A stretch of DNA of 64,000 nucleotides. Source: Owenia fusiformis. Lineage: Eukaryota > Annelida > Polychaeta > Sabellida > Oweniidae. Location: contig CAIIXF020000007.1 in the NCBI GenBank assembly GCA_903813345.2, forward strand, positions 39,699,671 to 39,763,670. Reading direction: 5' to 3'. Below are positions 1 to 64,000 of this stretch, piece by piece. The notes below the pieces were generated by a model that was given only the letters and a program-made list of their open reading frames with translations, searched no databases and was not told where the DNA came from. The position numbers and the translations under genes are program-made. Numbering within the stretch: position 1 is the first letter of the stretch; every line of letters begins with the position of its first letter.

Positions 1-1445
1 TTCTCCTGAAATGTATTTGTTTGACAATAATCAGAGAAAGTGCGTATACGTATAAATATGCCACGCAAACAAACGGGTGTGACTTCAATTTCTTGTCTGT
101 CTGAGGACGTATTGGGAACGAGGTAGAATTAAAGAATTCTTATGAACGAGTCATGCAAGATACTAGAACTAGTAAAGTAATGTAAATGGATAAGTTAATT
201 TCTGATGGATCTGGATATAATATATTTCAAAACTTTGTAAACACTAGATAACTTCATTTAGGCAGATATAGTATCTTGATATATTTGGCTATCATGCGTT
301 TAAAATACGTTCCTAAAACTATGAAGACGTTAGGTGAGAAATATTGCTATTGTACGTTCGAAAAGTATTTGGTTGTATTTTGTAGTTCTCAAGTTACCCA
401 TGAACTTTCGTGGGCTAATTAACGTCTTGACTTAGCATATTTAGCCTAATTTTGCAATGATGTCAACGTGATTCAAATGTTATGCTGTCGTGATTCGCAG
501 AGGTTGCGACAAGATTCGTTTTACAACAGATGTAACTATGAGAACATGAAAGCTCATAATCCTGATTATGCAACCTTATACAATCGTTATCTTTGGGACA
601 AGAGCCCAAAAACAAGGTACTCGTGAACGAGAGTTGAATTTGCTCCGTGAACGATAGGATACGCTGTTCCCCACCAACAAAATACAGACATATGCTTCAG
701 TGTCCTCAACGCAGATTGTAGAGAACAAGAGAAAAAATGAAATATACTTTGCCATAACAGAATACTGTTAAAGTATTGTTTATTAAGTTTATTAAGTTTC
801 ACAAATAACTTTTAAATGCCTTCTTTACCGTCAACGGACACTCAAATAAATACACAATACAATGCAATGCAATGTAATACAACGCATTACAATACAAACT
901 AAATTAGAGTATTTGTGCATAGCATTTTCCCCTTTTGTTTGAAGGATATTTTAAGAATAATTCCAGCGTTCGTACACACCTGGAAATGTCAGGGTTTTGA
1001 TTTAATTTTCCAAGTGCCTGAAATGTCAGAGAATTTTAAAATAAGGTCAAAAAGGGCCAAAGAGTCCGGGAATTTTGAAACTGTAGACATGTCATGGAAA
1101 TGTCAGGGAAATTTGTATCAGTGTTGAAAAAATGATGTTCCAGAAAAATAAATTTTAGGACTATGACAGGATCTCAATGAAATCCAAAATGTAACATTTA
1201 GTTGATTCCACACGGGGCGTGTACATTGTCTAACATATATCTAAAAGGTTTACACTGTCTTGATTAATGAACTTCTTAGATCTAGTCGCGCTTCAGAAGT
1301 GGAAATCCTTCAATTATCAGAGGTTAATGTTTCTAAAACTGTATTGAAATAAACGTACGTCTTGTTTTCAAACCTACACCTTGCTCCTTTCTGTCGTATT
1401 AATAAAGCAAAAATAACATATCACGGTGGGATACGAACCACTCGC
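1..1445. other. non-coding spacer with simple repeats
   Basis: No coding signal. A CAATACAATGC-type low-complexity stretch lies at about 845-897. A segment at about 965-1120 contains three related GGAAATGTCAGGG-like motifs and looks like a decayed dispersed repeat. Confidence 0.5.
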
Positions 1446-2833
1446 CTGGGATTTGGTTATTCACTAACACCATAGGCGTTCACCTATTCTGGATACAACT
1501 GACGAGTTGTATCTAAGTGGAGTCAAAAGCGAAGATCATTCTAAATTGACGCTCGGTATAAATATATGATACTTTTATCATCTCACACAGGTGAACGTTA
1601 GCCTCATGGCTAGCGTGTTTAGCTTCCACTCCTTAGGTTAGTCGATCGAAACCCGTTCATGGCGAACTTTTTGATTTGCTTGCTGTCAACTTATAATAAG
1701 TAGGGCAAAATCCAGAAAAAGTAGATCAAAAATACTCCAATGGAGTATAAAATTGTCACCAGGATTCCGAAATGAGACGAATGTTAACTCGTTAAATCTC
1801 GGTAGATAAAGTAGGTCAGAAAATCCGGATTAATCCGAACTGATTCGGGAATCTTCGTCATAAGAAGTAGATCAAAAATCCAGAGAAGTAGATCAAAAAT
1901 ACTCCAATGGAGTATAAAATTGTCACCAGGATTCCGAAATGAGCCGAATGTAAACTCGTTAAATCTCGGTAGATGAAGTAGGTCAGAAAATCCGGATTAA
2001 TCCGAACAAGGTTCGGGAATCTTCGTAATAAGAAGTAGATTAAAAATACTCCCTATGGAGTATAAAATTGTCCCCAATATTCCGAAATACGACGAATCGA
2101 ATCGGCAAACTTCGGTAAAATAATGAAGTGCATAAAAACCGAAATGATCCGATGAACGTTCGGATAAAATCGTGAACAAGTGTCAGGGGTTTCCCCTCAT
2201 CTTTCCCCACATTGTTCTAAAAGCCTTATATGGATTTATCACGTAACATTCAAAATGACGTTCCTATATGGTTCTATGGGTTCGAACACGTGACCAAATA
2301 TACCAAATAAAAATTTTACCTTGACCACTGGATGGGATTTCATAGAAAATATCCAAGAAAACCTATCCTCGTGATCCTTAAATCACTTAAATTCGATCAT
2401 TTTATTTTCACCCCTTGATGGAATTTTATGAAAGAAGTCATGAAAACACATCATCATGTAAGGGTTTTCACCTAAATTAGCTCGTTTTATCTTGAGCCTT
2501 CAATTGAATTTCTTGAAGAAATATTTTATGAAAAAATATCATCATGTTATGATTTGTATTTAAATAAGACCGTTTCATCTAAATACTTGGATAATATTTC
2601 ATAAAAAATGCACTTTAAAAATTTTCAGAATTTGCCTTAATTTATCAATGTAATGAAAGTATTAGATTAACTCTCAAATAGCGTTCTATTTTAACCTTTT
2701 TATTGAAATCAATACAGGACTCGCTCTCTAAATATCCAATAAAAATTCAACCCTTGGATGTGATTTCGTTGGAAAAAAAATATGTCAAGTCCAGAATCAA
2801 ATGATTTGTCCAGAACCTCTTAAGATCCTGTTA
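1446..2833. mobile_element. single-arm relative of the 13955-16433 foldback element
   Basis: Matches 15231-16433 in order and orientation, from TTGGTTATTCACTA to the shared terminus CTTAAGATCCTGT. It contains two tandem copies of a roughly 165-bp segment (1700-1866, 1867-2034) and a third partial copy, each including ACTCCAATGGAGTATAAAAT. A tRNA-like stretch occurs near 1590-1660 and another, reversed, near 1420-1480 (box-B-like GGTTCGTATCC on the minus strand). No ORF for a transposase is visible. Confidence 0.75.
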
Positions 2834-3729
2834 TGATTTTGAAGAAACAAATCGGTCAATTTGAAGCAAGATGAAAAATACTTTTTTGACCTTGGGAAGC
2901 TCATTGAAGGTCAAATATTTGTTTACCTTGAGAATGTCATTGAAGGTCAAATCTATACTCAGATTGAACTGTTGAGGACTTATAGATAATTTTAACCTTG
3001 AGAAGGTCATCCAAAGTCAAATTCTGAAATTCTGAATATTTCATTCCGAAAATTCACTATGTTAAAAGATAGATTGATCTTACATACCAATCACTAATAC
3101 ATGCAGCCATATTTAGCTCTGGGACATTATGATAAAAGGCGGGTGAGACACAGTTAATCAGAAATGTATTTAAACTTCGCGCACCCCCTCATTCATTGGC
3201 CGATAGAAAAGTATACGGTAGAAAGCCGAACGCCGAATACATTGAGGTTGCAAACGAGGCACGTTCTAGGTTTTACGTTCGCTCTTAGGCCACCTCAGAA
3301 TTAACTTAGAGTGCTTAATGACAAAAACCGATGGTAAACCAATGTGAGGGACAATTTGAAAGGAGATGCGCTGAAGAACATGATAATTATGTCATGGGAG
3401 GCAATAGAAATACGCAAAAGCAGTTGTGCTTACCAGTAAAAAGCAGTGAAATCGTTCATTTATTGCAGAGAGATAATACTGATCAAAGAAAAGTTTATTT
3501 TTTTCGAGGACACTTGATGTATTGTATTAATTGTGATATCATTTTTACAATATTACCTTTTCGTTTTCGAACTCATCCCTTACTGCAACATAAGCATTGT
3601 CAAACTCGGCAAACACGTTACTGAATCCCCTCTGAAATTTGAATTTGAATTTCATAATTTATATACAGATAATATCACAACACAAGTATAAGTGATGAAT
3701 GCCTGGACAAGTAAAAGTCACTGACGTAC
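2834..3729. other. spacer or intron left of the last exon seen
   Basis: AT-rich. A 97-codon plus-strand ORF at 3331-3624 shows no domain-like composition and is not called. Short AAGGTCAxx(G)TCAAAT-type near-repeats lie at 2885-3020. Confidence 0.4.
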
Positions 3730-4528
3730 TTCCACAGATTTAATATGCTCCTCTTTAAACTTCTCCATAGTTGTCCCAAGCTTTGATTTAGAGATTATGT
3801 CAATGTTTGGCGATGGTTCTGTCACACCATTCCTCCAGGAGTTAACAGAGTTGTTCCAACGCTGGAGAAACGCAGAAACCAAAGCATGGTCTGTTTCATT
3901 GATGTACTTTAACACATTGTCTGATTCATTCAATGATAAAGATGTCCCTAGATCACTGTTGTCTGATATGCTCAATTCAAACTCTTGATACCAAGAACCA
4001 AGACCAATATTAAACCTACAATGAAATCAAATAAAGTTTAAAAATCCACTAGACCAATTATATAGAACCTTAACATTTGAGCTACGCATTTCCTTTACGG
4101 ATTCTTCCAAAAAGACAGCTTCCAAATTTAAAAGCAATAATTTTACAGCACGATTCAGAGGTTCCGTAAAGCATCACGGTCAACCCGGAGATGTTTAAAT
4201 ATAATTGGGTGAATTTGGCTATGCACGACTAGTTGCTGTCTCTGTTGAATTCATAAAAGTATTCCCGGATATTTTATAATGGAATACATGCAATTAAAGT
4301 ACAGTGCTGAAAGAATCAAACTAAAACGTTATAAAACCAAAATAGCATTTTGGAAGTGCTGCTTACATTTCCTCATTACCATATATATGGTAGGCTAGTT
4401 GATACATATCATGAACAATGGAATTGGCAGTTGCCATATTGAGATGAACATCTTGAATAGCTGAACGCCGTTTACGACTGCCGTTCCTATTCAACTTTGG
4501 ACAGTCAACTGCAGCAATATAGAGACAA
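3730..4528 (-). CDS. two exons (4528-4367, 4015-3730): last coding exons seen in window
   Basis: The first (162 nt, phase 2-2) encodes [20 protein letters not shown] then [20 protein letters not shown]. It carries a dibasic RKRR that could be a furin site. The second (286 nt) begins [20 protein letters not shown] and includes [20 protein letters not shown], with a helix-rich pattern and the R-W-N-N/R-T/S-x-x-x-x-x-x-G signature. After it either a GTACGT donor (3729) is used or the frame ends at TGA 3718-3720. No polyadenylation signal follows, so I favour continuation beyond the left edge. Confidence 0.7.
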
Positions 4529-7500
4529 CTGGAAAAGTAATATTAGGAGTTAAACCCATTTACAGGTGGATAAATGACCACGTTTAATGTTTGGTATTTC
4601 ATATCATTTGAGTTACATATCTCCACAGACACCATAGGGCATATACATGTGGTAAAGTACTATTTGAATTTAAAAAATAAGCAATCAAATGTAAAAAAAG
4701 AAACATTTATATTCATCCTAACTTTTGTATATTTTAGTTTGTTTTGTAGTTAAGCTATCGTATCTGTGTCCTCTTAATTAATATTATGAGCTTTATTATA
4801 CGTGTATCCCACATTTGGGCAAAGTGTACAGCTTAAACAGAGAAAAAAATGAAACCCACATTGGGGCAAAGTGTACAGCTTAAACAGAAAAAATGAAAAA
4901 GCTTAACTAATTATCTATTATATTATATTAACTAATCAAAGGGTGCTTGATCATTGCAAGATTTTATTGGATGCATTTCGTGTTTTTTTCTCTCTCGATA
5001 AAAATATTTGATATATATTTTGCGAGTATATTTAATATTATTCCCTCTGAATTAAATAGAAACATTAATTTATGTTCCACGTTATTCATGTTTTCTAAAT
5101 TTTGACAGTGTTTTTTTTATTTTATCCATGTAACTTGAACGAACATCTTTTAACTTATTGCATTCTAATAGGAAATGGCATTCTGAACCGGTTTTCTTGT
5201 TACACATTAAACATTTTCTTTCTTCAATAGGGGTAATTGGTTTTGTGTAACGACCTGTTTCGATTTCTAATTTATGTGCGCTAATTCTTAGCTTTGTCAA
5301 GTTATTTCTGTCTAATTTAATTTATTTTTCTAATTTTAATTATATTTTGATACTTCTCTGCCTCGTTATTTTCGGAAAAATTAACATGGCTGAGACTCCC
5401 TAAATTACAAAAGGCCACAGCTTTGCTGCACAATAATTCATTACTATCTGAAATATACAAAAGCTAGGATAAGTATACATGTTTTTATTTTTACATAAAC
5501 TGTTTCAATTTGGTCATTGAATTGCTTATTTTTTAAATTCAAAGTACTCCCAAACATTTATGATTTTACTTTAGGATAATGTAAATTGATATCCTAAGGT
5601 AGAAACAGCTCCCCGTATTAATTTGACAGGAACTGGTATCTTTATCCTGGCTAGGACCATCGACATTTCAAGCCAGCAGAGGCCTTTTATCGAGTTAGTA
5701 TCACTCTAGTAATTAACTCTCTGGTGTACTAGTTAGCATAGGGATAAGCTGGCACATTTTTGCCCGTGCTCGGATTGAACCCAGGACCTCGGCATCAAAA
5801 GTCCAGAGTGCTAACCTTTACATCATAGAAAATGTCAAAATGTGTATGCTTTGAATCGGCAAGAATTGTGCTTCATAGATATTTCACACGAACAAATTAG
5901 TTTTCATTATATTTTAAAATTCTATTGAGAATATGATGCTAACAGTTTTGAATTCCTGGACAATTGAGGTTAACCCCTTCATTCACATTGAAGTAGACAT
6001 CTCAATAATGAGTTATAACGGGTTTACAAAATATTACTTTCGTTGTAATAAAATCTTACCCTAACAGGCTTCCAGCTGTACCTGGTATACAATCACCAGA
6101 GACTTTCAGAACACTGTTTAAGACACTTTCTCCCCCTTTCCACTCACCTGCGTTATATATTGTACAATTAAATCTGAAGATTAGTGTTTTATGTTACAGA
6201 TCTACTAAAATCAACGGATTGCATTCCTACCTACATCCTACATCTTCAGATCTTCTTTAAAACTAGATTGATCTTAAAAGTATCAATTGAAAACATGTAA
6301 AGGTATGAGTATGGTATGAGTATTGGTTTGTCGATTTATATTTATTCTTCAACATATACGTATAATGTAATGGCTCCTATATGGACGAGATGTAAATGGA
6401 GCTTGGATGATAGGGGAGGGGGCATTAGACCGTGTTTCTTCTCACGTTGTATTATGGTTTGGGACAGTTGTAGTTTGTTTTCCTTATACCGATGTAAAAG
6501 AAATTATGGTCCCCTGGGGATTATGATCCCCAGCTTTCCTTGCGGCCCTTACTGGCCCTGACTGTGTATGAATAATAAGGAAAATAATTGTAATTAGGTC
6601 ACCATATAAATCAGTAGAGAGTAGGACCAAAATTTGATAGGACCACCTACCCTTTTACAGCTGTATACTCTTTAAGCGTTTTCTTTTTCTTGCTGAGTTC
6701 TGTTACATTTATTTTATCTATTTATTGTTTATTTAAGTTCACAAAATCATCATCATCATCATTAGCCAAATAAGAATACAATATTAAATAAAAACCACAT
6801 AATCCAAGTAACACATGTTAAAAGATTGTACGATTCACTAAACAGATGCCCTGGGTGATGGCTGCACACTTTCAAGAAATACGACACCGAGTCGAGGCTG
6901 AGTATATTAATTTGACACGTCTTGGAAATGATGGTGTATCATATAAGAAAAGTTTTAATTTTCCCATTTTTGTTTGAAATTAATTTAAATAACCAAAATC
7001 TAGGATTCACTTCAAAGTCTATTAAAAGTAGTTTTTTGAGGGGATAATTAAAAGCATGATGTGTGGTTTCATTACTAGTATCATGATTGCAAAAACATGT
7101 AGGAGCTAGGTCTTTTGTAAAATTCTGAGCGTGAAGATGTGGTTGGAAAATAAGATCTGATCTGACTCTATTAAAAATTATTCCTCTATACCTCCATATA
7201 ACAAGGCATCAAGCTTCATAATTTTGATCAAGTTGTTTTAAATCTATAACTTTACCACACCCATAGATGATGTCATAGAAGTCAAAATGTCGCAAAATAC
7301 AGGAGGAAAACCTCAATTTTAGGTCGTTCCCTCTTAATTTAGAAGCTAGGCCCAATGCATTTAACGGATTTAAAAGTTAATCTATTTTACAAAGCATTTA
7401 ATGAATATGTGGGTATGGGTTTGATCTAAAACCATATCCAGGTGTTTATGTGTTTTAACCTTTGGTATTGCTTCATCCCTAAGATATAGTTCGGGGGTCA

Positions 7501-10500
7501 AAATTTCGGACTTAGAAAGATTGTAAAATGTTCATTCATTGCCATATTTCTGACGACTTTTTGTTCTTTCCCTTTGGCACGTTTAATTACATATTTAAGA
7601 CGGACAAAACATGAATGCGACAACTTACCAATTGCTATTAATATGGTTTTGGTACATCTATAACGAATACTAACAGCACTTAATACACCCGACGTGTATG
7701 CTTTACGTATAGGTCCATAAAATGGTCCAAAATGTGGCACCATCGGTAGGAGGCAGTCCAGAATCAATTTCTTGGCACAATCACATGACATAGGCGTTAC
7801 TGCCTCATATTTACGTACGCTCGTAGAAACAGTGGATTTTCCACCAGGCCCTGAACTTACTATTATACCTAAAAAAATTATATAAATCGAACTGAAATAA
7901 ATTATTTGATGTAATTATTTTTCCTAAGTAAGGAAATGGAAACGCGTAGGGTATTTCCGTAAAGAACAACATGATATACTCTCCGAAAACCGCCATTTTA
8001 TTTCACATGACAAAATCACCAATGAAACTAGAAATCAGCAACTCCACTGAGTAGCAAATCCAAACAAAACATATAAATCTATGAATCTGTGGTTGTCACA
8101 GTGTAATATTTACTCTATCTACTCTACCTTTATATATATTTGTACGTTCGCGGGTAATGTACTTATAGCGTAATATTCTCACTGAGATACGCAATACGTT
8201 TACGTAATACTACGGTAAATTGCCCTAACAATACACACCAATCTTACCTTTATCGTTTCTTATACCTGGCCCACCGCTTCCACAAATATTTGTAGGAATG
8301 CGAGACATTTCTTCTCGGCGCTGTAGCATAATTTCTATATCATTAGTTCTGAGAACACCACAATAATAGTCCCAAAACAATTTTAATCCAAAAACCAAGC
8401 ACAATAGTAAGTTTCTTTTCTGCCGAGATTTCTCAAACACGTTCACCGGAACAATAAGGGTTGTGTTTGGCTCGATGTCGCCGATGTTAGGAACAGTCTG
8501 TAATTCAACATATTGCATATCAAGTTCTGTAAGTTACAACAAGAGGTACAGTTTGATTACATGTATTTCATGTACAAGCTTTAACTTTCATTTGATCGAT
8601 GTTTTTGATGAACTTTAGGGACGAATCATTAATATAATATAATATAATAATAATATAATATAATATAATATAATATATAACCCTTATATCTCCTTATCAT
8701 CTTAAGACGGATGCTAACCAAATACATTATGGGCTAATGCAGGCAAGAAAACTAACCAGGCGAATAATACGGAAATAAAAAGTATAACGCCAATGTAGCG
8801 AGTAAAGTTGAATGTGCGACATGTTTCAAAGTCCTTTTCTAATGTAAACGGTATTTTTGATTCATTGCACGCATAAGATTGAATTTATTGAAAGATGGAA
8901 AACGCATTTGATATCAATCTGTATGAACTCGAGTGCGGGGTGGTTTGTCGGAAGAGCAAATCTAAGGTTCTGTGCCCTTATCAATCCATGGTTCGTAATC
9001 GTGAATACAATTTCATCTTTTTCCCCCCTCTTCCAAAGCAGTCAGATCCACCTGTCGTGGCTCTATTGTAACAACTGGCATTGGTACCTTATAATAAATA
9101 TGATAGGACATGGTATAATCAATGTTACGAGGCCCGATCAGAAAGTAAGTAACCAACTGCTCTTATTTTTCCATACTTTATTGACGGCTTCATTACTGTC
9201 AAAACAGATTCCCCGCAACGACATCCTTGCATTTGGAAAGCGATATTAGTCGCAAGGGGCTGGGTTTAGGGAATAGGGAGCCTCGGGTTGTTGTGTGACC
9301 ATGGAGAAGGCTTCATCTACTGCATCTTTGGTAATGTGGGCTCTGTGGGGTGGAGCAAACATTGTTGTCATGCCAGTAAAATCCCACTCCATTCAACCAC
9401 ATTTGACTTGATTGAAACTGTGACTGAACGATGCCCATCATTATGACACATATATCCTTGATTTCTTTGTGTCCAGAGGCCCGAATGAGAAATGAGACAA
9501 TGGAACGTAGTTACCATTGTGATAATATACATAAAACAAATTATGCAGTCTTGCGTGAAAATGTGAGATCATTTGGAGGAATATAGCATGTAACAACTCT
9601 AAAAATCATCTTTTAAAGCCGTTTACAAAAGTGTACCCCTCCTATCCAAAACAATCGCCACCATAGCAACAGCCTCTGTGCTATTATAGAGTCCCAATCC
9701 ACTGCTTGATTAATGAAAATCGTAAAAAACATACCTCGGTTTCAAATGTTGAATCTAAGGTGACGATGTATTTATCTTGGTATGTAACAGGGGTAACAGT
9801 CCAGCTATACTTGACTGCCGTTCTCTGTAGGAAGACTGTCACATTTGGGTTGGCTGGAGATGCCAGAATGACAGCACTGTATGACGTATGCCTGTCTGCA
9901 CTCACTTGTAAATTGTAGTATGCTTCTTCAAGATCTTCAAACAGCAGCTCTGTAACGATAGATCAATGTTTAATTGATTGCTGGTCTCGGGAAATGGTAT
10001 TTATATTTCAATGCATTAATCCAAGGTATACAGTCAACTGAGCAGCGAAATGTGCCGGTAATGCCTGGGTCACATTTGTCCCGATTCATCGGCCGGCGCC
10101 CGATTGAATATTCTGTTCAAAATTGTATAGTTTTGACGAGGATACCCAATCGGCCGGGCGCCGGCCGATGAATCGGAGCAAACGTGACCCAGGCATAAGT
10201 ATACACTCATGTTTTTACATTCCAATATATAATAATATAGATACGTCGCAAAACGCTCGTGCACGTATATTGTTACACATTTTCGCTTTTTAACACGACA
10301 GACTGAAACGATTTTGAGAAAAATGTGCACATATGGAAAATCTTTCGTCCTCCAAATTACCCCCTATATCTCAAAACATTTAGGATGAATAACTCTGATA
10401 TCGTAGATATATCAACAAGCGGTGAGGAGCATCATAAAACACGATTATTTGACATTTTAGCTAAAGAGAACATATGTGTTGCTATTTTTGAAAATAGGTG

Positions 10501-13500
10501 AATAGCGTAAATTAGGCCTATTTTAATGAATTTTGAAAACCTTTCGTCCTCCGCTTTTCTACATACAGTAGAAAACACTTACCTTTGCAAACAAAATCAA
10601 CTATGAATTAATAAAACTAGAGTTTACGAGCAAAATAATCATATAAAATTCATTAAAAATTGGTCTCGTATATTTTGGTTAATGTACACCTGAAAAGTTG
10701 AAGGTAACAAAAATTGAGACAAAAAATCGCTGTCCAAAAATTCTATTTTTCAAACTATTTGACGTCACAATATGGGACAAAAAATCGCTCTCCAAAAAGT
10801 ATGTTTTTCAAACTTTTTGACGTCACAATATGGGGTTATTTATTTATTTATTCGTTTTTATAGTTAAATATTGTTTGAGTTATGAGCGTTTAAAGAAGAG
10901 AAATTATTCAAAATGTAACGTGTCCACAGCGGGTATTTGCAAGATTTTTGGGTAAAAAACTATTTTTAAATAAAACGAGCAAGACTTGTGAAAGGAGTGT
11001 ACCTAATTTGAAAACCTCATAAAAGCAGCTTTAAAATGATATATTACTTTTATTAGAATATTATCTTATTTTACAAGAAATTAAAGTATAAATTTATGCG
11101 ACACCCTAAAACACGTGCGTGACATTTTTGCGACGTGTCATAGTATTCTTTATTCCTTAAAAAATCAAAGGAAAAATACGCAAAAGAATTATATCGATTC
11201 AATAATGCCTAAGTCTCATTTGAGCCGGCTGACGGCTGATTAGTAGGAATCGGCCGATTTCCGGTACCGGAACCGGTGATTTTTTCTACGATGTTTTGAA
11301 TTTGCAATGGGTAGGGTCACTTTAGGTATGAGCATCGTAAGGCGCCATCAGTTATTTGGCCAGAAATGGTCGATTTTGAACAAAAACTCATCTGCTGGGC
11401 GCCATAATGAAAATGGAAGCAAATGTGATCAAGGCATCAATTACAGCTTTAAAGGAATATTCCTTGCCAAACCATCTCTCTCCTCATATGGTAGTTATAA
11501 CCATATATATGCTTGCCATGTTTAGCAAAACACGCAAAAATGTTTTGATATAGTCAAATTTGATCACTTAGAAATGTGATGCTCAATTCCAGTAAGCTGC
11601 CATCTTTTAAAATTTCACACAGGAAGTGATGTCATCGACTCTCAACTTTGCATAAAGCATTAGGTGAGGAGCTATTAAGAATTACAAAACCAGCTAAATA
11701 TTCTTTTTCAACTTTGTATCTTATTTAATTCTTTTGAAAATCTCTTCTTTTATTCTAAGTTGACAAGCCCTGAAAATATTTTTGCACAGAAAGTAATGTT
11801 CACTTGTCTAGAAGTGATTTTGTGCTACTTTCCTATACTGTAATAGGCAAGGTTATAGAAGTTGAGAGTTGATGACATCACTTCCTGCAAGAAATCTTAA
11901 AAGATGGCAGCTCAATGGAAATAAGCACTAGATTTTTAAATGATCAATATTGACCATATTAAAACATTTCCCATGTTTTGCTAAATATGGAAACTATATA
12001 TATGATTATAGCTACCATATCAAGAGAGAAAGGGTCTGACAAGGAATATTCCTTTAAGACTGGATTGGCCTACCTGTGCTATTTGAGGTTGTGTGGGTTT
12101 CAATAACGTTTCCCTTTTGTGGATTCCTTAGCTTTACTTTAGCTCCCACAACCAACGGGTCCCCATCAGTGTAATATGTATATTCATCTTCTACTCGTAT
12201 TCTCAAATCAACTTTATTACTAGACGTGATAAGGATTTTATATCCAATTACAGCCTCTGAGAGTTTTGATCGAACTATCATTGAACCACGTCGGTCTCCG
12301 ATGGATTCTGTTGGAGGTACGGTAATCGATAAAGACAACGTTGCTTTCGTTGAGGCAGAGATGGTAAATGTGCCATCTTGGTTGACGGTAGAATTTTCTG
12401 TAAAATGTAAAAGATGCATGTTTAGCGATTCGGTAAATGTACCGCCTTGGTTTGTTCTAGAGTTAGCTGTATATTATAATACACAAAAATACTGTGTACA
12501 CTATGTTTTGTTGAGGCAGGGATGGTGAATGTGTATCTTTTTTAACGGTAGAATTTTCTGTAAAGAATGCATTTTTTGTTTATGGTAAAATATGGAAATA
12601 TCATTGAAAGGAAATATAGGTGAGTTCTTAACAGAGAGGTGAAAAATAAACGCTGAAAAAAGAAAAACTGTATAAAACTGCAATAATGTTGTATATATAA
12701 ACATTTGATAAAATCACCTGATACTGGAGCAAATGAGATGAGAGATAGCAAAGGATCAGCACTCAGTTCAATTCTTACATCAAGAGCGGAAATTATTCCC
12801 TCATTGCCAATAATAATCTACAAAAATACATAAAATGATTATGATTTTCCAATGTGAAAGAAAGGGAACTAGAATACCTCTTACATTTTTTATATTAAAG
12901 CTCTTCTAAACAATAATACATATACCTTTGTTTATACTATTCATTAACAAACATCGTATAGTGAATTTAAAATAATTGTTAACCTCAAAACTCTTTTGCT
13001 CCCCTCTATTCACACTTGTAGAGAGGAAGTTGGGGTTCGCTCTAAGCAAAGGTGTCCTTACATCGAGCCTTAAATTTAACCAGTATTCAGCAATTGTCCC
13101 AGACTGGGAATTAAATATAATTCCAATTCTCCCTCGCACGGGCTCACTGGCATCTAGGTCGATATCAAATGGCACACTTTGGCCAGAAGCTACCTTAGAT
13201 AGAAACATTGTATTGCTGACAGTTGCCTTGTTGCTTGGTTTGACAATTAAGCTTGTAAGGGGTGGTCCAAATCCTTCCAACTAAAACGATAAAAATGTCA
13301 CAAAGGAAAACTTAAATCGATAATAAAGAACAATACTGAAATTGACGAATTGAGAAATTTTGAATTATTTCTACATTTACTTAGTCGATTGAATACACTG
13401 ACATTGTCTCGGATTATCAGTTATGTTCTTTCATTGTTCATTCTTAAAGAGTAAACGAGATCCCTCAAAAAACCTAATTTACCTCAACAGATATGTTGTA

Positions 13501-16500
13501 TAATGGCAGAGATCCAGTATTAACCAACTGAGCCACTTCAGACAACTTGCTGTCATCCAAAAATCTTCTGTGATACGCACTTGCAGGCTGCACTTGCATC
13601 CCCAGCACTGTCCATTTAGCTTGGGTATCACACCTATTGTCAGACGGGTGTCTGGCACCCTGTTATTGAACACAAATGTGTGATGTATTTTGTGTAACAT
13701 TGGTCTTATAAATTGATTTGGAAATATTGTTGCATTTACTTACAACTTCGAATAAGCCACTGTCTGCAGGATTCGGGTAGTATACTGCTGCATAGCGCCC
13801 TCTGTCTACTAGATCGGTAAGTGCTGGTATTTTACGAGTTCTTCCTTTGTTCTTTACACTAATAACAAGACTAATAAATTGAAAATGTGAACTAAACAAG
13901 CATAGTCGTTTTTGAAAATATTTTGTAGAGAAACTCAGAAAATGACTATTTGTAACAGGATCTTAAGAGGTTCTGGACAAATCATTTGATTCTGGACTTG
14001 TCATATTTTTTTTTCAACGAAATCACATCCAAGGGTTGAATTTTTATTAGCTATTTAGAGAGTGAGTCCTGCCTAGTATTAATTTCAATAAAAAAGTTAA
14101 AATAGAACCCTATTTGAGAGTCAATCTAATACTTACATTACATTGATAAATTAAGGCAAATCCTGAAATATTTTTAAAGTGCATTTTTTATGAAATATTA
14201 TCCAGCAAGTATTTAAATGAAACGGTCTTATTTAAATACAAATCATAACATGATGATATTTTTCATGAAACATTTTTCAATGAAATTCAATTGAAGGGTC
14301 AAGATAAAACGAGCTAATTTAGGTGAAAACCCTTACATGATGATGTGTTTTCATAACTTCTTTCATAAAATTCCATCAAGGGGTGAAGATAAAATGATCG
14401 AATTTAGTGATTTAAGGATCACGAGAATATGTTTTCTTTGATATTTTCTATGAAATCCCATCCAATGGTCAAGGTAAAATTTTGATTTTGATTTTGATTT
14501 GGTCATGTGTTCGAAAGATCCATATAAGGCCCATAGAACCATATAGGAACGTCATTTTGAATGTCACGTGATAGATCCATATAAGGCTTTTAGAACCATT
14601 TATGGAAAGATGAGGGGAAGCCCATGACACCTGTTTCACGATTTTTATGCACTTCATTATTGTACCGAAGTTTGCCGATTCGATTCGTCGTATTTCGGAA
14701 TCCTGGTGACAATTTTATACTCCATTGGAGTATTTTTGACCTACTTCTTATGACGGAAATTCCCGAACCTTGTTCGGATTAATCCGGATTTTCTGACCTA
14801 CTTTATCTACCGATATTTCACGAGTTAACATTCGTCTCATTCCGGAATCCTGGTGACAATTTTATACTCCATTGGAGTATTTTTGATCTACTTTTTCTGG
14901 ATTTTGCCCTACTTATTATATCTTGACAACAAGCAAATCAAAAAGTTCGACATGAACGGGTCTCGATCAACTAACCTAGACTATGGAAGCCAGGCACTAT
15001 CTTCTTTTAGAATATCTGGAAACAGGTCAATGGTAGCTCCTGTGTTGTCTGGAAACTTTGAAAGAAAATTTGGAAAAATAGGAAGTGTGAAATATCAGAA
15101 TTTCCTGGAGTTCCCATTGAACGCCTACCAGATATTTTAAAAGAAGACAATGTAATGATACTTTCCTGAAAAAAGCAAGGAAATTGACACATGGCTTCAT
15201 ACTTTATTTTGTATTAGAAAATAACATGTGCTGGGACTTGGTTATTCACTAGCGCCATAGGCGTTCTACTATTCTGGATACAACTGACGAGTCGTATTTA
15301 AGTGGAGACAAAAGTGAGGATCATTTTGAATTGACGCTCGGTATAAATATATAATACTTTTGTTCTTTCATATCGGTAGCTCGTTGGTCTCATGGTTAGC
15401 GTGCCTGGCTTCCATAGTCTAGGTTAGTTGATCGAGACCCGTTCATGTCGAACTTTTTGATTTGCTTGTTGTCAAGATATAATAAGTAGGGCAAAATCCA
15501 GAAAAAGTAGATCAAAAATACTCCAATGGAGTATAAAATTGTCACCAGGATTCCGGAATGAGACGAATGTTAACTCGTGAAATCTCGGTAGATAAAGTAG
15601 GTCAGAAAATCCGGATTAATCCGAACAAGGTTCGGGAATTTCCGTCATAAGAAGTAGGTCAAAAATACTCCAATGGAGTATAAAATTGTCACCAGGATTC
15701 CGAAATACGACGAATCGAATCGGCAAACTTCGGTACAATAATGAAGTGCATAAAAATCGTGAAACAGGTGTCAGGGGCTTCCCCTCATCTTTCCATAAAT
15801 GGTTCCAAAAGCCTTATATGGATCTATCACGTGACATTCAAAATGACGTTCCTATATGGTTCTATGGGCCTTATATGGATCTTTCGAACACATGACCAAA
15901 TCAAAATCAAAATCAAAATTTTACCTTGACCATTGGATGGGATTTCATAGAAAATATCAAAGAAAACAGTCTCGTGATCCTTAAATCACTTAAATTCGAT
16001 CATTTTATCTTCACCCCTTGATGGAATTTTATGAAAGAAGTTATGAAAACACATCATCATGTAAGGGTTTTCACCTAAATTAGCTCGTATTATCTTGACC
16101 CTTCAATTGAATTTCATTGAAAAATGTTTCATGAAATGTTATGATTTGTATTTAAATAAGACCGTTTCATTTAAATACTTGCTGGATGATATTTCATAAA
16201 AAAATGCACTTTAAAAATAGTTCAGGATTTGCCTTAATTTATCAATGTAATGTAAGTATTAGATTGACTCTCAAATAGGGTTCTATTTTAACTTTTTTAT
16301 TGAAATTAATACTAGGCAGGACTCACTCTCTAAATAGCTAATAAAAATTCAACCCTTGGATGTGATTTCGTTGAAAAGAAAATATGACAAGTCCAGAATC
16401 AAATGATTTGTCCAGAACCTCTTAAGATCCTGTTTTGTATAATATTTTACGAATTCTTTTTTTAGTACTAATATCAGATACCTGTATATGTGCAACGACT

Positions 16501-19500
16501 GATTGTACTCGTTGTACTTATACAAATGAATGGTATTGACAAGGGATTGATTCATACATATGTGGTCTACATGTTGTAAAATATTAATATTAATAAAAGG
16601 TACCAAATGTGCACCAGAAGTGTTCCTCTTCTATTTTCCCATTCCTCTTCAAAAAGATCAACATAACCATAAATGTAGACTTCCGATGGTCGTGACAAAA
16701 TACCACTGACAGACAATGACGTCACTGTGACATTGTAGCTTAAAGAAACGCTAAGTTTAAAGGTGTAGACATCTGAACCAATAGCATTCTCTACCCGTAT
16801 GCGAACTTCCTTTAAAAAAAAGTTACACTATATGTTTGCAGGATCCAGATTTTTACAAAATAAAGCTTCAGAGATCGATTCAACTGATGCTGTAAACATC
16901 CATGTTTAAATGATGCTCATTATTCACAGAATCAAAAACTTATCCATTACTTACATAAGGTTCCTTCTGTGCCACAGTCCTAGACCAAACCAATAAACCA
17001 GATCTTGGATCAAGAGATAATCCCGAAGGCCCATTTAGCAGCTGCCATGTTACTGGTCTAGTTCCCTACAATGAACTCTAGGTGATACAAAATGATAAAA
17101 ACAAACCGCTGTGGGTTTGTAATTTACACCTTTGAGACACAAAAAGTACAATGCATTAAAATGACATATGTACATGCGTTTATAGCATATATCTGCTTAT
17201 TTATAAAATTAAGGATAGTCGCCATCTTATCATACAGTACCTGCTTTATATCCATTTGAGCTGCATATCTCTTTCCCTCTCGGGCGGAAGTAAGATTAAC
17301 CTCTTTAAACAATGGTGCTATAACAATATCTTGACACGACTCTCCTTCCCAGGGTAGAACACATGAACATTGTCCAAACAAGCAAATTCCATGAGGTGGT
17401 GTTTCATTTCGTCCACAAGCACTGCTTGGACATGTAGGGTGGTATCTGAATTTAACCTAAATGTGTAAAATGTTCTATAATTAGTTTTACATGACAATCA
17501 ATTACAATACATACTATCCAGAGAGCAAGTATATGCTAAGTTTGGAGTCCTAATATGTACTAGTTTTATCAATAACTAACACAGACATCATTTCAGTCTA
17601 AGTCAATGGTGGAATATATTTTTGCCTTATATGGCACACATGTGCTTTTTCCCATGATTCCATTTAAGAGCGCCATCTATGAATGGACTCAATAATAATT
17701 GATAATTGAACATAAGTATACTCACTCTTTCATTTGTTAATTCGCCTCCTGGTTGTCCGACATTCATAACAACTTCGCCGACTTGTTTCGGACTTACACA
17801 ACGCACTAGCTCACGTGATAGCCACTGGCCAATCACATCGATATTACCGAAACGGCATCTATACTGACCATCACTACTGTTCTCAAAATTGTGCCCAATT
17901 ACGTTGATAACAGTGCCACCTATATCAGGTCCTGTTGACGGGGCAACAAGGAGAACTGTGGGAATAGCCAAACAGTAAGGCCCATAGAATGTTATATTGC
18001 AGTCACTGCAAAGCGCCCCGGCCCAATTCACTGACGAACATGTGCATTCACCTAAATTAAAAACATGTATGATGCATGACTGAAACGAACTGGCCTTTAA
18101 TGACAGCAAAGTTTTCAAAATATTTCCAAACTGTTAAAATGATTTTGTATAGACGCAAGTTTAAACTACCTGATGTCTTATCACAGTATCCATTGACACA
18201 TGGCGGACATGGCTCACAATTCTGACCCCAATACAACTCTTCGCATTGTGAGCAGTCAGTCCCAGCATACGAAGGAAAACATGAACACGTGTCTGGTTCC
18301 AAGCAAAACCCTCTGCCCGAACAGTTTTTGACATTGAAACAGGTTGCATCTGCACATGTTTTCCCTGTCCATTTCCCAATGCATTCGCAAATATTTGGTC
18401 CAACACATTTGCCATTCCCATTGCAGTTGGAGACCTTCAAATAAACAGACAACAAACATAATTAAATCAAACAATTAATGAACTACTGAAATATTTCGAA
18501 AGAACATAAATTAACTGCCGGTTAAAGTAAAATATCTGACTTAAACTACTTTATACCTGCATACAAGAGAGTTGATCACACGTTGCACCCTGCCATCCAT
18601 TGTCACAACGACATCTATCAGGTCTTATACATTCCCCATGATTAGAACAATTATTTACTGCTAAGCATGTGAATTCTTTGCCTGCTAACATAGGAATGTA
18701 AACTACCTCTGCAGTATTTAATGCGTCTGTTTTATCGAATATGCGTTTATCCGCAAAGGCTTCTACTGCACTACCCCACCAGTTAAAAGTGGCATTAATG
18801 ACATCATCACCATTCACATCAGCATATAGTTCGTAAACACTCGAGGGGTTTTCCAAAATGTTATAATGCATCATATAATTTGCCGATGTCGTACGTATGA
18901 CACCCTTTGTTGCATAGTTATCAATGAAAATATTATCGTTCAATTTCACTGGATTCTTTGCTTTATCAGTAGGATTAATGTAAACCATTGTAAGACCATT
19001 ATTGTTTGAAAACTGGTTACCAACAATCTGAACTTCATCATTTAACCATTGTTTTCCATAAGCAGAGTGCTTTGGGTGCAAATATATTAAATGCGACTTT
19101 TCATTATTATATTCTATTTTGTTATTTTGAATCAACAAAACAGTTCCAGGTTTAGGATGGATTTCCATTGCACTGTTACTATTATTGCGAAATATGTTTT
19201 TGTGGATATTGACCAACAATGTTAAATCGAGATAATGGTCTTCAGTAGTGACCCTTACTACAGGTCTCAGATTGTGCTCAAATAACGAGTTCGTAATTTC
19301 AATGGTTGCCCGAGAGTTCTCATTTATATAATGTCCAAAGTCGATATTTATCGCATATGTGTTTGGTTGATAACTGTTCACGAATGTACATTTTGTAAGG
19401 AACAGATATCTTGGATAGTTGATGTACAATCCGTCTTGATTATTGGAATTAAATGTTGTACCATTTATCAAAACAGATGCATTTCTTGCATTATATAATG

Positions 19501-22500
19501 CATAAATTCCATATTGATTACTTCGAGAGACAGTTCCATTAATGATAGACAATACAAGATCGTCTTCATCCAGATATATACCACTCATACCAGCCCTGTC
19601 TACAACACTCCCTGTCATATCGATATATCGTAAAGTCTGAGACTTTATATGTATGCCATTCTCCGTTGTCTGACTTATCCTACTATTGCGAAATGTCATG
19701 TATCTTCCAAAACTATTTTCTGCAAAGCGGAGCCCAGTACCAACGTTTTCAATATATACGTTATCAGCTTGAATAGGGACATCATATATCAACATGCCAT
19801 ATTTTGATCCAGTTATGTTGACATGACGGAGAACAGATGCTTTAGGATCTGTAATAAATTCATGTAGTACACTGGACAGATTCAAATATACCGGGATTGT
19901 CCTTTTGAAGAGATGGGTTTAGGCTATATAAACATACTTGTATTATCGAAATATTATACATATTACCGTGAGACATCTTCTGATACGCATTTTAGTTTGT
20001 TTTTAAGTTTGCTTTATCTCATCTTTTGCCTTTTTGTGGTTTCATTTATGGATGAAAACTTGCAATCAAAGCATTTGTGAAAATGCAGGAAAAAGATACC
20101 ACTGGCAGAAATGTTACGGTCAAAATTAGAGGTAATCATGTTTACAATAAATACAAGTTGTTTCTGAGTGTCATGCCCAGGTAAAAACTCCGATTGATTT
20201 TGATACCGATTATTGGAAGACACGTGTCTGTATAGTGAGTCCGATAGTTGACTGGGTAAACTTTTGAGGATTTATTTTTGAAAATGGGGACAATTATCCC
20301 CTGTTACCAGCAATTTTGGAATTTCAGCATCAAGTGAGTCTGCAACTAGCTTAACCATTTTGTTTGTAATGTTATCATCTCCCCCCCCCCCTTATTTATA
20401 ACTCAACTTATTGTTTTAAACTATTTTACTTTGTTCTTGACGTCTCGGGACACACCTCTCATCAATGTATTTATTGAAAGATGCCAAAGAAGCTATAAAC
20501 AAGAAAGAGCAGACACAGATAAGAAACACAGTAATCACAAAAGCGCAGATACACAACCCGTAAGAACAATTGTGTTATTCGCTGTGAGTCTTATTGATTA
20601 ATGAATCAATACATATCAGGAAAAATTAGATAGATTTAGGTAACTTCACACTCTCACATATAAATTACAATCATTGTAGATGTATATGATCAAATGGTTT
20701 AATGAACACAGCTTTTGTTTGTATCTTAAATAAATAAGTACCTAGCGTATGTATATAAATAAAAAATGTAAATCTATAACCAAAGGGAAAAGATCAAAGG
20801 TTGTAATGGAACCTAGCAAGAAAAAAGAAACTCTAAGACTATATATATCATCAAACCCCATATATCCCAAGATCATGATCTACATTGAGAAGAAGCGATG
20901 TCTAATGACCCCTTCCCACATCATTCCCCAACACAGCATTGATAAAAGCATCACACTAGAGTTCATGGAAGGAAACTCGAGTTATGTCGATGGAATTTAA
21001 AGATGTGTTTCGCCAAAAATGTCAAAATGTGTTCAGTTCACTTATCATAAAGCAATTTGTTAATGATGACCTATACGCATATGCATTTTTGATCAACCCG
21101 GGATAATAATAAAAGCGGGATACACATTTTTCAGACTCATATTGATTGTAAAATATCATTACCTTCACAATTTTGGCGTTCATAGAAATCCCATCCTTCG
21201 GTCTCATTATTCAACCTGCTAAGATCGAATTCATCTCTTGATTTGTCATTCAATTGACAGAGACCACTCGACTCCATATATTGAATTGATTTGCACCCAT
21301 ATGCTGCTGTCCTACAGCGGTGTATACAATGCCACCTATCCCAATCGGAATAACGCTCCCTGTTGTCCTTATTGATTTGAAATTTCTTAACCATCATAAA
21401 ACGCGTACCATTTTTACAGCCTAAACAAAATATTTTTGTTGATCAAATAATCCATTTAGTCGTTTTAACTACCCTCATTAGTCGTTATAGTGATTAACAT
21501 AATGTTAGACTCCGATGCCTTGAAAAATCGCTCTTCCTTTTCTATTATTTCATTTATATTTCATTATTAAGGATGGGTGCTAATTACGTACAGGGTGTCG
21601 CATAAGTGTCGCACCAACGCCCCCCTCCCTACAGCCAAAACCATGATATATGGTATCAAATGTGATGTATCATTGGAAATATCATCCAAATTTACGTTTG
21701 GCATATATTTGATGTCCGTCAATCAATGTCACAAGTTACTCCATTGTATAGAAACATGACAATTTGGCGTATTTGGCAGGATTTTAAGAATCAGGCTTCA
21801 TAAAAATAAAAGGAACTTCTGGATAGGATTAGGTGTGAATAAAATAGAGGGACAGGAACAGAGGTGGAGATAGTTTACTTCAGAACACAATACATTTGTT
21901 GTTGAAGAAAACTGCTAGGACAAAGTAAAACAGTGATTCAGTACCCGGGAATCTGTGGTACGAAGTCCGGTCAGTTTTTATACAGACGGAGTTAGGAACT
22001 AGGGAAAGGATAGGAATTAGCAGGAACGTCCCACTCCCACACTTCAAACCAATGCCATAAATGGTTAAGGACACGCTTCTGCATTCAAGTCATCAGTATA
22101 AGTGTCTTAAACGAGCCGGCCAAAACTATTACTTAAATTTTTGTCAGCAAAATTGTCAGCAGCCACTGACATTTCTATTAGCTATTATCTAACATTAAAT
22201 GTCAATACATGCAGACAATATGTGACATACATCTACAAAGTATGAAGACCACCGTAAATGTATCATGACTTGTTTCTTGCCCATGTGATAAACGCTTTGC
22301 GTTAAATTGATAGTAAGCGAATATTTCTGTTCATCTTTCAATGATTTTTGCAGTATGTATTGCCCGCAGTCCGTAGGACGAGAGAAATACATGCTGCACA
22401 ACTATTGAAAGTGCTACAGGTATTGCCCGAACATAGCATGAAAAGTTTGTTTTGTTATATTATCATTATCATTGCTAGACATTCTCTACGGTCACTTTGG

Positions 22501-25500
22501 ATTTCAAAGATTCATAGAATTTTTGACTTAACCGGTGAACATTTATCGTAATCAATAATTCTAATAAGAATATAATATGATTCATTTGAACTGATGCAAT
22601 AATAGGGCTAAACGTACATCCAACAATAAAAAATTGCGATAAAATATTTGAAAGAAAAGTAAAGAAAACAAGAGTACGTTCTTCAAATGACATATTTACT
22701 AGAGTTATTTTTTTGAAAGAAGGATCCTATCTCAGGCAATCATTAGATTATGTACCATATCAGCTGTTTCTTTTAATATAATCCCCTCACTCGTCAAAGG
22801 AAAAATTGTCTTATGATGATCACTCAATTTTAATTTTTATTGCACAGGTTTTCAAGTTTTCCAATGTTAGGTTGTCTGATATTTTCTAATTGCTTACATT
22901 TAAATAAAAAAGTGTTACATCTTCAAGGACTTTGCGGCTTTGCGAACGGATGTTGACCCTTTCAATTGCCTGTGGACTTCGAGACTGGATTCTATATATC
23001 CCACATCATTTGAGACTGAATACTCTATCTTTTATGATTACTAGTATCTACAACTATTTTTGATGTTATGAGTATTGGCTATCAACTTTTTAAATTTTTC
23101 TTCAACATGTATTGTAATGACTTCAGTAAAAATAAAATGTTGGTGTTCTGGTCCTGGATTGTGATATTAGAATTTAGCTCATTGTGACAACTTTTGATGG
23201 TTGAAGTTTATTAATGTCTCCCACTTTAGTATATTTCTGAGTTGTCTGTGTCACGGTACAGAAAGTCAGGATAATGATTAACAGCATTGCTTAGTATTTG
23301 ATTTCGATTGGCTAAGCTTGAGGACTTTTAAATTTGAAAAATGTAATTACTGTTTTTAAATGTCTTATCACAACCGAAAAAATTGATGAAGTTAAAATAT
23401 AACTACAGAATATGAACATCAAAACATTGAAAGATACACATAACAAAATTGGAAGCAATACATTCTCAATCGATATGAAATTTTAGAAAATTGACCAGCT
23501 TTGTGAAAATATCAAAAATCCAGTTATTTTGGCTGTCGATTAGTCTGCCTCCTGTTTATACCCATTACCCTCTTAAAGTCAAATGTTTTACTCATAATTA
23601 ATGATTCCTTGAGTAAACTTCCGTCTGTACTCGACTCTAAATGTCCGACTCTAAATGTATTTTATTCGCCTTTTTACAATGTATATTGCCAAAGGTGTTT
23701 TACCCAATTCTCCTCTTACTATCATATTGGTGGATTTTCTATGGATCCGAGAACATATTTTTGGAACCAAATATAATTGTTTTCGATTAACATGCTTTCG
23801 TACTTCTGTTCAATATCTCAATCAGTTATGTAGTCACGCATTACACCATGGCAAGGTTAAGATTAGCAAACCATAAGATAAGGATTGAAACAGGGTGATA
23901 CGAGAGAAAAAATTGAACTAAACAGAACCGATTTGAAGTAAAATACAGAATTTGTCAAATTTGCAATAAGGGGGAAGTAGAAGATGAAAATCATTTTCTT
24001 ATTTTATGCGATGGTTATAAAGATTGCAAATATGAATTTTGTAACAATCTAAGTTTTATTGATTCATTTTGAAATATGTCCGGTGAAGAAAAATTTAAGT
24101 TTTTAATCATTTCAGATGATTATGAAATTGTAAACAAATTGATACATTTTATAAATAAACTTTTCAATCAACTAGTTTGTAAGATAAATAATTTTAAATA
24201 TTTGTTTAACAATGCATTTTACTGTATAACTGAGTAATTATGTTTTGTAATTGATTTTGTGAGGAAGTCAATTGTTTTGGCTTGAAACACAATTAAATCT
24301 TGAATCTTACAATAATGCTACAATATTCCTATAATGCCACCATGCCGCAATCATATAATGCAGTCGGAATCCATACGATCATTGAACGTTCATAAAATCT
24401 AGTCTCAAAAAGCACATGAGGGCACGGTGGCTTAGCTGGATCTAGAAACTACTTTCCATTGGTAAGTTATCACAGCACCTAATAAACATTGCAATATACC
24501 AATGTTGTGACTGGTAGAACTCGATTCATGAACAAATTAACAGGCTACAATTTTTTCGAAACCTCAGATAAATGGCTCCAACTTGTTCATAAATTTATGA
24601 ACAATCAAGACGAATTACAAGAAGTTCCATAAACGAAACATTTAGTAGGAAGAATAAAAAAGATAGTTGAGGATTTAAGCTCAGCCCGTGTATAGTAATA
24701 TCATTCGTTTGTAATTACCTTCTGCCGTTGGCCTCTGAAAAATAATTCCTTTCCACTCAGCGCTTGTGTCTATTCCCGAAAGAATTACCTTGCTGTTGGC
24801 ACTACCATCAACAATAAGGCGACCTTTAATGAAAAATATTGTGTTACAACTGAGCGACGTAGTAATATTTTTAAGTGTCGATTTTGTAATAGATTAATTA
24901 TTGTATTGTATTGTTTGTTTATTTAAGTATGATGGGCAAACCCAGACACGTTAACGGTCTGTAAGACACTGTAGATTAATATACAATAAATCATATACAG
25001 TGACAGTCGGAGTGTTAAATGGATACCCTGTAGATTTTTGGAAGGGTCAAGATTGCAGTAAAAAAATCCCATTGACGACCATTATAACATTTCATTTCAT
25101 AATATATTCATGGGCACAGATCTAGCTCAGCGAAACAGTGCCCAGTGTTCATTGGAGTCTTGTCTAGCTTGCCGTTACAAATAAGCATACGGTGATCACA
25201 CCGTTTTTGAGATAACTGAATCTGGAGAGAGCTACCACTGTAAAGCTACCTGTTTCAGAAAATTATTCTGCTCTACATAGTCTCAAAAATCACTCCGCCA
25301 TCTCTAAAAATTCTATTTCTAACCAGACTTGTAAATGTTTCCTGATATATTAGTACTTACCCTATCGAGAATAAACCTTGATTCATTTATCAAACACTAG
25401 ATGAAGCTGCGACGGGACAGAAAAGGAGAAAAAGCTTTTTTATACAGAAAACCAAATAACCAATCTGGACTATATTCGAAAGATAAGCATATGTTCTCCT

Positions 25501-28500
25501 TTTCTGTAGAATTACCTTCAACTATGATTCCCTGAGTTCCCAAAAACTTCATGTGCACACCCGCCTTCAACATCAGCACAGCACCATCTCTTCAAAGTTC
25601 AAAGATGAATATAAATATAAACATTTGCTTGTTGGGTCACCTAGGTAAGGTAATCAACTATAAGTAAGACAGCTCAATTATTCTCATAGCTAGAGGTCGT
25701 TGTGTAGAAATGTTTGGACGGCCCTTGTACTTATTAGCTATGGAAAATGATTAGCTGCAGGATTTATTATAAATCTATATGAATTCCAAGTTATTGTAGT
25801 GAAAATTGTTTACAGCACTTTGTGATTACACTTACCGGATATAAATGGACCGTTTCACGTAATAGGGCTCAGATCTCGGTTCAACTACTAAATTCTGAAA
25901 CACATCACCTCCAAACATCGAAGACAGCAAAAAATCGACATCGTCATGATCATTGAATTTAGTAAATTGTCGATTCGTTGCATATGGATGAATGAATACC
26001 CGATTAAGATTAATGTTTCTGTGATGACAATACAGTGAATTCTGTACTTCACTGTGATTTCTTGGTCCCCAGTAATTCTGTTCAAAATGAAACCCTGTTA
26101 ATGGCTTTCTCGTGGATGACCTTACTTCGTAAACCGCCAGGGGATTGTTGAATATATTATGGTGTGCTTCTACGCCGTAAACCTTTTGACTTAGATCCAT
26201 AGATGTTGCAACAGTGTTATTTTCAAATACATTGTTCTCCAGCCTTAATATCATATTTCGAGCAGGGTTGTACCAATTATTAAATGGGGCAAATTTTAGA
26301 AGACTTGGTGCAGTGTTGTTAAGAACAATATTTCTCTTAAAGTCAAAGTTAAATGAACCGCCTTCGTAAAAGCTTCCATCAAACAAATAGCCACCACTTT
26401 TTCCCGATGCTACAGTATTTGCACCATTCCCTTCAATGTGATTATCAAGAAATGTTACTTCAGCATTGTTTCCAATATATTCCATGAACAATACGTCGCC
26501 AATGTTTTCAAACAGTGTGTTATTGCTCAATATGACAACAGGTTCACTCATGTAGCCAGTACGGCCATAATAATGTATCATCCTTCCTCCGATATTTTGA
26601 ATGAATCTGTTGTTCAGAAAAAACATGCCATTGTATTTTTGTCCATTTGGGCTGAAGTACAATGTGCTGTTTGAGATATCCGACGGAATACCATTGTTAG
26701 CAATATCGCAATCTATTATAGTGCAGTTAAACTCCGAGTCTGATGCAGGTTTGGAGTATAGGACTCCATGTGTGTTTCTTGATATCTCTGTAGTCTCAAT
26801 GTATAATGATGATGTTGACAGAGAAGAATATACTGCACCATATGTGTTGTCTGTCAACACACTGTTAATAACCGATATGTTCTGATATAAGCCTGTATAA
26901 TATAGCCCAAATTCCTGATTTCGAGTGGACTCTATATTAACAAATTCAATATTGGACATTCTGTAAGATTTCTCGTTCCAGACCAATCCATTGCCATAAT
27001 TTCCAGATGTTTTGACATTTTCTAACAAAACATTTGAGACGTTTCCTATAACATAAGGTTCATCAAAGGTGATTCCATTCTGACTGGAACCAGATGATTC
27101 TATATCATGAAATACGGAAGGCATAATTCCTGTAATGTGAAGTCCAAGAGTTGTATTAACTAGGTACACGTGTATAAACGTAGACACTTGATTACTACTT
27201 GGTGTAGTTATTAACCCACTACACGTGATGCCAACATCTTCATTATGACCGCAGTTATGGGTTCCCCAACCGATGTGTTTACATTTAAATAAGGTTGTCT
27301 CGCTTCCGTCACATGCCATGTCATCTAACCATATAGGACCTGTACCACCACCAACTGTTCTATAAGTAGCTCCCACAGACATCATGCCTATAAGGATTAA
27401 CGGTTATACTGTGTACTTGCCCATTTCCTTCACAAAATACTTTTTAGTATATGTATAGTATTTTACACCTGAAATTAAATAATTTCAAATTCTATAAAAA
27501 GAGCCATATACCTAGATGCCTACAGGCAACGTTAGCATCGTTCTTATCGAATCCATCGTCGCATACAGATCCCCACCGACCATTATAAAATACCTCGAGT
27601 CTTCCCGATGTAGAACCGCCGACCAATCGAAGTTTCCCTCCTTCATTTGCAACTACCTCTTCAATTAAATGATCTACATGTTAGATGCTATACGGTATTT
27701 CTGGAATATTGTGCTATTTACTTTGATTTCAAAACATCAATACATACCAGTCGTGATACTTATACCAGCCCACTTTACGGGAGGTACACGAGGGATGCAT
27801 TGGATTTGTTTTCCCGCCGTTCCATTCATATGGATTTCACCTTAATACAGAAAACATTAATTTAGAGTAGGATATTTTCAAAACTTGTAGTGATATGATT
27901 TGTACGGTAACAAAATTATTCACCAAATAAACACTTTTTGATAAACAAAAACTGTTGATATGGTCAACTTTGATGTTCTCAGTTTTTATAATAAAGAACT
28001 ATGATATCACAATATGTATACAGGGTTTCCCGAAAGTATGCCCACCCCTCCCCTAGGCAGACACATACAAATGTCTCCATAGTATGTGTCATATATAACT
28101 TTAAAGCTTGTCCGAAGTTACATTGATTTGCCAAGAGCATGGTTCAATTCACAAATGGTAAATTCTAGAATGCCTTAAAAAAGGTTTTATTAGGATTAAA
28201 AAATGCCACATCCCTATTTGAAGCGCGTTTATGGTTATATATGGAAAGCACTGCTGCTGCTAACATGCCCTGGGGAGACACACCCACTATTATTTTGTTG
28301 TAAAACTTACTTTAATTTTGGCCAAACACAAAATTCTAAAATGTCTGTAACGTTTTCCCATTTGTGAGTTGAACCATGATACTTGGCAAATCATTGTAAC
28401 TTTGGAATGGGTTTTAAAATGATATATGACACATACTATGGATACATTGGTATATGTCTGCCTAGGGGGGATACTTTCGGGACACCCTGTAGTATAACTG

Positions 28501-31500
28501 AGAGGATATCCAACCGAGAATCTCAGTCAGCTGATGTCTGCAGTGAATGCCTCCCAAGTCACACACTTCAAAGATGCCTTCAGGAATGTGTTCTATTGGT
28601 GGGGCGTCAGGCAGTAACTGTGCATTGGTGCTGAGGGTGTCTTCTTTGAGCACCTCATAAGTTAGGCCCATAGGCAGCTTTTGCCAATGCGGGCATGTTT
28701 CAAAAAATTCAAGGGGGATCTTGTTTCACAACTTTGAACCAAAATCACATTAAAAAGTGCCCCCCCCCCTCCCTTGGATACAGGCCTGTAAAGTGGAGAT
28801 GGATCAAGAAATGATTCTTGGAATGGATTATTTCTTACTGTATTGCATATCAAAAGAGTGAAACAGTAATATGTGATACTTGCTTACAACACTTAAACTT
28901 TTGTCCAAAAGTGACATTAGAAGTCAACCCCCCCCCCCCCCCCCCAACAATAACTTTGTCAATATAATAATGTCAGATATATGTTTCTTATGTTGTGAAA
29001 GTTTCATGAAGAAAAAAAAGTTATAGCAAAATAAGCAGTACTTATTGAACACATTCAAAATAGCTAGCCCACCTTTTACTCGAATGCCAATGTTCTCGGC
29101 AAATTTGAGCACAACACATGGTTCAATAAGCAAAGAAGCCTCCTCCATAACTACAATGTCTGACACGACATCATATGGACTATCGTCACATCTGAGTGTC
29201 ACGTTTCCCGTAATCTCCCCACCAATACTACCATCTTGTCGAAAGAAGTCTTCTTCGATTGACACGTCTGAGTAATTATGAGAAAGCAGAAACGGAAAAA
29301 TGTCTAATGCACCAACGGATGGGTCCTTTCTGTTGTCATATATGCTGGCCTTTATTTGTGACTCCTCTTTACTACCCCACCAGTTAAACTTGCCATTTAT
29401 ATCAATGCTGGCTTTTGGAGAATCTACCTATACACATATACACGTTTACGATTAATAGCCTGAAAGCAGCTTTAGCATATTAAATATAGCAAAAGGAATC
29501 TCGAATTAAACGTATATAAACATTATAAAGTGTAATTTACAATAAAGTAATATAATTTACCCTCAAATTGTAATTATTTTCCCCTTGGGCATTATCAAAC
29601 AAGTTGTAGTTTATCAATGTACCCGACTGAACTCTTTGAAGAGTCATGGCGTTGTTGCTGTTATTCAAGAAGGCATTGTAGCTGATAGTGCAGTTGTTTC
29701 TTGTACTTGGATTAATTATGACATTGTTGCTTCCAAAGTTAGAGATGAATCGATTATTCATGATTTTTGTGCCACTTGTGAGGTCAGATGTCAGGGATAA
29801 AGCTCCGTTACTTTCCGAGATTATGTTACTAATGATATCAACGGTTCCAATTCCGGCTTTCAATCCAAAGACACACGCTACACGACTCATTCCATGTATA
29901 ATGTTTTTTTCTATCACAATTGAAGAGAAATAGTTGATATTCGATAGTATCATAGCAGATGTGCCCTTCGAACTTGTTGACAGAAATAAGTTGTTAACAA
30001 TTGCTATGAAGGAAGTCTCCTTAAAACCGGAACTTGAAGCCATTTATATTAACCATCCCGTAATTGTAGTATGAATTGTGATCAATAAATGTATTATTGC
30101 GTATTGAAATAGTTCTTGATCTGTGATTGCTCCAAGCGTTGTTGTTGTAGTACACACCGTAACCATATTGGTTGACCGTTCTCTTGATGATGCAGTTTCC
30201 AAGTTCAAATATACCATCTCGTATGTAGGCATAGATTGCATAAGATTGATATTCCAAAATATGACAACCTCGAAGCTTGATATCTGTTTGACCACTGTAG
30301 TAAATGTAAACACCGTGATTGCTTATATCTTGTATTGTTACATTTTCAAATACCAAATCTGCTTTGGTACTCCCTCCATTGATATACACAGCTCCACTAC
30401 CACGTGTGTTACGGATGTCGACGTCCTTCGTTGTTAAATTTAATCCTCTCATAGTCATCGGTGACGTCTGAATGGAGATCCCAGTGTTAGTAGATGTGTC
30501 TATCGTACTGTTAGTAATATCAATATTGAGGTATTCGGTAATGGTATCCGATACATATATGGCATAGTCTGTGTTTGTGATTGTGACACCATTTAGAGTA
30601 ATGTTCCTGCCTTGGCCGTGAACACCATACGTGGAACCGTCTAATCGGACATAATTGAGAAAGAAACCTGCAAATAAGACAATATGCAAGTGACAGTGGT
30701 TGTCAGATTTGTTTGTTTAAAATGAAAAACTAAAACTAAACTGAGGTAGCACTGTAGCTTACCGACAGACGACGGTGATCCAATGCGAATTCCTCCCCAT
30801 TTCCTCGTCGGATTCTTTCTTTTCATCAATGTTTTATCATAGTTAATCTCCCTGATGACCAGTTCACCTACATACATATAAATAGTATTTGTGTTGTTCC
30901 TAGGTCACATTTAGTCCGATTTTCGATCCAGCGCCCAGTCGATGAGTACATAAACATAAACATAAATGAATCCGAAAAGACGACAGCTTTGGCATCGTCT
31001 GATAGTGTCGCGATGCCCATACGATAGTCTTACTGCGTCCAAAGAATATCCAACATATGTTTGACGAGTTCCTCCGTCAAATTATTCGCATATATCAAAC
31101 AGTACCCGTACCTAATGTGACCATACTCACGTCCCCATCGTCCTGGACATCGAGAAATCGGCTCATTCCTATAACCGGCCGACACCCGGCGCAAATGTGA
31201 CCTAGACCCTACTCTCTAAATCTACCATTTAGCAATTTTGCAAAACAAGATTGATTTATGTTGCATACAAATAATATTTATTATATTCATTTAGTTTACA
31301 TGTTGATTTTCAAAGATGACGGATGGTTGAGGGAATGGGCAGTAATAATTATAATTATAAATATATATGTTAAATAATAAATTTAGACGTTGATGTACAT
31401 TTACACTGAATAAAATAATTGGTGGTAAAGAACCTTGAGAATGTATTGATGTACGTTAAATGAAGAAAGGAACGATTTTTTTTATTATTATTATTTTCCA

Positions 31501-34500
31501 AAATCAAAACATATTTACATATACATTTAATCAAGAATACAAACGTTAAATAAAGTGTGATAATATAAAATATAAGGCTACAGTAAGTACATAAAATAAA
31601 CTTATAAAGACGTGAAAAAGAAACGCAGAATAGAGTAGATGTAGATCATAGTATATGTAGATATATTTACACATCTTTACAGACAAGAAAGGAACGACGA
31701 TGATATCATTTTATATACCATTTGAATATAGAAAATGCCTATTAAAGACTATTATAAATATGAAACATGAATCTAGACAGGTATAGTAAAATTAAGAATC
31801 ACTTACCACTTATATGAATTCCAATCCCTTGTCCAAAAGCCAGTTTAACCCCAGACTCTATAGTGAGGGTAGCATTCGGAAGTATAAAGATGTTGCGTCT
31901 AACATGATAGGTATAGTTCAAAATAAATCGAATCGTTTCATTTTTCAAGAGCACACCGCCAATGGCACCTGTAGTATCAGTAAAGTAGATATCCACTTTT
32001 TTATCTTCATTCAGTACAGTAAGGTTGCTATCAGTGTAAAAAGGTGACACGGTGACATGTGCAAGATTCATATCCCTATTGTTTCCACATACTCTATGTT
32101 TCACATCACCTGGATCAGACGAGCCCCAATATGAGAACGGGACATTAATGACTAAATCTTTTTTAGATACAGAAACATAAAATGCACACTGATCAACGCT
32201 TTTGAATTGTTCAAAAGAATTTTCTGCCATCTTGAAATTCTCCGTGTCTATCCATAACCAAGTGGATGCAGCAATGTTTGTGAATTTGTTTCTAAAAATA
32301 TGGAATCTTCCATTAGTATTCGAACTAGCCAATTGAACATCTATGTACCGACCATCAGCTCTGTTGCTTGTCATTATATTGTTTTCTATAGATACGTTTG
32401 TCTTGTAGTAGGCCTTAACCATCATTGATTTGTAGCAGTTGCTGAAGACATTGTTTGTTATTGAAATATTTAATTCAGACTGTTTATAGTTATTCTCTAT
32501 TTGCAACGCGGGATAGGAGGTTGACATATCCCTGAAAATGTTTCTTTCAATGCGTATTTTTTCTCCATCAAAATAGTATGGATACAAATATATAGCACAG
32601 TATTGCCGACTGTTTCCTTCTCCAACAAAAGAGTTATTAATCAATAAAAGACGCCCACCTCTGTAAATGTTATCTGAGTTGTAATACAAAGTGTGATAAT
32701 AGTTATCTGTCATTTTTGTTGATTCGATAGTGGTACTCCCATCTATTCTGTATAAATAGATGCCATGATTTCTATTACTCAGGATTTCTGACTTATGAAT
32801 ATTGATACTTCCTACAGTTTGATGCGTTTCTAAACCCCTTTGAGCATTGTGTGACAATTCTGAGTTCTCGATGGAGATATTTGCGTGTGTGTCTCTGCAA
32901 TATATACCAGAGCTTTTGCTGCCCGTTATAACCGTCCGGGTGATAGACAGGAACGGGTAAGTGGCGCTACCCTTGAATTCAATACCATGTTTTCCATTGT
33001 GCCCTATGTAGGAATCAGATATCATTGTAGAGTTTGCGGATGATTCTCCGTCGGTGTACTTGATCCCAGCTGCGCAGTGTGTGATGGTCACGTGATCTAG
33101 AGTGACAGAGTAGCCTGTTGCTTGGATACCTACGCGTGCCCCTTTTACATAAGCATGTTGCAGTGAGGAATCTAGAGACAGAAATTTAGGGTATAGAAAA
33201 ATATTAAATGCATGCGTGTAATATTTTGTACATTGATGCATATATTTCAATTTCATGTGATGGAAATTACATAAGATAAACGATTATTTTAGAAAATACG
33301 GATTCTCAATAGCCAAAGACATTTTCCAGAAACAAAACAAATGAAAACTTACGACCAGACACAAAATTTAGCCCAGACCAAAAAGAGGAAATTTCAGAGA
33401 CGGCATCGTCTGGTGTGAACTCAACAGCAAGATTACCAACCCCTTGCGCTAAAAGATTACCTAAAACATACATTGTATTTTAGCAGGGTATATTCTGGAT
33501 TAGAACATTTACATCACAGGCACTATACTCAGCATTGTAAAATTCAAACAATACAGAAATGTCAAAGATGAATCATGCATACCATGGATTTCAAAACCAG
33601 CTTCAGCTGTTGCAAATATTATTTTGACGCCTGGTTGGATGGTAAGAGTCCCCTCTGGTCTAATGGCAACTAGTCTTGACACAATATACGGACTGAGATG
33701 TAAGAATAGGACTTCCTCATCCTATAAATTGCAAGTCCATATATAGGCATATTGTTAATATTATTTTGACGCCTGGTTTGATGGTGAGAGTCCCATCTGG
33801 TCTAATGGCAACTAGTCTTGACACAATATACGGACTGAGATGTAAGAATAGGACTTCCTCATCCTATAAATTGCAAGTCCATATATAGGCATATTGTTAA
33901 TATTATTTTGACGCCTGGTTGGATGGTGAGAGTCCCATCTGGTCTAATGGCAACTAGTCTTGACACAATATACGGACTGAGATGTAAGAATAAGACTTCC
34001 GCATCCTATAAATTACAAGTACATATATAGGCATATTGAACCAAGAACGATTCTCAGAGAAACGAACAAGACAGTTCATATTTGTCTAAAGCATAAAACA
34101 AGACATTTAATGATATCTAGATGTACTGAGTGAAGTGGTCATGCAGAGTCACAAAAAAGCCCAATCTACCCCAGGACTTATTCAAGTGGTTTCATGTGAA
34201 AAATCTGACCCTCCATAGGGATATCATTATGTTGATGTATTATGCAAAAAATAATAAATAAATGTCTTCGTTGCAAGTAAAATATATCTTCGTTCCATTG
34301 CTACAAAACTGCTTTTGTATAATATCAAGGTAATCATTTCATCTATGTCTAAAATGTAATCATATTTCACAGCCGGAGCCAACGCCCTACATACGGGCCA
34401 AATAGTAAGTTAAAATGTGAAGGATAACTGTGACAAAATCAGGAGAACAAAGATACTTATCAAATTCTTCTACCGGAACTCCGGCAATGGTGAAACGAAG

Positions 34501-37500
34501 ACATCAGTTGATCCCATTGGCATATGCGAATACAAAAACCACATTGGCAAGATTATCTTTGCCACTTCAATAACCTAGATGCGAGTAGGTAGTTACCAGT
34601 TCTTACCAGTTATCAGTTAATCAGTTCATCACTAGGTGGCTAATTCGGGTCAGATGACTTCTGTATATTCTATTAGAAACTTCCCTTAAACTTGAATATT
34701 CATCAGTTCTAGTGATTCAATTTTTATATTACCCTTATGCATCTGATTGTGTGATACAAAGTAAGGTATGACTAGTAAAAGAAAATATTATAGTGTCCAA
34801 TACTATACGAATACTGGATGGTCAAAAGCTGGATTTGGCAGAATACATGTACCTATTCGAGAAACAAATATTTGGCGAGGCGCAAGCGGAGCCCAACATA
34901 TTTTTAAGGATAGGTATCTAGCTATATCCAGCTCCTGATGATCCAGTATTTGTTTTATTATGTACCTTCTCAATCAATATTATGTGTGTGCTACGATACT
35001 TACATTTTTACAACTTTTGATTTTTTCTGAAAACTCAACGACTTCCGTATAGCTATACACCAAACGAAAAATCGTTGACTTGTCCCGGGATTTAATTTAC
35101 ATTTATTTGAGGCGTTCTTGCAGAATTATGCGTAATGTTTGAATGATAAGGGTATGTGATTAGTTAAGACCACTTTTGTTCTGACTAAAAGTTAAGATTT
35201 ATTGAAAAATGCACACAACAATCAGCTTAATGTTCAATTGAAGTTTTTGTTGATTGAATGGAGGAAACTGGGAACGATATAGATCTTGCAAGATGTGCAA
35301 AAATGTGAAATGACTACAAAATAATGATAATTTTTTGAAGTGAGAAATGACAAAACAGGGACCACTGCAGTGCCATCCACGATGTCCAATACTCTGGTCT
35401 TTTCCGAAAACTGCCGGATATCTTTTGTTGATAGCTGACCCTTTTGTGAAAATAATGGTCAGAAGACTATCTACTATATTTGTTGAAGAATCCCACTTAA
35501 GAATTTCATTTCACTATAACTTGAGTATCGATTTAAAGGAATACATGCCTAATAGTCCATGGTATTACTTCCGAATATGAAGGATCCGTAGCACACTATA
35601 GCGCAGCAACATTTGAAGCAATATTTAAGGAGGTGCATTATTTTGATCATGATACTTATAAACTACCTGAAAAAACGTCCGGCTTTCGGATCGAAAAATG
35701 TCTTTCATCACAAGGGGTCAAAAAACGTAAATATTATAAAATCGTTTTTGATAGCGTTAAAGGTAATTTTTAACAGCGTATGAAATCGTTTTTCGACGGC
35801 GTACAAAATCGTTTTTGAAAACTTTAACGGCGTTAAAAGTATGACGATACATCGGTCCAGACGGCCAGCCATAAGTACATGTACTTTTACATGTAATAAT
35901 ATAACTAAATAACATACTGTTCTTGTTGAATACGGGAAGACCCGATGATGAAGATGAGTATGCTATATCTTCACGTTTCACAGCCCTTCCAAGTGGTAAA
36001 CTACAGCCTGAAATAGATAAAAGCAACACGTAGGAGTATATCATAGACCATGCAAACAAGGGTCTCAAATATAGTATTTGATTGCGTTTTTTAAAAAACA
36101 CAAAGGCAACGACTCGGACAGAGGTTTAACGCCGGAAAAAGGATCTGAGATCACAACTATCAAATTTATTCTTCGAAATAACACATATTTTTTTACTTTG
36201 GAGTAAAGATAGGGTAGCAATTATATATGCAAAAATATTTGGAATTGGATGATATTTTATTTGATACATTTTTGATTTACTTAGTTTTAAACAATAATGT
36301 GTATTTGATTTTGATCTGCGTGTCTTTATTTGTTCTGCTCATCGTGTACTTCTCAATTTTCTAAGCGGAGATTTGTTGTTAAATTTCTCCATCACGTTTA
36401 TTAACTTACTGTCATCGGGTGTGAACTGCCAAGTCCCGTTGACACCGTCTAGAGTACTGACTGCAACAGACGTGATGTAATCAGGACTATTGTCGTCCCA
36501 TTCTACAAGGGGGTTGATTCCAAAGTTACTACCTTTTCCGAGAGCAATGTTTCCTATCAAATGAAAAGACATTGTGAAGTTGTAGGAGTAGGCATCAACG
36601 AAAGCAATGAGCTATTTAAATCATAACCAAAAATCACTCTTATACAACACAGAGGTAATCCAAAAAGGTAAAACTTTAATCTTAAAGTATTTTTTAATTT
36701 GATACAAAAAAGTACTCAGTTAAAGACCTATCTTCTAACTTATGTATGTACGTAAAAGGTAGTCTATAGTGCTGATATATAATAATAAAGGGTGCGTAAA
36801 CAGAGTGCTCTTACCAAAATAAATTTGCCTACATACCCCTGAGACTCTTATCTGATAGATAGAATGCACAAATAAAACAAATGTTTTGCTATTATAGGTA
36901 AAAAGTTCTCTTGAAATTTCGTGATTTTACCTGTTAATTCTGTCCATGGTCCGCCATTTTTGCAGAATTTACACTGAAATGCAAACTCCATGAAACGAAA
37001 CGAAATCACTAGGAAAAACATGGCACACATTGTACGCATGTGCAGCAAAGTTTAAACCAATCAGATTATTTGATTATTTTGCGCACATGAATTATTTGCT
37101 TCTGAGCACTTCCAAAAAACAAACCTGGCAGAGACTACCCTTAGCCTACTTCACTTTGGCGAAATTTCCGAGCTCAAACTCGTGACAAATGCACTATGCA
37201 TACGCTGGTGTGAAGCCTTGGAGACACTCATTTTGGTAAATATGATTTATGGTGTATACTTTTCTGCAGTTTGTGGGAGTTTGGGAATTAAATGTTAAAA
37301 TTCAAGAAAATATGCCAACTAAACGACTAATCAATTAATATATACCAGCACTATACACAATAGATTTCTCCCCGGACAATCAGTGATATCCCATTATAAT
37401 TGCTTAATATATAATATCTTACGAACGTTAGATATATCTTGAGACCAACTTATGGTTTAGTATTGCCGATATATTGAGAAAATCAACAGAACAACCAACT

Positions 37501-38449
37501 GTCAGAATTGAACACGATCGAGTTAGATCGCGGCAATAGAGGGAAAACCTTTTCAAATGACAGGAGCACACGAGAGCATCGGCAAACTAGGCACGTGCCT
37601 TGACAGCCAATCAGATTCAAAGCAGGTTTTTAATTTCTTCTCGAGAACTGCCATTTACGGAGTTGCTTTAGTTACGCAACCAAATTTATAGAAGAATTAA
37701 ACGACCAATCAGATATATATATGGATTTCCTAAACTAAAATAATTCGACCGGTCAGCAAAATCGCAAAATTAGCACAGAAAGCGTTGAATTTGGAGATTA
37801 TTTTTCAGTAAGTGGAAAGGTGAATATGTGATGCTGCTCAACATGCAAAACGGTCCAAGGGGGTTTTGATTGTGCTTTCCTATCGCTTCATTCGTCTATA
37901 ACTTTGCTGTATCTAAAACTAGAGAAAAAGCATAAAAGAATTGATCGCTTCAAATCACCTTTTGTCCAGCCAAGCCACAGCGTAACAAACTCATTACAAT
38001 TTAGAAGACCCTCAGTAGGTGACTCAGCCTGGGGACATCCTCTTTTGCAGGTTCGTATCACAGACTTTGTGTTAGAATATCCTGATATCAAGATCTCGTA
38101 CATTCGAGAGTTGGTTTCACCAAAAATGGCCGACAGCGCTACGTAAGCTGATGTGCATGCCTTTACTCGCAACGTAAGTCCAAGCTTTCCAGTTAGATCA
38201 ATTTGTTCAATAGGGACGTAGTTTGCGTCTTTTGTCAAAATGGTCAGTGTCTCTGCGGATACAATATGTTCAAATTATTCTTAATCCACAGGACGGCATA
38301 AAAAACGGTTAATCAAAATATTTAGACACTATTCACAATATTAGCAAACATATAGCATACTTACCCGGTTGGCCAGTGACCGTGCATCGGTGGCAAACTT
38401 GCCAGGACAGCAAAAGCACAAGTAAAATCGAACAGCATTCTGCCGACAT
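3730..38449 (-). CDS. giant mosaic extracellular protein, bark beetle/Anakonda-like (34 exons traced, 3' end probably outside window)
   Basis: Exon spans (minus strand): 38449-38365, 38252-37959, 36553-36410, 36007-35918, 33721-33583, 33460-33353, 33171-31807, 30867-30763, 30667-29561, 29427-29073, 27840-27748, 27658-27512, 27387-25836, 25589-25516, 24823-24719, 21420-21163, 19901-18557, 18434-18170, 18051-17726, 17456-17241, 17065-16955, 16809-16604, 13858-13744, 13659-13483, 13280-12984, 12817-12718, 12397-12074, 9949-9735, 9087-8929, 8526-8248, 7868-7629, 6147-6060, 4528-4367, 4015-3730. Nearly all have AG acceptors and GT donors, and reading phase matches between neighbours, mostly phase 1. 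The beta-helix blocks with an SRCR domain recall protein bark beetle, an epithelial junction protein in Drosophila. That is family-level resemblance only, since this protein has extra N- and C-terminal domains. It is expected to be secreted or on the cell surface. No transmembrane segment was found, which may lie beyond the left edge. The exon structure is well supported; the family name is tentative. Confidence 0.85.
4808..4895. repeat. tandem duplication, about 45 bp x 2
   Basis: Two adjacent copies of a segment with GGGCAAAGTGTACAGCTTAA followed by an A-rich tail, differing at one base plus tail length. Lies in an intron of the giant gene. Confidence 0.8.
5082..5310 (-). pseudogene. non-LTR retrotransposon 3' fragment (C-terminal zinc-binding region)
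   Basis: The minus-strand frame reads [20 protein letters not shown], then [20 protein letters not shown]. The L-R-I-S-x-H-x-L-x-I-E-T-G-R-Y and C-x-x-C-x(7)-H-F-L-x-x-C patterns are typical of the C-terminal end of many LINE reverse transcriptase proteins. Lacks the rest of the element. In an intron. Confidence 0.75.
6060..6147 (-). CDS. small exon in the C-terminal region
   Basis: 88 nt, phase 1 in and phase 2 out. It reads [20 protein letters not shown] then PGTAGSLLG. It was found only because it bridges the phase-1 donor at 7629 and the phase-2 acceptor at 4528 exactly, and its cysteine fits the alternating Cys pattern of its neighbours. Too short to define a domain alone. Confidence 0.7.
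6960..7200 (-). pseudogene. decayed LINE C-terminal fragment
   Basis: The minus strand reads [20 protein letters not shown] then [19 protein letters not shown], resembling the R-x-x-x-S-x-L-N-x-H-L and C-x-C-x(5-7)-E-T-x-x-H region of another LINE family. No catalytic domain remains. Confidence 0.6.
7629..8526 (-). CDS. two exons (8526-8248, 7868-7629): cysteine-containing C-terminal region
   Basis: The first (279 nt, phase 1-1) encodes [20 protein letters not shown] and [20 protein letters not shown]. The second (240 nt, phase 1-1, donor GTAAGT) encodes [20 protein letters not shown] then [20 protein letters not shown]. The Y-Y-C-G and C-D-C-x(6)-D-C motifs suggest a disulfide-linked helical segment following the beta-sandwich region. 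The hydrophobic stretch at [13 protein letters not shown] is short and carries charge, so I do not call it a membrane anchor. Confidence 0.72.
8629..8682. repeat. (TAATA)n microsatellite
   Basis: About 50 bases of AATATAATATAATA-type repeat in an intron. Confidence 0.9.
8929..9087 (-). CDS. exon: Ig-like continuation with an apparent one-base frameshift
   Basis: From the acceptor at 9087, phase 0, it reads [20 protein letters not shown] and reaches a stop (GGKR then TGA). The next frame continues sensibly with [20 protein letters not shown] and [11 protein letters not shown]. The shift falls in a run of six G and five A near 9010-9020, the kind of homopolymer where sequencing indels occur. 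The 3' border is uncertain: the best GT (after CTCGA, 8929) is not in phase with the exon at 8526. Confidence 0.6.
9130..9390 (-). pseudogene. mariner-like transposase C-terminal remnant
   Basis: The minus strand reads [17 protein letters not shown], then [12 protein letters not shown], an in-frame stop, then [16 protein letters not shown]. This matches the mariner order A-P-x-H-x-A, then P-Y-S-P-D-L-A-P-C-D-(F), then L-x-G-x-x-F. The fragment ends near GGCCCGATCAGAAAGTAAG at 9132, a likely terminal repeat. The stop and substitutions show it is dead. Confidence 0.75.
9735..9949 (-). CDS. exon: conserved S-W-T-V-x-P segment of the C-terminal region
   Basis: 215 nt, phase 1 in and phase 0 out (donor GTATGT). 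It encodes [20 protein letters not shown], then [20 protein letters not shown], then [15 protein letters not shown]. From memory of the family, an F-L-Q-R-x-x-V-x-Y-S-W-T-V-x-P-x-x-x-x-D-x-Y run is a recurring conserved segment in very large extracellular animal and bacterial proteins with Ig-like repeats. It is not a named domain I can cite. The following exon begins with [11 protein letters not shown], the expected continuation. Confidence 0.78.
10059..10196. mobile_element. MITE with ATGCCTGGGTCACATTTG terminal inverted repeats
   Basis: About 138 bases, nearly a perfect palindrome. The left arm has GGGTCACATTTGTCCCGATT and the right arm has its inverse. Inner arms are GC-rich (GGCCGGCGCC). 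No coding potential. Intronic. Confidence 0.85.
10712..10831. repeat. tandem duplication, about 60 bp x 2
   Basis: Two copies of a segment containing GACAAAAAATCGCT, CCAAAAA and TTGACGTCACAATATG. The TGACGTCA motif in each is a perfect CRE-like palindrome, probably by chance. Confidence 0.75.
11205..11436. mobile_element. diverged MITE of the ATGCCT..TCACATTTG family
   Basis: Left end ATGCCTAAGTCTCATTTGAG, right end AGCAAATGTGATCAAGGCAT, imperfect inverted repeats matching the element at 10059-10196. Confidence 0.65.
11446..12060. mobile_element. inverted-repeat MITE ending CTTTAAAGGAATATTCCTTG
   Basis: About 615 bases with roughly 200-base diverged inverted arms (CTTTAAAGGAATATTCCTTG at left, its complement at right; internal AGATGGCAGCT and GATGACATCACTTCCTG arms also pair). 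It ends about 13 bases from the donor of the exon 12397-12074. Confidence 0.8.
12074..12397 (-). CDS. exon: beta-sandwich repeat within the C-terminal region
   Basis: 324 nt, phase 1-1. It starts [16 protein letters not shown], runs through [20 protein letters not shown], and ends with [20 protein letters not shown] then [17 protein letters not shown]. The Y-Y[12 protein letters not shown] segment reads as the start of a macroglobulin-like strand pair. Its donor lies about 13 bases from the end of an inverted-repeat element (11446-12060). The first 60 bases of this exon exist in two further decayed copies just upstream in the intron. Confidence 0.78.
12352..12575 (-). repeat. decayed tandem copies of an exon 5' end
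   Basis: The acceptor and first about 60 bases of the exon starting at 12397 recur twice upstream in the intron. One copy (about 12425-12475) still reads [13 protein letters not shown] against [13 protein letters not shown]. The other (about 12510-12572) keeps TTTACAG and ENSTV then degenerates. Confidence 0.75.
12718..13280 (-). CDS. two exons (13280-12984, 12817-12718): further beta-sandwich repeat
   Basis: The first exon (297 nt, phase 0-0) encodes [37 protein letters not shown] and [20 protein letters not shown]. The G-Q-S-V-P-F-D-I-x-L and G-x-I-x-I-x-F-N/S patterns look like an Ig/CARDB fold. The second (100 nt, phase 0 to 1) continues with [19 protein letters not shown]. They are probably structural. 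Function is not predictable from sequence alone. Confidence 0.72.
13483..13858 (-). CDS. two exons (13858-13744, 13659-13483): Ig-like/CARDB-like C-terminal region
   Basis: The first (115 nt, phase 2 to 0) encodes [20 protein letters not shown] then [18 protein letters not shown]. The second (177 nt, phase 0-0) encodes [20 protein letters not shown] and [15 protein letters not shown]. The N-T/K-G and L-x-N-I/V-x-V motifs resemble CARDB-type extracellular beta-sandwich repeats. I do not recognise a named domain with certainty. Splice sites and frame are consistent on both sides. Confidence 0.72.
13955..16433. mobile_element. 2.48-kb foldback transposon with about 1.04-kb inverted arms
   Basis: The left end ACAGGATCTTAAGAGGTTCT is the exact inverse of the right end. 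Arms pair from 13955-14997 with about 15400-16433. A 6-bp target duplication TTTGTA flanks both sides (13949-13954 and 16434-16439). The 400-base loop contains a smaller hairpin (about 15000-15148) and a tRNA-like stretch (about 15375-15450) with box-B-like GATCGAGACCC. It sits in an intron of the giant gene and encodes no recognisable transposase, so it is probably non-autonomous. Confidence 0.9.
16604..17065 (-). CDS. two exons (17065-16955, 16809-16604): putative Ig (He_PIG) domain
   Basis: The first exon (111 nt, phase 0-0) encodes [20 protein letters not shown] then [16 protein letters not shown]. The W-x-L-x-x-x-P-x-G-L-x-L-D-x-x-x-G-x-L/I-x-W pattern is the He_PIG signature. The second (206 nt, phase 0 to 2) gives [20 protein letters not shown], the last strands, then a new segment ([20 protein letters not shown]). 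Its donor (TTTG-GTACC) is weaker but is the one that joins exon 13858 in frame. The intron between them holds the 2.48-kb foldback element. Confidence 0.78.
17241..17456 (-). CDS. exon: IPT end, cysteine-rich linker, start of putative Ig domain
   Basis: 216 nt, phase 0-0 (acceptor ATTTAG, donor GTACTG). It opens with [15 protein letters not shown], finishing the IPT domain, then an EGF-like piece ([20 protein letters not shown]), then [14 protein letters not shown]. The last part reads as the first strand of a He_PIG-type domain completed by the next two exons. Confidence 0.8.
17726..18051 (-). CDS. exon: EGF-like end and IPT/TIG domain
   Basis: 326 nt, phase 1 in and phase 0 out (donor GTGAGT). 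Cysteine-rich [18 protein letters not shown] and FYGPYC are followed by the IPT/TIG sequence [20 protein letters not shown]. The P-x-x-G-P-x-x-G-G-T and V-x-G-x-N/F signatures are clear, and YRCRFG and [17 protein letters not shown] also match. IPT/TIG domains are Ig-like folds found in plexins and Met-type receptors. The last strand (VKFRYHP) is on the next exon. Confidence 0.88.
18170..18434 (-). CDS. exon: two or three EGF-like repeats
   Basis: 265 nt, phase 0 in and phase 1 out. The cysteine pattern is [20 protein letters not shown], then [20 protein letters not shown], then [20 protein letters not shown] and [11 protein letters not shown]. The C-x-x-x-G-x-C and C-x-C-x(5)-G-x-x-C motifs define EGF-like modules, here similar to the short laminin/teneurin kind. 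They probably form a stalk between the beta-helix region and the Ig-like C-terminal half. Confidence 0.87.
18557..19901 (-). CDS. large exon: beta-helix block 4 and first EGF-like repeat
   Basis: 1,345 nt, opening in phase 2 and ending in phase 0. After [15 protein letters not shown] come about 370 residues of helix rungs (for example [20 protein letters not shown]), the closing [19 protein letters not shown], and a linker to [20 protein letters not shown] and [14 protein letters not shown], an EGF-like module of the teneurin/Delta type. The chosen acceptor (TTCAAAAG) is the only AG between the coding sequence and an upstream in-frame stop, but it does not match phase 1 of the PAN exon. Confidence 0.85.
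19902..21162. other. intron; possible missed small exon
   Basis: No clear coding exon seen, although phase requires one between 21163 and 19901. A C10 homopolymer lies at about 20382-20391. Confidence 0.4.
21163..21420 (-). CDS. exon: PAN/apple-like domain
   Basis: 258 nt, phase 1-1, acceptor GTTTAG, donor GTAATG. Six cysteines sit in a PAN/apple-like order: GCKNG, then [19 protein letters not shown], then GLCQLND, and finally YERQNCEG. The hallmark features are Cys-x-x-x-Cys, a following G-C-x-S-I/F-x-Y, and C-x-L-x. PAN modules bind proteins or carbohydrates. As a symmetric exon it could have been inserted by exon shuffling into the W-x-G-I/rung boundary of block 4. The downstream junction is not phase-compatible with the next visible exon, so a small exon may be missing. 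Confidence 0.8.
21421..24718. other. 3.3-kb intron with transposon fragments
   Basis: Contains a lone TACAGGGTGTCGCATAAGTG-like transposon end near 21588 and a LINE fragment (23848-24190). Nothing else supported. Confidence 0.5.
23848..24190 (+). pseudogene. LINE 3' fragment (zinc-binding region), frameshifted
   Basis: Reads [16 protein letters not shown], then after a frameshift [20 protein letters not shown] and [12 protein letters not shown]. It is the same motif series as the 5082-5310 fragment (L-R-x-x-x-H-K-I-x-I-E-T-G; C-x-x-C-x(7)-E-x-H-F-L-x-x-C). Confidence 0.75.
24719..25589 (-). CDS. two exons (25589-25516, 24823-24719): beta-helix block 4 opening unit
   Basis: The first exon (74 nt, phase 2 to 1) encodes [20 protein letters not shown], a variant of the L-x-I-x-P-G-V motif. 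The second (105 nt, phase 1-1) encodes [17 protein letters not shown] and [14 protein letters not shown], the W-x-G-I motif. Both junctions restore the frame exactly (R at the first, G at the second). The next exon downstream is the PAN domain at 21.3 kb, which interrupts the usual passage to helix rungs. Confidence 0.75.
25836..27387 (-). CDS. large exon: SRCR C-terminal half and beta-helix block 3
   Basis: 1,552 nt, phase 1 in and phase 2 out. It opens with the second SRCR half ([20 protein letters not shown], then [13 protein letters not shown]), complete with the expected cysteines. About 430 residues of beta-helix rungs follow, rich in Asn and N-x-S/T (for example [17 protein letters not shown]), with the closing W-G motif ([14 protein letters not shown]). 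The reading frame is clean throughout. The SRCR fold is split by an intron after the R-H-L-G motif. Confidence 0.9.
27512..27658 (-). CDS. exon: SRCR domain, N-terminal half
   Basis: 147 nt, phase 1-1. The sequence [19 protein letters not shown], then [20 protein letters not shown], then RHLG is the canonical first half of a scavenger receptor cysteine-rich domain ([15 protein letters not shown]-x-V-x-C-R-x-L-G). SRCR domains mediate protein or glycan binding outside the cell. The acceptor tract is purine-rich (TTGAAG), so the exact 5' border is less certain than the domain call. Confidence 0.9.
27748..27840 (-). CDS. exon: W-x-G-I unit before the SRCR domain
   Basis: 93 nt, phase 1-1, acceptor TATTAAG and donor GTATGT. 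The peptide [15 protein letters not shown] then [11 protein letters not shown] is the standard second half of a block-opening unit. In this block the following exon is an SRCR half-domain rather than beta-helix rungs, as in bark beetle proteins, where SRCR domains sit between helix blocks. Confidence 0.75.
27841..29072. other. intron with MITE and poly-C tracts
   Basis: Holds the inverted-repeat element 28019-28493 and C-runs near 28760 and 28930-28945, where base calls may be unreliable. Confidence 0.6.
28019..28493. mobile_element. MITE with ACAGGGTnTCCCGAAAGTAT ends
   Basis: About 475 bases; roughly 150-base inverted arms sharing ACAGGGT, CCCGAAAGTAT, CCTAGGCAGACA and CATAGTATGTGTCATATAT. 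Ends of the CAGGGTGTCCC type are common in Tc1/mariner-related elements. No ORF. Confidence 0.8.
29073..29427 (-). CDS. exon: end of beta-helix block 2 and start of block 3
   Basis: 355 nt, phase 0 in and phase 1 out. It carries [20 protein letters not shown], the W-W-G-S motif that ends each block, then a D-P-S-V-G-A linker. A new opening unit with two cysteines ([26 protein letters not shown]) follows. The predicted donor is GTGGGC, a weaker site, but it joins cleanly to the exon at 27840, giving [14 protein letters not shown]. Confidence 0.78.
29561..30867 (-). CDS. two exons: beta-helix block 2, with an apparent frameshift
   Basis: The exon at 30867-30763 (105 nt, phase 1-1) gives GELVIREI and [12 protein letters not shown], the block-opening W-G-G-I motif. 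The exon at 30667-29561 encodes beta-helix rungs ([17 protein letters not shown] onward). Its first frame stops near 30024 (FKFRF then stop). The next frame takes over at about 30043 with uninterrupted rung sequence ([16 protein letters not shown]) and ends in phase 0 at the donor GTAAAT, which fits the next exon. A one-base indel near 30030-30045 is the simplest reading. It could be a sequencing error or a real lesion. Confidence 0.8.
30900..31204. mobile_element. MITE of the GGTCACATTT family
   Basis: Left CTAGGTCACATTTAGTCCGA, right GCGCAAATGTGACCTAG. About 305 bases, intronic, with internal GC-rich motifs (CCGGCC) like the copy at 10059. Confidence 0.75.
31807..33171 (-). CDS. large exon: right-handed beta-helix block 1
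   Basis: A 1,365-nt open exon, phase 1 in and out. It begins [15 protein letters not shown] and continues through rungs with repeated Asn and short I/V-N-x-S/T elements (for example [17 protein letters not shown]), typical of parallel beta-helix (NosD/CASH-like) folds. A W-G-S turn ([11 protein letters not shown]) and a second [11 protein letters not shown] motif close the block and start the next. Many N-x-S/T sequons indicate an extracellular glycoprotein. There is no frameshift in this exon. Confidence 0.88.
33353..33721 (-). CDS. exons at 33721-33583 and 33460-33353: entry to first beta-helix block
   Basis: The first exon (139 nt, phase 0 in, phase 1 out) ends [20 protein letters not shown], the T-L-x-I-x-P-G-V motif that opens beta-helix blocks in bark beetle-type proteins. 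The second (108 nt, phase 1-1) carries [16 protein letters not shown] and FWSGLNF, the matching G-x-L-x-A-x-G and W-x-G-I/L motifs. The same two-exon pattern recurs at 30.8, 27.8 and 25.5/24.8 kb, so the blocks are intragenic duplicates. The exon feeding phase 0 into 33721 was not found. Confidence 0.8.
33615..34040. repeat. 142-bp tandem array, 3 copies, overlapping an exon
   Basis: Copies begin near 33615, 33757 and 33899 with almost no divergence. Unit 1 contains most of the exon 33721-33583 and its acceptor. Units 2 and 3 keep the acceptor and about 35 codons but lose the exon's 3' end and donor. As 142 is not a multiple of 3, the extra copies cannot be read through in frame. Confidence 0.92.
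34041..35917. other. intron or region where F5/8C exons are expected
   Basis: No convincing exon found. Contains a short inverted-repeat element at about 34808-34952 (AATACTGGATGGTCAAAAGC and its near-inverse) and three AAATCGTTTTTxGA near-repeats at 35740-35825. Confidence 0.45.
35918..36007 (-). CDS. exon 4: start of an F5/8 type C (discoidin) domain
   Basis: 90 nt, phase 1 on both sides (acceptor TTTCAG, donor GTATGT). The peptide [20 protein letters not shown] matches the opening of F5/8 type C domains (Cys, P-L-G, then an acidic-Ile-x-A-x-S-S stretch). Discoidin domains bind membrane lipid, sugar or protein. Only the first 30 of about 150 expected residues are visible. The remaining exons should lie between 33.7 and 35.9 kb, but I did not find a convincing one, so the domain may be truncated here or hidden by sequence error. 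Confidence 0.6.
36410..36553 (-). CDS. exon 3: Methyltransf_FA domain, C-terminal part
   Basis: The acceptor at 36553 and donor GTAAGT at 36410 enclose 144 nt, phase 1 on both sides. The peptide starts [12 protein letters not shown] and continues [20 protein letters not shown]. These are the expected final strands of Methyltransf_FA after WTKG of exon 2, with the (V/L)GKG turn and the W-D-D segment. Ignoring the donor, the frame stops soon after, which supports the splice. The intron to exon 2 (36554-37958) holds no other coding signal that I could find. Confidence 0.8.
37959..38252 (-). CDS. exon 2: Methyltransf_FA (farnesoic acid O-methyltransferase-like) domain, first part
   Basis: 98 codons run from the acceptor at 38252 to the donor at 37959, phase 1 on both sides. 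The pattern [15 protein letters not shown], then [15 protein letters not shown], then [17 protein letters not shown] is the core of the Methyltransf_FA domain (Pfam PF12248). In animals this domain occurs in crustacean farnesoic acid O-methyltransferase and in many extracellular mosaic proteins, where it is probably a binding module rather than an enzyme. Two nearby cysteines (TCKRGC) suggest secretion. The last third of the domain is on the next exon. Confidence 0.8.
38365..38449 (-). CDS. exon 1: start codon and signal peptide
   Basis: The ATG at 38449 opens 28 codons with a run of Leu/Ile/Val (residues 7-15, ILLVLLLSW), ending near the Cys-rich VCHRCTVTG. This is a typical secretory signal peptide. 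The donor GTAAGT follows after one base of codon 29 (phase 1), and exon 2 begins with the two bases needed. A possible AG acceptor lies just upstream near 38477, so a non-coding 5' exon may exist. A second, out-of-frame ATG upstream (38526) also gives a hydrophobic start but does not join exon 2 in frame. Confidence 0.75.
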
Positions 38450-40209
38450 TGTGCATTTGAGTATGCCTTGACTACAGCTAAAGCATTAAAACATAACACA
38501 ATAAAATACAGCCTAGTTGATTTCAATACCTTTTAATTTATTTTCATATGACATTGTAAAGAATCACTTGAACTGCATTCTTAAAACTAGAGGCAAAATG
38601 GTACTATGTCATCACTTGTCAAATAACTCTATCCATTTATACGGAGCTATCACCAAAGATGCGTATTTGACCTGTTCGTGGGCTAGTGCATTGCATAATA
38701 TATAATAAGTATTTCCCTAGGTATCACCACGAAAAATAACAATAAGCCCGTGCGTTGCAAATAACATGCTCACACGCTGTTCATCCAAGCGCACTCTAAC
38801 CGCTTATTACAACGCTAGCTATTGCAACCTTGTCGGCTACCGTCATGTCTTTTTAAAAAAAGAGTGTTAGTGTACTAGAATGAGCTATTTTTGTTGACAA
38901 CACATGATCATTGATTGAGCACTGCAGGGCTTATTGTTTTTTTAATGATACCTGGGGCGAAACATCATTAAAACATTTCGCAATTCAATACCACGTTGGT
39001 GATACAACAATTCAGTGTTAGCCTATAAAACGTTATATAAGTAAATAAATAACTATTGGTAGGGAGTCATTGTGATATTTGACATGAATTCATATTACTA
39101 TCTAATCCACCTAATAAACAAGGAATTTGGAGGAGAAAACGATTCATTTTTGGTGAAAAGAACATTTGAATTGATCGAGGAACTATACGCATAGGTACAT
39201 GTTTTTGCAAAACGGCAAACTTCAATTCACTTTAGACATAAGTTAATTGCCTTTACATATGAGCGAAATCTCTCTGTCTATCAATGATTCTATCGATTTC
39301 TTAACTATTTGTTCGCAAACGTTTGGATTTTCTTGAATATATGATGCTGACACACCTTTGTGATAAAATATGTTGTGCAAATTTTGCCTATAGCTCGTGA
39401 AATGAGGAAAAAAGAAACTAGTAACTTCGAGGTTCCGCTTTTATTACCCGTTTCGGTAACTAGTTGAAGAGTGCAGTACTTTTGACTTATCATATCCTGT
39501 AAAAAGTCGAAATAGCACTACTTTGATTTTAATAATTTTTGCCTGAATCGCATGGCTTTTAATAATCACTTTTTAAAAAGTAAATTTGCTTACCCTTTTG
39601 AGCGTTTCTAAGTTTAGAATTGTGATGTCGAGTCTCTCGTCTCAAAATGAATTGTAGTATTCACGGAATTCGACTGAATATTCAATTTATACATAAAAAG
39701 GTTCAGGGATAACTCTAAATGACATGCACTCATGTCGTGAATGTTAGCTTTCTGGCCTTTCAATTTTATTGTTTGATGGTGGTTCTCTAGCTATAAACTG
39801 TATTAATTGCACTGCATATCACGTTTTATTTATACAGACAATTTTGTATTGAAATTAAGTCATTTATGTCTTCATCATATCAGACAAAACAATTAAACAT
39901 ACAGTGTGATCAATAAATAAGGTAAAAGTATCTGGCATTTCTTCAGATTTTACCCAATCCTCATAAAATTTGCACAGAATATTGTTCAAACATTATTGAA
40001 TTGAAATTTTAAGTAACATATCAAAGTGATGTGATTGGTTGAAGTTATGGTTGCCATAGCAACAGAAGGCATGCAGACCCGGGGCAACTATCAAAGAATT
40101 GAATTTTCAGTCGAAGCGCTATTGATATATTTCAAATCACAATTGAAATGGCATATCATATTTTTATTTTATACTTCATAACTACTCTACCTAATGTCCT
40201 TTATTTTTA

Positions 40210-40565
40210 ACATGTAGTCCGTGTCTTCTATTCCAGTCTTTGAACACCTTTTTAAACCCGTAAGGGTTTTCCCATAGCCTGTTGCAAATTTTTGAGATAG
40301 CTGACTTCAAGTCTTCCCATGAGAAACTCCCTCAACCCCCTCTTCAGGTCACCATGAAGGTAAAATCATTAGGGGACAAGTCAGGAGAGTATAGAACATG
40401 ACCTAACAGTGGGAAACCCAGTGCTTCAATGGCTTGTACTGTGAGAATAGCATTGTGAGATGGAGCATTATCCGAATGCAATGTGAAACGTTTTACGGGC
40501 CTCTTCTTCCTCTTTGCTCTCATCAAATCTCTTCTGTATTGTTTTTCATCATTGACCTTTGTCAT
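40210..40565 (-). pseudogene. mariner-like transposase remnant
   Basis: The minus strand reads KRFTLHSDNAPSHNAIL, then GHVLYSPDLSPNDFTFM, stop; after a frameshift HGDLKRGLREFL. The L-H-x-D-N-A-P-x-H and Y-S-P-D-L-S/A-P-N/C-D-F motifs carry the second and third catalytic Asp of mariner transposases. The N-terminal part is absent. Disabled by the stop and frameshift. Confidence 0.82.
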
Positions 40566-40600
40566 AGACTTTCTATGATCACATCAGTTTTCATTATATA

Positions 40601-41100
40601 TTTTTCTCATATGACTATCAAAGATACAGCCATCTTTACCCCATGCAAGATATTGCCATCTTTCATCCTAAAAAGTCACACGTGCAAGATGAGATTTACT
40701 TGTGACATCATACATCAACAACATGGCAACAGATACACCGTTGTTATGAGTTTCCATGCTCATTCTACAAAACCAAGCTGTGATGTCATAACAATTGAAC
40801 TTTGTTGTCATGCGTATCCATGTATTTTCTACAATATTGTTATGACATCATAACAATTGGAAGATGAAGTTCAATTATAATTTGAAGCTATTTTTCACTC
40901 ATTTTTATCATACAAATATGAAAATATGGCTCTATACAGAGTCATATGAGAAAAACGTTCTTGTACTCGTACCTGTGCAGTATCGTTCATTCTTGACTCG
41001 CCTTGATAATATTTTTTTATCTCGTCTTCGACTCGATAAAGAAGAATTATCAAAGCTCATCAAGAATGGACGATCTTGCACAGGTACTCATACAATAACC
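40601..41100. repeat. nested inverted repeats
   Basis: Outer pair TTTTTCTCATATGACT (about 40601) with AGTCATATGAGAAAAA (about 40941). A second pair, about 40960-41017 with 41046-41098 (CGTACCTGTGCA and complement, ATTCTTGA and complement), forms a hairpin with a loop of about 30 bases. Confidence 0.65.
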
Positions 41101-41227
41101 TCTATATCTTATTTATTGGTTACCCTCATGATCACACCAGACAAAACAATTCAAACAAGAACACAAATGTGTACAAAATGTCCCCACCAAGTGGTGATCC
41201 CATCAAATGGTTATCCTGAAAATAAGT

Positions 41228-42060
41228 AGACAAGACTTTACAATTTGAGGACGGAAAATCCAAAGTGGCCACCTTAAAATTTACCCAGAACGCCAAAAAT
41301 TTAGTCAGTTCTAGATTTTCATACTAAGAACCACCCCTGAAAATTTGATAATTGATCCGTCACGCAGTTAACCAGAAAACATGTAAACAAGACTTTACAG
41401 ACAAGATTTCAGGATGGAAAATCCAAAATGGCTGCCTTGACATTTACCCAGAATGTCAAAAAACTAATCTGTTTGTAGATTTTCATACTAAGGATCATCC
41501 CTGAAAATATGAAATTGATCTACCAAACGGTTCACCTGAAAACGGGTAGACAAGACTTTACAGACAAGTCTGCCTTAACATTTACGCAGAATACAAAAAA
41601 ACTAATCAGATGTAGATTTTCATACAAAGAATCATCCCTGAAAATTTGAAATTGATCTATCAAACCGTTCACCTGAAAACGCGTAGACAAGACTTTACAG
41701 GCAAGATTTTAAGACGGAAAATCCAAAATGACTGCCTTGACATTTAACCAGAATGCAAAAAAACTAATCAGTTCTTGATTTTCATACTAAGAATCATTCC
41801 TGGAAATTTGAAATTGATCTACCAAACAGTTCACCTGAAAACGAGTAGACAAGACTTTACAGACAAGATTTTAGGACGGAAAATCCAAAATGGCTGCCTT
41901 GACATTTACCAGAATGCCAAAAAACTAATGATATCTAGATTTTTATACTAAGAATCATCCCTGAAAATTTGAAATTGACCCACCAAACGGTTCACCTGAA
42001 AACGCGCAGACAAGACTTCACAGACAAGATTTTAGGACCGAAAACTTCAAAATGGCCGAC
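41228..42060. repeat. about 160-bp tandem array, 5+ copies
   Basis: Units start at about 41228, 41384, 41546, 41684, 41846 and 42006, each with GACAAGACTTTACAGACAAG, AAAATCCAAAATGGCTGCC, and CCTGAAAATTTGAAATTGAT. Unit 3 has an internal deletion. A decayed relative recurs at about 42840-42990. Confidence 0.88.
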
Positions 42061-42995
42061 AATAAAAAAGTCCTTAAGGTATGAGGTTCCATATCCATCC
42101 GCCAAAAGGTATGACCCCTATATAGTCCATTTAAAAACTCGTGGTATTGTTCTAAATAACGCCATAGTTGGCTTCTAGGGTACCTAGTATGCCACTATTT
42201 GGTATCAAAATAAAGAGGAGGAGTTCAACTTTCATTTGAATTACGAAAATAGCGATGTAGGTCAAAAATAGTTCCGACGTGAGCATGTTTACTACGCGTT
42301 TGCCCATTGAGGAAGTGGTAGCAAACGCGAGTCACAATAAATGGACGCTGATATCTCAAAAAGTAACCTGACTCCCTATAATTTGATGTAGATCAATCGA
42401 ACCCCTATATGAACAGGTACATTTTGATATATAACACTATGGGGGGTAAGCGTTTTATAGTTGGTCACGAACGCCATATGTGCAAAGTATTGTTATGAAT
42501 TTTCGAATTTGGTGTTGGATTACGGTACTCATACCTTATGAGTTTTTGCTGATTTCTTTTTACAAAATTATCACATATAACTACTGTTAACAATAAAGTA
42601 GGCTTTTACAACAAAGTACATCTGAAATTATTTATAAAGCTACTAAATAGTTAAAGTATAAAAACTCAAAAACACCATTCAATATGATACAAAGTATTAT
42701 CGTGCGCTAACTTTTCTTAAGACATTCAAAATGGCTGACATGACTGAGCTAGCAGGTCCAAAACCTAATCAGATCTAGAATGAAGTGAGCTGAACAAGAT
42801 TTTAACGTTTTAAAAGCAACTGTGAAGCGGTTTTTCTTAAAGTTTGCAGACAAGGATTTTAGCATTTGACTTCAAAATGGCCGACAGGAAGTAAGTTTCG
42901 AGTCAAATTTTTTTCATCCACATCTATAGGCACTCAAAAGTTATCCCTGAAAATTTGAAGGTGATATCTGTAGCGGTTTTGGAGAAAACTCCCGG

Positions 42996-43042
42996 ACGTA
43001 CGGACGGACGGACAGACGGACGGACGGACAGACAGTCGGACG
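42996..43042. repeat. GGAC-rich simple repeat
   Basis: GGACGGACGGACAGAC-type tract at the edge of a dispersed repeat ending GTGGTGGGGACATAAAAA, similar in style to repeats seen in molluscs. Confidence 0.8.
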
Positions 43043-43973
43043 CGCCTAGGCCGACAATATGGCCCCACACTATGTGGTGGGGACATAAAAAGGTAGAATT
43101 CATTGTGAACGCCCTAAAAGGTTTGGCGTATATGCCTCGAAACGAGTTTTACAAAAAGTAGTTCCTTAAATCAGTCAAGCCACGAATCTCTTTCACATTT
43201 GATCAATGCTGTGAGAGGGGTTTCCGATAATAGTTGATTTACGTGGTCAAAGAATAACATCAATAAAGCGTATTTTTGTATTATCAATATATATTGAGAC
43301 AAACCGTCAACACCATTACTTAACATTGAAACCTGATTTTGATTGAAAACATGAGTCGATGATGATTTTGAAAAATAGTACTTTACGTCGAAAAATACGT
43401 AACAAGCTAAATATGTTTATTCAAATGTATTGTGAAAATGTTTTACATCTGTTAATAAGGCAATTTATATTTCAAAGAAGTAAATGGGAGATTATCATGA
43501 ATAGTGCAGAGGCTTCTCGACACCGTTGATTTCAAGCATGGTGTCGATGATGGTGCCTTCGATGGCTACACATACTTAATGTCGATTTTCCAATAGTAAA
43601 TTAGCAAATAAATTAATTCCAGCTAACGTACAATCGACACGATGCAGTCTTTGTGATGAAATATTCAATTATTATAACAAAATACGTTAAAAGTTACTGT
43701 CAATCAACATAAGGGTGATCGGTTACAGGGCAAAAAATGATAGTTTGGAATGTTCGACGATTGATAATGCGTTCAGCTTCTATAACCCCGAGGTAAAAAC
43801 TAAATGATACTTTGCAGGTTTAAGAGACGTTTAATTTGATTCCAAATACTCATGATAGAGCGTATATTAAATAGCGGAATAAAAACATAATGTCATGTAA
43901 CATAAAATTCGTTATAATGAAAGGAATACGTGGCTTGAGTGAAATATTCATATTTATGAGGTGTAAATGTTAC

Positions 43974-43980
43974 TATAAAG
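43974..43980 (+). promoter_or_regulatory. TATA-box-like element of the SDR gene
   Basis: TATAAAG lies 126 bases before the SDR ATG, leaving room for a roughly 100-base 5' UTR. Inferred from position and motif only. Confidence 0.45.
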
Positions 43981-44105
43981 CCAGACTTTAAACGCAAGGT
44001 TATGATGAACTGACTCACTATCTGTAAACACCAACTACCAAATTTAAAGCAACAAGCTACATGTAGACTTGCACATATTTTCGTCCGACAGACGTTATAT
44101 TCAAG

Positions 44106-44897
44106 ATGAAGTTTTCTGGCAAAGGAGTCATCGTCACAGGATCGAACAGCGGGATTGGTAAAGCAACTGCACTGCTATTTGCCAAGCAAGGAGCTAGTGT
44201 TCTAATACATGGAAGAAATCTAGACAGACTCGAACAAACAGTAGCCGAATGCAAACAAATTGGTGCCGAAAATGCCAAGTTCCCAATGGTCCAAGGAGAC
44301 TTCCGGGAAAAGGAACTTATTACGAAACTCGTTCAAACAGCTTTGGATGAATTCGGCAGAATTGATGTTCTAGTGAACAATGCTGGAGAGTCTCCGTGTA
44401 CATCTCTCTTGACAGGAACTCAAGACCAATTTGACTCTCAAATCAACTTAGCGCTTAAAACACCAATTTTTCTCTCGCAGCTTTGCTACCCAGAGTTAAG
44501 AAAATCCGGTGGAAATATCGTGAATGTATCAAGCATAGGAGCTGAACGCCCAAGCACTGATTTCGGTTTTGTATGCATAGCACATGCTGGGTTGAATCAG
44601 TTTACGAAGTGTGCTGCAATAGAATTCGGCTGTGAGGGTGTTCGAGTGAATGCTGTATGTCCAGGATGGGTGAAAACACTTGCGCCTGTTAAAAAAGGAG
44701 AGATAAGTGTTGAAGAATTGGATAGATTATATGAAAAAACGGCACAACGCGTCCCAATTAAAAGACTGGGAACTACAGAGGAAACGGCTAAATTGATCGT
44801 ATATTTGGCTTCCGTTGATGCCTCAATGATGAACGGGGCCTGTATTGTACAAGACGGTGGATTTTCATTGATAGGACTGGATAATGAAAAACGATGA
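44106..44897 (+). CDS. short-chain dehydrogenase/reductase (SDR) lacking the catalytic Tyr and Lys
   Basis: Intronless ORF of 263 residues, the usual size of classical SDRs, which are NAD(P)-dependent oxidoreductases of alcohols or ketones. Rossmann motif TGSNSGIG (residues 11-18), NNAG (91-94), the Asn of the INL segment (114), VSS with the usual Ser (142-143) and PGWV (near 187) are present. At the catalytic YxxxK site the sequence reads VCIAHAG, that is Val156 and His160 in place of Tyr and Lys. R37 after the glycine motif suggests NADP preference. A TATA-like element lies about 125 bases upstream. The ORF is intact, so it is either an active-site-dead SDR with another role or a recent pseudogene. 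The C-terminal GLDNEKR is unremarkable. Confidence 0.9.
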   Translation: MKFSGKGVIVTGSNSGIGKATALLFAKQGASVLIHGRNLDRLEQTVAECKQIGAENAKFPMVQGDFREKELITKLVQTALDEFGRIDVLVNNAGESPCTSLLTGTQDQFDSQINLALKTPIFLSQLCYPELRKSGGNIVNVSSIGAERPSTDFGFVCIAHAGLNQFTKCAAIEFGCEGVRVNAVCPGWVKTLAPVKKGEISVEELDRLYEKTAQRVPIKRLGTTEETAKLIVYLASVDASMMNGACIVQDGGFSLIGLDNEKR

Positions 44898-45261
44898 AGA
44901 TCTAAGTGAAAAATAGAAACATTAAACGTATTTTGAATACTATTAAATTGATCGCTAATCTGGCTTCCGATGAAGGGTGAATGATGAACGGGACTGGTAT
45001 AGTGCAAGATGGTGGTCTTTCATTGATAGGACTGGATATGAAAAACGATGACGATCTAAGTAAAAAATAAAACATTAAACGTATTTTGAATATTAAATTG
45101 ATCGCTTATCTGGCTTCCGATGAAGGGTCAATGATGAACGGGACTTGTATTGTACAAGACGGTGGTCTTTCATCGATGGGACTTGATATGAAAAACAATG
45201 TAGATCTAAGTGAGAAATAAAACATTAAACGTATTTTGAATATACATTGATCGCTTATCTT
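44791..45261 (+). repeat. tandem copies of the SDR gene 3' end (about 150-155 bp, 3 copies plus a stub)
   Basis: Unit 1 (44791-44945) is the real SDR 3' end. Units 2 (44946-45095) and 3 (45096-about 45245) repeat the last 35 codons, stop and 3' UTR, and a fourth begins at about 45246. Units 2 and 3 share differences from unit 1 (ASDEG for ASVDA, GLDMK for GLDNEK). Unit 3 is still open (LIAYLASDEGSMMNGTCIVQ), while unit 2 has an in-frame TGA. Canonical AATAAA occurs in units 2 (45066) and 3 (45216), while unit 1 has AATAGA. Confidence 0.88.
45066..45071 (+). terminator. candidate polyadenylation signal for the SDR transcript
   Basis: First canonical AATAAA downstream of the SDR stop, inside tandem unit 2. 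A second lies at 45216-45221. Unit 1 carries AATAGA at the equivalent place. Confidence 0.4.
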
Positions 45262-45339
45262 ACGATATTTAAGCCTATGTTTGATGGCTTCAAAGCAAAG
45301 CATTCCCTTACTTTTCAAACATAAAATCCATTCTAGGAA

Positions 45340-45569
45340 AATATGGACTGGATGATGTAATCTACAGAGATGGTGCTCACTGGTATCAGGCTTTTACCAA
45401 GATATCAGATCAAGAGAGGTTTAATCATTTTAAAACTGCATTGAAGGATAAGTCATCACTCTCACTGTATCAAAGTCTAAATCCCCACCCCTTCTTAAAA
45501 AACTACCTGACCACAGATTTTGACTTCTACGGGCAAAAACTTAACTTCAAAGCTAGATCAGGTTACCTT
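45340..45569 (+). pseudogene. LINE fragment interrupted by a MITE
   Basis: Reads GLDDVIYRDGAHWYQAFTKI, then LSLYQSLNPHPFLKNYLTTD and LNFKARSGYLPV. The S-L-Y-x-S-L-N-P-H/K and L-x-x-R-S-G-x-L pattern is the region just before the zinc-binding end of LINE proteins. The MITE begins directly after it. Confidence 0.65.
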
Positions 45570-45570
45570 C

Positions 45571-46044
45571 CTGTTACACCCCAGTCACATTTGTCGCACG
45601 GCGGCCGTAAGTTGACCGCAGATCAATTAAATCGGTGAATTTCTGCGGCGAGCGTAGGAAAACTACGGGCGCCTTGCGGTCTCCGTACGGCGTATGCAGA
45701 TTTTTACAGGTCGCAGGGAAGGCGTAGAAATTATAACTCGGGGTTCTAATATTTTTCATTTCTGCGGTGCCCGTAGAAATCAACTGGCTTAACAAGATTG
45801 AATCATTATTTGCCAATGTTTCACGATCACTTTTCATTTGCTATTACATCTTAGCACTATGAATAACATCTATAAATTGTCCTGATGTAAATAAAATGAA
45901 AAAAAGTATTATTTATCAACAGAAATTGAAAATTCACCGTGCGGCTGCCGTGGGAAATGTGACTGCAAAAGTATGAGAGCGCATGACTGGCCGCAGAAAT
46001 GATAGACCACACGGCGGCCGTAGGAAATGTGACTGGGGTGTAAC
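45571..46044. mobile_element. MITE with GTTACACCCCAGTCACATTT ends
   Basis: About 474 bases, inverted ends with ACGGCGGCCGTA subterminal motifs on both sides, several GGCCG(C/T)A motifs within. The CCAGTCACATTTG end matches the family at 10059, 11205 and 30900. Confidence 0.85.
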
Positions 46045-47937
46045 ATTCGCTTGATACCGACCAGTGATGTTAGCATTGTCATTTCACGTCTAATGGTATC
46101 TGTTAATAGAGAGGTTAAGTTCCATGGGAGGATAGAATACTGAGGTTTCCAATGAGTTGAAACAAACAAAATATGATGACATTTTCACAGAAGCAATAAA
46201 GAAGGACTGGAAAGGCCACGGCTTCTCTATTGAAACAATATGCAAAATAAAACATACTTAATAGTTATTTGATCCATAAAGATTAGATAATGGCATCTAT
46301 ATCCTGTATTCAATGAATGATGAAGTATATTTATGTTAAACTCTATTGAAAATTAACTGTTTAGTAGATGATGTCATTTGGTATGATTACTATGGATATT
46401 AAAGACAACTGTTAACAGATCTGGAAATCAAACAAGTTTGATTGGACAATAGACTTATACACGTGTATTTGAGGGGTCTCTTCTATGAACCAATCATATT
46501 CGAGAAAGGCGTGGCTACGTTTTTAATGATCGATATAACATCCAATAAAAAGTAGCTCATTCCAAACAGATGATTTACAAAGTCACACCGGAATAGCCTG
46601 ACAACGATTAAGTCAGGTACCGTTGTCACAAATGGCGGACATAACAGTCGCTTCGGCTTTTGAATCACTTGGTCCTCATTTCATTGTACTTTCATCGTCG
46701 CTAATTCTGTGCATGTATTAAGCTCTTGTGATGATGTATCGTATGAAATCCAAATTTTGTTCAAATTTGGTCGTGAATCGCAGCATTATAGTATCTTCGA
46801 TATCGTCAATGACAGCGGAATCTAAAGGAGGATTGCAATTAGTGCAACAGATTTTGGATAGTCATATGTTGGATTTTGGCTTTTCTCCGAGGATTTAAAG
46901 TCCCCGATAAATCGGGCTACGTATACCGCCGTGTTTACATCAGGGGATTAGAAGAGTTTATTTTTTGTTTAGGTATGCAAGCTATATCAATATCAGGCCT
47001 TCATTCATGTACTCGTGTGCATGTAATCAGCATGCCCTTCAATTTATGTAAACCAGGCTATTCAAGTACATAATGTACACTATTTATGTGTGTACTATAT
47101 GGGAATACAATTCCCTGGGAAACAAAACACAAATACTTTTGATATGTTTAAAATGAGCCATTTGATTGATGCATACACTCAATAGCTTCATAAATAACAT
47201 CTACAAAGTATATCTAATAGTAATTTTTAATTTCAATGGTGAAACTTACTTGGTTACGATTATACGGGGAATCAACACGGAACGAAGATTGTTCACCTTC
47301 CTGGCTTACCTCTGAAGCCTGTACTCGGTAATCTCTTTATATAGGTTAGCGAGAGCGGTGCGCCTGCGCAGTTTTAAACTTTGGCGCACACTTTAAACAG
47401 GTGCATATGTAAGATGAATGCATTACCTCTAGGAAAAGCACTCATAGAGATGATAAAATAAGTTCGACTCTGAGACAGGGGATTTGCAAACAATCCACCC
47501 ACATGTTTTTTTTTCTGAAATGTTAATTTGTTCTGATTTTCAACCCCTTCCACCCCTGCTTTCTCGATTTTTGTTGCATCAATATCTTGTGTTTTGACAC
47601 ATAGTTACCACTTTTAATCACATTTTTGTACGTAGCGTTACAATTGAAGCTATTGAACCGTCCAGTAACAGGGGTCAACCTCATGTCCCAACAGAGTAGT
47701 CTTTACAGATCGCAAATCTTTAACCTTTGAACAAAGGTTTAGTGTGAGTATTCAATTCAGAAGTAGCTTTTTGATTATGGTTAGTTGAAATACAAAAGTA
47801 AAAAATAGGCATATGGTGAAACATATTTTAGGATTAATATTTCTACGTGATTGGATGATTGATAAAATGTTCAATTAAGTTGATAGGCATCAGACAGTAC
47901 ACCATGATGTCATATGTGTCGATGAACATACAATGGT

Positions 47938-47945
47938 TATAAATA
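47938..47945 (+). promoter_or_regulatory. TATA box of the two-exon gene
   Basis: TATAAATA is 88 bases upstream of the ATG at 48026. A start site near 47970 would leave a 5' UTR of about 55 bases. The spacing is typical. Confidence 0.55.
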
Positions 47946-48025
47946 TAGCGCTTACCAACCTACCAGATTGGAGAACAGTCGAGAGAGCATCTCCTAAACA
48001 GACACAAGCATAATCTAAAGTCACC

Positions 48026-48053
48026 ATGCCTGTTCCTCAGAGAAGACTTAATG
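48026..48053 (+). CDS. exon 1 of two-exon gene (28-nt coding microexon)
   Basis: ATG in good context (ACC-ATG), nine codons (MPVPQRRLN) and one base, then donor GTAAGT. It joins in phase 1 to the acceptor at 53663, giving MPVPQRRLNGVTQSLWV. The joined N-terminus has a basic stretch followed by a 13-residue hydrophobic run, a signal-anchor or signal peptide layout, which supports the pairing across a 5.6-kb intron. Confidence 0.65.
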
Positions 48054-50403
48054 GTAAGTTGATTCGCTTTCCTTATATCCGATATACAGTTATATTTCAA
48101 TCTGGGTTAAAATAATATCTGATGAATATAACACTATTTAGATGTATAATATCCCAAAGATGGTGTATGTAAACGGCACACTTAACTTTAAGGTGCGCCG
48201 TTTTGGTAAAGTTTTATTCTTTAATACTACACATAGCTGTGGAAACTATTTAGTATAGTCAAGTTACAAATACGAGTACATTACAAAATCAACAATTATA
48301 AAATGGTGTCAGGTATTTTCGAAATGATGGGGTATAAATGCTTTCTAGCGGTTATTTATTTACCAAATGGTTTTAATATAAAATATTCACTCCCCTACAA
48401 ACCTTGGCAGCCTTTTTTCCTCCTAGGACTACGCGTGAAAGCCTCTCTTTGTTTGAATTTTTATTTGCATTACCTGCAAAGAAAAAACATATAATCAAAA
48501 TGAGAAGTAATTTAACTTTATTTCTATACTTGTACCTCTCATTTTTCTTATTTGTTCTCACTTATAAGAGGTTGAAAAGTGATGGCAAAATTTTAAGAAT
48601 TTTTGAAAATCAATATCCCATCTAAACCAATGGGAGATCCCAGGTTTACCGCAAGGAGGTGGATGAAATATGATTTCCAAAATTGACCTCGAAGCTCCGT
48701 AACGTTACTGTTCACCAAGCAAGCCAAACACTTAGCATGCAAAAAAATGCTATTTGAAAATATCTTTTTATTTCTATTCTATAGATATCCTGAAATTTGC
48801 TTTGTCCAGAACCCACCATTTAACATTGGAATTTATATTGGAATGACGATTTTCAAAAATTCATCAAATGTCATCAATTTTCGAACTATTGTAATTGAGG
48901 AAAAAATTGAAAAATGGAGGTATTGGAAGTAAACATAAAAATATTGTTGCCATTGATTTGTCCTACGTAAGCTTAATAAATCGAGAAAGTAATTGTACTG
49001 ATCAAATAAGTTGAAAATTTAGTAAAAGAATTGCCATTGCAACCCTTGGTTATTTTTTCTATAAGTAATTCTTAATTTTGATTTATCTTGAATAAAATTC
49101 CAGACTCCCTAGGCCAATACACAATCAAAAAACTATAAAACAGCAACTCCACAGAGTAGCAAATCCCACTGAATAACATATATCTTGTTATAGCGCCCAT
49201 ATTGAAAAACATTATTGAACTGAGCCAAGAGGTGTAAGCATATAAAATGTAAATAAAATCCGTTCACTGATAATTGAGTAATCAAAAATTACATTTTTAA
49301 CGACATCAGCGGCGATTTTGATACATAGCGGCCATCTTGAAAAAATCTTCTTAGGCAGAGCTTCTTTGTCTCTTGGTATCGGCATATAGAATTTGAACCG
49401 AATCCATCCTCTCGTATTTGAGTTACGTGTTTGAGACAGTGGGCGGCCATTTTGAAATTCAGCTGTTTTGTAATCTCAAAATTATCAGGTAGAGCTCTTT
49501 TGTCCCAAGGCATCAGCATATAAACTTTGAGCCGAATCCGTCAACTGGTATTTGGGTTATCAAAGATTACATTTTTAACCACAAATAGCAGCCATTTTCC
49601 AACATAGTGGCCATCTTGAAGATACATTCCCCTCCATAAGTTTGGCAACCTTAGCTCTCCCGTTGATTTACGTGTTAAAGCCTCTTTACGTTTGAATTTT
49701 TATTTACTAACCTGCGATGAAATAACTTCTAATATTGACGGAAACGTAACTTGACTTTATTTCCAATACCTCCAAATTTTCCCAATTTTTTTTAAGGAAG
49801 AAATGTTCAAGATGGGCATTCAATTCCAAAATGACTTCCATCATTTATAAAAAAAAAGGTAATCTTTGATAACACAAATACAAGTTGACGGATTTGGATC
49901 AAATTGAATATGCTGATGCCTCGGGGATAGGAATCCTGCTCAAGAAGAATTTTTCAATTAAGCTTCAATTTAGCTTCCGAATGAATGCAATAATCATAAA
50001 AATGTAATATTTGATATCTCGAATAGCATTTATGAACTTTTTTCCAACATGTATAGCTAGGTTAATGTCTTATGGGCAAAATACCTCTGCCCAAGAAGGT
50101 ATTTTTAATATGGCCAGTCAATTTGAAAACATCACGTGACTCCAATGAGGATTGCATAAAAATTTCGTTGAACAAAGAACATTTTTGAAAAGATTGCTAT
50201 ACCTGAACATGTTATTTTTTCAAACAGGTAGGTACATAATAACGTATGAATGAATGAATGAATGAATGAATGTGTGTATTTCCAAGGATGTCTACCAAGA
50301 TAGACGTCCTCGGTATTTCCCTTTCTTTTTCAGAAAAATATCATTACATTGTCTTAATATAAACCTTGTAAGACGTCAACGGTAACTCTGATGTTGTCCA
50401 GTA

Positions 50404-50938
50404 ACTTTAAGAAACAATTGGAAAATTGAAAAGACTATGGCTATTTCTCTAAAACATTTTAGTTACCATTCTATGTCTATTTCAATAATCTGCAAAAGGC
50501 TAATAAGCCCATATAAAGCAGATGTAATAGCTAACTTTGTAAGCCCAGATGTATAATTTAACAGTGATAGAATATGAATAGAATATAATTTAAAACCTTA
50601 ACATTAAAAAATAGATCTATGGTTTACAATTTATTTTAAAATTGAAAGGAACCTTCCTGGTTGGCCCCTGTACCCCCCTAGGAGGTCATTTTATGTTGAA
50701 ATACCCTGGGGCGACTGTCAGGCTACCGCGCTGACATAACCCCTCTTTCCCCTCTATCTCCACTATTTAATTGCAGTTATTGACATAGGCATAGTATGAT
50801 GATTTAAGAAACAATTGGAAAATTGAAAAGACTATCGCTATTTCTCTAAAACATTTTAGTTACCATTCTATGTCTATGTCAATAATCTGCAAAAGGCTAA
50901 TAAGCTCATATAAAGCAGATGTAATAGCTAACTTTGTA
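50404..50938. repeat. direct duplication of about 135 bp, 400 bp apart
   Basis: Two near-identical copies with TTTAAGAAACAATTGGAAAA, CATTCTATGTCTAT and GCAGATGTAATAGCTAACTT. The spacer between has no obvious feature. Confidence 0.85.
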
Positions 50939-52680
50939 TGCATCCGTTCTAATTGATGGTTGTATGAACTTAGAAAAATGATACAACCTAGAGTTGGTAT
51001 TGATCTGTAGGCGGTAAAAAGAAAGAATCTGGATTTTGAAGCCCTGTGATCGGAGGATGCTATTTCCTATACCTCCAAATTTTCTCAATTTTTTCCTCAG
51101 TCACAATAAGTCGAAAATTGATGATAAAGATGAATTTTTGAAAATCGTCATTCCCATGTAATCCAAAGGGAAATGGAGGGTTCGGGGCAAATCAGAATTC
51201 AGGATATCTTTTCAGTAAAAGATTCAACAAAAAATATATCTATATAGAAAATTGAATTGTCTAACTTTTTTGTACGTTAAGTTTTTAGTTTATTTGATGA
51301 ATACTAAAGTTACAGCGCTTCAAAGTCATTTTTGAAAATAATTTTTCGCCTCCTGTGTTATTTCAATGGGAGAGGTTTTTCGAAAAATAATTTTGACTTT
51401 AAAGCCCTATAACTTTGTTGAACCTGAAGAAACATGTCAATTTTTTGTTAGATAAAGTTAGCAAATTCAATTGCCTGCCTGACTCGTATTTTCTGCAAGG
51501 ACTCGGATGGATGGATATCCTGTCATTTGATTTGCGGCAAACCTACCATTTCCCACTGGTTAATATGGGAATGTCGATTTTCAAAAATTCATCAAATTTA
51601 TCATCAATTTTCGACTTATTGTAATTGAGGAAAAAAATTGAGAAAATTTGGAGGTATTCGAAATAAAGTCAAATTACGTTTGCATCAATAGTTTAAGTAT
51701 TTTCATCGCAGGTTAAGTAAAAAAAATCAAAGGTAAAGAGACTTTAACACGTAGTCCATTAGGGAGCTAAGGTTACCAAACTTATGGAGGATAGTGTATC
51801 AATAATATATTTTTGTCGGTATGGATCCCATGCCGAACTGGCATATTGACCTTTTAAATAATCAGCTTATAAAATTTGAACCAAATCCGTAAAAATTGTA
51901 TTTGAGTTCGTGCCCAGACATGCCAGACTGACGAACGAACGGAAGAATGAACGGACAGACATACGTCCATACGTCAGTCTGTCAGGGCAATGGAGAGGTT
52001 AAGCTAACGATGTTTTTCACAACGTAACCGTGAACGCAAAGTACAAAAATTAACAAAGGAATGTATCGAGCGCTCATAGTTTTATGCGCGCTTAGTCTAC
52101 TTCAGATACTCTTTCAGCTTCAGAGTTTCGGGTTTAGAACGGGAGATTTGAATATTTGACGTTGGGTCAACGGGAACCATTTTACTCGTGTCTATTGAAC
52201 ACTATGCTGTCAATTTTGATTTCGATGTACAGTTGAATTCTTGCTGAACACGATGATGTATGTCATGCATGATTTAGCGCCAAAAATCTTACGAAACGAG
52301 CTCGTTTAAAATATATATTAGAAAACCAGCTATAAAACCGCATCAATGACATACTATAGAATCATTACACGCTATGGTGTAGTCTAAACAAACACTGGAT
52401 TTGAACGGCTATTTATATGAGAAGGCTACATGAATTTGTATATGGTCGAGTGATACGTACAGGTTCAGTTTCGATTATATATGCAAAGCTTAACCTCTCC
52501 ACTAACTCAAATAAGTATATGCCCAATGTCAGTAAGCCTACAAGTTCTACTTGAAAGACAATTTACAAAATGCTTAGCTGTCCGTTTAAAATGGTAGCCA
52601 TTTTTGTATCTATTTTATAGTATAAGTACAACATGTTAGCATAATATATTAATAAGTTTTAAATGCAAAATAATATATAC

Positions 52681-53427
52681 ACCCTTGGTATACGCAGCTA
52701 ACGAAAATTGACCGGTATGGGTCAAAAGCTGGACCGGTACGGGTTAACGGTTTTATTTGAATTTAAAATAGCCATAACTTGCTCAATATTGACTTCCTCG
52801 TGTCTAATTTCTAACATATAAGATCTATTTTTCCCCATCAAGGTATGATGTAAATGACATGCTATTTACATCTTGTGAGTTTCAATGACGCGCGTTTGAT
52901 TTTATAAAAAATGCCAAACTTTGTGATAAAGAATTTCATCAGCTATTGCCCCGAACCGGTCCATCTTCTCGTTGCAAGCAGATTGCTCCGAACCGGTCCG
53001 TCTTCTCGCTGCAAGCAGGATGAAATTCTTTGTCACAAAGTTTGGCATTTTTTATAAAATCAAACGCGCGTCATTGAAACTCACAAGATGTAAATAGCAT
53101 GTCATTTACATCATACCTTGATGGGGAAAAATAGATCTTATATGTTAGAAGAACTAAATAAAAGTTATCGTGAAAATGAGAGAGTCGTTCTCGAGAGAAA
53201 AGAGCATAAATGCGCATTTAGAGAGTTTTGGTCCGTTTAAAAATCTGTAAAAAATTGGGGTACTTAAAAGCATCGGGAGGCATCATATATTACAAATTAG
53301 ACACGAGGAAGTCAATATTGAGCAAGTTATGGCTGTTTTAAATTCAAATAAAACCTGTTAACCCGTACCGGTCCAGCTTTTGACCCGTATCGGTCAATTT
53401 TCGTTAGCTGCGTATACCAAGGGTGAT
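52681..53427. mobile_element. 745-bp palindromic element
   Basis: Outer ends CACCCTTGGTATACGCAGCT and its exact inverse. Long near-perfect arms, with an extra roughly 160-base unpaired segment (about 53150-53300) in the right arm. The loop holds two tandem copies of a 35-base unit with CCGAACCGGTCC and GCAAGCAG. Possible ATATA target duplication. In the intron of the two-exon gene. Confidence 0.9.
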
Positions 53428-53662
53428 ATAGGGCGGCTATTGATTGATGAGAATCAAATCATTAAAAAACATAGCGGTCATAGCTGAAGAATATTACCCT
53501 GTCTAATGACAATTCGGGTAATTTGTGGTCAGTTCCTTTGCTGTTAAGGCAGTTGTTGAGAAATAAGTGAATCTATAAATAATTCAATAGCAAAATGTTA
53601 TTGGTATCACTACGTATCTTTCACGGCATCAAACTGTTAACTTATTTTTGTTTATATTTAAG

Positions 53663-54960
53663 GTGTAACCCAGTCTCTATGGGTCATTGTGGTGGTTATT
53701 TTGGCCTTGGTGCCAAAAACTGAAAGCATCACCGTTGCAGAAAAACAAGCGATCAAGAAAGGCTTGCAAACTGGGAAAGAGATTTTGGGTTTAATAGCAG
53801 ACCATAAATTTCATGAAACATTAACAAAAGTTGCGACAGAGGTAAAAGGGTTCCTTGGCGCTTTGGGTCCATTCATTGGCCTTGTTATGACATTCGTGCC
53901 ATCTGCAGATTCAGCAGAGTTGGAATTCATGAAAAATATGATGACAGAAATTGACAACCACTTCGACCGAGTAGATTCCCGCTTTAATGATGTTGAACGG
54001 TTAATTAAGTGGACTGAAACAGCTGTTAAATTTGGGGAAATAGAAACAGCACTCAATGCTTTGGAGGAAGAATATCGTCTTTTTTATAAAAGTACTGCGT
54101 CGTCAGAAAACGTGAAAGAGTTATTTATAAAGAGATACGACAGCAATTATAGGCTTGCAGGCACAAAATTGTACCAGGCATTAGTTAACCCAGGAGGCAC
54201 CTTCAATGAAAATCTTGGACAGGCCGTTATGAGGTACACAAAAAATGACCGCAAGAAGACAGAAGATTTTCTTCTTGGAATTTTTGATATGATTTTCCAA
54301 GCAATTCGACTTGAAGCTGGTTATCACGAAATGATTGGTTTTACAACCATAAAAGAAGAAAGGAATAAAGAATGGGAAACACGAGTACAAAAAGTAAGAG
54401 AGAAACAAGACGAGATTGACGTTGCTGTTATGAATAGTTACCATGCCCAGTCTAAAGATGAAATATTAGATTATGCCAGGGATAATTCCGGAATGAGTAA
54501 TGAACAATTAAGTAAAGGATTGTTGAGTTTACTTGAGAAAAAATATTATTGGCGGGTGTGGTTTGTTTTAATTTACAATCCGATTACTGGTTCAAATAAG
54601 CATACAGTGAAAGTATGCGACGGACATTTATTATTTCGACAATACGGACGTAACATCGTTATAGCAAGCAAGGACAAAGCGCAACCAAACATGAATCTGG
54701 ATAACGCTAAGAGAGAATTGCAGAAGTTTTCCTATAGACTTGTTCCTGGACCCTTCCGTGGCTACCTAAAGCAAACCTTCTATGGCAATACAAGACTGTC
54801 TAGCCTCTACAATGCCGAAGAATACTTCAACAAAGCTGATAAAACAAGTTGCTGTGGATTTGCTGTCGTGGATAAAAATGCTAATGTATTTTACAAAGCC
54901 AGTGAGAACAGAGTAGCAAACCGTGATTTTTTTGCATATAAAATGTTCATGTTTGGTTAA
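53663..54960 (+). CDS. exon 2 of two-exon gene: helical secreted or membrane-anchored protein, possibly Rapunzel-like
   Basis: With exon 1 the product is 441 residues. After the hydrophobic segment (SLWVIVVVILALVP) comes an amphipathic helical domain with LGALGPFIGLVMTFVPSADS then AELEFMKNMMTEIDNHFDRV. The G-P-F-I/L-x(5)-F-V/I-P-S-x-D-S-x-E-L-x-F-M-K pattern recalls Rapunzel-type proteins of fish and related uncharacterised invertebrate proteins. This is from memory and weak. A Lys/Glu-rich coiled region (KEERNKEWETRVQKVREK) follows, then a beta-rich C-terminal third with a Cys pair (TSCCGF). The frame is intact to TAA. No function can be assigned. Acceptor: TATTTAAG at 53662. Confidence 0.82.
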
Positions 54961-57030
54961 ACAATTGGGTCATGAATTAGGTGTTGGCAGACACACAATT
55001 TAAAAAGTACCAACTTTAGACCTTATGAGACTTGAAATTGAACACTGTATAATTGTAATTGCCTTCTATAGACTGAAACATTTTATTTGTGTCGCTTTAC
55101 ATTTTTCGCAATATAATAACTAAAATAGTAACTAAGAAAGATTGTGTTGATGTTTTATACAGATATGCCCAACGGGGCACACCCCGATTTGTAGTTTTTA
55201 GCTCACATGGTGAGCTTTTGCGATCACTCACTTGTCCGTCTGCCTGTCCGTAGAGTAGAGGAGATGGTAAATAAACTCGGGTTTTGGAATAATGACACAG
55301 GCTTCAATTCAACATGTGTGCCTGTATTTAAAGATGAATTGAATCATGATAGTTCTTAAGGAAAGGTGACAAAGTAATTAAGTACCCACATTTGACAAGA
55401 AGTTAACAAAAAATAAGTTACTTTTTTGTATTACGTATTTCTCTTACAAAGGTAAAATATTAAATAAATACTTGTTTAAACACAATCCTTACAAAATGAA
55501 AATATAGTTTGTATCAACGGCTTACTCACTTCGAGAGCCATGTTAGATTTTGAAACTTATGGCTCTCCAACTGAGAAATGGACTGCTGAATAATAGTGAC
55601 ACGAATAAAGGTGATCAGTGGCTTTCTCTTGTTCTCTAACACGAATAAAGGTGATCAGTGGCTTTCTCTTGTTCTCTAACAATGTCATACATCATTATCA
55701 TCTTTCCGTGCAAGTACTGGAGCGCTGAAGTACTTCCTTTTCGATCAAGACTTATAATTATTAGTCGAGTGAATGTTTCTGTCTAATTCCAATAATTAGA
55801 GAGCCAGAGTTACTTAGAGCCTGGTTGCAGTTTGCACACTTCGTATTGTATATGTGTCATAAATTGTTTAGTTGTAGTCTGTAGAACATAACAAGATGTC
55901 TATTCTTTGTTTATGTCAAAATAATAGATCTTGTCAATATGCGTAGCCAGGTGGATGCGATGGGATCGCACCCCCCCCCCCCCTATACCAATAAAAATAT
56001 GAAGAAAAGAGCTTTAAAATGCTTTTTATTCTAAGCTTCTAGCCCTATTTTGAAGGAAGTTGAATCAAGTTTTGAAAAATTTAAGCTAGATCTTAATTTT
56101 TGGCTTTTTATGCACCCCCTGACTGAAATCCGCAGTCAGGGGCAATGACCCCCCCCCCCCTGGCCGAAAACTGACTACGCCCCTGTTGTCCCTGCAGAAT
56201 TGGATATAATATTTCATTGCTAGTTTGGCACCCGTTACTTCACGTAGTATCAAGGGGATTGATGGTACTTTGTACAGGAAACAAATGTATACATATGGAT
56301 AGAAGAGTTAAGCGCTAGCGAAGTAACCTCCTTTGTATATGCACCAAAACATAGAAATAGATTTTTAAAATCTTGATTATTGGAATCAATTTCACTTATC
56401 GATTAAGGTTATTTTAGTTACATGTATTTTTATGGTACACAAATTAGAATTTGTTCCTCTTTTCCCTTTTTCACAATTTTTGTGCAACATGTTTGGTCAT
56501 TTTCTTGACATTATCATTTATACCGGCATAGGTCTTTATATTTTATAGTGTTGTAGAGTGGAATTACCTTTTAGCATCTCTTTCAACCAGTCAAGTATTC
56601 CTGAACTATTCGTTAAGTTTCTGTCCAGTATCATTTATTTATGATAAGCTCTTCCTGATGTCATCACCTCCATAGTAAGTATTTGATGGAGCTTATTATC
56701 ATCTTCGACTTCCAAGTTGTTATACAGTTGGAGCAAATGAAACATTGAGAATCAAGATGGCCAATTATCAGAATTTTCAATCTTAAATGGGTTCTCATTT
56801 GCTTCTACCAACTTGATTATTCTTTGTAAAGATGACTCATTATTTCTGGAGCAGCATGGGGGGGAAGCTTTTTGACAGTTTTGGCAAAAAATCATGCGAA
56901 AAGTGCTCAGTATGGTGAAAAACTGCATGATTTTTTTTAAGAATTTCTGACCAGGGGAGAGCCGCCGCTCCCTCCCGAAAGCTATCTTTCGGACTGCAAA
57001 CAGAGAGTTGTCATAAACGGTGTTCATTCT
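54961..57030. other. 3' flank and spacer with simple repeats
   Basis: Contains a hairpin AGCTCACATGGTGAGCT near 55200 with a GTCCGTCTGCC tail (common style in bivalve repeats), a 40-bp tandem pair, and C12-C14 runs near 55970 and 56150. No gene supported. Confidence 0.5.
55601..55680. repeat. exact 40-bp tandem duplication
   Basis: ACGAATAAAGGTGATCAGTG plus 20 more bases, repeated twice without change. Each copy includes AATAAA. Confidence 0.95.
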
Positions 57031-58165
57031 GACTGGCGTTACATTGAAGCAGGTGTCCCTCAATTCACAATACTCGGACCTCTCCTATTTCTGTTATATA
57101 TCAATGACATTGTTGAAAATAAAGATACCGACATATAAAACCTTTTCGCTGATGATACCTCTCTACTTGAAGTAGTGGACGACCCAATACTTAGCTCAGT
57201 TAAAATGCAACATGATAAAGACCAAATAGAACAATGGACAGAAGGATGGAAAGTTACCTTTAATGCTGCCAAGTCAAAACTTCTGATAATCTCACTTAAA
57301 CAAAATAAATTTAATTATTCTGATATAAAGTTGAACAACTCTGTAATTCAAACAGTTGATCACCATACCCATTTAGGACTTACAATACAATCAAATATGA
57401 GCTGGCATCTTCATATTTACAATATTACTAAGAAAGCAAATGTGAGACTTGGCCTCCTGAAAAGGAGTTCATTTAAATACAACTTAAATCAAAATGAACT
57501 AGAAACATTATACTTTTCAACGGTTCGATAAGTACTTGAGTATGGGGACATCCTTTATGATAATTGCCATTTATTCCAAAGTAAATCTTTGGAACACATC
57601 CAAAGAGAAGCTGCTATATTATGTTCACATGCCTATAGACATACTAAATATAATGATATTTTGAATGAACTTGGCTGGGACTCACTCAAAACCAGAAGAC
57701 CATTACATATTACCACCATTTTCCATAAAATGGTTTATCAAAATGCCCCGCTTTATTTGACTGACCTCTTAACCCCTCTCTCCCAAAAGCAGACCAGATA
57801 TAGTTTAAGAAACCAAAACTATTTCAATATACCCTTCTGTAGACTTAACATGAATTACAGGTCGTTTCTTCCAAATGCTATTAGAATATGGAACCTTGAA
57901 AAAAAAATTAGGAACATTGTTTATCTCCCTCTATATGTTTAAATATGAACTAAAACATTCTATTTGTAAAAGCAAAAATAAACGTTACTCATTAAAAGCC
58001 AGCAATTCTGAAATTAAGCATGGGAGAATCCGAATGGGTCTCAGTGCTTTAAATCATCAACGTTTCTCTTACAACCTCATAGACCGCAAACATTGTGCTT
58101 GTGGTTTCGCACAAGAGACACTACTTTATTATTTTCTTGACTGTCCCCTCTATGTAGACCTATGA
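57031..58165 (+). pseudogene. non-LTR retrotransposon fragment A (reverse transcriptase to C-terminus)
   Basis: Reads AGVPQFTILGPLLFLLYIND, then a stop, FADDTSLLEVVDD (the Y/F-A-D-D catalytic box), LKQNKFNYSDIKLNNSVIQT, HHTHLGLTI and the thumb region to LPNAIRIWN. After a frameshift it ends HGRIRMGLSALNHQRFSYNL, CACGFAQETLLYYFLDCPLY. Stops near 57137 and 57529 and frameshifts show decay. The upstream part of the polymerase and the endonuclease are absent. Confidence 0.88.
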
Positions 58166-58485
58166 ACTACTCTTTTCAGGGAATTAGGGAACATAGTCAT
58201 AACCAATAGACATAATCTTCTCAATCGTATAATTCACATAATGTTTCCATATTTTATAAAACGGACATCATGTGGCTATAGTACTCTGATACTTTTCAGA
58301 AAAATTAAATAGCAGATATTTTCCTTCGGGAATCGTGCCCTCGACATGCGGCACAATTCTCCCAACAGATTACTGAAGCAAATATTATAAGAAATTCAAA
58401 AGAAACAACACTTTGGATTCGAAGTTGAAATATAAAAATAAAGTCGAAATGTTAAATAATCTTATTATCAAGGCTAAACTTAACC

Positions 58486-60000
58486 ATGAACAGGAAATTT
58501 GTGAAAATCTTCACACTTATTCAAGTGGGGAACATTTTTTATTGGAGTGCTATTAAAAAATTACTTGGAAATAAATTTTCCTCTGGAATTCCAACTTTAA
58601 GAAATTCATCTTTGACAAACATATGTAGTACAGATGAAGAAAAACGAAACGAATTTTTGAAATTGTTCGTAGGTAAATTTCACTTTGCCAATACCCGCGA
58701 CACAAATGCATTACCATTTTTTCCAAATAGAACAAATAACCTTTTGACTTGTAATTTTATCACACCATCGGAAATAAGAACCCTCATAGCTGACCTTGAC
58801 ACATCAAAAATTACAGACCTGTCACATTACTTAGTAATATATCCAAATTATTCGAAAAAGTTGTGCATCAACAGATGATGAAGTTCCTTTTAGATAATAA
58901 GTTATTATATGAAAATCAATCAGGTTTCCTGCCTAGTCCCAGCACTGACAGTCAGCTACTAAGTATTATTAATTTTATAATGAATGCATTTGAAGACAAA
59001 GCGGATGTACGGGGAGTCTTTTTGGACCTGGAGTCTGCGTTTGATAAAGTTAGACATAATTTACTTATCCACAAGTTAAAATCTTATGGCTTCAATGATA
59101 ACCTGTTGAAACTTATGAAATCATACCTAGACAATAGAAGAGTATGTACATGCCTTAATGGAACTTTATCCGAATTCTCTGAAGAAAATTTTATTAACTC
59201 TGGTGTGCCTCAAGGCTCTATTCTAGGCCCAATCCTGTTTTTGCTATTTATAAATGATCTCCCAGAGGCCATCCAATCAAAATGTTATATTTATGCTGAC
59301 GATACTTCTATACACGTCCCTGAAAAATGTTTTAACATCAAATACATTATTACAACATGATCTAGACAATGTCTATGACTGGTCAAGGGTTTGGGGGCTT
59401 AATTTTAAGCCCACGAAAACCAAAGAGATAATTTTTTCCAAATCTATTCAAAATATAAGAAACTTTCCTATTTTGACCTTGAGCAACAGAATAATTGAAA
59501 GAGTAAATTATCATAAACATCTTGGGGTTATCTTTGATAACCACCTTGACTTCAAAGAACATATAGCTCAGTTGAAAGTCAAAATTGATAAAATGCTTAA
59601 CCCACTTACAGCATTGAAAAATAAAATTTCATCCAAACACCTTGATAGAATGTACTTATCGTTCATTTTGCCAAAATTAGAATTTGGATCAATCTTTTAT
59701 AATTGTTCACCACATTATGCCCTAACTACCTTGGATAGGTTACACTACAGAGCCGCCCTGTTAGTGTCTGGGGCCATTAAGGGCTCCTCTGAAATCAAAG
59801 TCTTGAATTCACTTAACCGGAAGACACTAAGTCAGAGAAGAGAAGAAAAATGGCAATTCTAATGAACAGGGTATCCAAAAACAAGACTCCTAGTTACGTA
59901 CAATCTATATACAATGAACTTAAAAATCCAGGTACAGAGCGTGTACTTCGTGCCCAGCACGAATATAATATTCCAGCAAAATCTTCAATGAAATTTACAA
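58486..60000 (+). pseudogene. non-LTR retrotransposon fragment B (reverse transcriptase), cut by the gap
   Basis: Reads NQSGFLPSPSTDSQLL, GVFLDLESAFDKVRHNLLIH, NSGVPQGSILGPILFLLFIN, CYIYADDTSIHVPEK. After a frameshift near 59340 it continues WGLNFKPTKTKEIIFSKS, YHKHLGVIFDNHLDFKEHI and LPKLEFGSIFYNCSPHYALT. Another frameshift near 59855 leads to NRVSKNKTPSYVQSIYNELK, running into the N gap. The palm motifs including YADD are intact, but at least two frameshifts disable it. It is a different family from fragment A. Confidence 0.9.
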
Positions 60001-60500
60001 NNNNNNNNNNNNNNNNNNNNNNNNNNNNNNNNNNNNNNNNNNNNNNNNNNNNNNNNNNNNNNNNNNNNNNNNNNNNNNNNNNNNNNNNNNNNNNNNNNNN
60101 NNNNNNNNNNNNNNNNNNNNNNNNNNNNNNNNNNNNNNNNNNNNNNNNNNNNNNNNNNNNNNNNNNNNNNNNNNNNNNNNNNNNNNNNNNNNNNNNNNNN
60201 NNNNNNNNNNNNNNNNNNNNNNNNNNNNNNNNNNNNNNNNNNNNNNNNNNNNNNNNNNNNNNNNNNNNNNNNNNNNNNNNNNNNNNNNNNNNNNNNNNNN
60301 NNNNNNNNNNNNNNNNNNNNNNNNNNNNNNNNNNNNNNNNNNNNNNNNNNNNNNNNNNNNNNNNNNNNNNNNNNNNNNNNNNNNNNNNNNNNNNNNNNNN
60401 NNNNNNNNNNNNNNNNNNNNNNNNNNNNNNNNNNNNNNNNNNNNNNNNNNNNNNNNNNNNNNNNNNNNNNNNNNNNNNNNNNNNNNNNNNNNNNNNNNNN
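60001..60500. other. assembly gap, exactly 500 N
   Basis: A round 500-base N run is a scaffolder placeholder, not a measured distance. It means the sequences on either side were joined by inference. Confidence 0.98.
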
Positions 60501-63500
60501 ACCCTAACCCTAACCCTAACCCTAACCCTAACCCTAACCCTAACCCTACCCTAACCCTAACCCTAACCCTAACCCTAACCCTAACCCTAACCCTAACCCT
60601 AACCCTAACCCTAACCCTAACCCTAACCCTAACCCTAACCCTAACCCTAACCCTAACCCTAACCCTAACCCTAACCCTAACCCTAACCCTAACCCTAACC
60701 CTAACCCTAACCCTAACCCTAACCCTAACCCTAACCCTAACCCTAACCCTAACCCTAACCCTAACCCTAACCCTAACCCTAACCCTAACCCTAACCCTAA
60801 CCCTAACCCTAACCCTAACCCTAACCCTAACCCTAACCCTAACCCTAACCCTAACCCTAACCCTAACCCTAACCCTAACCCTAACCCTAACCCTAACCCT
60901 AACCCTAACCCTAACCCTAACCCTAACCCTAACCCTAACCCTAACCCTAACCCTAACCCTAACCCTAACCCTAACCCTAACCCTAACCCTAACCCTAACC
61001 CTAACCCTAACCCTAACCCTAACCCTAACCCTAACCCTAACCCTAACCCTAACCCTAACCCTAACCCTAACCCTAACCCTAACCCTAACCCTAACCCTAA
61101 CCCTAACCCTAACCCTAACCCTAACCCTAACCCTAACCCTAACCCTAACCCTAACCCTAACCCTAACCCTAACCCTAACCCTAACCCTAACCCTAACCCT
61201 AACCCTAACCCTAACCCTAACCCTAACCCTAACCCTAACCCTAACCCTAACCCTAACCCTAACCCTAACCCTAACCCTAACCCTAACCCTAACCCTAACC
61301 CTAACCCTAACCCTAACCCTAACCCTAACCCTAACCCTAACCCTAACCCTAACCCTAACCCTAACCCTAACCCTAACCCTAACCCTAACCCTAACCCTAA
61401 CCCTAACCCTAACCCTAACCCTAACCCTAACCCTAACCCTAACCCTAACCCTAACCCTAACCCTAACCCTAACCCTAACCCTAACCCTAACCCTAACCCT
61501 AACCCTAACCCTAACCCTAACCCTAACCCTAACCCTAACCCTAACCCTAACCCTAACCCTAACCCTAACCCTAACCCTAACCCTAACCCTAACCCTAACC
61601 CTAACCCTAACCCTAACCCTAACCCTAACCCTAACCCTAACCCTAACCCTAACCCTAACCCTAACCCTAACCCTAACCCTAACCCTAACCCTAACCCTAA
61701 CCCTAACCCTAACCCTAACCCTAACCCTAACCCTAACCCTAACCCTAACCCTAACCCTAACCCTAACCCTAACCCTAACCCTAACCCTAACCCTAACCCT
61801 AACCCTAACCCTAACCCTAACCCTAACCCTAACCCTAACCCTAACCCTAACCCTAACCCTAACCCTAACCCTAACCCTAACCCTAACCCTAACCCTAACC
61901 CTAACCCTAACCCTAACCCTAACCCTAACCCTAACCCTAACCCTAACCCTAACCCTAACCCTAACCCTAACCCTAACCCTAACCCTAACCCTAACCCTAA
62001 CCCTAACCCGAACCCTAACCCTAACCCTAACCCTAACCCTAACCCTAACCCTAACCCTAACCCTAACCCTAACCCTAACCCTAACCCTAACCCTAACCCT
62101 AACCCTAACCCTAACCCTAACCCTAACCCTAACCCTAACCCTAACCCTAACCCTAACCCTAACCCTAACCCTAACCCTAACCCTAACCCTAACCCTAACC
62201 CTAACCCTAACCCTAACCCTAACCCTAACCCTAACCCTAACCCTAACCCTAACCCTAACCCTAACCCTAACCCTAACCCTAACCCTAACCCTAACCCTAA
62301 CCCTAACCCTAACCCTAACCCTAACCCTAACCCTAACCCTAACCCTAACCCTAACCCTAACCCTAACCCTAACCCTAACCCTAACCCTAACCCTAACCCT
62401 AACCCTAACCCTAACCCTAACCCTAACCCTAACCCTAACCCTAACCCTAACCCTAACCCTAACCCTAACCCTAACCCTAACCCTAACCCTAACCCTAACC
62501 CTAACCCTAACCCTAACCCTAACCCTAACCCTAACCCTAACCCTAACCCTAACCCTAACCCTAACCCTAACCCTAACCCTAACCCTAACCCTAACCCTAA
62601 CCCTAACCCTAACCCTAACCCTAACCCTAACCCTAACCCTAACCCTAACCCTAACCCTAACCCTAACCCTAACCCTAACCCTAACCCTAACCCTAACCCT
62701 AACCCTAACCCTAACCCTAACCCTAACCCTAACCCTAACCCTAACCCTAACCCTAACCCTAACCCTAACCCTAACCCTAACCCTAACCCTAACCCTAACC
62801 CTAACCCTAACCCTAACCCTAACCCTAACCCTAACCCTAACCCTAACCCTAACCCTAACCCTAACCCTAACCCTAACCCTAACCCTAACCCTAACCCTAA
62901 CCCTAACCCTAACCCTAACCCTAACCCTAACCCTAACCCTAACCCTAACCCTAACCCTAACCCTAACCCTAACCCTAACCCTAACCCTAACCCTAACCCT
63001 AACCCTAACCCTAACCCTAACCCTAACCCTAACCCTAACCCTAACCCTAACCCTAACCCTAACCCTAACCCTAACCCTAACCCTAACCCTAACCCTAACC
63101 CTAACCCTAACCCTAACCCTAACCCTAACCCTAACCCTAACCCTAACCCTAACCCTAACCCTAACCCTAACCCTAACCCTAACCCTAACCCTAACCCTAA
63201 CCCTAACCCTAACCCTAACCCTAACCCTAACCCTAACCCTAACCCTAACCCTAACCCTAACCCTAACCCTAACCCTAACCCTAACCCTAACCCTAACCCT
63301 AACCCTAACCCTAACCCTAACCCTAACCCTAACCCTAACCCTAACCCTAACCCTAACCCTAACCCTAACCCTAACCCTAACCCTAACCCTAACCCTAACC
63401 CTAACCCTAACCCTAACCCTAACCCTAACCCTAACCCTAACCCTAACCCTAACCCTAACCCTAACCCTAACCCTAACCCTAACCCTAACCCTAACCCTAA

Positions 63501-64000
63501 CCCTAACCCTAACCCTAACCCTAACCCTAACCCTAACCCTAACCCTAACCCTAACCCTAACCCTAACCCTAACCCTAACCCTAACCCTAACCCTAACCCT
63601 AACCCTAACCCTAACCCTAACCCTAACCCTAACCCTAACCCTAACCCTAACCCTAACCCTAACCCTAACCCTAACCCTAACCCTAACCCTAACCCTAACC
63701 CTAACCCTAACCCTAACCCTAACCCTAACCCTAACCCTAACCCTAACCCTAACCCTAACCCTAACCCTAACCCTAACCCTAACCCTAACCCTAACCCTAA
63801 CCCTAACCCTAACCCTAACCCTAACCCTAACCCTAACCCTAACCCTAACCCTAACCCTAACCCTAACCCTAACCCTAACCCTAACCCTAACCCTAACCCT
63901 AACCCTAACCCTAACCCTAACCCTAACCCTAACCCTAACCCTAACCCTAACCCTAACCCTAACCCTAACCCTAACCCTAACCCTAACCCTAACCCTAACC
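60501..64000. repeat. telomeric repeat (CCCTAA)n, about 583 units to window end
   Basis: Uninterrupted CCCTAA (TTAGGG on the minus strand), the ancestral animal telomere repeat. I saw two variants: a five-base CCCTA unit at 60544-60548 and a CCCGAA unit (G at 62010). The C-rich strand reads 5'-3' on plus, the orientation expected at the left end of a chromosome. Confidence 0.97.

What the first reader, a model, noticed from the sequence alone, without database searches (positions are those of the whole stretch)
3730..38449. Giant mosaic receptor-like gene joining Methyltransf_FA, F5/8C, beta-helix, SRCR, PAN, EGF, IPT/TIG and Ig-like regions
Bark beetle-type beta-helix/SRCR architecture is known, but I know of no described protein with a Methyltransf_FA and discoidin start, an internal PAN domain and an IPT plus long CARDB/Ig-like tail. 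If the model is one transcript, it is a new domain combination of about 3,600 or more residues, built mostly from phase-1 exons.
Basis: partly seen in the sequence, partly recalled or inferred. Interest (0 to 1): 0.75.

Follow-up and report, generated by a model that had tools for sequence, protein, structure and literature searches.

The report
Giant mosaic cell-surface receptor gene family
The stretch holds one member, probably a damaged one, of a small family of animal genes that each encode a roughly 4,700-residue cell-surface protein assembled from many kinds of binding domains; the combination looks new, but its parts and its general style are known.

Summary
The observation largely holds: window 38449-3557 (minus strand) carries exons of one giant mosaic gene in the order claimed. 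Seven other loci in the genome share parts of it; five hold all seven exons searched genome-wide. One (C7:35.43-35.46 Mb, 'p35') gives an open 41-exon model of 4,658 residues, every intron GT-AG: signal peptide, Methyltransf_FA, F5/8C, four beta-helix modules (SRCR set into the third, PAN into the fourth), EGFs, IPT/TIG, Ig-like tail, cadherin-like region, Ser/Thr stalk, EGF, transmembrane helix. Separate genes are unlikely; no transcript was seen.

Corrections: the gene runs past the window's left edge. The window copy is damaged: its core F5/8C exon and its membrane exon were not found, and it has a 5-base deletion (30041) and a 1-base insertion (~9024). dN/dS stays near 0.2, so damage is recent or partly an assembly matter.

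Best reading: a type I adhesion/recognition receptor family in the style of Bark/Anakonda but not a member (one SRCR, no CUB or C-type-lectin match), grown by exon shuffling into a phase-1 intron slot between beta-helix cap and body. Function is inferred. New variant of a known kind; interest 0.5.

The parts
38365..38449 (-). SP exon: start codon and signal peptide, intron phase 1 after it
   Evidence: Reading from ATG at 38449, donor GG|GTAAGT; weak match to the p367 first exon (E 0.03), whose own match to p35 is strong
37959..38252 (-). Methyltransf_FA exon 1
   Evidence: PF12248 80.4 bits together with the next exon; paralogs 68-77% identical; acceptor moved 9 bases in frame compared with paralogs
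36410..36553 (-). Methyltransf_FA exon 2
35918..36007 (-). F5/8C first exon (about 30 residues), a remnant here; the core F5/8C exon that follows in other copies was not found in 33.7-36.1 kb
33583..33721 (-). beta-helix module 1, cap exon a; preceded by two extra partial copies (142-bp period, array 33615-34038) with acceptor but no donor
33353..33460 (-). beta-helix module 1, cap exon b
31807..33171 (-). beta-helix module 1 body and start of module 2 cap
   Evidence: PF13229 55.2 bits; 76-79% identical to paralogs
30763..30867 (-). beta-helix module 2, cap exon
29561..30667 (-). beta-helix module 2 body; 5-base deletion at 30041 against three paralogs
29073..29427 (-). end of beta-helix module 2, start of module 3 cap
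27748..27840 (-). beta-helix module 3, cap exon
27512..27673 (-). SRCR first half (acceptor not settled to within about 15 bases)
   Evidence: PF00530 99.2 bits with the next exon; donor GT in every locus where the site was read
25836..27387 (-). SRCR second half, beta-helix module 3 body, start of module 4 cap
   Evidence: eight full-length places in the genome, window included, others 60-74% identical; no Beta_helix match in the window piece of module 3, 31.3 bits in p35
25516..25589 (-). beta-helix module 4, cap exon a
24719..24823 (-). beta-helix module 4, cap exon b
21163..21420 (-). PAN domain as one symmetric 1-1 exon
   Evidence: PF00024 30.5 bits
18557..19848 (-). beta-helix module 4 body and first EGF
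   Evidence: PF13229 62.5 bits, EGF_2 29.1 bits
18170..18434 (-). EGF repeats
17726..18051 (-). EGF and IPT/TIG
   Evidence: PF01833 35.3 bits; 8 of 8 genome matches to this exon lie in this family
17241..17456 (-). EGF-like exon
16955..17065 (-). He_PIG (putative Ig) exon 1
   Evidence: PF05345 29.4 bits over this and neighbouring exons
16604..16809 (-). He_PIG exon 2 and following
   Evidence: donor taken by analogy with p367 and C496, chose 16615
8248..13858 (-). Ig-like tail exons E22-E29 (13858-13744 with acceptor by analogy, 13659-13483, 13280-12984, 12817-12718, 12397-12074, 9949-9735, about 9087-8919 with a 1-base insertion near 9024, 8526-8248)
3557..7868 (-). tail exons E30-E34 (7868-7629 borders unsure, 6147-6060, 4528-4367, 4015-3730, 3631-3557); the gene continues left of the window with exons at -8426..-8617 and -9046..about -10845

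Best explanation
The window holds the greater part of one gene of a family (six loci on the large contig C7, one on C4, one on the small contig C496) that encodes a giant type I membrane receptor. Read from the sequence of the p35 copy: signal peptide, a Methyltransf_FA and a discoidin (F5/8C) domain at the outer end, a rod of four right-handed beta-helix modules, EGFs, one IPT/TIG, a long Ig-like tail, a cadherin-like region, a Ser/Thr-rich stalk, a last EGF, one strong transmembrane helix and about 50 residues beyond it. Each beta-helix module has an N-terminal cap with a phase-1 intron at its end; the PAN exon (symmetric 1-1) sits exactly in that slot in module 4, and the SRCR domain begins at it in module 3. 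Inferred: the family was built by exon shuffling into that slot. Inferred: the protein stands far out from the cell and uses Methyltransf_FA, F5/8C, SRCR and PAN as binding patches for cell adhesion or recognition of non-self (my split: recognition 0.45, junctional or homophilic adhesion 0.3, other 0.25). In the copy in this window the F5/8C core exon and the membrane exon were not found and two indels break the frame, so it is most likely a recently damaged copy; copies without such lesions exist.
For: Collinear exon chain window/p35 of 38 blocks, shuffles and opposite strand far lower. All 35 exon queries (34 from the window model plus the F5/8C core exon of p35) found in order in p35 and in p367, 26 of 35 in C496 (24 in its first unit, two in its second, which ends with the contig). 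34 of 34 intron phases agree between p35 and p367; p367 34 of 34 and p35 40 of 40 introns GT-AG. p35: 41 exons, 4,658 residues without a stop. Pfam on p35 and on the window. Seven exons searched genome-wide, Methyltransf_FA, F5/8C core (101), SRCR/beta-helix (14), TIG (102), tail E26 (24), E36 with the cadherin-like part (79), membrane exon (82), meet in the same order at five loci. dN/dS 0.20-0.28 for 27 of 28 pairs of the SRCR/beta-helix exon, the last pair being identical. Profile comparison of modules: M1-M4 97%, M2-M4 97%, M1-M2 92%; caps 71-97% for five of six pairs; controls 2% or less. Hydropathy: one strong membrane window at 4584 of p35.
Against: No transcript or protein evidence. 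Exon borders are from homology and a simple splice model; 12 of 35 exons differ in length between p35 and p367, a few of them (E10, E27, E30, E33, E34) from unsettled borders, and the last two p35 exons were placed by hand. Module 3's body matches the others weakly (M1-M3 38%, M2-M3 18%, M3-M4 9%) and cap pair C1-C3 only 2%; regular beta-helix repeats may also resemble each other without common descent. A second, weaker hydrophobic stretch lies in the tail at 3361 of p35, just after a basic RQKR, and could be membrane-associated. The membrane exon was read for p35 and the neighbour; for other copies only a match was seen. The structure job never finished. Function is untested. The window copy's low dN/dS argues that it worked until recently or that some lesions are assembly errors.
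Confidence: 0.8

Rival explanations
1. Two or three neighbouring genes (a Methyltransf_FA/F5/8C gene, a Bark-like beta-helix gene, an EGF/TIG/Ig gene) that lie next to each other and were duplicated together.
For: The intron between the F5/8C exon and the first cap is the longest in p35 (3,373 bases), and one locus (C7:37.447-37.459 Mb) has matches to tail exons E26 and E36 and the membrane exon but none to Methyltransf_FA, F5/8C core, SRCR/beta-helix or TIG exons, so the tail can occur apart.
Against: F5/8C spans two exons, and the frame runs on through all 40 p35 introns without a stop. The only signal peptide I saw is before Methyltransf_FA and the only strong membrane helix is at the far end. 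The order is kept in the C7:39.66 copy, whose synonymous divergence from the others is about 1. I did not search the long introns for promoters or further first exons.
Confidence: 0.08
2. The window copy is intact in the animal and its lesions are assembly or haplotype errors.
For: dN/dS of the window copy against p35 and p367 is 0.09-0.33 by domain group, close to the 0.10-0.32 between p35 and p367; one lesion is a homopolymer length change.
Against: Four lesions of different kinds; a 5-base deletion and two exons not found, with no N in the gene or its left flank, are unusual for assembly error. In the E20-E28 group the window's ratio is higher (0.23-0.24 against 0.14), though one exon there was read across the insertion.
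Confidence: 0.2
3. The window copy is a functional variant: a shortened or secreted form without the discoidin core and the membrane anchor.
For: Constraint persists over all eight domain groups; the last large exon stays open to a stop after its Ser/Thr-rich part.
Against: The exon before the missing one ends in phase 1 and the next begins in phase 0, so simple skipping breaks the frame; two indels break it further on.
Confidence: 0.12

Closest known systems
Bark beetle / Anakonda (Aka, Drosophila) and SpBark (mud crab)
   Same: Very large type I membrane protein with right-handed parallel beta-helices and SRCR domains outside the cell. Aka: signal peptide, SRCR, CUB, beta-helices, C-type-lectin-like domain, triple-repeat ectodomain (PMC11698045, passages); Bark/Anakonda listed as SRCR plus parallel beta-helix (PMC8006247, passages); SpBark 2,863 residues, three SRCR, one CTLD, one transmembrane region (PMC6716108, passages).
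   Different: Here four modules, one SRCR instead of three, PAN in one module, no CUB or C-type-lectin match; plus Methyltransf_FA, F5/8C, EGF, TIG, Ig-like, cadherin-like and Ser/Thr-rich parts and 4,658 residues.
Fibrocystin / PKHD1L1 (recalled from memory)
   Same: Giant receptor-like proteins that combine IPT/TIG with beta-helix repeats and a membrane helix.
   Different: Those have many IPT/TIG and G8 domains (recalled); here one TIG and no G8 or PA14 match.
Proteins with Pfam 12248 (FAMeT; abalone shell-matrix UP5)
   Same: Share the Methyltransf_FA domain (PMC10015273, PMC6003135, passages).
   Different: FAMeTs have tandem pfam12248 or pfam12248-DUF3421 in crustaceans and insects; their capacity to methylate was never reliably shown in vitro (PMC10015273). 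Here it is an N-terminal ectodomain module.
Expanded invertebrate SRCR superfamily
   Same: Multi-domain SRCR proteins, expanded in several invertebrates (PMC10855680, passages).
   Different: The main text of that survey holds no occurrence of bark beetle, beta helix, Methyltransf or PAN; its supplementary tables were not read.

Membership tests
Bark/Anakonda | Right-handed parallel beta-helix repeats in the ectodomain | tested here: met
   PF13229 above cut-off in four p35 pieces; modules compared
Bark/Anakonda | Triple-repeat ectodomain with three SRCR domains (three in SpBark) | tested here: not met
   Four beta-helix pieces; SRCR above cut-off in one only
Bark/Anakonda | CUB domains | tested here: not met
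   No CUB match at E 0.5 in nine p35 pieces; 233 of 4,658 residues were left out of those pieces
Bark/Anakonda | C-type-lectin-like domain | tested here: not met
   No lectin match in the same nine pieces; EGF lies before the membrane helix
Bark/Anakonda | Signal peptide and single transmembrane helix | tested here: inconclusive
   Signal peptide by eye; one strong hydropathy window at 4584 and a weaker one at 3361; no dedicated predictor was available
Bark/Anakonda | Homophilic adhesion at cell vertices | not testable with these tools
   needs cell assays
Fibrocystin/PKHD1L1 | Multiple IPT/TIG domains and G8 domains (recalled) | tested here: not met
   One TIG stretch, no G8
SRCR superfamily protein | At least one SRCR domain above Pfam's cut-off | tested here: met
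   99.2 bits in the window, 94.9 in p35
FAMeT | Tandem pfam12248 or pfam12248-DUF3421 | tested here: not met
   One pfam12248 at the head of a mosaic; no DUF3421 match

The most novel reading that the evidence does not exclude
A class of giant mosaic receptors not yet described, in which the phase-1 intron between each beta-helix cap and its body is a standing docking slot: different binding domains (none, SRCR, PAN here; SRCR and CUB perhaps in Bark) are swapped into a repeated rod, so that Bark/Anakonda and this family would be two outcomes of one modular construction plan, and this lineage turned it into a multi-copy family diversified by conversion between copies.
Probability: 0.3. Interest if true: 0.7.

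Novelty: new variant of a known kind. Interest (0 to 1): 0.5.

Why it matters
It gives an exon-by-exon picture of how a giant adhesion/recognition receptor can be built: a repeated beta-helix rod with a fixed intron slot into which other domains were set. That makes a testable claim about the origin of Bark-type proteins (look for the same slot in Bark genes) and adds a Methyltransf_FA/discoidin head and an Ig-cadherin-stalk tail to that plan. The family also offers natural variants, from open to damaged to tail-only, within one genome.

Tried and rejected
Raw frame-by-frame Pfam scan of 3-18 kb (two of three frames) gave only TIG above cut-off, so I went to spliced models. Rfam: nothing at gathering threshold. 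I first took the moved Methyltransf_FA acceptor and the donor of the SRCR first-half exon for lesions; the former moves 9 bases in frame and the latter is a normal GT, so neither is counted. A first dN/dS run was void because loci were not turned to the gene's strand; repeated correctly. PDB search of the large tail exon gave cadherin-23 and protocadherin-15 at E 0.003 for its end, then only weaker rows. I looked for a SEA domain before the last EGF because the exon looked like one; Pfam gave none, so I do not claim it. Orthologs in other animals could not be sought: the genome tools hold prokaryotes and the window's own assembly only.

Full report
What was checked. The finding places a giant mosaic gene at 3730-38449. 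The longest open frames of the region are on the minus strand.

Paralogs as judges. A search of the genome with the SRCR/beta-helix exon (25835-27403) gave 35 matches, eight of them full-length: the window itself and, at 60-74% identity, C7:35.45, C7:36.72, C7:36.99, C7:39.66 (opposite strand, the window gene's neighbour), C4:4.95 and two on the 58-kb contig C496. I fetched C7:35.42-35.47 ('p35'), C7:36.685-36.732 ('p367') and C496 and parts of the neighbour. Minus-strand frames of the window against p35 form a chain of 38 collinear blocks (3,945 residues) from 38274 to 3554; p367 gives the same chain, with extra short hits in 13.9-16.5 kb that I take for repeats; C496 does so up to its end, with some noise. 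Controls: 5,776 bits for the real chain against at most 24 bits in three shuffles and 150 bits for the opposite strand.

Gene models. A dynamic-programming splice model seeded with these blocks gave 34 window exons; two of them (E4, E28) were in a wrong or broken frame there. E4, E5, E11 and the Methyltransf_FA acceptor were mended in the model; E28 carries the insertion. The same exons, plus one that the window lacks, were found in order in p35 (35 of 35), p367 (35 of 35) and C496 (26 of 35: 24 in its first unit, two at the end of its second). Models for p35 and p367 have no stop codon, and the phases of all 34 compared introns agree, though 12 of 35 exons differ in length between them. With its first exon (signal peptide) and last exons, p35 gives 41 exons, 40 of 40 introns GT-AG and 4,658 residues from start to stop. 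Some tail borders are unsettled, and the last exons were placed by hand. Hydropathy of that protein shows one strong window (3.63, at 4584) and a weaker one (1.76, at 3361, after RQKR).

Domains. On nine pieces of p35 (233 of 4,658 residues not included), above Pfam's cut-off: Methyltransf_FA 79.8 bits, F5_F8_type_C 60.0, Beta_helix 55.2, 32.6, 31.3 and 56.2 in four pieces, SRCR 94.9, PAN_1 23.1 (cut-off 21.4), EGF_2 and EGF_Teneurin, TIG 39.8. Below cut-off: He_PIG 23.3 (24.0; but 29.4 in the window), CARDB 16.1 (22.7), Cadherin 19.9 (28.8, E 0.001), DUF11 16.8, CarboxypepD_reg 19.5. On the window's own pieces: Methyltransf_FA 80.4, Beta_helix 55.2 (module 1) and 62.5 (module 4), SRCR 99.2, PAN_1 30.5, TIG 35.3, He_PIG 29.4; the F5/8C remnant, the second part of module 2 and the module 3 piece gave no Beta_helix or F5/8C match.

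Do head, middle and tail belong together? Whole-genome exon searches (candidate lists are capped): Methyltransf_FA 76 matches, 8 in this family; F5/8C core exon 12 matches, 7 strong ones (74-100%), all in this family, none in the window gene, and 5 weak ones elsewhere; TIG exon 8 of 8 in this family; tail exon E26 7 loci; E36 7 loci; membrane exon 6 of 6 in this family, none for the window gene. Five loci (C7:35.45, 36.72, 36.99, 39.66 and C4:4.95) hold all seven tested exons in one order. C496 holds the first four. The window gene holds five of seven. C7:37.447-37.459 has only E26, E36 and the membrane exon. The neighbour C7:39.66, whose synonymous divergence from the rest is about 1, keeps the order also for the intermediate exons that were read. 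This makes separate genes unlikely; no transcript was seen.

The window copy. Against p35, p367 and C496 it lacks five bases in beta-helix module 2 at 30041; against p35 and p367 it has one extra base in a G run near 9024. The exon with the core of F5/8C was not found; because the exon before it ends in phase 1 and the exon after it starts in phase 0, skipping it breaks the frame. Left of the window the gene continues with E35 and E36, but no membrane exon was found on this strand; the ones seen there belong to the convergent neighbour. Neither the gene nor the flank read holds an N. dN/dS of the SRCR/beta-helix exon is 0.20-0.28 in 27 of 28 pairs, the remaining pair being identical. Over eight domain groups it is 0.09-0.33 for the window against p35 or p367, and 0.10-0.32 between p35 and p367; the window is higher in E20-E28 (0.23-0.24 against 0.14), where one exon was read across the insertion. 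So loss is recent, or some lesions are assembly errors.

How it was built. Profile comparisons support homology of beta-helix modules 1, 2 and 4 (92-97% probability) and of the caps of modules 2, 3 and 4 (92-97%); module 3's body matches weakly (9-38%), and cap 1 matches cap 3 at 2% only; controls against the tail stay at or below 2%. In module 4 the PAN exon, 258 bases and symmetric, lies between cap and body; in module 3 SRCR begins at that place and its far border has no intron. I infer insertion by exon shuffling.

What it does. The nearest described proteins are Bark/Anakonda, a homophilic adhesion protein of tricellular junctions (PMC11698045 and PMC8006247, passages), and SpBark, a crab blood-cell receptor that binds microbes (PMC6716108, passages). 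The p35 protein is of that style by its beta-helix/SRCR rod and membrane helix, but fails the tests for three SRCR, CUB and C-type lectin. I infer a type I receptor for adhesion or recognition. Copy number, with six of eight loci in the last 4.4 Mb of C7, and uneven synonymous divergence between exons (below 0.1 to above 2, noisy in short exons), which suggests conversion between copies, lean towards recognition; nothing here shows positive selection.

Print. Searches for the combination and for relatives listed no paper that, by title, abstract start or the passages I saw, describes it; only open-licence PubMed Central papers were searched, and no animal protein database was at hand.

Noticed in passing
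window 60001-64000 and L041/L042 (to C7:39776147): After a 500-N gap lies a (CCCTAA)n array of about 13.2 kb with 1,681 CCCTAA and no TTAGGG on the + strand, followed by other sequence to the contig's end: the terminal piece of the scaffold seems to be joined in inverted orientation.
   Followed up: partly
window 33615-34038; p367 (L046): Partial tandem copies of beta-helix cap exon E4 with its acceptor but no donor: 142-bp unit, three copies in the window, two in p367, one in p35 (the last of each being the full exon).
   Followed up: partly
L037 (C496:23864-25061): Similar array of about eight copies, about 131 bp apart, matching the EGF-like exon E19 in the C496 copy; only the last matches the exon at full length.
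   Followed up: no
C496 (L035-L040): A 58-kb contig with two units 29.9 kb apart that are 99.97% identical over 27.3 kb: very recent duplication or assembly artefact.
   Followed up: partly
C7:36.69-36.73 and C7:36.97-37.01 Mb: Two copies of the gene about 275 kb apart with 99.2% identical E12 proteins and dS 0.015: recent duplication or an unpurged haplotype.
   Followed up: no
   Followed up: partly
family loci, exon by exon: Synonymous divergence between copies varies about tenfold along the gene (window against C496: 0.13 in E4, 1.14 in E16), as gene conversion would leave it.
   Followed up: partly
p35 model residue 3361 (exon E29): A hydrophobic stretch (hydropathy 1.76) directly after a basic RQKR, in the middle of the tail: possible cleavage site or membrane-associated piece.
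   Followed up: no
window 44067-44897 (+), repeats to 45260: Short-chain dehydrogenase in one open frame (PF13561 185.7 bits) followed by a tandem array of about 150-bp units resembling its 3' end, with stop codons.
   Followed up: partly
window 58800-59357 (+): Reverse transcriptase fragment (RVT_1 98.1 bits) among overlapping frames, probably a degraded retroelement.
   Followed up: no
C9:19946283-19961040: Nineteen Methyltransf_FA matches within 15 kb elsewhere in the genome.
   Followed up: no
window 53662-54957 (+): 432-residue open frame without a Pfam match at E 0.05.
   Followed up: no
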